Source: Burkholderiaceae bacterium
GTDB lineage: Bacteria > Pseudomonadota > Gammaproteobacteria > Burkholderiales > Burkholderiaceae_C
DNA: 43,328 nucleotides
Assembly: GCA_030654805.1 (NCBI GenBank)
Contig: JAURWR010000086.1
Location: 1-43,328 of the forward strand
Direction of reading: 5' to 3'
Below, one piece after another: positions 1 through 43,328 of this stretch (position 1 is the first letter of the stretch; each line of letters opens with the position of its first letter). The notes beneath the pieces were generated by a model. It saw only the letters and a program-made list of their open reading frames with translations, ran no database searches and had not been told where the DNA came from. The position numbers and the translations under genes were made by a program.

Positions 1-102
1 AATCACATCCGACTGCTGGAGCCGATTGGGTATATTCCACCGGCCGAGGCTGAGGCAAACTACTATCGGCAACTCGCCGAGAAGACCGAAAACACGGTCT
101 AA
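1..102 (+). CDS. IS3-family transposase (OrfB), C-terminal fragment
   Basis: Reading from base 1 in frame 1 gives 33 residues and a TAA stop at 100-102. The peptide contains RLLEPIGYIPPAEAEANYY, the highly recognisable C-terminal tail of IS3-group OrfB transposases, just after the DDE catalytic core. The catalytic residues lie outside the window. The IS end follows 37 bases after the stop, as expected for this family. Whether the full gene is intact cannot be told here. Confidence 0.8.
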   Translation, partial: NHIRLLEPIGYIPPAEAEANYYRQLAEKTENTV

Positions 103-141
103 CTTAAACCAACTGGCCTCCACGAAACCCGGGGCGATTCA
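1..141 (+). mobile_element. Right end of an IS3-family insertion sequence (remnant or cut by window edge)
   Basis: The first 102 bases encode the C-terminus of an IS3-group transposase. The following 39 bases run through a typical IS3 3' end (CCTCCACGAAACCCGGGGC) to a terminal TCA at 139-141. IS3 elements usually end in TGA...TCA. The rest of the element lies left of the window, so intactness cannot be judged. It marks the left edge of the accessory block. Confidence 0.75.
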
Positions 142-605
142 TCTATTGAAGCGGGTGAAGTTCAAACTTAGCGAATACGCCAACGTTTCCCTTGCGAATT
201 GTCAACTGCGCGACCACAGCCATTGAGTCTAATTGTGGTCAGGCAGGCCTCACCATTTCAGTGGTTGCGTCGGTGGGGGCAAATCAAGTATGAAGCGCGA
301 CACCAAGTTTTGGAAAAGGAGTTTTCAATGGCCTTGGACTTTCAACATCAGCGATATACGTTTCCTTTGCATACGGGAAGTGCTCAAAGTATCGAACTAG
401 CTTTCGTATGCGCCACCAATGAGCGGAAGGCACGGGCGGGTGGGTTTTTTTGCAGATTTCCGCCCAAAACCCCCAAGTCTGACTTTCGACGCTCAAATCG
501 AGACCAGACTGAAACACCAAATTCAGCAAGTAAATCATTAACTTACGACGCTCCGACGTGACAACGTTGGGACGCTACTGATCCGCTGACTTCTTAGGTG
601 ATGAC
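142..605. other. Gene-poor stretch between IS end and response regulator
   Basis: This is 464 bases with no convincing gene. An open frame at 329-561 begins ATGGCCTTGGAC after a fair GGAG, but its product matches no family I recognise and lacks a domain or signal sequence. An imperfect inverted repeat GACCACA/TGTGGTC (212-218, 234-240) encloses GAGTCTAATTG, which resembles the right arm of the regulon box found elsewhere in this block. The CAAA core is missing. The stretch looks AT-richer than its surroundings and may be decayed island-edge DNA that holds the promoter of the regulator at 606. Confidence 0.4.
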
Positions 606-1271
606 ATGCATGCACAGCTAGCCCAGGACACTCAACCAACGCCCACAAGCGGCGCGACCATCTTCGTGGTGGATGACGATGCCTCCGTACGGCACAGTAT
701 GACGCGCCTGTTGGGTTCGGCGGACTGGGCGACCGAAGCCTTCGCCTCGGCAGGCGATTTTCTTGAGCGGGCTCCCTTCACTGGTTCGGGATGCGTGTTG
801 CTTGACGTCAACATGCCCGGCATGACCGGTCTTGAGTTGCAGGCGCGCATGGTCGAGGCCGGCATCGCCATGCCGGTGGTGTTTCTCACCGGCAAGGGTG
901 ACATCCCCATGAGCGTGCAGGCTGTAAAGCATGGTGCCGTCGATTTCCTGGTCAAGCCCGTGGCAGAGGACGTTCTGTTCCAGGCCTTGGAGCAGGCCCT
1001 CAAGCTCCAGGCTGCCGGGGCGGCCGACCGGCAGCAACGCGATAGCATCCTGGCGCGACTGGCCCTGCTGTCTGATCGCGAGCGAGAGGTGCTGGAGCAG
1101 GTGATCAAGGGGCGTCTCAACAAGCAGATTGCCTATGACCTGGGTATCGTCGAAAAAACCGTGAAAGTACATCGCGGCCGCGTCATGGAAAAGATGGAGG
1201 CCGATACCATCGCCGAGCTCGTCCATCTGTATTACACGGCTACTACCGGTTTTTCAAGGCCAACCGACTGA
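606..1271 (+). CDS. FixJ/NarL-type response regulator with LuxR helix-turn-helix; candidate activator of the regulon
   Basis: This 221-residue DNA-binding response regulator has an N-terminal receiver domain (about residues 17-135) with acidic pocket D23/D24/D25, phospho-acceptor D67 (LLDVNMPG), switch T95 and K117. A LuxR/NarL-type helix-turn-helix follows at about 150-210 (LSDREREVLEQV, then NKQIAYDLGIVEKTVKVHR). That architecture and the TGKGDIPMSVQAVKHGA stretch place it in the FixJ/StyR/TodT group, which typically activate sigma70 promoters by binding short inverted repeats. It is the only regulator with a DNA-binding domain in the block. I therefore infer that it reads the eight ATNRGAC-CAAA-GTCYAAT boxes. 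No box precedes its own gene. The likely partner kinase is at 5143-6954. Family assignment is firm; target assignment is inference. Confidence 0.93.
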   Translation: MHAQLAQDTQPTPTSGATIFVVDDDASVRHSMTRLLGSADWATEAFASAGDFLERAPFTGSGCVLLDVNMPGMTGLELQARMVEAGIAMPVVFLTGKGDIPMSVQAVKHGAVDFLVKPVAEDVLFQALEQALKLQAAGAADRQQRDSILARLALLSDREREVLEQVIKGRLNKQIAYDLGIVEKTVKVHRGRVMEKMEADTIAELVHLYYTATTGFSRPTD

Positions 1272-1322
1272 CGCGGTGCAGCGTCGATGCACCCCATCGG
1301 CCGCTTGCCCGTCTGCCGTTTG

Positions 1323-1354
1323 ACGCCGCGCCCGGTGTGCCCGTAGCGCGGCGT
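1323..1354. terminator. GC-rich hairpin between convergent genes
   Basis: A perfect 9-bp inverted repeat (ACGCCGCGC at 1323-1331, GCGCGGCGT at 1346-1354) lies between the ends of the regulator gene and the porin gene. A bidirectional terminator is plausible from position, but neither side has a T-run, so intrinsic termination is uncertain. Confidence 0.3.
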
Positions 1355-1360
1355 GAGTGC

Positions 1361-2743
1361 TCAGAACAGGATGCCCAGGCGCATCCCGAAGATGTAGGTG
1401 GTGTCCAGGTCCTTGAAGCCGCCGCTGGCAGCGTCGAACGTCTTGTTCAGCGCAGGCGAGATGACCTGCAGGCTGGGGCCGACGCTCATCCAGGGTGTGA
1501 TCGCAGCTTTGTAATACAGTTCGACCACATCCTCGTGATCGAGGCCAAGATTCAAGTTTTCACGCAGGAAGGGAACGAAGTCGTCACTGAATTTCGCGCG
1601 TGCCCAGCCGATCCCGAAATCGTCGTGCGGCCGGCCCGGCACCACGCCCTTGCCAACCAGTCCCAGTTGGAAGCTGTTCTTGATCGGATTTGCCTTGCCG
1701 TCGCTCACGCCGGCACTGAAAAACATCCCGATGCCGCGCTTGGGATCACCGGCAGGCTGCCAGAGAAACTGCTCAAAACTGTAGACGGCAGCCCAGGTTT
1801 CACTCTCCTTGTTCAAGGGCTGGGGGGCGCCCACAATAGGGGTGTGGCCGGCGGTTTCGATAAGTTCGCGGATGTGCCCGAGCAGGGGAACCCGCGCAGT
1901 CAGGAGCGTGTTCGCAATGTTCACCGGATCCTGGATCAGCGACGTGCGGTCTTTGTTGCTCCAGGCCAGCGTCAGGTTCTGGTGGCCGGGGAGCCCACCC
2001 GGCTTGACCTTGAGGTCGCCGCTGACCAGCGCCATCACGCCATCGTCAAAGGCGTCGCCCAGGTCATTGTTCTCGATGGTGCCGTTCGCGTCCAGCACCA
2101 TGGCAGCCAGCGTGACGTCGTGCGAAGGCAGATACAGGGCACCTGCGCCGTAGGCTGACAGTGGCACCATGGCCAGCGCCAGCGGCATGTTGACCGAAGT
2201 GTTCAAAAAGCCGGTGGTGTAGTCGCCGTGCAGCAGGTTGGTCGGCGCGAGGGAGTTGATCTTGCCGAAGAACACCCCGGCATGCTGGCTGAGAAATTGC
2301 GTGTAAGTCAACTCCTGCAGGCCGGTATCGGTGTCGACGGGGCTTGGCAGCATCCAGGAGAGGTTGGCGGGCACCATGGCGCCGGTGTCCCGCATGACGT
2401 TGTCGCCGAAGCTGGTGACGGTCTGGACCTTGAAGAAGCCACCCGGCCAGAGGCCTGCCTTTTGGGTATCCACGTTGAGCGTGGTAATCGCGTTGCCCCA
2501 GGTCTCGCTGTTTTCATTCTTCCCCCCACTCGTGATCTTCTGCGGCATCACGTAGAGGTCGAAGTCGAGCACCACGCCTTTCTTGGCCATGGTGTCCCTG
2601 GCGCCGCCCCAGTCGCCGGTGAGCCGGGGGCGCGACGCCAAATCGCCGCCCCAGGTGTCGGGGGTGGCGACGGGCATGGCCAGCAGCGGTAGGGCTGTGC
2701 CAAGCGCAGCTACCAGGGCCGTCAGTCTTAGTACATTTTTCAT
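1361..2743 (-). CDS. OprB-family outer-membrane porin
   Basis: A 460-residue outer-membrane beta-barrel porin resembling the carbohydrate-selective OprB family. The start is the ATG at 2743, preceded by AAGGAG. It gives a clear signal peptide (MKNVLRLTALVAALGTALPLLA) with cleavage near residue 22. The mature N-terminus has the family hallmark RLTGDWGGARDTMAKKGV, and the chain ends in hydrophobic F (LGILF), as outer-membrane barrels do. It lies about 65 bases downstream of the sulfatase gene on the same strand and is probably cotranscribed from the box promoter at 4554-4599. That pairing suggests a diffusion route for the sulfatase's substrate. Substrate identity cannot be read from sequence. 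Confidence 0.85.
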   Translation of the reverse strand: MKNVLRLTALVAALGTALPLLAMPVATPDTWGGDLASRPRLTGDWGGARDTMAKKGVVLDFDLYVMPQKITSGGKNENSETWGNAITTLNVDTQKAGLWPGGFFKVQTVTSFGDNVMRDTGAMVPANLSWMLPSPVDTDTGLQELTYTQFLSQHAGVFFGKINSLAPTNLLHGDYTTGFLNTSVNMPLALAMVPLSAYGAGALYLPSHDVTLAAMVLDANGTIENNDLGDAFDDGVMALVSGDLKVKPGGLPGHQNLTLAWSNKDRTSLIQDPVNIANTLLTARVPLLGHIRELIETAGHTPIVGAPQPLNKESETWAAVYSFEQFLWQPAGDPKRGIGMFFSAGVSDGKANPIKNSFQLGLVGKGVVPGRPHDDFGIGWARAKFSDDFVPFLRENLNLGLDHEDVVELYYKAAITPWMSVGPSLQVISPALNKTFDAASGGFKDLDTTYIFGMRLGILF

Positions 2744-2807
2744 TTTTTCGCTCCTTAAGTTTCGTAAATAGGGTGCGGTTCGGATGACGCGCCTGCTTGC
2801 CCGGCGG

Positions 2808-4481
2808 TCACAAGTCATGGACGGCGGGGGTCGCCACCCAGCCACCATCCACGCCGCCGGGCAGCATCTGCCCCACGTCCTCGCCTACTTCCTCGTCGAT
2901 CAGCTTGTTCAGCTTGGCATTCATGGTCATGAGGAGGTCGGCGTTCTTCTCCCGATCCAGCGCGAGGTTGTTGAGCTCGTGCGGGTCGCTCTGCAGGTCA
3001 AACAGCTCGACGTCATTGAGTTCGAACAAGGCCTCGATCGAGGCGGGCAGGTTGTGCTGTTTGGGCGAAAAGTAGCGCGTGAACTGGTAGCGGCCGTCGA
3101 ACACGCTGCGGAGGGCTCCGCGCTTGCGCATGTCCGGATGCAGGCCGGATGCCTTCAGTTTCGGTGGTCCACCTTCAGCCAGCAGGGCGCTTGCCTTTTT
3201 CAGGAAGTCGCCGTCCAGCGACGCGAACATGTTGAAGCAGTACAGCTGGCCGTCGCGCACCGCCTGGTGGCCGGCCTGCTCCGGGGCGGCGAGCACCGTC
3301 GAGAAATCCTTACCCGGCAGCGTCTCCATGATCGCCGCCTTCTTCTGCGGGCTGGCGTTGGTGAGCGACACCAAGGTCGGCGCGAGGTCGAGGTGCGTGG
3401 TGACGGCCTGACAACGCTTGCCGCCGGCAAACGCGGGATGCGACACGATCAGCGGCACGTTGTTCTGTTCGCGGTAGGAGCTGGGGCCCTTGCCGGTCAT
3501 CTGGTGCGCGCCGTCGAGCTCGCCGTGGTCGGAGGTCAGGATGACGATGGTGTTGTCGGCGAGGCCGCGGTCTTCGAGCTCCTGCAGCACCGTCATGATG
3601 TGGCGGTCCACGTCGCGCAGCGCGTTGAGGTAGAAGTTGTGCCGCTTGCGCCAGCGCCAGGCGTCCTCCACGGGGACATGCCCGGTCATGACGGAATCGG
3701 CGATGAGGAAATCCGTGTGTGCGGCGGGGCGTCCGGGCGCGTCGACCGCCTGGGAGAAGCTGGCCGGAAGCTCGAACGCCCACTGCTTGCGGTACATCTC
3801 GTGGTCCGGGTCGCCGGCGAGGTGGGTCAGGGCGCCCTTGGACTGGACCGGCTTGCCCGGCTCGTCCGTGTTGTAGAACATCACGTCGTGCGGGTTAATC
3901 AGGTTCACCGCGAGGAACCAGGGCTTCTGCTCCTTGGCCAGATCCGCGGCCTTGCCGCGCAGCCAGTTGGCTGCGGCCGCGGCGATCATGCCGTCGTGCA
4001 GGTAACCGCCCTGCGTGTGGGCGATGATGTCGCCGACGCCCATGTAATCGGAGAAACCGTAGGCCTCCATCTCCTTGGTGAAGATCTTCATCTCTGTCGG
4101 CTCGGACAGCTTGTTCTCGGTCTCGAACTCCTTGGTGAGGTGCCACTTGCCCTTGTAGGCGGTGTAGTAGCCTGCTTCCCGCAGCAAATGCCCAAGCGTC
4201 TTGATGTCGGTGGACAGGCTCCTCGACCAGGGGAAGTTCGCGTTGTCGAACATCCCGGTCTGCTGGATGTGCTGGCCGGTATAGATCACCGAGCGGGACG
4301 AGGTGCAGACGCAGGAGTTGATGCGGTGGTTCTCAAACACCACGCCGCTCTTGGCCAGTCGCTCGTGGGCCGGCAGGCGGTAGTCCTTGGGGAGTTCATC
4401 CGGGCGAAAATGGCGCTCCTGGTCCGTCAGGATGAACACAATGTTGTAAGGTCCGCCTGTCGCTTGATCGGTTTTTGCCAT
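2808..4481 (-). CDS. Cytoplasmic type I sulfatase (Cys-type formylglycine motif CTSSR)
   Basis: A 557-residue alkaline-phosphatase-superfamily sulfatase, hydrolysing sulfate esters. The N-terminus has the metal-binding strand NIVFILTDQ (D20). The formylglycine site is C59-T-S-S-R63 followed by SVIYTGQH, with Ser at the third position where Pro or Ala is commoner. A second metal site appears in LTSDHGELDG, and the GKWHL loop is present. There is no signal peptide, so the enzyme should act in the cytoplasm. That fits maturation by the radical-SAM enzyme at 19927-21168 rather than a periplasmic route. It begins 100 bases downstream of a regulon box, with AAGGA before the ATG, and precedes the porin. 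The substrate (aryl, choline or carbohydrate sulfate) is undetermined; a phosphonate or phosphodiester hydrolase of the same fold is a less likely alternative. Confidence 0.88.
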   Translation of the reverse strand: MAKTDQATGGPYNIVFILTDQERHFRPDELPKDYRLPAHERLAKSGVVFENHRINSCVCTSSRSVIYTGQHIQQTGMFDNANFPWSRSLSTDIKTLGHLLREAGYYTAYKGKWHLTKEFETENKLSEPTEMKIFTKEMEAYGFSDYMGVGDIIAHTQGGYLHDGMIAAAAANWLRGKAADLAKEQKPWFLAVNLINPHDVMFYNTDEPGKPVQSKGALTHLAGDPDHEMYRKQWAFELPASFSQAVDAPGRPAAHTDFLIADSVMTGHVPVEDAWRWRKRHNFYLNALRDVDRHIMTVLQELEDRGLADNTIVILTSDHGELDGAHQMTGKGPSSYREQNNVPLIVSHPAFAGGKRCQAVTTHLDLAPTLVSLTNASPQKKAAIMETLPGKDFSTVLAAPEQAGHQAVRDGQLYCFNMFASLDGDFLKKASALLAEGGPPKLKASGLHPDMRKRGALRSVFDGRYQFTRYFSPKQHNLPASIEALFELNDVELFDLQSDPHELNNLALDREKNADLLMTMNAKLNKLIDEEVGEDVGQMLPGGVDGGWVATPAVHDL

Positions 4482-4553
4482 GATTTCCGTTTCCTTAGAT
4501 AGATCGCTTCCTGATGTACGCGTGGCCCAGCCAACACACGCAAACTATGGGGC

Positions 4554-4599
4554 ATCGTAGATCAGAAGCAGGGGAGGGGGAATTAGACTTTGGTCTTAT
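4554..4599 (-). promoter_or_regulatory. Regulon box + -10 for the sulfatase-porin operon
   Basis: Read on the minus strand, the dyad ATAAGAC-CAAA-GTCTAAT (4599-4582) is followed after 22 bases by TACGAT (4559-4554). Transcription would start near 4547, giving a leader of about 66 nt before the ATG at 4481. It is back to back with the box at 4641-4658. The outer arms of the two dyads make a 20-bp inverted repeat with one mismatch. Confidence 0.75.
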
Positions 4600-4640
4600 T
4601 GACCCCGCTACGCCAGAGGTCGCACCAGATCGTGCGATGA

Positions 4641-4686
4641 ATGAGACCAAAGTCTAATTGTGCCGCGCACAGCAGATAACCAAACT
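4641..4686 (+). promoter_or_regulatory. Regulon box + weak -10 for the receiver-only regulator
   Basis: The dyad ATGAGAC-CAAA-GTCTAAT occupies 4641-4658. Twenty-two bases later is CAAACT (4681-4686), the only one of the eight -10 candidates that does not fit TANNNT. The predicted transcription start is near 4693. That excludes the GTG at 4660 as a translation start and favours the GTG at 4720. Confidence 0.68.
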
Positions 4687-4719
4687 AAGGCCTTCCCTCA
4701 TACGCGCGGAGCGCCACTT

Positions 4720-5139
4720 GTGCCACCCAAAGCCCAGACACTTCATGTAAGCATCGTCGACGACGACGATTCGGTTCGCAAGGGCTTGTCACGTCTGATG
4801 CGGTCGGCCGGCATCCAGAGTCAGGCCTACGGTTGCCCGGAAGACTTTCTGGCGCAAGCGCACAACCAAGTTCATGCCTGCATCATCATTGATCTCACAA
4901 TGCCGCGCATGAACGGCCTGGAGTTGAGCGCGCAGCTCAGGGCCAAGGGCATTACCGTGCCGGTGATCGCAATATCGGCGCGTGACGATGACGTCACACG
5001 CCAACTGGCCCGCGACCTGGGCGTCAAGTTTTTTCTGCGCAAACCGGTGGACGACCAGGCCTTGCTGGATGCGATTTCCTGGGTTGTGCATGAAGATATG
5101 CCAGACCACCAGGCGACGCCCAGGCCGGCGCGGCCCTGA
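4720..5139 (+). CDS. Receiver-only response regulator (FixJ-like REC, no output domain)
   Basis: A stand-alone receiver domain of 139 residues from the GTG at 4720 (GCGGAG eight bases upstream). An earlier in-frame GTG at 4660 overlaps the promoter and is unlikely. Acidic pocket D14-D17 (SIVDDDDSV), phospho-acceptor D58 (IIIDLTMPRMNG), S86 and K108 (FLRKP) are all present. It resembles the FixJ receiver but lacks the helix-turn-helix, so it cannot bind DNA by itself. It is under a regulon box and converges, 3 bases apart, on the histidine kinase gene. Likely roles are a phosphate sink or competitor in feedback on the kinase, or a relay intermediate; both are inferences. Confidence 0.88.
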   Translation: MPPKAQTLHVSIVDDDDSVRKGLSRLMRSAGIQSQAYGCPEDFLAQAHNQVHACIIIDLTMPRMNGLELSAQLRAKGITVPVIAISARDDDVTRQLARDLGVKFFLRKPVDDQALLDAISWVVHEDMPDHQATPRPARP

Positions 5140-5142
5140 CGC

Positions 5143-6954
5143 TCAGGCGCTAGCCGTTTTGCCCTGCGCAGCGTCGCCCCCGACAAGCGGCAGGCTGAAG
5201 TGGAACGTGGCGCCACGGTCCGGGTTGGCCTCGGCCCAGATGGCACCGCGGTGGGATTCCATGATGGAGCGGCACACGTCCAGACCCACGCCAAGCCCCT
5301 GTGGCTTGGTGGTGTAGAAGCCTTCGAAGACCCGTTCCAGCATGTCTTGCGCAATGCCGATACCGCTGTCGCGAATCGACACCTGTGCCTTGCCCTCTTC
5401 GCGCACGGCGCAGATCAGCAGCCTGCGTCCCTCCTGGGGCTGATCCGCCATGGCCTCCAGCGCGTTGATCGTCAGGTTGAGGATCACTTGCTGCATCTGC
5501 GTCTTGTTGGCCCGCACGGTGAGATTTGCTTCCAGCCTGTGCTCGACGTCCACGCCGTGCAGGATCACCTCGCCATGCAGCAGTGTGAGGACCTCTTCGA
5601 GGCACTGGCCCAGGTCAAGGTCGGTAAAGGGGGTTTCCTGCTGCTGCAACATGGCGCGCAAGCCGTTGATGATGGTTCCGGCACGTTTGTCGTCGCGCAC
5701 GATATCCTGGAAAATCTCGCGTATTTCCGCAAGGTCGACCGGATCATGGTTGAGGAAGCGCAGGCCTGCCTGGGCATTGTTGAGCATGGCAGCCAGCGGC
5801 TGACAGATTTCGTGGGCGAGCGAGGCAGAGATGGCTCCTGTGCTTGCCACCCGGTCGCTGTGCCAGAGTTGTCGGCGGAACTTGTTCAGCGCTGCATCTT
5901 TCTGCCGGCTTTCGGTGATGTCGACATATACGCCGCACACGGCATACACGGTGCCATCCGGCCGCAGCAGCGGAAACTGGTGGGTCTCATGGATATGCGG
6001 CACACCGTTCCACTCCAGAACGTGCTCCCTCTCAATGCCCTTGCCGCTTTCGATCGCCTGTTTTTCATCGATGCTGAAGCGCTGCGCCAGTTCCTGGGGA
6101 AGTGTGTCGAAAGCGGTCTTGCCCAGAAGATTTTCTTGCTCGACTTGGAAAAGCGTTTCGAATCCTTGGTTGGTCAACTGGAAGCGTCCGCGCAGATCCT
6201 TCAGGCAGATGGCCACGGGCAGTTGATCCAGCAGGTCACGCATTCGCCGTTTGTCGTTGCGCGATTCCCGCATTATCTCCAGGTCCATCATCACCAGCAT
6301 GGCGAGGAATCCAAATTCGCTCAAATGGATGAATTCGATGATCCGCCAGTTGGCGGCCCAGTTGAACAAAATGAAGGTGAAAAAAATGCCCAGCGCCCAC
6401 GCCAGTACAAGCGTTCTCATCTTGAGTCCGCGCCGGTATTGGTCGAAGCCCGCATAGACGCCGAACGCCATCACGGCAACAATGGCCAGCAGGGCGATCT
6501 TGTGCGCGAGGCTGGGATGGAAGACGCGCAGATCGACGACGCGCTCGCCCCAGGGCAGGTCGAAATAGGTGAGCGTCGGCAACTCGGCAAACTGGGCACC
6601 GTAGGGAAGAGTCAGATTGGTGGCCAGAATCAGACCCCAGACAACGCTCAGCGCAATCAAAAACCGGCGCGGCCGCACGCCTGTAAACCCGGCGATAAAC
6701 CAAGGGAAAAGGATGTAAATGAGGCAGACCCCGGTAGCCTCCCACTTGCGCAGCGCCACCAGAGCCTCGACCGTGGGCGCCTGGTAGGCACCTGCCCGGA
6801 CCAGAATGTAGGCCATGACCACCCCGCACAGCGCCGCGAAGGCGCAGACGCCGCTCATGGCGTACAGACTGGGGATGAGAATGGTGCTCATTGTGTGGAT
6901 GCGGCGCGCTTCGGTCTGAAGCCCGATCAGTTTAACGAATAACCCCAGCAGCAT
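5143..6954 (-). CDS. Membrane PAS-domain sensor histidine kinase
   Basis: A 603-residue sensor kinase. The first 230 residues carry about six hydrophobic helices (near 30-50, 73-90, 97-113, 152-170, 181-200, 212-226), an integral-membrane sensor I do not recognise. A PAS domain follows at about 236-350 (ICLKDLRGRFQLTNQGFE; VCGVYVDITESR). The dimerisation/phospho-acceptor box contains H381 (SLAHEICQPLAAMLNNAQ). The HATPase domain shows an N box (NLTINALEAM), G1 (DSGIGI) and G2 (GLGVGLDVC). The H-box and catalytic domain are of the FixL/DctB/StyS sort, which pair with FixJ-type regulators, so the regulator at 606 and the receiver at 4720 are the likely partners. An internal ATG at 6891 is an alternative start; neither has a strong ribosome site. 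Confidence 0.92.
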   Translation of the reverse strand: MLLGLFVKLIGLQTEARRIHTMSTILIPSLYAMSGVCAFAALCGVVMAYILVRAGAYQAPTVEALVALRKWEATGVCLIYILFPWFIAGFTGVRPRRFLIALSVVWGLILATNLTLPYGAQFAELPTLTYFDLPWGERVVDLRVFHPSLAHKIALLAIVAVMAFGVYAGFDQYRRGLKMRTLVLAWALGIFFTFILFNWAANWRIIEFIHLSEFGFLAMLVMMDLEIMRESRNDKRRMRDLLDQLPVAICLKDLRGRFQLTNQGFETLFQVEQENLLGKTAFDTLPQELAQRFSIDEKQAIESGKGIEREHVLEWNGVPHIHETHQFPLLRPDGTVYAVCGVYVDITESRQKDAALNKFRRQLWHSDRVASTGAISASLAHEICQPLAAMLNNAQAGLRFLNHDPVDLAEIREIFQDIVRDDKRAGTIINGLRAMLQQQETPFTDLDLGQCLEEVLTLLHGEVILHGVDVEHRLEANLTVRANKTQMQQVILNLTINALEAMADQPQEGRRLLICAVREEGKAQVSIRDSGIGIAQDMLERVFEGFYTTKPQGLGVGLDVCRSIMESHRGAIWAEANPDRGATFHFSLPLVGGDAAQGKTASA

Positions 6955-6969
6955 GGCGTGTCATCGGAT

Positions 6970-7015
6970 ATGGGACCAAAGGTCAATATCGCGGCTGGCG
7001 CTGTGTGCCTATTCT
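6970..7015 (+). promoter_or_regulatory. Regulon box + -10 for the SYLF/barrel operon
   Basis: The dyad ATGGGAC-CAAA-GGTCAAT (6970-6987) has the most divergent right arm of the set, but the same overall length. Twenty-two bases later is TATTCT (7010-7015). The predicted start near 7022 leaves a leader of about 72 nt before the ATG at 7094. It sits in the divergent interval next to the kinase gene but points only toward the SYLF gene. Confidence 0.68.
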
Positions 7016-7093
7016 CAACCGGTGCAAGCGGAATTTTAGCCCGCGGCGTCCTGCCTGGGAGATACGTTTCACATTCATCAGGAGCTTCGAATC

Positions 7094-7660
7094 ATGATCA
7101 AACATACCCTCAACCCGTTTCGCGCTTTTTTCGCCGCGCTCATGCTGTCGTTCTTCCTGCTGCCCGTGGGGGTGGCACAGGCCAAGGGCACCGGAGAGAT
7201 CGACGCGAGCGTTGCTGCCGCCTTGCAGAGCTTCAAGAAAGAGGTGAAGGGCGCCAATGACTATCTGGCCGTTGCCAAGGGCGTGCTCGTCATGCCCGAC
7301 GTCACCAAAGTCGGCTTGGTCGTCGCCGCGCAATGGGGCGACGGTGCGCTGCTGGTCGGCGGCAAGACCGTTGACTACTACAAGATGGAGGTCGGATCGG
7401 CAGGCTTCCAGGCTGGTTATCAGAAAGCCAACTTCATCTTTATCTTCCTGACCCAGGAGGCACTGGACAGCTTCCGCGCCAGCAGCGGCTGGGGCGCAGG
7501 CGTGGACGCCGGCATCACCGTGGTGGATGCCTCCACCCCTACCATGTCGGTAGACACACTGAAGTCGAAATCCTCAGTCGTGGCCTTTGTCTTCGGCAAG
7601 GAAGGCCTGATGGGCGGCTGGTCAGGCAAGGGGACCAAATTCACCAAGCTGAAAAACTGA
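7094..7660 (+). CDS. Exported SYLF (YSC84-like) domain protein
   Basis: A 188-residue exported protein. A signal peptide spans about residues 1-30 (FFAALMLSFFLLPVGVAQA). The rest is a SYLF/YSC84 domain, recognised from AKGVLVMPDVTKVGLVVAAQ and QGDGALLVGG-type strands, through FIFLTQEALDSF, to the C-terminal GLMGGWSGKGTKF. Characterised SYLF domains bind phosphoinositides or other lipids; bacterial versions are periplasmic or membrane-associated and of unknown role. The ATG at 7094 has AGGAG upstream. The gene heads a two-gene unit with the barrel protein at 7692, behind the regulon box at 6970. Family call is good; function is open. Confidence 0.85.
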   Translation: MIKHTLNPFRAFFAALMLSFFLLPVGVAQAKGTGEIDASVAAALQSFKKEVKGANDYLAVAKGVLVMPDVTKVGLVVAAQWGDGALLVGGKTVDYYKMEVGSAGFQAGYQKANFIFIFLTQEALDSFRASSGWGAGVDAGITVVDASTPTMSVDTLKSKSSVVAFVFGKEGLMGGWSGKGTKFTKLKN

Positions 7661-7691
7661 TCACGTTATTCAATCAGTACAGGAGCTGATC

Positions 7692-8501
7692 ATGCATGGA
7701 ATACCTATGTTTGCCCTTCGCCTGGCGGCCTTGTCGGCGGGTCTTGCGGTCCTGCCGGCCACGGCAAGCGATGCCGAGCTTGCCAAGCAGGCACTGAACC
7801 CGATCGCCGCCCTCATCAGCCTGCCCATGCAGCTCAACTACGACGAGGGCATCGGCCCGGCCGAGCAGGGCAAAAAGTGGCAACTGAACATCCAGCCGGT
7901 GATCCCATTCTCGATTAGCGCGGAGTGGAACCTGATCTCGCGCACTGTCATTCCGCTGGTCAACCAGCAGGATGTTGTGCCCGGCGCCGGCACGGATTCC
8001 GGGGTTGGCGACATCACGCAAAGCCTGTTCTTCTCGCCCAAGAAGCCGACCGAAGGGGGCTGGATCTGGGGTGCCGGGCCAGTGCTGCTGTTGCCCACCG
8101 GCACCGAAGACCGCCTGAGCGCCGACCAATGGGGTATCGGCCCCACCGCCGTCGTGCTCAAGCAGGAGAACGGTTGGACCTATGGCGCGCTGGCCAACCA
8201 CATTTGGTCGGTGGGTGGTGACGACAACCGCCGCGATATCAGTGCCACCTTCCTTCAGCCCTTCGTGTCCTACATCACCAAGACGCTTACCAGTTTCACC
8301 TTGAACACGGAGTCCACCTATGACTGGAAATCGAAGGAATGGTCGGTTCCTGTCAACTTCACCGTCTCCCAGATGCTCAAGGCGGGCAATCAGCCGCTCA
8401 CCCTCCAGGGCGGCCTGCGCTACTGGGCAGACAGCCCCGCCGGTGCGGGTCCCGAAGGCTGGGGATTCAGAATGGCGGTGACTTTGTTGTTCCCGAAATA
8501 A
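7692..8501 (+). CDS. Outer-membrane beta-barrel-like protein ('neuromedin U'/phenol MetA-like family)
   Basis: A 269-residue exported protein of a family often labelled 'neuromedin U' in bacterial genomes, a misleading name. It resembles the MetA phenol-degradation type of outer-membrane barrel. A signal peptide (about 1-25, ending ATAS) precedes ELAKQALNPIAALISLPMQL. Repeated amphipathic strands follow, with the family signatures LISRTVIPLVNQQD, GVGDITQSLFFSPKKPT and WGIGPTAVVLKQENG. The chain ends in LLFPK. AGGAG precedes the ATG. It lies 31 bases after the SYLF gene and is likely cotranscribed. Probable location is the outer membrane; any transport role is inference. Confidence 0.78.
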   Translation: MHGIPMFALRLAALSAGLAVLPATASDAELAKQALNPIAALISLPMQLNYDEGIGPAEQGKKWQLNIQPVIPFSISAEWNLISRTVIPLVNQQDVVPGAGTDSGVGDITQSLFFSPKKPTEGGWIWGAGPVLLLPTGTEDRLSADQWGIGPTAVVLKQENGWTYGALANHIWSVGGDDNRRDISATFLQPFVSYITKTLTSFTLNTESTYDWKSKEWSVPVNFTVSQMLKAGNQPLTLQGGLRYWADSPAGAGPEGWGFRMAVTLLFPK

Positions 8502-8521
8502 GGGCGGCCGCTCCGCCTGCA

Positions 8522-8567
8522 GTGAGACCAAAGTCCAATCACTAGCGGACATCAGGATCACTATATT
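8522..8567 (+). promoter_or_regulatory. Regulon box + -10 for the first DUF2092 operon
   Basis: The dyad GTGAGAC-CAAA-GTCCAAT is at 8522-8539, with TATATT at 8562-8567 after 22 bases. The predicted transcription start is near 8574, leaving a leader of about 57 nt before the ATG at 8631. This is one of the cleanest examples of the architecture. Confidence 0.77.
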
Positions 8568-8630
8568 CATGTCAAGTGGTGCGGCTGTCATGGCCGTGCT
8601 GATCGTCAATTTTTTCGCGTAGGAGGAGTG

Positions 8631-9425
8631 ATGGCACTTTTCTCAATGAAACAAGTGGTGGGCAACAGCATGAAGGGCGCAGCCGCCCTAGCGCTGGTCT
8701 TGGTGGCGGCGCAGCCCCAACCGGCGCTGTCGCAGCCCACCGGCGTCGCCCCGCAGGCGCAGCAGTTGCTGAAAGCGTCGACCGAGTTTCTCGCGCGCCA
8801 GCAGCGGTTCAGCGTGGACACCGAAAGCAGCATCGAGGTGGTGCTCGACTCTGGACAAAAGATCCAGTTTGACCACACCGCCCGCTCGTCGGTTGAACGC
8901 CCCAACAAATTGCGTGCAGAACGCACCGGTGACCTGGTCGATCAGGTCTTTTATTACGACGGCAAATCGCTCACCCTGCACAACCCCGACGGCAACTACT
9001 ACGCCACCATCGCGGCGCCCGACACCCTTGATGAAATGCTGGACTTCGCTCGCGTGCGGCTCGACGTCGTCGCGCCTGCAGGCGACCTCCTTTACAAGAA
9101 TGCCTTCGACATCCTGATGCAGGAGGTGACCTCAGGCTTCGTGGTCGGCAAGGGTGTGGTGGATGGCATGCGCTGCGATCACCTGGCTTTCCGTGCGCCC
9201 CACGTCGATTGGCAGATCTGGATCGAGGAGGGCAAGCATCCCCTGGTGCGCAAGCTGGTGATCACCACCCGGGACAAGCTCAACGCTCCTCAGTTCTCGG
9301 CCGTCATGAAGAACTGGGACCTCAAGCCCAAATTTAACGTCAAGACCTTCAGCTTCAAGCCGATTAGAGGCCTGCAGAAAGTCGAGTTTGTGCTCAAAAA
9401 CACCAGCGAGCCAAAGGCCAATTGA
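8631..9425 (+). CDS. Exported DUF2092 protein, copy 1
   Basis: A 264-residue predicted periplasmic protein of the DUF2092 family. The start is the ATG at 8631 with AGGAGG four bases upstream; an adjacent GTG at 8628 overlaps that site. A signal peptide ends near residue 35 (QPQPALS). Family features are the N-terminal helix with LKASTEFLARQQRFSVDTES, strands FDHTARSSVERPNKLRAE and FYYDGKSLTLHNPDG, and the C-terminal DHLAFRAPHVDWQIWIEEG. The antiparallel-strand pattern resembles lipoprotein-carrier folds of the LolA/LppX kind, so binding of a lipid or lipoprotein is a reasonable guess. It is paralogous to 10125-10916; both stand first behind their own regulon box. Confidence 0.82.
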   Translation: MALFSMKQVVGNSMKGAAALALVLVAAQPQPALSQPTGVAPQAQQLLKASTEFLARQQRFSVDTESSIEVVLDSGQKIQFDHTARSSVERPNKLRAERTGDLVDQVFYYDGKSLTLHNPDGNYYATIAAPDTLDEMLDFARVRLDVVAPAGDLLYKNAFDILMQEVTSGFVVGKGVVDGMRCDHLAFRAPHVDWQIWIEEGKHPLVRKLVITTRDKLNAPQFSAVMKNWDLKPKFNVKTFSFKPIRGLQKVEFVLKNTSEPKAN

Positions 9426-9459
9426 CAGGGTGCCACAACTCATCCAAGGAGACGACAAG

Positions 9460-9858
9460 ATGAACATCAAACGCAACAAGTGGTCAAGCGGACTGGCGAT
9501 CGGCGTGGCAACAGCATTGCTCTCGGCGGCGGTTCACGCCGTTGACCCCGGCATCAACCAGCCCGGTGTGAGAGGTGGCACCGCCGGCGTTGGCGCGCCC
9601 GGGGTCGGCACCTGGGATCCGGGCATCAACCAGCCAGGCGCCATGGGCAACGTCGGTGTCGGTGCACCCGGGGTGGGGGTCGGCGCACCCGGTGCGGGCG
9701 TGCGGGATCCCGGCATCAACCAGCCGGGTGCGGTCGGCAACGTCGGCACACCGGGGGTCGGTGTGGGTGCACCCGGTGTCGGCGTGCGGGATCCTGGCAT
9801 CAACCAGCCTGGTGCCGTCGGCAACACCGGTCCGGCCCGTCGGACGATACGCCGCTAA
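9460..9858 (+). CDS. Small secreted Gly/Pro-rich repeat protein
   Basis: A 132-residue protein with a signal peptide (about 1-27, LLSAAVHA). The rest is almost wholly low-complexity: four copies of DPGINQPG separated by GVGAPGVG-type glycine/proline/valine runs, and a basic tail ARRTIRR. It is nearly free of aromatic residues and has no cysteine. The composition suggests an unstructured, elastin-like surface or periplasmic polypeptide. The ATG at 9460 follows AAGGAGACGACAAG. It lies 34 bases after the DUF2092 gene and is probably cotranscribed. I know no named family for it. Frame and codon pattern are consistent through all repeats, so it is likely expressed. Confidence 0.7.
   Translation: MNIKRNKWSSGLAIGVATALLSAAVHAVDPGINQPGVRGGTAGVGAPGVGTWDPGINQPGAMGNVGVGAPGVGVGAPGAGVRDPGINQPGAVGNVGTPGVGVGAPGVGVRDPGINQPGAVGNTGPARRTIRR
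9541..9831 (+). repeat. In-gene tandem repeat encoding DPGINQPG units
   Basis: Four copies of a roughly 24-base core (GGCATCAACCAGCC and flanks, at about 9550, 9622, 9713 and 9796) recur every 72-91 bases. Most differences are synonymous, and intervening Gly-Val-Gly-Ala-Pro segments vary in number. This points to slippage or recombination with the reading frame maintained. Confidence 0.75.
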
Positions 9859-9913
9859 GCTGCACGGCATCAGTCTGATTTGGTGGGGCGAGGCGGCTGC
9901 ATCAGCTTGATCG

Positions 9914-9959
9914 ATTGGACCAAAGTCGCATACCACTCTGCCGATGATTGGGCTAAATT
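9914..9959 (+). promoter_or_regulatory. Regulon box + -10 for the second DUF2092 operon
   Basis: The dyad ATTGGAC-CAAA-GTCGCAT (9914-9931) is followed after 22 bases by TAAATT (9954-9959). The predicted start near 9966 gives an unusually long leader of about 159 nt before the ATG at 10125. No gene is evident in that leader. Confidence 0.72.
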
Positions 9960-10124
9960 CGAGTTTGAAAATGAGCAGAAAAGCCAATTCACGAGGTGCG
10001 GGTACTCTCAATCGGACGTGGTGAAGTGGTGAAAAGATCCCGAGCCGCCGGGGCGTATGCAAAGTCGGGCGCTATGTCTGCTTACAGTTTTTTTAGTCAA
10101 CCGCCGAACCGGCAAGGAGATCGC

Positions 10125-10916
10125 ATGAGACAGAAATCATTATGGAAGCGTGGCATTCTGGCCGCGTCGCTCGGGGCCGTGCTCGGCTTTCCGGCCGGAT
10201 CGGCGTTTGCCGCCGGGGAGTTCAATCCGGATGCGGATCAGATTCTGCGATCCATGTCCAATTACCTCGCCGGCCTCAAGGCCTTCAGCGTGTCGGCGGA
10301 CATCCGTAACGATGTCCTGACGACCGAAGGCCAGAAACTGCAGCTCAATGCCAGCTCACAGTTGTTGATGGAGCGTCCATCTCACTTCCGTGCCGCGCGC
10401 CAGGGCAAGTTTGCCGACATGGAGATGAGCTACGACGGTGCCAAATTGACGCTGTACGGGAAATTGTTGAATGCTTACGTGCAGCAGGATTTGAAAGGCA
10501 CCACCGATGACGCGATTCGCGCGCTTGAGGCGGGTGCCGGCGTGACCCTGCCAGGTGCCGACCTGCTGCTTTCTGACCCGTATGCAGCGCTGACCTCTGG
10601 GGCCATCAGTAGCGGCTATTACGGCAGGGCTTATGTGGGTGGGGTCGAAACCTATCACCTGGCGTTCCGCACCCCCAAGGTGGATTGGCAAATCTGGATC
10701 AAGGCGGGTAATGAGCCGCTTCCCCTGCAGTATGTGATCACCACCAAGTGGATGACCGGTGCGCCGCAGTACAGCGTGCAGTTGAGCAACTGGAACACCA
10801 AGCCGACCATTGCAGCCAGCGAGTTCAAGTTTGTCGCGCCGAAGGGCGCGGAAAAGCTGCAAGCATTCCCGGTGGATGAAGCCGGCGAAGTCACCGGTAA
10901 ACAGGAGAGCAAATGA
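10125..10916 (+). CDS. Exported DUF2092 protein, copy 2
   Basis: A 263-residue DUF2092 protein. The ATG at 10125 follows CAAGGAGATCG and yields a signal peptide ending near residue 30 (GSAFAAG). It aligns with copy 1 along its length: LKAFSVSADIRNDVL, SSQLLMERPSHFRAARQG, YDGAKLTLYG, YHLAFRTPKVDWQIWIKAG, and the C-terminal SNWNTKPTIAASEFKFV. The two are clearly diverged rather than a recent duplication. The next gene overlaps its stop (ATGATG), indicating translational coupling. Periplasmic location is predicted; ligand unknown. Confidence 0.82.
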   Translation: MRQKSLWKRGILAASLGAVLGFPAGSAFAAGEFNPDADQILRSMSNYLAGLKAFSVSADIRNDVLTTEGQKLQLNASSQLLMERPSHFRAARQGKFADMEMSYDGAKLTLYGKLLNAYVQQDLKGTTDDAIRALEAGAGVTLPGADLLLSDPYAALTSGAISSGYYGRAYVGGVETYHLAFRTPKVDWQIWIKAGNEPLPLQYVITTKWMTGAPQYSVQLSNWNTKPTIAASEFKFVAPKGAEKLQAFPVDEAGEVTGKQESK

Positions 10917-11230
10917 TGAAAAAATCGATATTTGGATTAATGGCTCTCGCACTGGGATTGGGTTTCGGTGATATTGAGCCGGGCGCTGGAATCGGTGGCG
11001 TGTCGCTGGTCAAGGAAGCCCATGCCATCGTTGGCCGTCCTTTGACGCCCGTGAGCGTCGCGGGTGTGGCACGGCGTACCACGCGGCGCGTCATTGCCAC
11101 GACCACTTATGTTGCCACCCTGCCGCCTGCTTGCACGGTCGTCGTGATTGAGGGTACCACTCTGCAGAAGTGCGGGAACACTTACTACGCACCCCATGGT
11201 ACCCAGTACGTGCTCGTGAAGGTTGAATGA
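10913..11230 (+). CDS. Small exported protein of unknown function
   Basis: A 105-residue exported protein. The start codon (ATG at 10913, or 10916) overlaps the stop of the DUF2092 gene, so the two are translationally coupled. A hydrophobic N-terminus (IFGLMALALGLGFG) is followed by an arginine-rich stretch (GVARRTTRRVIATTTY). The compact C-terminal part has two cysteines (PPACTVVVIEGTTLQKCG) and ends NTYYAPHGTQYVLVKVE, reminiscent of small exported proteins with YY-x-P-x-GxxY endings. I do not recognise a named family. The cysteine pair could form a disulfide in the periplasm. Confidence 0.7.
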   Translation: MMKKSIFGLMALALGLGFGDIEPGAGIGGVSLVKEAHAIVGRPLTPVSVAGVARRTTRRVIATTTYVATLPPACTVVVIEGTTLQKCGNTYYAPHGTQYVLVKVE

Positions 11231-11335
11231 AGCCCGGTGGCGCGGTGGGTTGAGCCATTGACCAGCCGAGAACACGATCGATGTCAATCCAGCTGTGGTA
11301 GACAGGTGTCGACGCACGGGTAGAGGAGTATTTCA

Positions 11336-12154
11336 ATGAAAAAAATTCCCACAACGGCCTGGATGCAGGCTTGCGTCGCGTTGCTTCTGCTCGCAGGCTG
11401 GCAACACGCTGCCCAGGCCCAAGATGCGCCCCGTGCAGCCCCTCGCGTTGCCCCCGCCGCCCCGCCGGCCGCGGCCCAGTATTCACCCAGGATGAAGATC
11501 TATTTCAACCTGAGGCCTTATGGAGCCAACTACGGTGCCCGGCTCACCCAAGACCCGCTCCCCGGCTCTCCCCTGCGCCAGCCGCAGATCAATCTCAAAG
11601 CCGGCGATACGATCACCGCTCTTGACGGTCTTCCTCTGACCAGCCCGCTCCAACTCGAACAGCACCACTCGCAGACCTCAGTGACTTATCTGAACGTCCG
11701 CACAGGCCGGATTAGAACGCTCTGGGCCTATCTGCCGCCCCCGGGCGCAGGCGTGGGAGACGAAGGTGTCGGAGGCGGACCTGTTCCGGGGATGTCGCTC
11801 GGAATCATGGCGATGCCGGTGCAGGTGAACATGCCGGGCGTGGCCCCCGCGCCCCCGGGATTCCCGCCATCCGCCTGGCCAACCCGTTCGGCCCTGCGGA
11901 TCACCGCCGTCACGCCTGGATCACCGGCCGCGCGCGCCAAGCTCAGGCCGGGTGACACGCTTCTCACCGCGGGACAGTTCTCGACCCGGTCGACCGATGA
12001 CCTGCAGAATGCGCTCGCACAGTCGGGCGGCGTGCTGCCGATGACGGTCATGGACCGTTACGGCAAGGTTCGCAGTGTCACCGCCTATCTTGGCGGCGCA
12101 GGAGTAGCGCCAGCACCTGGGACGCCGGTACCTTTTAGTGCGCCCGGAAACTGA
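11336..12154 (+). CDS. Exported protein with two PDZ-like domains
   Basis: A 272-residue exported protein. A signal peptide (about 1-28, WQHAAQA) is followed by an Ala/Pro-rich linker. A first degenerate PDZ-like segment covers about 55-130 (QINLKAGDTITALDGLPLTSP), then a Gly/Pro spacer. A better PDZ domain covers about 180-260 (ITAVTPGSPAARAKLRPGDTLLTAG). No protease catalytic domain is present, so it is probably an adaptor or binding protein rather than a DegP-type protease. It lies 105 bases after the preceding gene with GAGGAG before the ATG, and probably belongs to the operon driven from 9914. Confidence 0.78.
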   Translation: MKKIPTTAWMQACVALLLLAGWQHAAQAQDAPRAAPRVAPAAPPAAAQYSPRMKIYFNLRPYGANYGARLTQDPLPGSPLRQPQINLKAGDTITALDGLPLTSPLQLEQHHSQTSVTYLNVRTGRIRTLWAYLPPPGAGVGDEGVGGGPVPGMSLGIMAMPVQVNMPGVAPAPPGFPPSAWPTRSALRITAVTPGSPAARAKLRPGDTLLTAGQFSTRSTDDLQNALAQSGGVLPMTVMDRYGKVRSVTAYLGGAGVAPAPGTPVPFSAPGN

Positions 12155-12177
12155 CGTCTGAAGCCGTTCACCCCTGA

Positions 12178-12615
12178 ATGAGTGCACCAGGCATGCACTG
12201 GACGGCAAGCCTTTTGCTGGCAGCTTGTGCGGCACTGCCCGTCAATGCCGAAGTGCCGATGGCGTTTCGCGGCTACTGGGTGCCTCAGGCGCAGCGCTGT
12301 GACGCGCAGCTTGGCCTGGTCGTCAAAAGCGATCGTCTGGTACTGAAGAACGGAACCGAGACGCGGTCTTTCCAGGACATCGTTGTCTGCCACTCGTGTG
12401 TCGGGGGGTCGAAATCTGACGGCATCGAGATCTGGCTGATCCCCGAGTTCGGTACGGCGCGGCCGTCGCCTTTCATCGTGCGCCTGAATGCCGACAGGGT
12501 GTTGGGCGAGGCCAAACTTGATATCAAAGAAGACGGTTTGAAGCAACAGTTCCCACTTGATGCGGTGCCAATAAAGCGTTGCGAGAACCGGATTCCGGCG
12601 AGCCGCTTACCTTAG
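12178..12615 (+). CDS. Small exported protein of unknown function
   Basis: A 145-residue protein with an N-terminal signal sequence (TASLLLAACAALPVNA, cleavage near residue 24). The mature part begins EVPMAFRGYWVPQAQRC and carries four cysteines, including a CHSC pair (VVCHSCVGGSKSDG). It has the look of a small beta-rich periplasmic protein. I recognise no family. It begins 23 bases after the PDZ gene on the same strand and is likely the last gene of that operon, converging on the patatin gene. An ATG at 12193 is an alternative start. Confidence 0.65.
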   Translation: MSAPGMHWTASLLLAACAALPVNAEVPMAFRGYWVPQAQRCDAQLGLVVKSDRLVLKNGTETRSFQDIVVCHSCVGGSKSDGIEIWLIPEFGTARPSPFIVRLNADRVLGEAKLDIKEDGLKQQFPLDAVPIKRCENRIPASRLP

Positions 12616-12687
12616 CGGGCACGACTTCCGTTCTCGCCACCGGCAAGCCGCCGCCTCAAACAGACCTGGCTGCACATCCATCATTTC

Positions 12688-14928
12688 TTAGAAGCTGAAG
12701 AGCGGGCCGAGGAACAAGTAGAGGCTCCAGTCGCCGCGGTTGGTATGCCCATAACCAAGATACACCGGACCGACAGGCGTGTCCGTGCCGATGAAGGCAC
12801 TGCCTGCCACGATCGATTTATTGAAGATGTCTCCTGAATCCTGCCATACATTGCCCAGTTCAAGGCTGACACCCGCATAGCCCTTGAACATTTGGATGTC
12901 GTTGATGCGGCGGAGGTAGATCAGCCGCGCCAGGGCGGCTTGCTGGCCGGTCAGTTGGTCCTGGGCCATGCCCGACAGGCGCAGGAAGCCGCCCATCCGG
13001 GAGAGGCTCTGGATCGGGGCGTTTTCGTCTGGTGTGAGGTTCATATACACACCGCCCAGTAGGGTGTTGCGCCCCCAACTGAAGGCGTGACTGTAGCTAA
13101 GGGTTGCCTGGTCGAAGTCGGTATCGGCACCGAACGCTTCGCGTGACATGCGCAACTCCACCTTGCCAGCATGACCTTTGGTCGGGAAATAGGCGCTGTC
13201 GAGCTTGTCGTCGGTCAGGCGCACCAGAAACTGCCCGATATCGTAGTCCTGGCCGGGGGCGGGTGCCCCAATGCCGACGTCGATTTCGCCCGTCTCGCGG
13301 CGGTATCCCAGCCGCACTTCGCCCCAGGTGCCGAATTGCCGCCCCACCCCCAATTCCAGCCCGATGCCGCGCGCTCGGGCCTGGGTGATGTTGTTGCCCG
13401 CACTGTCGAACAAATTGATGTTCCTGGAGGCATAGCCGAGCTTGCCCGTCACAAAATAGCGCGCAGCGGGATCGAGGGGCTGGAATATCTCGCCGAACAG
13501 CGCCGTCTCGTCGCCGATCTGGCCGCCGATGCGCAATTCACCGTTGAGTGGGTTGATCTGTGTGAGGGTGTAGGTCACGCCCAGCCGAAATGCGGAATCG
13601 CCCTCGAAGTTGCTGGAACTGATCAGGCCGGCCTGCAGATAGCCGGGCCCCCAGGGCTTTTCCTTGGTCCGGATGACCATGCCGGTCTGGCCGTCTTCCT
13701 CCATCAGTTCGTAGCGCACGGACTCGAACAGTTCAAGCCCATAGATTTGCTGGATTTCCCGTTCCAGCTGGGCGACGTCCAGGGGCTCACCCGGCTTGGC
13801 GGAGATCTGGCTGGCAATGACTGCGTCGCTGACCCTGGACTGGTTATCGATCCGCACGAACGCAAGCTTTCCGCCTCCTGCCGCGGGTTTCGTGCGCGCA
13901 GCCAGGTGGCGGTGGTAATCCTCCGGGCTGCCCGAATAGCGGCGCAGCGATTCGGTGGCCTGGCGCGCGGCCTGCTCGCCGATCGGCATGGCCTCGTCGA
14001 TGCGGTCAAAGCTGCCGGCGCCGATGTCGCCCAGTCTGGAGGTGATGAGGACATCCTTGGGACCCAGGCTCCTGAGCTGTTCCTGGGAGTTGAGCGCGAA
14101 CAGAAAGTTGACCATTTGTCCTGCGATGCTCAAGGCCGAGGTGATCTGGTCGCGCGTGAGCATGTCGCTGCCGAGGTCCGACACGATCACGATGTCCGCG
14201 CCCATCGCCCGCGCCACACTGACCGGCACGTTGTTGCTGATGCCGCCATCCACCAGCAGCTTGCCGTCGATGTCGACCGGGTCAAAGGCGCCCGGCACCG
14301 CCATGCTTGCCCTGAGCGAGCGGGCGAGGTTGCCGAATTTCAGGACCACTTCCCGGCCGGTTTCCAGGTCGGTCGCGATTGCGCGAAAGGGAATGGGAAG
14401 CCGGTCGAAATCCTTGATGTTGCTGACCCGCGCGGTGAGCCGATTCAGCTGCAGATCGAACTTTTGGCCATGGACGAGGGCCAGCGGCATTTCGATCTTG
14501 CCTTCGTTGAAGCCAGGCTTGGCCTTAAACACGTACAGTGCGTCGTCCTGCTTGCGTCGAAAGGAGCGGTCCTCCCGATTCGGATTGTCTTTGAACACGT
14601 CCTTCCAGTCGATGCTCTGGATTTCGCGCTCAATCTCCTGCGGGCTCAGGCCGGAGGCGTAGAGCCCGCCGACGATGGACCCCATACTGGTACCTGCCAC
14701 GTAATCGACGGGGATGTGCATTTCCTCGAGCACCTTGAGCACGCCGACGTGCGCGGCGCCTTTGGCCCCGCCACCCGCCAGCACCAAGCCGATCTTGGGG
14801 CGGGCGACTGGACTCGCCTGCGGTTCTGACAAGGTCTGAGCCGAGGCGGGGCTGGCGAGTGCCATCATCGATACCAGGACGATCAGGACCTGCCCGAGTT
14901 TGTATGTTTTACGTGGGATTGGGTTCAT
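12688..14928 (-). CDS. Patatin-like phospholipase with POTRA and beta-barrel (PlpD-like, type Vd secretion)
   Basis: A 746-residue patatin autotransporter. The ATG at 14928 (GGAG upstream) gives a signal peptide ending near residue 30 (ASPASA). The patatin domain spans about 44-320, with oxyanion loop AGGGAKGAAH (51-60), nucleophile S81 in GTSMG, and catalytic D227 in DGG. A POTRA-like segment follows at about 345-420, then a D15/BamA-type beta-barrel to the terminal SF (LYLFLGPLFSF). This order and length match PlpD of Pseudomonas, where the barrel displays or releases the lipase. It overlaps the end of the DUF4105 gene by 20 bases and is the last gene of the operon started at 16803-16758. 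Phospholipid hydrolysis is expected from the dyad; host or bacterial target is unknown. Confidence 0.9.
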   Translation of the reverse strand: MNPIPRKTYKLGQVLIVLVSMMALASPASAQTLSEPQASPVARPKIGLVLAGGGAKGAAHVGVLKVLEEMHIPVDYVAGTSMGSIVGGLYASGLSPQEIEREIQSIDWKDVFKDNPNREDRSFRRKQDDALYVFKAKPGFNEGKIEMPLALVHGQKFDLQLNRLTARVSNIKDFDRLPIPFRAIATDLETGREVVLKFGNLARSLRASMAVPGAFDPVDIDGKLLVDGGISNNVPVSVARAMGADIVIVSDLGSDMLTRDQITSALSIAGQMVNFLFALNSQEQLRSLGPKDVLITSRLGDIGAGSFDRIDEAMPIGEQAARQATESLRRYSGSPEDYHRHLAARTKPAAGGGKLAFVRIDNQSRVSDAVIASQISAKPGEPLDVAQLEREIQQIYGLELFESVRYELMEEDGQTGMVIRTKEKPWGPGYLQAGLISSSNFEGDSAFRLGVTYTLTQINPLNGELRIGGQIGDETALFGEIFQPLDPAARYFVTGKLGYASRNINLFDSAGNNITQARARGIGLELGVGRQFGTWGEVRLGYRRETGEIDVGIGAPAPGQDYDIGQFLVRLTDDKLDSAYFPTKGHAGKVELRMSREAFGADTDFDQATLSYSHAFSWGRNTLLGGVYMNLTPDENAPIQSLSRMGGFLRLSGMAQDQLTGQQAALARLIYLRRINDIQMFKGYAGVSLELGNVWQDSGDIFNKSIVAGSAFIGTDTPVGPVYLGYGHTNRGDWSLYLFLGPLFSF

Positions 14929-16000
14929 GTTCTGACTCCGCTGGTTGTGCGTTCGACGAGGTGGGCCTACCCAACCCGCCCACCGGTGCTGTGTTGGCCT
15001 CCATGCCCGGTATCCCGATGCGGATGCGGCGCGAGAAATCGGCGGCCTGATCCGCTGCCTGAGCACGCCCATTGATATGCGCCTTGCTTTGCACTTCGTC
15101 GAATGGCGTGCCGGGCGCGAGCCTGCCTACCTCGTGCAGGTACTCCGGCACATAGCCGCTGGCCAGAATCTTCCATGACAGCGCCGGATGGCCGGGATTG
15201 ACCCGCGTGTTCATCCAGATTTCAGTGGTGCAGTTGTCGGTCAGCGTGTTGTAAAACTCAGGCTTGTCTTTGAGGCGGTTGATCTGCTGGATGTATTCGA
15301 GAAACAAGCTGCGGCCGTTCTCGATGGGGCCGTTGAGCCGGTAGACGTAGACATCCTCGGGCGGGTCCTTGCGGTAGTTGCTGCGCACGCGGATGACATC
15401 ACGTTCGTCAGCCACCACGTAGTACAACTCATACTGCTTGAAAAAGCCCTTGATCGTGGAATAGGCCTCGCCCTGTTCTTTGCGCGTCTCGATGGAGAAG
15501 GCCAGGTGGTCGCCGCCCTCGAAACCAAAGCTCAGGATGGTGTGGGCAATGGCTGGCCCCATCCAGTACACCGCGACGAGGTCGATGGACTCGAGCTTGC
15601 TGATGTCGAAGGTCTTGTCGTAGTACGAAGGGGTGAAGTCGGTCTCGCTGCGGTAGTCGAAATTGCGGATGTTGCGCACCGTGACCCGGTTACCGTCGAT
15701 GTCGGCATAGGCCAGGCGTGCGACGTCCGTTTGCCAGTCGCGGTCGTTGCTCGGCTCGATGCTGAACCACCAGCCGAGCAGCAGTGCGAACAGGACAAGG
15801 GCACCCGCATAGGCCCGGCGCACTGGCCGCACCCTGAGTAGCAGCATCAGGGTGGCCAGCGCATACGCCCCCGCGAGCAGAGCAGCCAGCAGCCTGGAGG
15901 CGGGGCCATCGAACCACAAGGCCGCGCTGCCCCAAACAGTGGCCGCCAGCAGCACAACCCCCAAGATCAAGCGGCCAAGCACTTTCATGGGGCGGATCAT
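14909..16000 (-). CDS. Membrane-anchored DUF4105 protein
   Basis: A 363-residue protein of the DUF4105 (Lnb N-terminal periplasmic domain) family. Three hydrophobic helices near the N-terminus (about 7-27, 33-55, 63-80) anchor a large periplasmic part. Conserved-looking stretches are AHTILSFGFEGGDHLAFSIE and FYNTLTDNCTTEIWMNTR. The Asn-Cys pair and the upstream histidines look like a papain/NlpC-style active site, which is my inference. The start at 16000 lies 7 bases after the DUF3313 stop, and the gene overlaps the patatin start, so the three are cotranscribed. Function is not established for the family. Confidence 0.8.
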   Translation of the reverse strand: MIRPMKVLGRLILGVVLLAATVWGSAALWFDGPASRLLAALLAGAYALATLMLLLRVRPVRRAYAGALVLFALLLGWWFSIEPSNDRDWQTDVARLAYADIDGNRVTVRNIRNFDYRSETDFTPSYYDKTFDISKLESIDLVAVYWMGPAIAHTILSFGFEGGDHLAFSIETRKEQGEAYSTIKGFFKQYELYYVVADERDVIRVRSNYRKDPPEDVYVYRLNGPIENGRSLFLEYIQQINRLKDKPEFYNTLTDNCTTEIWMNTRVNPGHPALSWKILASGYVPEYLHEVGRLAPGTPFDEVQSKAHINGRAQAADQAADFSRRIRIGIPGMEANTAPVGGLGRPTSSNAQPAESEHEPNPT

Positions 16001-16007
16001 GACGGAC

Positions 16008-16661
16008 TTATTTCACATGTTCGACAACGAACGACGAACCGGTATCGATCCATCTGTCCAGCAACAGCTGCACGTCGGACAGCGTCAGGGCAGCCTTGTC
16101 ACTCGCCAACTTGGCTCCCACGCCCTTGCGAACAGCAGCGCCCATGCGTTCACCGGACACGCTGTCCACCACATCGACCTCGATTTGGATGGCGGCTTCC
16201 TCGCCGCGGCCCTTAACGGACGAAGCGACGAGTGCCAACGGCATCAACTGGTAGGGTTTCAGCGCCACGTTCTTCGGGGCGACCGCCGTGATTGCGGGCC
16301 GTATCCGTAGCACGCCCGGCCCCGGCTGCGCCGCAATCACCACTTTTGAGCCAAGTGCATCACGCAGCCCCTTGTCCAGGTAGTTGCTGATGTCGGTGAG
16401 CGTGCGCGAACTGACCTGCTCGCCAGGTTTGGGTGCAGGGTAATATTGGGCAGGGTCGATCATGACAGCCTGATACGCGCCAGGCTTGAGATTTGGGTTC
16501 ACGTAGCGCAGCACTGCATCGCCCCCCTTGTCCTTGCCCTCTTTCAACGCAGCGTAATCACCGAGGAAGCCGGATTCCTCGGCCTGCACGGTGCCGACCG
16601 ATACCAGTGTGAATGCGGCCAACAAAGTGCCCATGGCTATGAATTTAACGACCTTGTTCAT
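16008..16661 (-). CDS. Exported DUF3313-like protein
   Basis: A 217-residue exported protein. The ATG at 16661, after CAGGAGATAAAC, gives a signal peptide ending near residue 26 (SVGTVQA). The mature protein matches the DUF3313 pattern: SGFLGDYAALKEG near the N-terminus, KPGAYQAVMIDPAQYY, then a central strand VLRIRPAITAVAPKN and the C-terminal SVSGERMGAAVRKG. Many members are lipoproteins; this one lacks a lipobox cysteine and should be soluble periplasmic. It is first in the DUF3313-DUF4105-patatin operon behind a regulon box. Confidence 0.78.
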   Translation of the reverse strand: MNKVVKFIAMGTLLAAFTLVSVGTVQAEESGFLGDYAALKEGKDKGGDAVLRYVNPNLKPGAYQAVMIDPAQYYPAPKPGEQVSSRTLTDISNYLDKGLRDALGSKVVIAAQPGPGVLRIRPAITAVAPKNVALKPYQLMPLALVASSVKGRGEEAAIQIEVDVVDSVSGERMGAAVRKGVGAKLASDKAALTLSDVQLLLDRWIDTGSSFVVEHVK

Positions 16662-16757
16662 GTTTATCTCCTGAGTGTGAGTGTTCGGTCCGGGCGACTT
16701 GTCCGGAGCAATTTTGAGGTGCGATCCAAAAAGCCGAACGTTTCCGCCTGCTGGATA

Positions 16758-16803
16758 ACGATACGTCGTGCAGGACAAAAGAGACATTAGACTTTGGTCC
16801 TAT
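16758..16803 (-). promoter_or_regulatory. Regulon box + -10 for the DUF3313-DUF4105-patatin operon
   Basis: On the minus strand the dyad ATAGGAC-CAAA-GTCTAAT (16803-16786) is followed after 22 bases by TATCGT (16763-16758). The predicted start near 16751 gives a leader of about 90 nt. The -10 candidate is identical to that of the nine-gene operon promoter at 29244. Confidence 0.76.
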
Positions 16804-16838
16804 CGGAACGGCATGGCCGGCGGCGTTCCGACATTCCG

Positions 16839-17378
16839 CTATTGCGTGTGCACGGGGATGCGCACCGGGCCGACCTGGATGGCCTTCACCCCGGCGCGCG
16901 GAATCACGGCCATCGACATCGCCACCTTGTCTGTGATGGGAATCGCTGACATCGTCGCGGTAGCCAGCACTTCCGCCACCCCGTTCTTGAGCGTGACCTT
17001 GAAGATGCGGGTGCGGTTGTAGTAGGTCACGTTCCGGTGGAACACCACCGCCTGTTTGCCGAAGTCCACCGCCGGCACGGTTTCGCCCGGTTTGAAGGCA
17101 GCCCAGACGGGCGCGAATGCCGCGGCGCTGCCCAGGTAACCCGAGGCCAGCTGCTGCTGCTCGGGCGGCAGCAGCTTCAGTTCGGCCACGGGGTAGTCGC
17201 CGCTCCAGGACTGTTCGATCGCAAGTTCAGCGGGTGGGGTATTCGCCTCGGGCACAGTGCTGCAGCCGGCCATCACGGCCAGCAGCATCAGGGCGAGCAG
17301 GGTGCGTTGTGTGTTCTTATCGTGTTTCAAAACGTGCAACTGTAAAAATTCAAAAGAGATGGGCATTGCGCCAGCCAT
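16839..17378 (-). CDS. Lipoprotein of unknown function
   Basis: A 179-residue putative lipoprotein. A hydrophobic segment TLLALMLLAVMAGC carries a lipobox (VMAGC), with S and T after the cysteine. The start is uncertain: ATG at 17378, ATG at 17366, or a non-ATG start nearer the KHDKNTQR n-region; none has a clear ribosome site. The mature part includes GYLGSAAAFAPVWAAFKPGE and RNVTYYNRTRIFKVTLKNG. I know no family. It lies 75 bases downstream of the arylsulfatase on the same strand, across a strong hairpin, so expression may be lower than that of the sulfatase. Confidence 0.7.
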   Translation of the reverse strand: MAGAMPISFEFLQLHVLKHDKNTQRTLLALMLLAVMAGCSTVPEANTPPAELAIEQSWSGDYPVAELKLLPPEQQQLASGYLGSAAAFAPVWAAFKPGETVPAVDFGKQAVVFHRNVTYYNRTRIFKVTLKNGVAEVLATATMSAIPITDKVAMSMAVIPRAGVKAIQVGPVRIPVHTQ

Positions 17379-17415
17379 CAACCCGAAGACGACGGGCGTG
17401 AAGCGCGCCGCGCGA

Positions 17416-17440
17416 CCGGCAGCCTGTTTTTGGCTGCCGG
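17416..17440 (-). other. Perfect 9-bp hairpin between arylsulfatase and lipoprotein genes
   Basis: CCGGCAGCC (17416-17424) and GGCTGCCGG (17432-17440) pair perfectly around a 7-base loop, 14 bases beyond the sulfatase stop. No T-run follows on the minus strand. An attenuating or transcript-stabilising hairpin is more likely than a full intrinsic terminator. Confidence 0.5.
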
Positions 17441-17453
17441 TGCGGACAGGGAT

Positions 17454-19817
17454 CTACTGCCGTGCCATCGCCATACGGATGGCGTCGGCCGGGTCTACCA
17501 GATGGCTGTTGTCGTCATCGGCAATCGAGATCAGCACGCCCTTGACCTTGCCGTTGAACGCGTTGTCGCCGGCCTTGTAGTCCGGCGAGACGGCTGAGCC
17601 GCCATCCTTGCCCACGTCGAGGCCATCGTCAGCGGAGAAGATCATCGCCAGCGTCGCCCCGACAACGCATTCGCCGTCCTTCTTACCGTCGACGTACAGC
17701 GTGGCCTTGCCACCCTTTCCCAGGCCGCCGCCGTCGTAGGCGAACTCCATGCGCACCTGGTGGTCACCCGGCGCCAGCACCGTCGCACCCTCGGCCATGA
17801 AGTGCTTGAAGCCGCCCCAGTTGTAGCAGTACTTGAGCTTGCCGCCGTGGAGGTAGAGGCTCCAGCCGCCGATGTCGGCACCCTGGGCGATGATCACGCC
17901 CTGGCCGCCGCCCTGCGGCACCACGATCTCGGCCGTGACCGAGTGCGACTTGTTCTTGACGTTGAGGACGCTGTTCTCGGACAGGTGGGTCATGCCGCCG
18001 GCCAGCAACTGGTTCTTGCCCTTGACCAGCACCGGGCGACCGGCGGTGTCGGGATTGATCTTCTCGAACATGCGGTCATCGAGCGGCAGCACCTTGTAGC
18101 GCGTGGCCTCGATGATGAACAGGCGCTGCATGTCGCGCAGCTTGTCCGGCATCTCCTTGGCCAGGTCGCGCGCCTGGCTCCAGTCGGTGGTGGTGTTGTA
18201 GAGCTCCCAGACATCGTCGTCCAGCGGGATGCGCGGACCCTGGATCCAGGGGGTGTAATGCTTGGTCACCGCCGTCCAGCCCTTGTGGTAGATGGCGCGG
18301 TTGCCCATCACCTCGAAGTACTGCGTGTCGTGGACCTCGGGCGCCTTGGCGTCGTTGAAGGTGCTCAGCATGCTGGTGCCGTCGATCGGGTCCTGCGTGA
18401 TGCCGTCCACCGACACCGGCTCGGGGATGCCCGCTGCTTCCAGGATGGTGGGCGCCACGTCGATGACATGGGCGAACTGCGTGCGGATCTCGCCCTTGGC
18501 CTTCACGCCCTTGGGCCAGTGGACGATGGTGCCATTGCGGGTGCCGCCCCAATGCGAGGCTACTTGCTTGGTCCACTGGTAGGGCGTGTTCATGGCGTGC
18601 GCCCAACCCACCGCGAAGTGGTTGTAGGACTCCGGCCCGCCCAGCTTGTCCATTCGTTCCGTCAGGTACTCAGCCGTCTCCAGGGCCTGCAGGCCGTTGA
18701 AGTAGCTCATCTCGTTGTAGCAGCCGTTGAACGAGCCTTCGGCCGAGGCGCCGTTGTCGCCGATGATGTAGTAGATCAGCGTGTTGTCAGTCAGGCCCAG
18801 CGTGTCGATGGTGTCGAACAGGCGCCCGACGTGGTGGTCGGTGAACGCCAGGAAGCCGGCATAGACCTCCATCTGGCGCCGCAGCACCGGCTTGAATTCC
18901 TCGGGCATGTCGTCCCAGGCCGGCACGTCCTTCGGCCGCGGGGTCAGCTCGGTGTCGGCCGGAATCACGCCCAGCTTCTTCTGCCGTGCAAAGGTTTCCT
19001 CGCGCAGCTTGTCCCAGCCGGCGTCGAACTTGCCCTTGTACTTGTCGGCCCATTCGGTGGGCACGTGGTGCGGCGCGTGAGTGGCGCCGGGCGCGAAGTA
19101 GGTGAAGAAGGGCTTGTCCGGAGCCAGCGCCTTCTGCTGCTGGATCCAGCTGATGGCCTTGTCGGTCATGTCTTCCATCAGGTGGTAGCCCTCTTCGGGC
19201 GTCTTCGGTGCCTCGATCGGGGTGGTGCCCTGGTACAGCGACGGATACCACTGGTGCGCCTCGCCACCGATGAAACCGTAGAAATATTCGAAGCCGCCGC
19301 CGCCCGTGGGCCAGGCGTCAAACGGACCCACCGGGCTGGACTGCCACACCGGCACTTCATGGCACTTGCCGAACTGCGCGGTGTTGTAGCCGTTGAGCTT
19401 GAGCGTCTTGGCCAGTGGCGACATCGAGTTGGGCAGCACCGAGCAGTAGCCCGGCTGGCCGGTGGCGATCTCGGTGATGCCGGCCATGCCGGCGTTGTGG
19501 TGGTTGCGACCGGTCAGCAGCGCCTGGCGCGTGGCCGAACAGATGGCGGTGGTGTGGAAGCGGTTGAACTTGAGCCCACCCGCGGCCAGCCGCTCCGCCG
19601 TCGGGGTGGCGATGGGCCCGCCGAAGGCGCTGGACGCGCCGAAGCCGCAGTCGTCGATCAGCACGATGAGCACGTTGGGCGCGCCTTCGGGCGGCCGCAA
19701 CTGTTCGATCGGCGTCTTGACCATGTCCGGGTCCTTGGCGTCGTACGGGACGAAGCGCGCCGGCACCGTGTTACGCATGGGGAGATGGGAGCGGGGTTTT
19801 TTGTCTTCTGTGCTCAT
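17454..19817 (-). CDS. Large cytoplasmic arylsulfatase (type I, CSATR motif)
   Basis: A 787-residue arylsulfatase of the long (about 780 residue) bacterial class. Metal ligands D55-D56 (VLIVLIDDCGFG) and formylglycine precursor C93 in C-S-A-T-R (AICSATRQALLTGRNHH) are intact. The usual FGKWH loop reads FGKCHE here, a Trp-to-Cys change. Further conserved elements are FFTYFAPGATHAPHH and IYYIIGDNGASAEGS. After about residue 560 a C-terminal beta-rich domain follows. There is no signal peptide, so like the other sulfatase it should be cytoplasmic and a client of the radical-SAM enzyme encoded just upstream on the same strand. The ATG at 19817 has AAGGAG. It is driven by its own box promoter, with a leader of only about 24 nt. 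Confidence 0.93.
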   Translation of the reverse strand: MSTEDKKPRSHLPMRNTVPARFVPYDAKDPDMVKTPIEQLRPPEGAPNVLIVLIDDCGFGASSAFGGPIATPTAERLAAGGLKFNRFHTTAICSATRQALLTGRNHHNAGMAGITEIATGQPGYCSVLPNSMSPLAKTLKLNGYNTAQFGKCHEVPVWQSSPVGPFDAWPTGGGGFEYFYGFIGGEAHQWYPSLYQGTTPIEAPKTPEEGYHLMEDMTDKAISWIQQQKALAPDKPFFTYFAPGATHAPHHVPTEWADKYKGKFDAGWDKLREETFARQKKLGVIPADTELTPRPKDVPAWDDMPEEFKPVLRRQMEVYAGFLAFTDHHVGRLFDTIDTLGLTDNTLIYYIIGDNGASAEGSFNGCYNEMSYFNGLQALETAEYLTERMDKLGGPESYNHFAVGWAHAMNTPYQWTKQVASHWGGTRNGTIVHWPKGVKAKGEIRTQFAHVIDVAPTILEAAGIPEPVSVDGITQDPIDGTSMLSTFNDAKAPEVHDTQYFEVMGNRAIYHKGWTAVTKHYTPWIQGPRIPLDDDVWELYNTTTDWSQARDLAKEMPDKLRDMQRLFIIEATRYKVLPLDDRMFEKINPDTAGRPVLVKGKNQLLAGGMTHLSENSVLNVKNKSHSVTAEIVVPQGGGQGVIIAQGADIGGWSLYLHGGKLKYCYNWGGFKHFMAEGATVLAPGDHQVRMEFAYDGGGLGKGGKATLYVDGKKDGECVVGATLAMIFSADDGLDVGKDGGSAVSPDYKAGDNAFNGKVKGVLISIADDDNSHLVDPADAIRMAMARQ

Positions 19818-19847
19818 GTCTTGGACTCCTTGGTTATGAGGGTATTC

Positions 19848-19893
19848 ATGGTATGCACCAGCTCCGTCGGTCGCAATTAGACTTTGGTCTCAT
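19848..19893 (-). promoter_or_regulatory. Regulon box + -10 for the arylsulfatase operon
   Basis: On the minus strand ATGAGAC-CAAA-GTCTAAT (19893-19876), a full consensus copy, is followed after 22 bases by TACCAT (19853-19848). The predicted start near 19841 lies about 24 nt before the ATG. It sits in the 109-base gap after the radical-SAM gene, so the arylsulfatase may also receive read-through. Confidence 0.78.
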
Positions 19894-19926
19894 GGGCGAT
19901 CCGACGAGCAGCGGGCGCGTGGCAGC

Positions 19927-21168
19927 TCAGGTGCCGTCCGCTTGCTGCATGATCTCGTCGGCAAAGCGGCCCTGGCGGAGCAGCTCGGCCATGGTCTTCA
20001 TCGGCGCATCAATGTGGGTGAAGAAGGCCTTGTAGCCCGCGCACAAGTAATTGAGGCCTTCCTCGCCGTCCGGCGTCTTGATGAAGCGGTTGCGCGGGCA
20101 TTCGCCGTAGCAGGCGAACAGCACCGGGCATTCCTTGCAATATTTGGGCAGCGTGTCGTACTTGTTTTGCCCGAAGCGGCGCTGTTTTTCCGAGTTGACC
20201 AGCGCCTGTAGCGGCGTGTCCTTGATGTTGCCGAGCCGGTAGTCCGGCTCGACGAAGTGGTCGCAGGAATAGACGTCGCCGTTGTGCTCCAGCACCAGAG
20301 CGTTTCCGCAGGTGGGCGCCACGATGCAGGCGTTGTGCTGGCCCAGCCAGCTGCCGAGGGCGATGTCGATGGTCGTGACATAAACCTTGCCGACGTCGCG
20401 CTGCACCCATTCGTCGAAGATGCCGATGAGAAACGTGCCGAACTGTTCGGCAGTCACGCTGCGCCCGGTGACCAGATTCCCTTCCTGCCGGTACAGCGGC
20501 CGGTCCGTTCCCTTCAGGCCGCCCCAGCCCTGGTTGGCGAACGCGATCGTGTCCACGGTGGCGCGCTCGACGATGGGGATGAGCTGGATGTATTTCGCCT
20601 GCAGTTCGTCGCGGAAAAAGCGATACACCTCGCGCGGATGGTCGGCGTTGGCGGCATTGACGGTGCACAGGATGTTGACGTCGACTTGGTGACTGCGCAG
20701 GCAGTTCCAGCCGCGGATCACGTCGTCGAAGCTGCCTTCGCCTTTCTTGCTGACGCGGTAGGTGTCGTGCATGGCGCGCGGCCCGTCGATGCTGAGTCCG
20801 ACGAGGTAGTTGTGCTGCTTGAAGAATGCCGCCCACTCGTCATTGACCAGGGTGCCGTTGGTCTGCAGCGTGTGGAGGATGCGCTGGTGGGGTTTGCGGT
20901 ATTTTTCAGCCAGTTCGACCGAGCGCCTGTAGAAGTCCAGTCCGCGCAGCATCGGTTCGCCGCCCTGCCAGGCGACATCGACCTGTGGGCCGGGCGAAGA
21001 CGCCATCAGCTGCTTGATGTAGGTCTCCAGCGTCGCCTCGTCCATCAGGTGGCTCTCGCCCTGGTAGAGATTTTCCTTGGACAGGAAGAAGCAGTACTGG
21101 CAGCCCAGGTTGCACGCTGCGCCCGCGGGCTTGGCGAGAAGATGGTAAGACGTCAGGGGTGTTTGCAT
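19927..21168 (-). CDS. Anaerobic sulfatase-maturating enzyme (radical SAM, SPASM)
   Basis: A 413-residue radical-SAM enzyme that oxidises the active-site Cys or Ser of sulfatases to formylglycine. The SAM cluster motif is C19-x3-C23-x2-C26 (CNLGCQYCFF). Family signatures include AWQGGEPMLRGLDFY, QTNGTLVNDEWAAFF and GLSIDGPRAMHDTYR. The SPASM half carries further cluster cysteines: CIVAPTCGNALVLEHNGDVY then SCDHFVEP, and CKECPVLFACYGECPRN. All expected cysteines are visible. It is the last gene of a nine-gene operon and lies just ahead of the arylsulfatase; both sulfatases in the block have Cys-type motifs that it could modify. Known members work in the cytoplasm without oxygen. Confidence 0.95.
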   Translation of the reverse strand: MQTPLTSYHLLAKPAGAACNLGCQYCFFLSKENLYQGESHLMDEATLETYIKQLMASSPGPQVDVAWQGGEPMLRGLDFYRRSVELAEKYRKPHQRILHTLQTNGTLVNDEWAAFFKQHNYLVGLSIDGPRAMHDTYRVSKKGEGSFDDVIRGWNCLRSHQVDVNILCTVNAANADHPREVYRFFRDELQAKYIQLIPIVERATVDTIAFANQGWGGLKGTDRPLYRQEGNLVTGRSVTAEQFGTFLIGIFDEWVQRDVGKVYVTTIDIALGSWLGQHNACIVAPTCGNALVLEHNGDVYSCDHFVEPDYRLGNIKDTPLQALVNSEKQRRFGQNKYDTLPKYCKECPVLFACYGECPRNRFIKTPDGEEGLNYLCAGYKAFFTHIDAPMKTMAELLRQGRFADEIMQQADGT

Positions 21169-21235
21169 GTGGATGACCTGTGTGCGGGCAATGGTTTGTT
21201 GCAGAGATGCTGGGCGCGCACGCCGTCGGCCCGCG

Positions 21236-22300
21236 TCACCGTGACGGCACCGTCACGACCGGAGCGGCTGCGCTTTGGCCGGTTTCGGCAAGCGAGAACA
21301 GGATCAGCAGGAAGGTGAACGTGCTCTTGCTGGCGACATCGCTGTCGTCGATCCAGTACCAGCGGCCGCGGTAGGGCACCGCGACGTAGGCGTCCGCCGG
21401 CGCCTCGGCGCCCGAACGGATGTGCGTGAGCGGGGTGTAGGGTTTGCTGTCCACTTGGCGACGGCCGGGGAGCACGCGGCCGGCTTTGACGTGCGCCTCG
21501 GGCACCTCGATGCCGAAACCCAGCTCCAGCAAGAGTTCCAGCATCGAGCGGCTGAGCATGGCCACTTCGCTGCCGCTGCGCGGGAGCAGGCCGTAAGCGA
21601 TCTCGAACTCGCTGATGTCACCCTTCAGTCCGAGCAGTTGCTGCACGCGGCGGCTGTCCTCGATCAGCGCGGGAAGGGTGCTGCCTCGGCGCAGCACGAT
21701 GACGACAGCGCTGCCGCCTTGCCTCGGCTCGACCCGAATGCCCAGGCCGCCTGCCTGCTGGATGCGCGACAGGGTCTCGATCAGTTCATTGAACCCGGGG
21801 TCGGCCCCGACGCCGAGTGAATTATTGCGCAGGCCGTTGATCGAGCTGACCACGGTTCGCAGCACGATGTCTACCGACCAGCCACCCTGCATCAGCTGGA
21901 ACACGGACGATGGCGGCACCGGTTGGAGCAGGGACTTGGTGAATCGGTCGCCCAGCAGCGGCTGGTAGGTCACGGTCGGCGTGTTCGACCAGGAGCGCTC
22001 GGTGCCAAGGTTGAACACATTCGGGTCGGCCTGACTCGGAAGCGTTGCCGCCGCGCTGGCCTTGCCGGCGAAGGAGTAGCTGTTGATGATGCTCCCGACG
22101 TCGAGGAACACCGGCACGTCGGCGTAATGCAGCCGCACCACGTTGAGCAGGGTCTGGCGTTTCCAGGATTCCGCGATCACCTGCCCGTAGTCCATGCGGT
22201 CCGTGGTGATCCGCTCGGGGGGGACGCTCACGCAGCCGGCCAGTGCCAGCAGGGCCAGGGCGCCCAGCAGTTTTGCAGGTTTCAAGAAGATTGTTCGCAT
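21236..22300 (-). CDS. Lipoprotein of unknown function
   Basis: A 354-residue lipoprotein. The N-terminus KLLGALALLALAGC is a textbook lipobox, followed by VSVPPERITTDRMDYGQ. The mature part includes SWKRQTLLNVVRLHYADVP, VEPRQGGSAVVIVLRRG and SEFEIAYGLLPRSGSEVAML, and a C-terminal hydrophobic run STFTFLLILFSLAETG. I recognise no family name, although the N-terminal part resembles conserved envelope lipoproteins of Proteobacteria. It lies 51 bases after the DUF4436 gene and 67 bases before the radical-SAM gene, same strand. Confidence 0.72.
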   Translation of the reverse strand: MRTIFLKPAKLLGALALLALAGCVSVPPERITTDRMDYGQVIAESWKRQTLLNVVRLHYADVPVFLDVGSIINSYSFAGKASAAATLPSQADPNVFNLGTERSWSNTPTVTYQPLLGDRFTKSLLQPVPPSSVFQLMQGGWSVDIVLRTVVSSINGLRNNSLGVGADPGFNELIETLSRIQQAGGLGIRVEPRQGGSAVVIVLRRGSTLPALIEDSRRVQQLLGLKGDISEFEIAYGLLPRSGSEVAMLSRSMLELLLELGFGIEVPEAHVKAGRVLPGRRQVDSKPYTPLTHIRSGAEAPADAYVAVPYRGRWYWIDDSDVASKSTFTFLLILFSLAETGQSAAAPVVTVPSR

Positions 22301-22351
22301 CGTTGCTCCTTGGATCTTTTGACGGGGGTATCCACATCGCTGGTGTCGGGC

Positions 22352-23467
22352 TCAAGTGCCCTGGGGCGGCGCCTTATCTTCAACGGGTTCGGGGTCTGGG
22401 GCGGCCGAGGCGTTGTCTGAACGATGCCGGGCAATCCAGGTCCAGATCGAGATGATGGTGCACCCGGCGACGATGGCTTCGGCCCAGAGGTAGGACAGGT
22501 AATCGCTGAAGGCACCCAGCGGCGGCACGCCAGGCTGGGTATCGCGCAGCGCGGGCAGGCCGAAGATCAGGACGGGTGCGATGCTAAGCGGGTCGATCGC
22601 GGAGCCTTTGCCCTTCATCGTTCCGAACAGCACCATGGCCAGCATGCTCAGTGCCAGCAAGACCATCATCAGCTGGATGCCCAGCGAGGCGACGATCACG
22701 TTGTTGGCGCGCCTGAGCTTCAATTGAATGCCTGTCATCTGCTCTTGACCGGTTTCAACGACTTCCCCGTCGAACTTGAAACCAGGAATGGACGCTGACA
22801 GGTCGAACAACACCGGAACCTGCGTGCGGCTTGCCAGTTCGCTTTTGCCGACCAGCTTGACCTGGCCGGCGGGGGGCTCGTCCGTTTCCCCTGTGACCGC
22901 TTTCTTGAGTCGACCAAGGATGGAGGTGGATTTCCCGGCAGCCGTTCCCGCCGAGGAAGATGGCGCGGGCGCAGGCTTTGTTTCCTGCCCAGGTTTGGTG
23001 GCCACGAAGGCGAGGAGGGCCTCGTGGGTGTCGAACGGATACAGGCTTTGCTCTCCCACAAGGGGAAAAGTCACCATCAGCGGACTCACGCGTTCACCCC
23101 GTTGCAGCTCGAAGCGCTGCTGGCCCTGAAAGGCATTGACCAGAAACTGCAGGTTCACGGCCGGGGTGAACTCGTCCTTCGCAATCTTTCCGGACAGACG
23201 GATCCGCATGCGTGCGGTGATTTCCCCTCGGGCGACATCCAGGTTCACGATCTTGAGGCTGACATGCACGGCTTCGGTCGCATCAGGGATGTCGTGCTTC
23301 AAGTTCAGGGAGCGGCGATCACTTTCGTGCAGGTTGTAATAGAGTACGGCAAGATAGAACACGATCAGCAGTGGAACGGTGAGGATGCGCATGGCCGAGG
23401 CCAGTTTTCTCATGGCTTTCCTGAAGGCACTGACAGGCTTGTTCGTGGGTGTTCTCAGCGTTTCCAT
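22352..23467 (-). CDS. DUF4436-like membrane protein
   Basis: A 371-residue membrane protein. The start ATG at 23467 overlaps the antiporter stop (TGATG), indicating translational coupling. One helix near residues 27-46 (ILTVPLLIVFYLAVLYY) leads into an exported beta-rich domain (VHVSLKIVNLDVARGEITAR; SLYPFDTHEALLAF). Three or so helices close the C-terminus (about 270-295, 300-318, 325-350). The YPFD element and layout match DUF4436 proteins as I remember them. A long Ala/Pro/Ser linker sits mid-domain. Function unknown. Confidence 0.7.
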   Translation of the reverse strand: METLRTPTNKPVSAFRKAMRKLASAMRILTVPLLIVFYLAVLYYNLHESDRRSLNLKHDIPDATEAVHVSLKIVNLDVARGEITARMRIRLSGKIAKDEFTPAVNLQFLVNAFQGQQRFELQRGERVSPLMVTFPLVGEQSLYPFDTHEALLAFVATKPGQETKPAPAPSSSAGTAAGKSTSILGRLKKAVTGETDEPPAGQVKLVGKSELASRTQVPVLFDLSASIPGFKFDGEVVETGQEQMTGIQLKLRRANNVIVASLGIQLMMVLLALSMLAMVLFGTMKGKGSAIDPLSIAPVLIFGLPALRDTQPGVPPLGAFSDYLSYLWAEAIVAGCTIISIWTWIARHRSDNASAAPDPEPVEDKAPPQGT

Positions 23468-24654
23468 CACGACCTGCTTTTGAGCGCTGCTGCCAGCGGA
23501 CCTGCGCTGAGCCCGTGGGCGACGATGCTGATCACGATGGTGCAGACCACGGTGGCGACCAGAGTGCCTCCATTGGGCAGGTGCGCGTCCAACACCATCA
23601 CGCCGAACACGATGCTGGCCAGCCCGCGCGGGCCGAACCACCCGATGAACAGCTTTTCTTGGGTGCTCAGGCCCAGGCCGGCAAGCGCCAGGAAAACCGG
23701 CAGCATGCGGATCAGCGTCAGGCTGAGTCCGGCATACAGAACGATGGGCCAGGTGATGTGGTCGACCGCACGGGCGATCACCACCGCGCCGAAGACGACC
23801 CAGGTGATCAGGGCCAACGTATCGCTGGTACCTTCGGCAGCAAGCAGGAGCGTGTGCTTGCGCGCCTTCGCCAACCAGCCAAAAAGCAGTCCACCGGTGA
23901 ACGCGGCGATGAACCCGCTGCCCCCAAGCCACTGTGCCACGGCCAGGCAGCTCACGGCGATGGCCGGAACGGACAACTGCCGCCAGCTGTCGCTGATCCA
24001 TCCCAACTGATTGAACTGTTTGAAGAGCCCGGCGGCTACCACGGTCAAGGCAAGGCCGACGACGATACCCACGCCGATCTGGCTTGCGACCAGATCGAGC
24101 GCCATCCGGGAAACGCCGTGCCCGCCCGGCTGCGCGGCCACAGCAAGGAGCAAGATCAGGACTGGCACACAGATGCCGTCGTTGAGGCCGCTTTCCTGGT
24201 TCAGCCCCTCGCGGATGCGAGGCGCGACGGATTCGTTCGTGACCACCGCTTTCCCCAGCGCGGCGTCGGTCGGCGCCAGCATGGTCGCCAGGATGGCGAG
24301 CTCCAGCAGGGTCAGCCCATCGAACACGAGCACGCCGACACCGAACCCGAGTAGCAGGGTCAGCGGCAGCCCGATCAACAGCAGCCGTCCGGGAAGGTGA
24401 ACATGTTCCCTGAGCACGCCAAGATTCGAATTGGCAGCATCGGTGAACAGGACCAGCGCCAGCGTCAGCTCGGCCAGCAGGCGTATCTGCTCGGCGCCCG
24501 CGTTCAGCTTGAGCAAGCCGAACCCGAGCGGGCCGAGCATCAGGCCAAAGGCGGTGAAGATGATCGCGCCGCTGATCGGCGACTTGGCAAGCCGCCCGCC
24601 CGCCAGGCTGTAGAAGAATATGAACAGCGCCAGAATGGCCATGTTTTCATACAT
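23467..24654 (-). CDS. Cation:proton antiporter (CPA family)
   Basis: A 395-residue, roughly 12-helix cation:proton antiporter of the CPA1/CPA2 type. Hallmarks are FGLMLGPLGFGLL in the first helices, ALVLFTDAANSNLGVLREH, MLAPTDAALGKAVV, and NQESGLNDGICVPVLILLL, which contains the paired acidic-residue region. FIGWFGPRGLASIVFGVMVL lies near the end. The start at 24654 overlaps the SulP stop by 8 bases. Exchange of Na+ or K+ for H+ is the family role; here, beside a SulP carrier, it might supply or buffer the ion gradient for anion uptake (inference). Confidence 0.9.
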   Translation of the reverse strand: MYENMAILALFIFFYSLAGGRLAKSPISGAIIFTAFGLMLGPLGFGLLKLNAGAEQIRLLAELTLALVLFTDAANSNLGVLREHVHLPGRLLLIGLPLTLLLGFGVGVLVFDGLTLLELAILATMLAPTDAALGKAVVTNESVAPRIREGLNQESGLNDGICVPVLILLLAVAAQPGGHGVSRMALDLVASQIGVGIVVGLALTVVAAGLFKQFNQLGWISDSWRQLSVPAIAVSCLAVAQWLGGSGFIAAFTGGLLFGWLAKARKHTLLLAAEGTSDTLALITWVVFGAVVIARAVDHITWPIVLYAGLSLTLIRMLPVFLALAGLGLSTQEKLFIGWFGPRGLASIVFGVMVLDAHLPNGGTLVATVVCTIVISIVAHGLSAGPLAAALKSRS

Positions 24655-26332
24655 CGCGATGTCCTTTCCGTTCGTTTGCAGATGGCGCCTGCCAGGCTCC
24701 CAGAACCTTGTGCAGGTTGAAGAACATGCGCTCGTGCCCTAGCGCCGCCCCAAGCGGCGAGCGAGCCAGGGTTTTCAGCAGGTCTGGATTGACACCGGCC
24801 AGCCACAGGCTGATGCCGCGCGCGCGCAGGCTCTGCTCGGCGTCGGTCAGCATGCTCAAGGCGGTGTATTCGATATCCGGAATCGCGCTGCATTCCAGCA
24901 CGATGACTTTGGGCGCGGTTGCTGCCACCAGAGCCTTCATCTTGTCCCCTGCGTTGGCGGCGTTGGCAAAGGTCAGGCGGCCTTCGGCGCGCAGGATCAG
25001 CAAGCCGGGAAAGGTCTCGTCGTCCGCATGCTCGCCCGCGCGGCGGAAAATCTCCTTCGCGCGGTTGTAGGCGATGGCGTACACCGGCGGATGATTCGCC
25101 TGATAGAGGAGCGTCAGGATGGATATTGCCACCGCGATCAGAATGCCTTCGAGCGTGCCGATGAAGACGACGCCGGCCAGCGTCGCCAGCGCCCAGGTGA
25201 GTTCGAGACGGCGAACCCGGGCGATGTCGCGGAAGGCTTGCGGCTTGATCATCGAGAGGGATGCGACCAGGATCAGCGCGCCCAGGGCCGCCTGCGGCAG
25301 CAAGGCGATCACGCTTGAGAGCAGCAACAAGCACAGCAGGACCACGGCCGCGTTGACCCATTGCGCTATCTGGCTGCGCGCGCCCGCGCTGTCGGCAACG
25401 GCCGTCTGCGACGCCCCGCCGCCGACGGGCAGCCCCCCCACCATGGCCGATGCCACGTTCGCCGCGCCCAGCGCGAGCAGTTCCTGGTTGGCGTTGACCG
25501 GCGGGTCGCTGCTCTGGCAGAAGGTGCGTGCCGCCGCGACCGATTCGGTGAACGACATCAGTGCGATGCCCAGCGCGGCCGGCCACAACTGCGCGGCGAG
25601 CGATACGTCGGGCAAGGCGAGCGCGGGCAAGCCGGGCGGCACGCTGCCGACCGATTTGACGCCCAGCGCATCGAGACCCAAAACTGCGGAAGCCACGATG
25701 CTCAGGGCCACCCATACCAGCGGAGCGGACAGCCGGGGAAAGACGCGCGGCAAGGCGAGCAGTACCGCAAGCCCTGCGAGCGCCACCCACATCGTTGGTC
25801 CGTGCGCTGCAGCAAGTTTTCCCGGCAGTTCCAGCAGGATGCCGATGGTCGTCGTACTCGTGAGGTGGATGCCCAGCACCGATTTCAATTGCCCGATGAT
25901 GATGACCATGCCGACACCGGCCTCGAAACCGACCAGCACCGGCAGCGAAATGAAATTTGCCAGAAATCCCAGCCGCAACACCCGCGCCAGGATCAGGAAG
26001 CCGCCCACCAGCAGGGCGAGGGTGGCGGCCACCGCAGTGGGCTCGGCGCCGGTTTGCGTGACGGTGAGCGCGATTTGCGCCGCCACCAGCATGGCGATGG
26101 CTGACGTGGTGGTGACGCTCAAGGGGCGCGAACTGCCGAGCAGCGGGTAGACCAGCATTGCGGCCAGCGCGGTGTACAGACCCACCTCGACCGAAAGACC
26201 GGCGATGACGGCATAGGCCATTGCCTTGGGGATCACCACGGCCGCAACGGTGAGGCCTGCGACGATGTCGGCGCGCAGCCATTCACGCCGGTAGGCGAAC
26301 AGCCAGCTGGCGATGGGGAGCTTTTTTTTCAT
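24647..26332 (-). CDS. SulP-family anion (sulfate) transporter with STAS domain
   Basis: A 561-residue SulP permease. The ATG at 26332 gives the typical opening (WLFAYRREWLRADIVAGLTV, then IPKAMAYAVIAGL). About 12-14 membrane segments run to residue 415, including GFEAGVGMVIIIGQ and the family stretch MSFTESVAAARTFCQ. A cytoplasmic STAS domain follows at about 440-550 (VIVLECSAIPDIEYTALSML). SulP proteins import sulfate, bicarbonate or other anions. Its neighbours (sulfatase-maturating enzyme, sulfatases) make sulfate or a sulfated compound the natural guess. An ATG at 26359 is an alternative start; neither has a good ribosome site, suggesting coupling to the preceding gene. Confidence 0.92.
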   Translation of the reverse strand: MKKKLPIASWLFAYRREWLRADIVAGLTVAAVVIPKAMAYAVIAGLSVEVGLYTALAAMLVYPLLGSSRPLSVTTTSAIAMLVAAQIALTVTQTGAEPTAVAATLALLVGGFLILARVLRLGFLANFISLPVLVGFEAGVGMVIIIGQLKSVLGIHLTSTTTIGILLELPGKLAAAHGPTMWVALAGLAVLLALPRVFPRLSAPLVWVALSIVASAVLGLDALGVKSVGSVPPGLPALALPDVSLAAQLWPAALGIALMSFTESVAAARTFCQSSDPPVNANQELLALGAANVASAMVGGLPVGGGASQTAVADSAGARSQIAQWVNAAVVLLCLLLLSSVIALLPQAALGALILVASLSMIKPQAFRDIARVRRLELTWALATLAGVVFIGTLEGILIAVAISILTLLYQANHPPVYAIAYNRAKEIFRRAGEHADDETFPGLLILRAEGRLTFANAANAGDKMKALVAATAPKVIVLECSAIPDIEYTALSMLTDAEQSLRARGISLWLAGVNPDLLKTLARSPLGAALGHERMFFNLHKVLGAWQAPSANERKGHRDV

Positions 26333-26375
26333 GCTGCTTATGCGGCGCGCGGGTGCCATGGTTGCGCCGCTGAAT

Positions 26376-26753
26376 TCATTTCTTGCTGGCAATGCGCGTG
26401 ACCAAGCCGCGCAGGATCAGATAGGGCAGGATCGCCAGCACGAATGCGGTGTAGATGGCCTCGCCCGGGTACACGAACTTCAGCACCATGACCTGGTAGA
26501 TGACATCGAGCAGCAGCGCGATGAGGAACACCTTGCCGACGCTCTTCCAGCCGTCTTTGAGCATGTCGCTGCGTTGGCTTGGTTCGGTCAAAAGGGACCA
26601 GAAATAGGGCGGTTTGCCCGTCCTGGCGTCGTTTAATCCGGAACGGATGGCGAAAAATGCGGCCATTGCCGGCTGCAGCAGCAGCCGGAACTTCATCGGC
26701 CCGGTGACTCGGTCGTTCAGGTTCTCCAAGAAACGCATCCAGATATCGTCCAT
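26376..26753 (-). CDS. Small membrane protein of unknown function
   Basis: A 125-residue protein with a strong ribosome site (AAAAAAGGAG) before the ATG at 26753. After an N-terminal segment PMKFRLLLQPAMAAFFAIRS that may be one helix, there are two clear helices near 72-92 (VGKVFLIALLLDVIYQVMV) and 98-118 (AIYTAFVLAILPYLILRGLV). A soluble loop contains GKPPYFWSLLTEPSQRSDML. I recognise it only as a conserved hypothetical membrane protein. It sits between the ZIP-like protein and the SulP carrier. Confidence 0.72.
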   Translation of the reverse strand: MDDIWMRFLENLNDRVTGPMKFRLLLQPAMAAFFAIRSGLNDARTGKPPYFWSLLTEPSQRSDMLKDGWKSVGKVFLIALLLDVIYQVMVLKFVYPGEAIYTAFVLAILPYLILRGLVTRIASKK

Positions 26754-26768
26754 CTTGCTTCTCCTTTT

Positions 26769-27515
26769 TTATCCAAGTGGTAACAGAATCAAGCCATACA
26801 CCAGGCCGCCCGCCATGAACGACAGGAAGCGCCCATCCTTCTCGGCAGGCAGTTCCATGATGAGACTGTTCATGATGATGGCGCCAGAAATGAACGCCAA
26901 CAGCAGGGCCAGGATGTGGCCAGGCAGCGCAAACAGCACACCCATGCCCCACCCGAGCAAGGCCATGCCTGCGAGCACGTAGCGGCCGATCCGCTCGTAG
27001 GTATCGCCGTGTTCATGCCGCAGGGAATGGTCCAGCGACAGAAAATGGAAGGCGAGAGCCACCGCATAGAGTTCGATCGAGACCAGGCTGCTGCCAAAGT
27101 GGTTGACCAGCAGATACGCCGTCAGCCAGACGTAGGCTGAAAAACCGCAGATGTCGAGCTTGAAGGCCGGTCCAACGGCTGTGCCGTTTTCGTGGCCATC
27201 GCGCAGGCGATCACGTTGATGTTCCAGCCCATAGAAGAGCAGGAATCCCAGCAGCGCAATAAAGTAGATGGCCATGCCCTCATAGCGCAGGGTCATGTTG
27301 ACGGATTCCACAAACGCATGACGAGCGTCGTGCAATTCCGGCATCACGTGGACGAAGACGTAAGCGGCCGACATGCCAGCACCAAACGAGAGAATGCTGC
27401 GCCTGTCGCGAATCAGCGATCGAAAAGGATGCACCCGGCCGCCGACCAGGAAGGTGGCGGCAAAAACGAGCGCAGCGGCGCCGGTTTGGAACAGGGTGCC
27501 AGCTTCTGAAGCCAT
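26769..27515 (-). CDS. Polytopic membrane protein, distantly ZIP-like
   Basis: A 248-residue membrane protein with seven or eight helices. The ATG at 27515 follows the DUF202 stop by 2 bases. The second helix, SFGAGMSAAYVFVHVMPELH, and the last two (GAIIMNSLIMELPAEKDG; FLSFMAGGLVYGLILL) recall the HxxPE helices of ZIP metal transporters. The histidine-rich helix-4/5 motif of true ZIPs is replaced by FHFLSLDHSLRHEHG. It may be a divergent metal permease or an unrelated membrane family; I would not assign a substrate. Confidence 0.7.
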   Translation of the reverse strand: MASEAGTLFQTGAAALVFAATFLVGGRVHPFRSLIRDRRSILSFGAGMSAAYVFVHVMPELHDARHAFVESVNMTLRYEGMAIYFIALLGFLLFYGLEHQRDRLRDGHENGTAVGPAFKLDICGFSAYVWLTAYLLVNHFGSSLVSIELYAVALAFHFLSLDHSLRHEHGDTYERIGRYVLAGMALLGWGMGVLFALPGHILALLLAFISGAIIMNSLIMELPAEKDGRFLSFMAGGLVYGLILLPLG

Positions 27516-27517
27516 GT

Positions 27518-27919
27518 TCAGAGCTGCTTGAAGACGATGCTTGCAAACACGAACAGGCCTACGGCGGACATGATCATGGCCATGACGAGGCTGGCTCGCC
27601 AGGTTTTGACGGCGTGGTATTCGCGCAGCAATTTGAGCCGCTCGAAATACTCGACCGTGCCGGCCGCCATCGCGACCGTGCCCAGGCCGGTCAGGAACAG
27701 GCCGACGGCGCGGGGACTGAGGCCATGCGCCATGACATCTCCGCTTTCCTGGAGGCCTTGAATAATCTTGTAGATGGTGAATCCGAAGCTGATCATGGAG
27801 AGCGAGGTCCGGATCCATGCCATCAGGGAGCGGTCCATCGCCATCAGGGTGCGTCCTGTCGCAAGATCGGTGCGGTCTTGCGCCAGTTCGGTGGCGGTTT
27901 TCGGTTGTTGGGTCGTCAC
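27518..27919 (-). CDS. DUF202 (YidH-like) membrane protein
   Basis: A 133-residue inner-membrane protein with the DUF202 signature: an N-terminal cytoplasmic segment LAQDRTDLATGRTLMAMDRS then LMAWIRTSLSMISFGFTIYK, and three transmembrane helices (about 40-55, 70-87, 112-130). The family, which includes E. coli YidH and parts of VTC-type proteins, is widespread and of unknown role in bacteria. It is second in the nine-gene operon, 55 bases after its first gene. Confidence 0.87.
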   Translation of the reverse strand: MTTQQPKTATELAQDRTDLATGRTLMAMDRSLMAWIRTSLSMISFGFTIYKIIQGLQESGDVMAHGLSPRAVGLFLTGLGTVAMAAGTVEYFERLKLLREYHAVKTWRASLVMAMIMSAVGLFVFASIVFKQL

Positions 27920-27974
27920 GTTGATCTCCTCTTAGATGGCGTGGCTAACAAGCTTGGGCTGAACGCTGCAGCGC

Positions 27975-29141
27975 TCATAAGCCCGTCAGCCTGGTGAAAA
28001 ATTTCTCGGCCAGGTCGGCAACTGGATACCTGAACAAGAGCAGCGGCAGAAACGGCAACAGCGCGGTCAACACGTAGTCCTGCAATAGAAACAGGCTGAT
28101 CGGGACGAAGCGCATGTTCCTGACGACGCTGATGCTGTTGCCCAGATCGGCCAGGGACTGCAGGTCGGGTGTGCCCAGCAGGGGCTCCCGGCCCGGGTCG
28201 GCTGCGCCCAGCCATTTTTTATTGAAGCCGTTCACGTAATCCGAGCCCAACACCATGTAGTCGCTCAGGCCTTTCACCCGGCAGGCCCAGAGCCTGGACG
28301 TGAAAATAAACAGGGGGCCGAGGAACAATACCGCGATGACCACCAGCACCAGCGCGAACGCAGGGTAAATAGTCGCTTCGAAGCTCGCCGTGCCACCGGA
28401 GAGTTCTTCGGCCAGCATGGCGGCCTGAACCACCGAGATCGCCAGGATCAAGGGCGTGAAATGCGCATGCACCACTTCCAGGCCACCGAGACCAGCAGCG
28501 CCATCGGGATGGGTCGGCATGAGTTGAAGATCAAGCCTGGACACGCGCCAAAGAAAAAAACACCAGATTCCCAGCCGCAACAGCCAGCGAATCATCAGGA
28601 AGCGAAACAGCGTCAGGCAGATGATCAGGTACCACTGACCCGCCAGCATCAACTCGGTAGTGGCACGGCTCGGATCGTAGGCGGCCGTCGTGCCACCAAG
28701 AGACAGTTGCGAGGCAAACAACGAAAACCCCACGGCGGCCAGCAAGCTTGCTGTATCCGGCAGCCAGGAGTCGGTCCATCGATTGATGCGTGTGATCTCG
28801 GCGTCCAGAGCGGGTCGGACGTGCAGTGGCACGACTTCTGAGCGGATGATCGTGTCGATAAACACCGCGAACCTCGGGGCCAGCAGCGACTCGCCCAGGA
28901 AGAACAAGGGAATGGCCAGCAGCAGGCGCGCATGCGCGCCGATCACCGAAAGGGAAAACAGCAGATGCCCGGCGCCAACGATGAGTGCCAGCGACAGCAG
29001 GACGATCCAGGGAATCAGGCCGAGCGCCAACCCCAGCGCAACAGTGTTGGTTGCGCCGCGTACCAGGCCAAGGCGGCGACCTGTCCGGTGAAGCGGGCCG
29101 CCGAGTAGCGAGAATTCCTCAGAGATATTGACTTCTGTCAT
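27975..29141 (-). CDS. Polytopic membrane protein of unknown function, first gene of the nine-gene operon
   Basis: A 388-residue membrane protein with about seven helices (near 33-55, 60-88, 130-150, 168-190, 230-250, 270-292, 355-378). The best-conserved-looking segments are LLLAIPLFFLGESLLAPRF, LRLGIWCFFLWRVSRLDLQL, PTHPDGAAGLGGLE and LGNSISVVRNMRFVPIS. The Pro-Thr-His-Pro-Asp-Gly loop looks like a conserved motif of a membrane family I cannot name. The start at 29141 (MTEVNISEEF) has only a weak ribosome site; an upstream ATG at 29231 lies almost on the predicted transcription start and is unlikely. Confidence 0.75.
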   Translation of the reverse strand: MTEVNISEEFSLLGGPLHRTGRRLGLVRGATNTVALGLALGLIPWIVLLSLALIVGAGHLLFSLSVIGAHARLLLAIPLFFLGESLLAPRFAVFIDTIIRSEVVPLHVRPALDAEITRINRWTDSWLPDTASLLAAVGFSLFASQLSLGGTTAAYDPSRATTELMLAGQWYLIICLTLFRFLMIRWLLRLGIWCFFLWRVSRLDLQLMPTHPDGAAGLGGLEVVHAHFTPLILAISVVQAAMLAEELSGGTASFEATIYPAFALVLVVIAVLFLGPLFIFTSRLWACRVKGLSDYMVLGSDYVNGFNKKWLGAADPGREPLLGTPDLQSLADLGNSISVVRNMRFVPISLFLLQDYVLTALLPFLPLLLFRYPVADLAEKFFTRLTGL

Positions 29142-29243
29142 TGTTCTGGATGATCGTTTGCCGCAAGTGTCGTGAGCAGCGCCACGGCACAAAGGGCTAA
29201 TTTGCAATAGGCGCGTTGGTCCGGTCTTCATGCCGCCGTCATC

Positions 29244-29289
29244 ACGATACGCCGGGTTTCAAGGCGGTGATATTGGACTTTGGTCGTAC
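29244..29289 (-). promoter_or_regulatory. Regulon box + -10 for the nine-gene membrane/transport operon
   Basis: On the minus strand GTACGAC-CAAA-GTCCAAT (29289-29272) is followed after 22 bases by TATCGT (29249-29244). The left arm is the least conserved of the set. The predicted start near 29237 is about 96 nt ahead of the ATG at 29141. Genes down to 19927 follow with short gaps or overlaps, so one promoter may serve all nine. Confidence 0.73.
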
Positions 29290-29422
29290 GGATCAAGGTT
29301 TGGCGTCGCTTGACCATCGTTGCCGGAATTCACTGCACTGGCGAAGCTCCGGTCGTAGCCCCTGTAACGAAATCATTGGCGCTGTAGAGACCACTGGTTG
29401 ATGTCAACCATCCTGACCGCCG

Positions 29423-29878
29423 TTGACGCGTGACCAGACGCTCACGCGCGACTTCGTGTGTAACGGCCAGCCGCTGCCGCTATCGCGCAGCTGGAACCGC
29501 ACCATATTGATGGCGGGCATGGAAAAAGACCAGCAGTTCAACCTCGTGGGCAAGCTCTGGTACCGCATGCCCGAAGAAGCCTCGGACGATGACAATCCCG
29601 ACATCAGCGACCTGATCGGCCGCGCTGAAGTGGCCGGCTTCTGGAATATCAATCCCGACAACACCGTCGGTCTGACGCTGCGCCACGCCTTGCGCACCAA
29701 CAGCAACGGCTCGGTGCGCCTAGAGTGGCTTCGCAAGCTCGGCGAGAGCGGTCAGACCGGCTACCACAGTGGGCTGCGTTTTCACACCCAACTGTTCAGT
29801 GGCTACGGCAATTCGCTGATCGACGACAACCGCCGGCGCACGGTACTGAGCGTGGGGCTGAGCCTGGTGGATGGGTAA
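29423..29878 (+). pseudogene. pldA: Outer-membrane phospholipase A (pldA), C-terminal remnant
   Basis: An open frame of about 150 residues matches the C-terminal half of OmpLA-type phospholipase A1: LPLSRSWNRTILMAGME, YRMPEEASDDDNPDISDLIG, AEVAGFWNINPDNTVGLTLR, FHTQLFSGYGNSLIDDNRRR, ending LSVGLSLVDG. In intact proteins the Ser-His catalytic pair and signal peptide lie in the N-terminal half, which is absent here. No matching sequence lies just upstream; instead the promoter of the nine-gene operon begins within 135 bases. The gene is therefore truncated at the edge of the accessory block and marks its right boundary. It converges on gspF with 7 bases between stops. Confidence 0.82.
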
Positions 29879-29885
29879 GCCCGCC

Positions 29886-31109
29886 CTACTTCACCAACTG
29901 ATTCAACTGAATGATCGGCATCAGCACCGCCAGCACGATCAGCATCACCATCAGGCCCATCGCCACGATCAGCAGCGGCTCCAACAGGGTGGCCAGTTGC
30001 ATGGCACGGCGCTGCACTTCGGTGCTGAGCTGTTTGGCTGCGCGCTGCAGCATCAGCGGCAACGTGCCGGTTTGCTCACCCAGGCGCGCAAACATGGCCA
30101 GCAGCCCTGGAAAGCGTTTTTTTTGTGCCAGCGCCGAGGCCAGCGGCGCGCCTTCGCGCACCAGCACCAGGGCATCCAGCGCGTCGGTGCGCATGGCGCG
30201 GTTGGACAGGGTCTGGGCGGCGGCCTGCAAGGCCTTCAGAATGGGCACGCCGGCCGAGGCCAGCATCGCCAGCGTGCTGGCAAAACGCGCCGAGTTGTAG
30301 CTGCGCGACATCTTGCCCAGGATAGGCAAATTCAGCCAGGCAGCATCAAATTTTTCACGAAAACTGTCTTTGGTCAAGGCCAAACGCAGGGCGAAGACAC
30401 CACCGGCCAGCGCCAGCGCCAGCAGCCAACCATAACTGCGCAGGAAAGCACTGGTATTGATCATGATGACCGTGAGCAAGGGCAAGGCGCGCTTGCTGCT
30501 GGCAAACACATTGGCCACCTGCGGCACCACATAGGTCACCAAAAACAACACGATGACCACCGCCACCAGCGACACAATGGCCGGGTACAGGGCGGCACCG
30601 ACCAGCTTGGCTTTCAGGGCGTACTGCTCTTCAAGGTCGTCGGCCAGGCGCTCCAGCACCAGCCCCAGGCTGCCGCTTTGTTCGCCAGCGCCGATCACCG
30701 CGACAAAAATATCCGAGAACTCACGCGGGTGCTGGGCCAGCGCCTTGGCAAAGGCCGTGCCGCCGTTGACCTCGGCACGCAGGGTGGCGACCAGTTCACG
30801 CTCCGGTGCTTTTTCAGCTTCGTCCGACAGGGATGAAAGCGCCCGCTCTAACGTCAAGCCCGACGACACCAGGCCCGCCAGTTGACGCGTCCAGATGGCC
30901 AGGGCGGTGGCGCTGAAAACGCGCGCACGGCGCCCGGACTTGCCCACCTGCGCCGAGTTGGCCGCCTGAGCGCTGACAATTTCCACCTTGAGCGGCACCA
31001 GCGCCTGCGCGCGCAACAAGCCCCGTGCCGCCTTGGCCGAGTCGGCCTCGATGACGCCCTTGCGGGTGTCGCCGGCGGCGCTGATGGCTTCGAAGGAATA
31101 GACGGGCAT
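29886..31109 (-). CDS. gspF: Type II secretion inner-membrane platform protein GspF
   Basis: A 407-residue polytopic platform protein of the type II secretion system. The N-terminus MPVYSFEAISAAGDTRKGVI is typical. Two GspF domains each have conserved cores: FTRQLAGLVSSGLTLERAL-like (WTRQLAGLVSSGLTL) and STLAMLASAGVPILKALQA. Three transmembrane helices are near 170-195, 222-245 and 375-398. It couples the ATPase GspE to pseudopilus assembly. It is the last gene of the operon, 19 bases after gspE. Confidence 0.96.
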   Translation of the reverse strand: MPVYSFEAISAAGDTRKGVIEADSAKAARGLLRAQALVPLKVEIVSAQAANSAQVGKSGRRARVFSATALAIWTRQLAGLVSSGLTLERALSSLSDEAEKAPERELVATLRAEVNGGTAFAKALAQHPREFSDIFVAVIGAGEQSGSLGLVLERLADDLEEQYALKAKLVGAALYPAIVSLVAVVIVLFLVTYVVPQVANVFASSKRALPLLTVIMINTSAFLRSYGWLLALALAGGVFALRLALTKDSFREKFDAAWLNLPILGKMSRSYNSARFASTLAMLASAGVPILKALQAAAQTLSNRAMRTDALDALVLVREGAPLASALAQKKRFPGLLAMFARLGEQTGTLPLMLQRAAKQLSTEVQRRAMQLATLLEPLLIVAMGLMVMLIVLAVLMPIIQLNQLVK

Positions 31110-31128
31110 GGACTGATGGTTCCTGTGC

Positions 31129-32565
31129 CTAGTCGCGCGTGACGCGCACCAGTTCCTCGCGCGAGGTCAGCCCCAAGCGCACCAGGCGTTCACCGTCTTC
31201 GCGCATCAGCACCATGCCTGAAGCCAGGGCGGCGGCGCGGATGTCGGCTTCGGAGGCTCGGCTGTGGATCTGGGCGCGGATGGCGTCGTCGGTGACCAGC
31301 AACTCGAACACGCCACTGCGTCCGCTGTAGCCGGTCTGGCCGCATTGGGGACAGCCAACCGGAATAAAAACAGTGGATTGTGGCGCTTCGCTTGCAGTAA
31401 CGGGGTGCGTTTTGCAATGCGGGCACAGCTTGCGCACCAGGCGCTGGGCCAGCACACCGAGCAGGCTGGAGCTGAGCAAAAACGGCTCGACACCCATGTC
31501 GGTCAGGCGCGTCACGGCGCTGGCGGCGTCGTTGGTGTGCAGCGTGGCCAGCACCAAGTGGCCGGTCAACGAGGCCTGGATGGCGATCTGGGCGGTCTCG
31601 AAATCGCGGATTTCGCCGATCATGATCACGTCCGGGTCCTGGCGCAGGATGGCGCGCAAGGCCTTGGCAAAGGTCAGGTCGATCTTGGCGTTGACCTGGG
31701 TCTGGCCGACCCCCGCCAGCTCGTATTCGATCGGGTCTTCGACCGTCATGATGTTGCTGCTGGAAGAGTCCAGCCGTTGCAGCGCGGCATACAGCGTGGT
31801 GGTTTTGCCCGAGCCGGTGGGGCCGGTTACCAGCACAATGCCGTGTGGTTGCGTCACCAGTTGCTCGAAACGGCGCAGCACCTCGCCCTGCATGCCCAGC
31901 GCCTCCAGACTCAGGCGACCTTCGGATTTGTCGAGCAGGCGCAGCACCGCGCGCTCGCCGTGGGCACTGGGCAGCGTGGACACCCGCACATCGACCGAGC
32001 GCGTGCCAATGCGCAGACTGATACGGCCATCTTGCGGCAAGCGGCGCTCGGCAATGTCGAGCTCGGCCATGATTTTGAGCCGCGAAATCAGCGCCGCGTG
32101 CAGCGCCCGATTGGGCTGCACCACCTCGCGCAGCGTGCCATCGACCCGAAAGCGCACGCTGCTGTGGCGTTCGTAAGGCTCGATGTGGATGTCGCTGGCG
32201 CCGTCGCGCGCGGCTTGTGTCAGCAGCGCGTTGAGCATGCGGATGATCGGCGCATCGTCCGAGGTCTCCAGCAGGTCCTCAATGGCCGGCAGCTCCTGCA
32301 TCATGCGGCTCAGGTCAGCATCGCTCTCGACTTCGCTAACCACAGCCGCGGCGCTCGACTCGCCCTGGGCGTAGGCGGCGCTGATGCGCTGGATCAGTAC
32401 CTGGGCCGCTTGGCTCTGCAACTGGCTTTGCGGGTATTTGCGCAACACCTCACCCACGGCGCCGGACGCGGACTCAGGGTGCACCAAGAGGGTGAAATTG
32501 CCGCCGTCTTCCTCCAGCAGCAGCTGGTGGGTTCGGGCGAAGGCATAAGGCAGGGGGTAACGCAT
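31129..32565 (-). CDS. gspE: Type II secretion ATPase GspE
   Basis: A 478-residue secretion ATPase powering pseudopilus growth. After an N-terminal GspL-binding domain comes the ATPase core: Walker [17 protein letters not shown], Asp box [20 protein letters not shown], Walker [16 protein letters not shown], and His box [16 protein letters not shown]. The zinc-binding tetracysteine region (LCPHCKTHP ... [10 protein letters not shown]) is intact. The ATG at 32565 is chosen because [14 protein letters not shown] opens the family's N-terminal domain and lies 23 bases after the gspD stop. Confidence 0.96.
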
Positions 32566-32587
32566 GGGCCGGCTCGTTGGCTGAGGC

Positions 32588-34666
32588 TTACGGACGGGAC
32601 ACGCCCAGCGGCGCAGGTGTGCTGTTGCCCGTGGCCCTGGCAGGCGCTGGCGGCAGCAACGGCGCCTCGTTGATGGGCACCAGCGCATTGGGCACAGGCT
32701 GGGCCGCCTGCAGGCCGGCGCGCATCAGGTCATAGCGATCCAGCGACAACTGGCCGGTAGCCTGCGCGTCGCGCACCACCACCGGGCGCAAAAACACCAT
32801 CAGGTTGGTTTTTTTGCGGGTGCGGGCCTCGCTTTTGAACAGGTTGCCAAACAGCGGCACGTCACCCAGGCCGGGTATTTTTTCCTCGTTGCCCGAGTAT
32901 TCGTCCTGTAGCAAGCCGCCCAGCACCACAATAGCGCCGTCTTCCACCAGCACGTTGGACTCGATGGTGCGCTTGTTGGTGGTCGGCCCGTTGGGCGCAT
33001 TGACACTGGAGGCCAGCACGTTGGAGACCTCCTGGTAAATGGCCAGCTTGACGGTGCCGTTTTCGCTGATCTGCGGTTTCACCTTGAGCGTCAGGCCAAC
33101 GTCCTTGCGCTCGATGGTCTGGAACGGGTTGACGGAACCGCTGCTGCTGCCGGTGTTGGTGAACTGGCCGGTGACAAAAGGCACATTCTGGCCAATCACA
33201 ATCTTGGCCTCTTCGTTGTCCAGCGTCAGCAAATTGGGGGTGGAGAGCACATTGCCGCTGCCGGAGTCTTCCAGAAAGCGCGCAAGGAAACCCAGCACAT
33301 AGACCCCGTTGACTTGCTGCAGCGCCCCAAAATTAAGCCCGCGGGGTGGCTGGATGACCCCGCTCGCGCCGGCAGTGGCCAGGTTGATGATATTTTCGCC
33401 ACCAGTGCCAAAGTTGCTGCCCAGCAAGCCAATAACACCGTCACCGGCCTTGCCCAGGGGACCCTGCCACTGAATGCCAAATTCGGCCGCCCGGTCGGCG
33501 CTGACCTCGGCAATCAGGCTTTCGACGAACACCTGGGCGCGCCTGCCGTCGAGCTTGTCGATGACGGCTCGCAACTGCCGGTATTGCGGCTCGGGGGCGG
33601 TGATGATGAGCGAGTTGGTCGCCACGTCAGCCTGGATCTGCCCGCCGGTGGTGGCCGCTTGCGCCACCGCGCCCGCTGGCGCGCCAGTTGCCCCGGTGGG
33701 GGCTGCCGCAGGGGCGGCGCTGCCGCTGATGGCGGCACGCAGGGTGGCTGCCATTTTGGTGGCATCGGCATTTTTCAGATAAACCACATGGATGTTGCCC
33801 GCCGCGCCGTTGTTGCTCGCCGCTTCGGGCTGGTCCAGCCGCGCCACCAGCGAGCGCGCCAGCGCGAGTTGCGCGCCGTTGGCGGCACGCAAAATCAGAC
33901 TGTTGGAACGCGGCTCGGCGATCAGCGTGGTCTTGAACGAGGTGTCAGCCTGGCCGGCGGGGGCCGCCGAACCGCTGGAACCCAGCAAGCGCAGCACCAG
34001 CGGCGCCAGGTCGGAGGCAATGGCGTGCTGCAGCACGATCACCTCGACATCGGTGGCGTTGGCTACGTCCATGGCGGCAATGATGCGGCCCATGCGACGC
34101 AGGTTGTCAGCGTAGTCGGTGATCACCAGCGAGTTGTTGCCCAGGTTGGCGTTGATGGTGTTGTTGGGACTGATCAGGGGCCGCAGCACCGGCACCAGGT
34201 TGTTGGCCGATTCAAAATTGAGTTTGAAAATTTGCGTGACGATCTGATTGCCCGTCGCGAGATTGCCTTCGTCGCCATCACGCATGCTCACGCCGGCGCT
34301 TTGCAGCTTGGCATCGGCCTCGGGCACCACCTTGTACAAGCCGTCGGACTCCACCAGGGTAAAGCCCTGCAGGCGCAACGCCGCCACAAACTGGCCCATG
34401 GCGGCTGCGCGGCTCACCGGTCGGTCGGTCACCAGCGTCAGGGTGCCCTTGACGCGCGGGTCCACCACCACGTTGCGCCCGGTGATGGTGGCGAAGGTGC
34501 GCGCCACGGCGTCGATTTCGGCGTTGTTGAAGTTCAGCGTGACCGGCTCAGCCGACCTGGCAGCCGTTTGCGCCAGGACCCCAAGCGGGAATATCGCCAT
34601 GCCAAGGGCCAGCAGGACGCCGGCTGCAAGGGAGAAAAGACGGGGATGGGAGTTCGATTTGGTCAT
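32588..34666 (-). CDS. gspD: Type II secretion outer-membrane secretin GspD
   Basis: A 692-residue secretin forming the outer-membrane channel. A signal peptide ends near residue 32 (GVLAQTA). The N0 domain follows ([20 protein letters not shown]), then N1-N3 repeats ([39 protein letters not shown]) with an Ala/Gly/Pro-rich insert. The secretin core includes [20 protein letters not shown] and ends with [20 protein letters not shown] and [19 protein letters not shown]-terminal tail of about 70 residues may bind a pilotin; no gspS is visible. It starts 6 bases after the gspN stop. Confidence 0.96.
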
Positions 34667-34672
34667 GCTGGT

Positions 34673-35455
34673 TCAACCCACTTTGATGATGGAACGTGCG
34701 CCATTGCGCCGTCCAATGAGATTCAGAAGATTGGAAAGGGCCGCTTCGTGTTGCGGTGCGGCACTGGCCTCGCCGTTAAAACGCAATTGCCCGCCCACCC
34801 ATTGGCCGCTACCCGAGATTTGCAGGCTCCCCTGCAAGGTGGTCAGGGCCAGCGTGACCGGCGTACCGCCTTTCAAGCTGAAGCGGTAGCTGCCCATGGG
34901 GCGCAGCGTGGACAGGTGCGAGGACATGTTCATGGCGTCGAGCTCGGCAGCACCGGTCAACAGCAACCTGCCCGCAGCCCAGGCGAGCGTCAGGCCTTGC
35001 GTGCTCAGATGCAGGGCACCCTGCGGCTGAACGGTATTCCAGGGCGTCCCCAGCCCTGACAGCAACCTGGCCGGCCACTGCGATTGGGCGTCTGCCAAAC
35101 GCAGCTGCAAGCCATTCCAGCGCGGGCGCAGCTGCATGGCCCAGGCTTGCTGCATGCAGCAGTCGGCGTGCAGCTGCAAGTTGGCGCCCGCCAGCGCGGG
35201 CGCAAAAGTCCAGGCCAGCCGCCCCGGCAGCGTGGCGGAATCCTGGCTGCCCACGCCGCCCGTGAACGTGACGCGGCCCGAACCCGTCCACACCGTGCCG
35301 CGGGCTTCCACCAGCAGGATCTGGCCCTGGCTGGCCTGCCGCACCAGCGAAGAAACCCAGCGCGCAGGCGCAAAAAGCACCATGCTCAGCGTCAGACCCA
35401 GCAACACACCGGCCAGCGCCCAGCGCCAGGGGGTGGCCTGATGCCTCAGTTTCAA
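34673..35455 (-). CDS. gspN: Type II secretion protein GspN
   Basis: A 260-residue inner-membrane-anchored protein of the GspN family, an accessory type II component present in only some systems. One helix near 14-30 (WALAGVLLGLTLSMVLFAPA) precedes a periplasmic beta-rich domain with RWVSSLVRQASQGQILLVEA, GTVWTGSGRVTFTGG and PLGSYRFSLKGGTPVTLAL-like strands (MGSYRFSLKGGTPV). The likely start is TTG at 35455, whose T overlaps the gspM stop (TTGA), giving tight coupling; another TTG at 35494 is possible. Confidence 0.88.
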   Translation of the reverse strand: MKLRHQATPWRWALAGVLLGLTLSMVLFAPARWVSSLVRQASQGQILLVEARGTVWTGSGRVTFTGGVGSQDSATLPGRLAWTFAPALAGANLQLHADCCMQQAWAMQLRPRWNGLQLRLADAQSQWPARLLSGLGTPWNTVQPQGALHLSTQGLTLAWAAGRLLLTGAAELDAMNMSSHLSTLRPMGSYRFSLKGGTPVTLALTTLQGSLQISGSGQWVGGQLRFNGEASAAPQHEAALSNLLNLIGRRNGARSIIKVG

Positions 35456-35934
35456 GACCGCCCGCCCAGGTTCAGCACCAGCGTGCCGTCCCAACTACCC
35501 GCCGGGTTGCGCACCAGATGCGCCTCCATGGGCGCGGCATGGGCGTTTTGCCGTGCCGTGGCAAGCCACTGCGCCAGTGCGGCCGCAGGGACCGCCTTCA
35601 GCGTGACGGTGGCACGGTCGACTTGCACTGCCATTTGCGCGCCTGGCCCGAGGGGCTTCAAGGCGGCTTCCAGCGCCAGCCGGGTTTGATCGACCGGGAG
35701 CACGGGTTGCGCCTGCAGGGCTTTGGCCTGGGCTTGCAAGCCCAGCATCTGCTGCAGCTGACCGTCCAGTGCCCGGTGCTGCGCCGGTGCCGCCCTGAGC
35801 ACCGCCAGCGCCGGCGCCAGCGCCAGCCACCACAACAAGGCCAGGCTGGTCGCCAACAGCGCCAGCAGGGCCAGGCGCTGTTCACGGGCGGGCACGGCGC
35901 GCCAGCGGATTTGCCATTGTCTCAACAAGTTCAT
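35452..35934 (-). CDS. gspM: Type II secretion protein GspM
   Basis: A 160-residue bitopic inner-membrane protein. A short cytoplasmic tail (MNLLRQWQIRWRAVPAREQR) leads into one helix (about 20-42, LALLALLATSLALLWWLALA). A periplasmic coiled-coil and a small ferredoxin-like domain follow, ending DGTLVLNLGG. GspM partners GspL in the inner-membrane platform. The ATG at 35934 overlaps the gspL stop (ATGA). Confidence 0.9.
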   Translation of the reverse strand: MNLLRQWQIRWRAVPAREQRLALLALLATSLALLWWLALAPALAVLRAAPAQHRALDGQLQQMLGLQAQAKALQAQPVLPVDQTRLALEAALKPLGPGAQMAVQVDRATVTLKAVPAAALAQWLATARQNAHAAPMEAHLVRNPAGSWDGTLVLNLGGRS

Positions 35935-37163
35935 GGTGTCGACCCCGGTTTGAGCACCCACTGCGCACCGTCCCAGGTGGCAGACAAGCCCTGCTGTTTG
36001 AGCGCCAGGGCCACCCGCGCCTGCTCTGCGGCGGCGACGGCGGACGCCTTGGCCCGCAATTCCTGCGCGCCGTAGTCAATCGCCGTCAAAGTGTGCGTGA
36101 CGGGCAACTGCGCGCCCAGCGCGGCCAGCATGGCTTCCATGTCGGTGCCTGAGGCGACACCGCTGGCACGCTGCAACACGGCAACTTCGCGCGCCATTTG
36201 CAGCGGCGCATCGACCACCACAGGTATTTTGGGGAAGGTGCTGCTAAGCACGGCGCGCACTGACTGACGCTTGGCCTGCAAGGCCGCTTGCTCGCGCAAA
36301 GCCCAGGCATTCAAGCCGACCAAATTGACCAACACCAGCGCCACCAACGCCAGGCGCGCGGCGCGCCACTGCGGCGCACGCCACAGACTTTTCATGGCTT
36401 GCGCCAGTTGCGCCCAAGCCCGTTGACGGTTGGCGTTGACCAAGTCAAACTGGGCCAGGTCCCAGGAGGTTTGCGCGGCTTGCAGCAAGCGCTGGGAACG
36501 CTGCTGCAGGATGACCGGCCGCTTGAGCAGCGTTTCAGCCTGCGCCGCCACGGCCGGTTCGGCAACCACCTCAGGCGGCCCGTCAGGACCGGACGAATCA
36601 GCCAGCAAAGCCACGGCGGAGGCCGACAAGGGACTCAACAACAAGCGCTCACCGACCAGCATCGGCTGTTGTTCGTCACCCACCACGTAGAGCCGGTGCG
36701 CGAGGGCTTCCGGCGTGAATTCGGGCACGATGCGACTGGCCGAAAAACCAGCCTGGGCCAGGGCCTGCAAGTGCGCGGTGAGCCAGGCCTTGTCGCAAGC
36801 CACCACCCAGACCGGCGCATCGGCCACCGGCTGGGGCTGCAGTGCCAGATGCAACTGGGCCGGTTCGTCAAGCAAGCGGTCTTCGAGCAATCCGTCGAGG
36901 ATGGCGCGCAGGCGGCTGGCGCCCCGCTCCACGGTCAGGCCACGCGCCAGGCTGCCCTTGGGCAATTGCACCTGGTGCCAGGACAGGGCTTGCATGGGCA
37001 GCAGCACGACCACATCAGTCTGGCGATCCGGGGGCCGCGGCAACAAGGCCAACGGCGCACTGGCGCAGCGGGCCTCGGTGCCGTCGGCGGAACTCAGCAG
37101 GTAGTCATAGAGCGCCGTGGCGCCAACACTGGCCGCGGGGAGGGAAATGATGAAAGAGTTCAT
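35931..37163 (-). CDS. gspL: Type II secretion protein GspL
   Basis: A 410-residue bitopic protein. The actin-like cytoplasmic domain (about 1-250) begins MNSFIISLPAASVGATALYD and contains LPMQALSWHQVQLPKG. A helix near 267-285 (ARLALVALVLVNLVGLNAWA) is followed by a periplasmic domain (TFPKIPVVVDAPLQMAREVA). GspL anchors the GspE ATPase to the membrane. The ATG at 37163 is preferred over upstream in-frame codons because the protein family begins here. It starts 16 bases after gspK. Confidence 0.93.
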   Translation of the reverse strand: MNSFIISLPAASVGATALYDYLLSSADGTEARCASAPLALLPRPPDRQTDVVVLLPMQALSWHQVQLPKGSLARGLTVERGASRLRAILDGLLEDRLLDEPAQLHLALQPQPVADAPVWVVACDKAWLTAHLQALAQAGFSASRIVPEFTPEALAHRLYVVGDEQQPMLVGERLLLSPLSASAVALLADSSGPDGPPEVVAEPAVAAQAETLLKRPVILQQRSQRLLQAAQTSWDLAQFDLVNANRQRAWAQLAQAMKSLWRAPQWRAARLALVALVLVNLVGLNAWALREQAALQAKRQSVRAVLSSTFPKIPVVVDAPLQMAREVAVLQRASGVASGTDMEAMLAALGAQLPVTHTLTAIDYGAQELRAKASAVAAAEQARVALALKQQGLSATWDGAQWVLKPGSTP

Positions 37164-37179
37164 GGTGAGCAGCTTCGGA

Positions 37180-38145
37180 TCATTGTAAGAGTGGCGAGCG
37201 CGATTGGACCACTTCTCGCGCACGGCTCAGAATTTTCACGTTCATGCCGTCGCGTTGCAGCACCGAGGTCTCCTGCAGCATCGCCTGGCCCACCCGGAGT
37301 TGGCCGGTGACACTGAAAAAGCGGCTGGCCACGGCGTGCAGGCCCGCGTCCAGTTTGATGTCGGTGCTCCCCAAACGCTTCTCGGCGTCCTGCAGCGTGC
37401 CCAGGTGGCGCGCGTCACGCGAGGTTTCCAGAAAGCGTGCCTGCGCCATGTCCAGCCCGGCAATGCTGGCCATCAGTACCTCGGGGGTCGCGGTATTGAG
37501 ATTGACCGGCGTGCGCACCGGCAGCAGCGTCACAAACGGCCGCAAGGCCTGCAAGGAGGCAGGCGACAGCCCCAGCCAGACCAGGTCCGTCACAGCTTGC
37601 GGGCGCAAGGGTGTGCCCGCCTTGGCGTCCTGGTCTGCGACAGGGGCATGGGCCAACAGCAGTTGCTGCGTCAACACCGACAACTCGGACTCAGGCAGAC
37701 TCAACTGGTTGAACAGCCTGGTCCAAGCCGCCAGGCTGGGCTCGTGCAGTTTGCCGTTGTCGATCAGGTTGGTGATGTTGAGACGCGCCTGCAGGTCCTG
37801 TAGGTGACCGGCCAGAAAAGCATCCTGCACGCCATCCGCGTCATCACCCACCAGCGCCTCACCACGCTCAGCGGCCAGAAAGGTGGTCAGGCGCGCGGGC
37901 GCCAACGCCACGGCCCAGGGCTCGGCCAGATAGTCAGGTCCGCCCTGGCGCGCGTCTTCGCGCAGGATCAGACGCGCCCAATCGAGGGCGCCGGTCAGGA
38001 TCCAGGCCGCCTGCACGCGGGTGCGCTGGGCGGACTCCACCTCAATGGCGCGCCATTGCTGCCACAGCATGGCCGATGCCAGGGTGGCCACCAAGACCAC
38101 CGTGAGCATAGCGGTCAGGATGGCCGCACCGCGTTGCCGCCTCAT
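37180..38145 (-). CDS. gspK: Type II secretion minor pseudopilin GspK
   Basis: A 321-residue minor pseudopilin, the large tip subunit. The prepilin-like start (MRRQRGAAILTAMLTVVLVA) lacks the usual Glu5, normal for GspK. The protein is much longer than other pseudopilins, with the alpha-helical insertion typical of the family (LQARLNITNLIDNGK; VNLNTATPEVLMASIAGLD). It overlaps the gspJ stop by 4 bases. Confidence 0.95.
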   Translation of the reverse strand: MRRQRGAAILTAMLTVVLVATLASAMLWQQWRAIEVESAQRTRVQAAWILTGALDWARLILREDARQGGPDYLAEPWAVALAPARLTTFLAAERGEALVGDDADGVQDAFLAGHLQDLQARLNITNLIDNGKLHEPSLAAWTRLFNQLSLPESELSVLTQQLLLAHAPVADQDAKAGTPLRPQAVTDLVWLGLSPASLQALRPFVTLLPVRTPVNLNTATPEVLMASIAGLDMAQARFLETSRDARHLGTLQDAEKRLGSTDIKLDAGLHAVASRFFSVTGQLRVGQAMLQETSVLQRDGMNVKILSRAREVVQSRSPLLQ

Positions 38146-38849
38146 TTGCCGCCCCCGATCGCGCCGCGCACCCAGTCACGCGTCAAGGTGCCGTTGATGG
38201 CCTGGCCGGGCGCGAGTGTCAACACCAGTCGCACACCGTCAGGCACCGCGCTCAGGCCCGATGTCACGCTGGCTGCCGCGGCGGCGCTCGCGCCACTCGC
38301 CGCGCTGACCGCGGTAACGCCGTCAGCACTGGACAGCGGGTTGCTCCAGGCATTGCCGCGGTAATAAAAAATTTGCCACTGGTCCAGCGCCACCGTGCGG
38401 ACTTCGCGCACCAGGTCATCCTCACTGGGCGTTTGCGCCCACGCTTGTGCTTTTTCCCAGGCCAGAACCAGTTCGCGGCGTGTCAGCAAGGGCGGCGACT
38501 GCCAGCGCAGCCACTGGCCCTGGCCCGCCACCACGCGACGGCTCCAGGCCACCACCTGCAAGCCCTCGCCAGGCGCCCCGCTGCCGCGTCGCACGATGCG
38601 CAGCGCACGGCCATCCCAGTCCAGGCTGGGCAGGTCGGGCTGCTCAGCCATGGCCTCCAGGTCGGTGCCCCATTGCGCCAGCGTGGCCTGCAGCGCCATG
38701 ACGTCATCGGATTGCTCTTGCAAACGAACTTGCGCGCGGCTGACACCGTCCAGCCCGCGCCAACTCAACACCGTCATCAAGGCCATCAGACTGATGGCCA
38801 GCAGCAACTCGATCAGGGTAAAGCCCCGGCAGCCTGTGGTGCGGCGCAT
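38142..38849 (-). CDS. gspJ: Type II secretion minor pseudopilin GspJ
   Basis: A 235-residue minor pseudopilin. The ATG at 38849 overlaps the gspI stop (TGATG). The prepilin motif is CRGFTLIELLLAISLMALM with cleavage after Gly; Glu5 is present. The globular part includes VRTVALDQWQIFYYRGNAWS and PDGVRLVLTLAPGQAINGTL. An Ala/Ser-rich insertion (SAASGASAAAAASVTSG) sits in a loop near 185-205 and looks like a lineage-specific expansion. Confidence 0.94.
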   Translation of the reverse strand: MRRTTGCRGFTLIELLLAISLMALMTVLSWRGLDGVSRAQVRLQEQSDDVMALQATLAQWGTDLEAMAEQPDLPSLDWDGRALRIVRRGSGAPGEGLQVVAWSRRVVAGQGQWLRWQSPPLLTRRELVLAWEKAQAWAQTPSEDDLVREVRTVALDQWQIFYYRGNAWSNPLSSADGVTAVSAASGASAAAAASVTSGLSAVPDGVRLVLTLAPGQAINGTLTRDWVRGAIGGGK

Positions 38850-39208
38850 CAGTAACGCCCCACCACGGTGGTCAGGCGCCAGATGGGCGAGTCGCCATCG
38901 AGCACCCGGGCGTCGACCCGCCTGAAATTCGGGTTGGGCGTCGGGCGCACCCCGAGCGCCACCGTGAGGCTGCGGCCGGCTTGCGCACAAGTCACGCTGC
39001 TATCACCCACATCGGGCATCTGCTTGAGCAAGCGGATTCTGACCAGTTCGTTTTCAGCACACAACTGCGCCAACACCATGTCCGACTGGCGCTGCGCATG
39101 CTGGGTCAGCGCGGCCGTCGCCTGCAGGCCCGCCATCAGGGCAATGGCCACGATGGCCAGCGCCACCAGCACTTCGACCAGGGTAAAGCCGCGAGCCCGC
39201 CGCTTCAT
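38849..39208 (-). CDS. gspI: Type II secretion minor pseudopilin GspI
   Basis: A 119-residue minor pseudopilin that nucleates the GspI-J-K tip. The motif RARGFTLVEVLVALAIVAIA carries the Gly cleavage site and Glu5. The C-terminal globular half has two cysteines (LCAENELVRIR; VTCAQAGRSLTVAL). The ATG at 39208 overlaps the gspH stop by 4 bases. Confidence 0.95.
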   Translation of the reverse strand: MKRRARGFTLVEVLVALAIVAIALMAGLQATAALTQHAQRQSDMVLAQLCAENELVRIRLLKQMPDVGDSSVTCAQAGRSLTVALGVRPTPNPNFRRVDARVLDGDSPIWRLTTVVGRY

Positions 39209-39723
39209 GGCCCGTCCGCCCGCACTGCAAACGGCCGCACGCCGTCAGTGCCCAGAAGCACGCGCCGACCGGGCTGGCTGCGCGACAGCAAACGCACGCT
39301 TTGCGGCGCAATGATGGGCTCGGGGCCCAACAGAACGGTGTCGGGCTGACCCGTGGACGCCGTCGCAGCAGCCTCCACGCTGGCCGTGGTGTCGGCATCC
39401 AGCCAGGCTTGCGGCAAGTCGTCTTCGGCGCGTTCGGACGGTGGCAAACCCTCGAACTGAAAACCGTCGGCTGTCACCCGCCAACGCACCGGCACGCCGC
39501 TGACCTGAGACCGCGCCCTGGCGGACTCAAACAAGGCGCTCAGGCGCAGGGCCTCACGTTCGAGTTGGGTTTGTGTGCCATCGCGCATGGCAAAGCCGAT
39601 GCCCACTGACACCATGGCCACCAGCGCCAGCACCACCAGCAGTTCCAGCAGGGTGAAGCCGGACGCTGACCGGCAGCGGCGGCTGCGTGGCAACTCAGGG
39701 CTGCCAGCTGCCGATATCTGCAT
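39205..39723 (-). CDS. gspH: Type II secretion minor pseudopilin GspH
   Basis: A 172-residue minor pseudopilin. From the ATG at 39723 there is a longer-than-usual leader of about 22 residues before ASGFTLLELLVVLALVAMVS, the prepilin motif with Glu5. The globular part includes LRLSALFESARARSQVSGVP and a Thr/Ala-rich loop (DADTTASVEAAATASTG). The gene overlaps the end of gspG by 29 bases. Confidence 0.93.
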   Translation of the reverse strand: MQISAAGSPELPRSRRCRSASGFTLLELLVVLALVAMVSVGIGFAMRDGTQTQLEREALRLSALFESARARSQVSGVPVRWRVTADGFQFEGLPPSERAEDDLPQAWLDADTTASVEAAATASTGQPDTVLLGPEPIIAPQSVRLLSRSQPGRRVLLGTDGVRPFAVRADGP

Positions 39724-40138
39724 TGCGGCCTTCGCCACCGGCCTGGCCGTCGGCGCCATACGACATCACATCAACCTCGCCCTTGATGCCGGGATTGAGG
39801 TAAATGTAAGGCTGCCCCCAGGGGTCCTGCGGCAGTTTGTCGAGGTAGTTTTTCCAGTTGGCAGGAACCGGCGCCGTGGTGGGCTTGGCCAGCAGCGCCT
39901 GCAGGCCCTGCTCGGCCGTGGGGTAACGCTGGTTGTCCAGGCGGTAAAGCTTCAGCGCCTGCACCAGGTTGGCCACATCGGTTTTGGCCGCCGTCACGCG
40001 CGCATCGTCGGCACGGTCCAGCACATTGGGCACGATCAGAGCGGCCAGCACACCAATGATGAGCAACACCACCATCAACTCGATCAGGGTAAAGCCGCGC
40101 TGGAGGCCGCGCACAAGCAGGGAAAATTTATTGTTCAT
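39695..40138 (-). CDS. gspG: Type II secretion major pseudopilin GspG
   Basis: A 147-residue major pseudopilin, the main shaft subunit. The prepilin motif is LQRGFTLIELMVVLLIIGVL with Gly cleavage and Glu5. The remainder is textbook GspG: NVLDRADDARVTAAKTDVAN, LYRLDNQRYPTAEQGLQALL, LPQDPWGQPYIYLNPG and DVMSYGADGQAGGEGRNADI with the calcium-site aspartates. It is first in the gsp operon. About 45 bases upstream is TTGTCA (minus strand), a possible -35, with only AT-rich sequence for a -10. No gspC lies in the cluster. Confidence 0.97.
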   Translation of the reverse strand: MNNKFSLLVRGLQRGFTLIELMVVLLIIGVLAALIVPNVLDRADDARVTAAKTDVANLVQALKLYRLDNQRYPTAEQGLQALLAKPTTAPVPANWKNYLDKLPQDPWGQPYIYLNPGIKGEVDVMSYGADGQAGGEGRNADIGSWQP

Positions 40139-40234
40139 GGGCCCGATGTTGCCATTTAAAAATGACGCGCAAGCTGCGTTATGACAAATTTAGCCAGAAA
40201 AAGGCCAGGATGTCGGCCTGATCGGACACCCGCC

Positions 40235-40411
40235 TCACACCACCCGCTCCAGAATCAGCACGGCAAAAAAGCCGAACGCCGACAGCAAGGCCCACTTCAG
40301 GATCACCCAGCCGTAGCGCTTGAATCGCGGGTCACCGGTGCCGGCGTAAAAACCAAACGACACCAGCGCGCCCAACAGCATCAACAAGACCAGCCAGCGA
40401 AACAGCAGCAT
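40235..40411 (-). CDS. Small two-helix membrane protein (58 residues)
   Basis: A 58-residue protein, start ATG at 40411 and stop TGA at 40235-40237. Two hydrophobic helices (LLFRWLVLLMLLGALVSFGF and WVILKWALLSAFGFFAVLIL) flank a short basic loop with GDPRFKRYG. It lies 12 bases after the lpxC stop on the same strand. Similar small proteins of unknown role occupy this position in related Comamonadaceae, as I recall. The intact helices and gene-tight spacing support a real gene. Confidence 0.75.
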   Translation of the reverse strand: MLLFRWLVLLMLLGALVSFGFYAGTGDPRFKRYGWVILKWALLSAFGFFAVLILERVV

Positions 40412-40423
40412 GGTCGGTCGTCC

Positions 40424-41347
40424 CTACCAGGCGCGCGCCAGTTGCGCAAAGCCGGCCGGCGCCTGCTTTTCATTCTCGAACGTCACCACGTCCCAGGCCT
40501 CGGGGTGGTTCAGCAGCTCGCGCAGCAGCAGGTTGTTGAGCGCATGGCCCGACCGGAACGCGCTGTAGCTGGCCAGCAGGGGCTTGCCCAGCAGGTACAG
40601 GTCGCCCATGGCGTCGAGGATCTTGTGTTTGACGAACTCGTCGTCGTAGCGCAAGCCGCCGGCGTTGAGCACCTTGTAGTCGTCCATCACGATGGCATTG
40701 TCCAGGCCGCCGCCCAGGGCCAGGCCGTTGGCGCGCATCATCTCTACATCCTTGGTAAAACCAAAGGTGCGGGCGCGGGCAATATCCTTGGAATACGAGT
40801 CCGTGCTCATGTCAAACAGCACACGCTGGCCGGTGGCGTCCACCGCCGGGTGGCTGAAGTCGATCTCGAAACTGAGCCGGTAGCCGTGATAAGGCTCCAG
40901 CCGCGCCCATTTGACGTTGTCGCCCTCGCCCTGGCGCACCTCCACCGGGGCCAGCACGCGAACGAAGCGCTTGGGCGCGTTCTGCATTTCGATGCCCGCG
41001 CTTTGCAGCAAAAACACAAACGACGAAGCCGAGCCGTCCAGAATGGGCACCTCTTCGGCGGTGATGTCCACATACAGGTTGTCCACGCCCAGGCCGGCAC
41101 AGGCCGACATCAAATGCTCGACCGTGTGCACCTTGGCATTGCCATGGGAAATGGTCGAGGCCATGCGCGTGTCGGTGACGGCCAGCGCCGACACCGGAAT
41201 ATCCACCGGCACAGGCAGGTCAACCCGGCGGAACACGATGCCGGTGTCAGGCGGTGCCGGGCGCAAGGTGATTTCCACGCGCTGGCCGCTGTGCAGCCCC
41301 ATGCCGACGGCACGCGTCAAGGTTTTGAGGGTTCTTTGTTTAAGCAC
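40424..41347 (-). CDS. lpxC: UDP-3-O-acyl-N-acetylglucosamine deacetylase LpxC
   Basis: A 307-residue zinc deacetylase catalysing the committed step of lipid A synthesis in the cytoplasm. The start is a GTG at 41347 (reads [20 protein letters not shown], the standard family start); no ATG is available there. Zinc and catalytic motifs are visible: [12 protein letters not shown] with H78, [14 protein letters not shown] carrying the second His and Asp, and FRSGHALNN with the catalytic His. Length matches the family. It follows ftsZ as in most Proteobacteria, with about 100 bases between. Confidence 0.97.
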
Positions 41348-41392
41348 GGGGCGATTTTACTTTTTCCACCCGGCTCTGCCTGGGTTTGCAAC

Positions 41393-41415
41393 GGGGTACC
41401 TGCACGGGATACCCC
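41393..41415. other. Short hairpin in the ftsZ-lpxC gap
   Basis: GGGGTA (41393-41398) and TACCCC (41410-41415) form a 6-bp stem with an 11-base loop between ftsZ and lpxC. On the minus strand there is no immediate T-run, so it may partly attenuate rather than end transcription. Confidence 0.3.
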
Positions 41416-41451
41416 GAATTGCGCCATGCGCCACCCGGGGTGTCCAAGACA

Positions 41452-42705
41452 TTAATCCGCCTGCTTGCGCAAAAACGCCGGGATCTCGAAGTCGTCCATG
41501 CCGCCGCTGCTCAAGGCGTCGACCTTGGCCGCCGCCGAGGTGCGGTTGCGCCAGACGCTGGGGGTGCCCAGTGCGCCGTAGTCGGTCTGGGCGCGGCCGG
41601 CGTTGCTGGTCGCCATCGAGCTGATCGCCTGGCCCATGCTGCCTGCATTGTTCAGGGTGGGAATATGGAACGGCATGTCGTGCGTGCCGGTGCGCAAACC
41701 CATCTCGGGCTGAGTTTGTGTCACCACCAGTTTCGGACGCTGTGCCTGGCGGCTCAGGCCGGTGGCCACCACCGTGACGCGAATCTGGTCGCCCAGGTTG
41801 TCGTCGTAGGCGGTGCCATAAATCACATGCGCGTCCTGCGAGGCGTAATCACGAATGGTGTTCATGGCCACTTTGGACTCGGACAGTTTCAGGCTGCCCT
41901 TGGCGGCCGAAATCAGCACCAGCACGCCCTTGGCGCCCGACAGGTCGATGCCTTCGAGCAGCGGGCAGGCCACAGCGTGTTCGGCGGCGATGCGGGCGCG
42001 GTCCGGACCGGCGGCCACGGCGGTGCCCATCATGGCTTTGCCGGGCTCGCCCATGACGGTGCGCACGTCTTCAAAGTCGACGTTGACATGGCCCGGCACA
42101 TTGATGATTTCGGCAATGCCGCCCACGGCGTTCTTGAGCACGTCGTTGGCGTGCGCAAAGGCCTCGTCCTGGGTGGCGTCTTCGCCCAGCACGTCGAGCA
42201 GTTTTTCGTTCAACACCACAATCAGCGAATCCACATTGGCTTCGAGTTCGGCCAGGCCGCTTTCGGCGTTGTCCATGCGGCGCTTGCCCTCAAACTCGAA
42301 AGGCTTGGTCACCACACCCACGGTCAGGATCCCCATTTCGCGCGCCACCCGCGCAATCACGGGCGCCGCGCCGGTGCCGGTGCCACCGCCCATGCCGGCG
42401 GTGATGAACAGCATGTGGGCACCGTCAATGGCTTCACGAATGTGCTCAATGGCCAGCTCAGCCGCCTCGCGCGCCTTGTCGGGCTTGCTGCCGGCGCCCA
42501 GGCCGGTGCTGCCGAGCTGGATGATGAGGTGGGCGTCGCTGGTGCTGAGCGCTTGCGAGTCGGTATTGGCGCAGATGAATTCCACACCCTGGACCGCGCT
42601 GGCAATCATGTGGGCCACGGCGTTGCCGCCGCCGCCGCCGACGCCGATGACCTTGATCTGGGTGCCTTGGTTAAAGCCTTCTTCGTCGATGAGTTCAATG
42701 GGCAT
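41452..42705 (-). CDS. ftsZ: Cell division GTPase FtsZ
   Basis: A 417-residue tubulin-like GTPase that builds the division ring. The ATG at 42705, with AAGGAG seven bases upstream, is preferred over an upstream in-frame ATG at 42726. The nucleotide site KVIGVGGGGGNAVAHMI and tubulin signature GGGTGTGAAPVIA are intact, as is the synergy-loop region LVLISAAKGSLKLSE. After a variable linker comes the conserved C-terminal peptide DDFEIPAFLRKQAD, which binds FtsA and other partners. Confidence 0.98.
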   Translation of the reverse strand: MPIELIDEEGFNQGTQIKVIGVGGGGGNAVAHMIASAVQGVEFICANTDSQALSTSDAHLIIQLGSTGLGAGSKPDKAREAAELAIEHIREAIDGAHMLFITAGMGGGTGTGAAPVIARVAREMGILTVGVVTKPFEFEGKRRMDNAESGLAELEANVDSLIVVLNEKLLDVLGEDATQDEAFAHANDVLKNAVGGIAEIINVPGHVNVDFEDVRTVMGEPGKAMMGTAVAAGPDRARIAAEHAVACPLLEGIDLSGAKGVLVLISAAKGSLKLSESKVAMNTIRDYASQDAHVIYGTAYDDNLGDQIRVTVVATGLSRQAQRPKLVVTQTQPEMGLRTGTHDMPFHIPTLNNAGSMGQAISSMATSNAGRAQTDYGALGTPSVWRNRTSAAAKVDALSSGGMDDFEIPAFLRKQAD

Positions 42706-42846
42706 GGTGTTCTCCTTGGGGTTCAATGAATAAAAAATAACTGGAAGTAACTTGCTGAAATGGGTTCTTGAAGTCGATCGGCGGGTCCATGCACCGCCAT
42801 CGTCGACCCGGGCTGGCGCGGCAATGCCACAGGGTGGTGTGCATGA

Positions 42847-43328
42847 TCAGAAGTTCCCCACAAACCAGTCCTTGACGGAACTGAAGGCGGTCTTCATGGA
42901 GCCGTTTTTCTGCCCCACCTTGATGCCGCGTAGACGTGCCATGCGGGCCTCTTCAAGCAGGCCCATGACGGTGGCGGCGCGCGGCTGCGCCACCATGTCG
43001 GACAACACGCCGGTGTATTTGGGCAGGCCGCGACGCACCGGCTTCAAAAAGATGTCTTCACCCAGCTCGACCATGCCGGGCATGATGCAACTGCCGCCGG
43101 TCAGCACGATGCCGCTGGACAGCATTTCCTCGAAGCCCGACTCGCGCATGATCTGGTGCACCAGGCTGAAAATCTCCTCGACGCGCGGCTCGATCACACC
43201 CGCCAGGGCCTGGCGGCTCAACATGCGCGGGCCGCGGTCGCCCAGGCCGGGCACTTCCACCTGCTGGTCCGGGTCGGCCAGCAGCTGCTTGGCGCAACCG
43301 TGTTCGACCTTGATGTCTTCGGCGTCCT
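42847..43328 (-). CDS. ftsA: Cell division protein FtsA, C-terminal part (cut by window edge)
   Basis: The last 160 residues of FtsA, the actin-like membrane anchor of the Z ring. Visible features are EDIKVEHGCAKQLLADPDQQ, VIEPRVEEIFSLVHQIMRES, the phosphate/adenosine loop GIVLTGGSCIMPGM and VRRGLPKYTGVLSDMVAQPR. The C-terminal amphipathic membrane helix is in SVKDWFVGNF. The N-terminal two thirds lie beyond the right edge. It precedes ftsZ by 141 bases. Confidence 0.97.
   Translation of the reverse strand, partial: DAEDIKVEHGCAKQLLADPDQQVEVPGLGDRGPRMLSRQALAGVIEPRVEEIFSLVHQIMRESGFEEMLSSGIVLTGGSCIMPGMVELGEDIFLKPVRRGLPKYTGVLSDMVAQPRAATVMGLLEEARMARLRGIKVGQKNGSMKTAFSSVKDWFVGNF

Follow-up and report, generated by a model that had tools for sequence, protein, structure and literature searches.

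The window, a stretch of 43,328 nt from a Burkholderiaceae bacterium, contains eight copies of an 18-bp box, each followed at one fixed distance by a -10-like hexamer. Judging from the sequence, these sites very probably define a regulon that is confined to one island and run by a two-component system, in which a FixJ-like response regulator encoded at 606..1271 (the 606 regulator) would activate all eight promoters. The regulon would be new but not its kind: the promoter design belongs to a known type, and no description of the regulon or of this group of FixJ-like regulators was found in the literature searched.

Boxes and promoter geometry

The initial annotation had reported a dyad with the consensus ATNRGAC-CAAA-GTCYAAT at eight intergenic sites, all in the same orientation to the gene they precede. 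All eight boxes were confirmed with their coordinates and strands, against a mean of 0.07 and a maximum of 2 matches in 100 dinucleotide shuffles of the window. The units that they head carry, as had also been stated, both sulfatases, the maturase, a porin, transporters and several exported proteins without assigned function. They are compiled below, with mismatches to the pattern, -10 hexamers and the genes of each putative transcription unit.

Box 1, 4582..4599, minus strand, 0 mismatches; -10 TACGAT at 4554..4559 (minus); heads sulfatase 1 (2808-4481) and an OprB porin (within 1361-2848)
Box 2, 4641..4658, plus strand, 0 mismatches; -10-like CAAACT at 4681..4686 (plus), the weakest of the eight, TAACTT in both orthologues; heads the receiver protein at 4720
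Box 3, 6970..6987, plus strand, 2 mismatches; -10 TATTCT at 7010..7015 (plus); heads a Ysc84-domain protein (7094-7660) and a MetA-like protein (7692-8501)
Box 4, 8522..8539, plus strand, 1 mismatch; -10 TATATT at 8562..8567 (plus); heads DUF2092 protein a (8631-9425) and a Gly/Val/Pro-rich repeat protein (9460-9858)
Box 5, 9914..9931, plus strand, 2 mismatches; -10 TAAATT at 9954..9959 (plus); heads DUF2092 protein b (10125-10916), a small protein (10913-11230), a PDZ protein (11336-12154) and 12178-12615
Box 6, 16786..16803, minus strand, 0 mismatches; -10 TATCGT at 16758..16763 (minus); heads DUF3313 (16008-16661), Lnb_N (within 14909-16000) and patatin/Omp85 (within 12688-15072)
Box 7, 19876..19893, minus strand, 0 mismatches; -10 TACCAT at 19848..19853 (minus); heads arylsulfatase 2 (17454-19817) and 16839-17381
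Box 8, 29272..29289, minus strand, 2 mismatches; -10 TATCGT at 29244..29249 (minus); heads 27975-29141, DUF202 (27518-27919), 26769-27515, 26376-26753, SulP (24647-26392), a Na/H exchanger (23467-24654), DUF4436 (22352 to about 23467), 21236-22300 and the anaerobic sulfatase maturase (19927-21168)

Gene order and strand suggest that the genes behind box 8 form a single transcription unit. Box 3 and the kinase start codon are 15 nt apart, yet the box faces the opposite way. In the genome-wide search at up to two mismatches suggested with the initial annotation (3.87 Mb, 131 contigs), the eight boxes of the island were the sole matches, and the backwards-read control gave 0. At up to three mismatches, 10 sites were found, namely the eight boxes and two others, against 4 for the control; neither of the two extra sites has (T/C)ANNNT at 22 nt. 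The boxes are real, but the term dyad describes them loosely, with 12/18 symmetric letters in three boxes, 10/18 in two and 8/18 in three, and with a shifted right half (GGTCAAT) in the box at 6970. Similarly, the central CAAA, regarded earlier as invariant, is present in all eight window boxes, although a free-centre search over 22 loci (38 sites) gave CAAA in 21 and CAAG in 14.

The hexamer (T/C)ANNNT follows exactly 22 nt after the box in eight of eight cases, and TANNNT in seven, whereas each of the other offsets from 0 to 59 nt holds at most one TANNNT. At -35 spacings of 16-18 nt, the hexamers match TTGACA in just 0-4 of 6 letters. Because a -10-like hexamer stands at a fixed 22 nt and a good -35 is missing, the sites are predicted to be activator-dependent sigma-70 promoters, with the box centre near -43.5. 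A site by the -35 region, a fixed distance to the -10 and a poor -35 also make up the sequence layout of class II activated sigma-70 promoters. Transcription is predicted to start ~35 nt past the end of the box and ~43 nt from its centre, which corrects the roughly 40 bases given in the initial annotation.

Conservation in Thiobacillus

All eight orthologous promoters were compared in two Thiobacillus MAGs. The box letters are kept at 136 of 144 positions (94%) in each MAG, and the T, A and T of the -10 hexamer at 23 of 24 (96%). Identity amounts to 104/176 and 107/176 (59-61%) in the spacer between box and -10, to 80/160 and 82/160 (50-51%) in the 20 nt directly upstream of the box, and to 31-37% in the outer flanks (99/320 in each MAG for the region 21-60 nt upstream; 92/256 and 94/256 downstream). 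The gene at 27975 is 79 and 81% identical, and that at 26769 is 64 and 86% identical, to its counterparts in the two Thiobacillus clusters.

Signalling and sulfatase genes

The genes on which the proposed mechanism depends are the following.

606..1271, plus strand: FixJ/NarL-family response regulator, receiver and GerE HTH (Pfam Response_reg and GerE)
2808..4481, minus strand: Cys-type sulfatase 1, CTSSR at residue 59
4720..5139, plus strand: response regulator consisting of a receiver only, preceded by box 2
5143..6954, minus strand: membrane histidine kinase with about 6-7 hydrophobic segments (residues 24-223), PAS, HisKA and HATPase
17454..19817, minus strand: Cys-type arylsulfatase 2, CSATR at residue 93
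19927..21168, minus strand: Radical-SAM/SPASM anaerobic sulfatase maturase, TIGR03942 at 482.7 bits, above the cut-off of 349.45

The 606 regulator fits the FixJ subfamily of NarL/FixJ proteins by its receiver and GerE HTH, and its best NCBIfam model is FixJ, at 215.3 bits, short of the equivalog cut-off of 255. The ErdR model, with its cut-off of 390, gives it 51.5 bits, and it is thus not CrbR/ErdR. The nearest solved structure is 1yio, which we take to be StyR. Among 19 GerE matches in the genome, the 606 gene is the only one on the island contig, and no box precedes it. The best NCBIfam model of the kinase is FixL, at 161 bits (cut-off 850). The order of box and then receiver gene is also found in the loci L104, L106, L016 (with a 3-mismatch box), L119, L121 and L144, and the full order of kinase, regulator, box and receiver recurs in L016, L119, L121 and L144; a role of the receiver-only protein as phosphate sink or in feedback is possible.

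On this basis, it can be proposed that the membrane kinase phosphorylates the 606 regulator, and that a dimer of the latter binds the box centred ~43.5 bp upstream of the start. The bound regulator would stand in for the missing -35 and recruit sigma-70 RNA polymerase to the -10 located 22 nt downstream, in the manner of class II activation. The eight units would thus be switched on, supplying two Cys-type sulfatases, an oxygen-independent maturase, the OprB porin, the SulP permease, the Na/H exchanger and further, largely exported proteins, while the receiver-only protein, made from its own box, would probably drain phosphate and limit the response. The earlier idea of one regulator gains from the shared, apparently activator-dependent promoter type and from the 606 regulator as likely activator; the units would then respond together as one programme. 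The most likely role of the island is the uptake and desulfation of a sulfated compound.

Known systems and alternative explanations

The closest precedent is the ACTU motif of CrbS/CrbR (MxtR/ErdR). As described by Sepulveda and Lupas 2017 (PMC5715377), it is an imperfect inverted repeat of 17 bp whose core resembles GAC-N4-GTC; in acs it occupies -52 to -36, directly before the RpoD promoter, activation by the LuxR-type response regulator needs it, and the acetate genes that CrbR controls are spread over several parts of the genome. The window box is a similar inverted repeat with a like position relative to the -10. Compared with six ACTU 17-mers drawn from the 23 in Table 4 of that paper, the window boxes agree in 7-15 of 17 letters, with 9-13 for the acs site and 11-15 for the predicted PFLU5314 site (q 0.239). 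The box had been called undescribed, which is only partly right because ACTU resembles it in sequence and sits at the same place in the promoter; for the regulon, the statement stands as far as the literature was searched. Since CrbR-like regulators bind a similar motif, the box alone cannot name its protein.

It is nevertheless unlikely that a CrbR/ErdR-like regulator encoded elsewhere in the genome reads the boxes as ACTU sites, which would place the island in an acetate or ethanol programme. The resemblance to ACTU sites, which in acs occupy -52 to -36 ahead of an RpoD promoter (PMC5715377), fits such a reading, and so does a weak ErdR relative in the genome (140 bits); at distant loci with CrbR-like regulators, similar boxes stand before genes of 650, 514 and 1141 aa, presumably acetyl-CoA synthetase, aldehyde dehydrogenase and a CrbS-like sensor. 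However, the ErdR relative stays far under the cut-off of 390, no box lies outside the island at up to two mismatches, and in other phyla the boxes accompany 606-type regulators together with parts of the island gene set. The CrbR-like regulators split off as a clade of their own (100/100), in contrast to the FixJ-like regulator with the helix EKT[VI]K[VA]HR considered here. Whereas the CrbR regulon consists of scattered acetate genes (PMC5715377), the boxes here belong to a sulfatase and envelope island. The island products that were scanned include no acetate gene.

Even less probable is a repressor operator, with the regulator blocking rather than activating the promoters. With the box touching the -35 region, a protein bound there might also hinder the polymerase, but the fixed 22-nt spacing and the lack of a usable -35 disfavour this; repressor operators seldom need one fixed spacing. 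Moreover, the ACTU and StyR sites at like position activate, the StyR site STY2 lying at about -40 from the start (PMC5715377 and PMC2442086). It is hardly credible that the boxes merely represent a repeat, mobile or structural, devoid of regulatory function. Several of them are near-identical across 18-20 bp, but box and -10 are kept far above their flanks in Thiobacillus, every one of the eight is directed towards a gene, with constant spacing, and no wider repeat unit was seen around them.

Other FixJ-type systems offer further comparisons. Like the island, StyR combines a FixJ-type regulator with an activating site near -40 (STY2 being compared by its description), but it governs styrene genes from one main promoter with IHF control (PMC2442086). 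The ThsR operator, an 18-bp element with a 6-bp inverted repeat, likewise belongs to a FixJ-like regulator, and differs in its sequence, TATGTGGTTTACCACAAT, and in its thiosulfate reductase genes (PMC5408782). Rhizobial FixL/FixJ shares the domain layout of regulator and PAS kinase, whereas both island proteins stay below the curated cut-offs (215 of 255; 161 of 850).

Recurrence beside related regulators

Other phyla also show the grammar of box, 22 nt and TANNNT beside 606 relatives, and it is linked to one regulator group. Among 80 loci (the best 80 of 574), it occurs in 5 of 7 with the helix EKT[VI]K[VA]HR versus 1 of 73 others (Fisher p 5e-6); this helix type was set after the first box loci had been seen, and the regulators beside places found by pattern alone provide the only independent look. 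Pattern-only searches gave 16 further places, hardly more than the 12 of the backwards-read control outside the seed genomes. The co-occurrence of box and 606 relative, proposed as a check in the initial annotation, holds for 4 of the 16, which lie within 10 kb of a relative (49-53% identity), all with the helix EKT[VI]KVHR; it does not for the other 12, where the stretch examined holds no 606 relative above 30% (four of these contigs span just 5.5-7.1 kb), and at zero mismatch 2 of 4 places are without one. Neither G525 nor G660 has any 606 relative (E up to 1e-25) besides the box-adjacent regulator. In G383 (8.8 Mb) it is the best of 12 relatives, 2.5 kb from a box that heads a formylglycine-generating enzyme (FGE) and two sulfatases.

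The helix type is not a clade, with 7 changes on the tree and 0 of 500 shuffles as low. It is present in L016 and L018, but the boxes within these loci are all at 3 mismatches. In an Acidobacteriota MAG (G171), 14 boxes are spread over 11 contigs, and several of them lack a -10 at 22 nt; the perfect box of G024 is accompanied by neither a -10 at 22 nt nor such a regulator nearby. In the free-centre search, 36 sites have offset 22. Three of them (L144, L185, L186) stem from loci chosen by a pattern requiring that offset; the other 33 are free of this requirement, although most of their loci were picked for holding boxes. A scan of 150 genomes from the same family gave one or two matches in each of 28 others, 34 in total versus 23 for the control, and a genome of the same genus (G103) has no box, its best 606 relative being 43% identical. 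Marinobacter sites (CTTAGACCAAAGTCTTAT, in G164 and G167) were not counted, as they lack both a -10 at 22 nt and, within the stretch examined, a 606 relative.

A tentative reading, which we consider possible though somewhat short of probable, is that of a portable cassette of PAS kinase, FixJ-like regulator (EKT[VI]K[VA]HR) and often a receiver-only protein, spread across phyla as a dedicated switch for sulfatase and envelope genes. Its grammar would be ATTGGAC-CAA[AG]-GTCCAAT, 22 nt and TANNNT, its range Pseudomonadota, Thermodesulfobacteriota, Myxococcota, Acidobacteriota and, with a worn box, Planctomycetota, and its gene sets would use either the anaerobic maturase or FGE. If so, the likeness of helix and box to CrbR would amount to a readable regulator-box code common to two old clades. 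Genes for DUF2092, DUF3313 and DUF4436, and in relatives DUF2950 and DUF1254, which travel with sulfatases, now have a likely regulator, a box and an exact promoter geometry; once the signal of one kinase is found, a condition could be assigned to all of them. The grammar also allows regulons to be predicted from sequence in uncultured bacteria, provided that the regulator is nearby.

Other dyads at 22 nt from TANNNT were sought at 46 regulator loci, by a search of weak sensitivity that recovered 2 of 5 boxes in L013 but missed all those of L017 and L018; apart from the known box, scattered singles were seen, mostly at the shuffled level. L029 has two unlike dyads at this distance versus 0.0 expected, and the close relatives L041 and L042 have one such dyad in common.

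Promoter architecture

All eight boxes claimed by the initial annotation were recovered in the window, each an imperfect dyad of 18 bp with the consensus ATNRGAC-CAAA-GTCYAAT. The genome-wide search suggested there returned these eight sites and no others at up to two mismatches; at up to three, the count for the whole genome (3.87 Mb) rises to ten, two of which lie outside the window, against four for the pattern read backwards. Neither of those two (L172, L173) is followed at 22 nt by a −10-like hexamer, so that, if the box is what delimits the regulon, the window island is all of it. Directly adjoining the island at 29886-38990 are type II secretion genes (GspF, E, D, L, K and a pseudopilin-like protein), a stretch without a box; in the comparison with the Thiobacillus stretches, nothing matching GspF turned up.

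With the boxes aligned by strand, (T/C)ANNNT follows exactly 22 nt past the box in all eight cases; TANNNT is present there in seven and at no other offset up to 59 more than once. The shared architecture proposed by the initial annotation is thereby borne out, while the −10-like element at this distance had merely been hinted at. Hexamers at the candidate −35 positions share between 0 and 4 of their 6 letters with TTGACA. If the element is placed at −12 to −7, as is usual, the predicted span of the box is about −52 to −35, centred at −43.5, a layout which, as read from the sequence, is of the class II activator type. Seven units have predicted 5' leaders of 24 to 159 nt, and the eighth (27975-29141), its start being moved by one base, has one of about 96 nt. 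Counted across 22 loci, the combination of GAC-C-(A/T)(A/T)-N-GTC with a downstream TANNNT is found 36 times at a spacing of 22 nt (three of these in loci picked using that very offset); every other spacing between 14 and 30 has 0 to 2 instances.

Genes under the boxes and their conservation

The transcription units, inferred from gene order and strand, are the following.

Units headed by the eight boxes of the window
Sulfatase 1 and OprB porin: one box
Receiver-only protein (4720..5139, +): one box
Ysc84 and MetA-like proteins: one box
DUF2092 a and repeat protein: one box
DUF2092 b, small protein, PDZ protein, 12178-12615: one box
DUF3313, Lnb_N, patatin/Omp85: one box
Arylsulfatase 2 and short protein: one box
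Long unit of DUF202, SulP permease, Na/H exchanger, DUF4436 and anaerobic sulfatase maturase: one box

In both sulfatases the residue to be modified is Cys (CTSSR, CSATR). The nearest relatives, in the genome collection, of the FixJ/NarL-family regulator at 606..1271 (+), hereafter 606, belong to two Thiobacillus MAGs (81 and 77%), whose islands have most genes in common with that of the window and boxes ahead of the same eight units, with extra ones before the MetA-like gene (both MAGs) and the maturase (G150 only). Over the eight orthologous promoters, identity is 94% in the box and 96% at the T, A and T of the −10, against 59-61% in the spacer, 50-51% in the nearest 20 nt upstream, 31% in the next 40 nt and 36-37% downstream; box and −10 are conserved above all surrounding sequence. 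A Gly/Val/Pro-rich protein at 9460-9858, composed of imperfect 84-90 nt tandem repeats coding DPGINQPG units, has no Pfam match and shows 85-92% identity to its counterparts in the two Thiobacillus islands.

Far relatives retain the gene theme in part. In L120 (NaphS2), one box stands ahead of DUF2092, accompanied by a relative of sulfatase 2, and another heads an operon ending in DUF1254/DUF1214; L119 has relatives of sulfatase 2 and the maturase plus DUF2950, and in L149 (G383) FGE and two sulfatases come immediately after the box. Since enolase and Omp85 genes lie downstream in L186 instead, and in L144 just a receiver protein is seen after the box, with electron-transfer flavoprotein genes farther along, sulfatases are frequent in box loci, not universal. 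The Acidobacteriota MAG G171 (11.6 Mb; L109-L116, L192, L193) holds 14 boxes on 11 contigs at up to two mismatches (backwards control, 2), some of them lacking the −10 at 22 nt; here the regulon may span the genome instead of a single island. Two overlapping boxes, starting 15 nt apart (ATAGGACCAAAGTCCAAT, AATGGACCAAGGTCCAAT), lie beside a kinase-regulator-receiver cassette at L151:9978-10010. Two Marinobacter genomes share the identical site CTTAGACCAAAGTCTTAT (L153:9941, L154:9633), with no −10 at 22 nt and no 606 relative within the stretch fetched.

The regulator that probably reads the box

Among 19 GerE-domain matches in the genome, that of 606 is the only one on the window contig. In the best 80 of 574 loci found through 606, the composite promoter (box with up to two mismatches, TANNNT at 22 nt) is present in 5 of the 7 loci whose regulator has the recognition helix EKT[VI]K[VA]HR, a class picked post hoc after inspection of the loci, versus 1 of the 73 others, the exception being L086 with a CrbR-like regulator. 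Because of this post hoc definition, the reverse test was run from promoter pattern to regulator, using the composite pattern alone (up to one mismatch) in 299 Pseudomonadota, 198 genomes of the NaphS2 phylum and 119 Acidobacteriota. Outside the window's genome and the seed genomes G169 and G171, it gave 16 places; most are probably chance, as the backwards pattern yields 12 in the same scope. The co-occurrence with 606 relatives that the initial annotation had envisaged is seen at four of them, within 10 kb of a relative of 49-53% identity (G525 and G751 with no mismatch, G383 and G660 with one), all four with the helix EKT[VI]KVHR; it is not seen, within the stretch fetched, at the other 12, which include G305 and G764 (no mismatch) and four contigs of just 5.5 to 7.1 kb. 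The box alone, searched at up to one mismatch in the window's own family, gave three places: in G034 it adjoins a 606-type regulator with patatin and Ysc84 relatives and lacks a −10 at 22 nt, and in G024 and G097 no such regulator stands alongside. The box-neighbouring regulator is the sole 606 relative in G525 and in G660, the best of 12 in G383, and a weaker one among several in G034.

In the mechanism that we infer, the kinase (5143..6954, −), with 6-7 hydrophobic segments and a PAS domain, would most likely phosphorylate 606, a dimer of which would most likely activate all eight promoters. In seven loci (those of the window, L104, L106, L016, L119, L121 and L144; in L016 the box carries 3 mismatches) the receiver-only protein comes right after a box; it may exert feedback on the system.

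Comparison with described systems

The nearest solved chain to 606 by sequence is 1yio, which we take to be StyR. StyR activates from about −40 (PMC2442086), like the predicted placement of the box. Among the matches listed for the open-licence literature on the box sequence, on FixJ with either sulfatases or DUF2092, on the DUF families jointly, on regulons and anaerobic sulfatases in Thiobacillus, and on sulfatases in combination with a response regulator and an inverted repeat, no description of the regulon was found.

Similar boxes occur in distant loci with regulators about 30% identical, ahead of genes presumably encoding acetyl-CoA synthetase, aldehyde dehydrogenase and a CrbS-like sensor, which led to a comparison with the ACTU motif of the CrbR/ErdR (CrbS/CrbR, MxtR/ErdR) system. 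ACTU is an imperfect inverted repeat of 17 bp; it lies immediately ahead of the acs RpoD promoter, at −52 to −36, and is needed for activation (Sepulveda and Lupas 2017, PMC5715377). For six of the 23 published sites, compared with the window boxes, agreement is 9-13 of 17 letters at acs, 7-12 at other tested genes and 11-15 at PFLU5314, a predicted, not significant site, with three boxes at 15; shuffled ACTU letters reach a mean of 5.8 and a maximum of 14 in 2000 against the best box. LNKQIAYD and E.T[VI]K.H are common to CrbR-like regulators and 606, the former in part owing to that peptide having served as a search query. CrbR-like regulators form a clade apart in the tree, and 606 scores 51.5 against the ErdR model (cut-off 390); on these sequence grounds, the box is a cousin of ACTU that a different group of regulators appears to read. 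Boxes resembling ACTU also lie close to CrbR-like regulators at L068:3213, L075:7866, L086:15984 and L089:15061, in organisms, a Ruegeria among them, absent from the ACTU table, and (T/C)ANNNT recurs at 22 nt in L068, L075 and L086.
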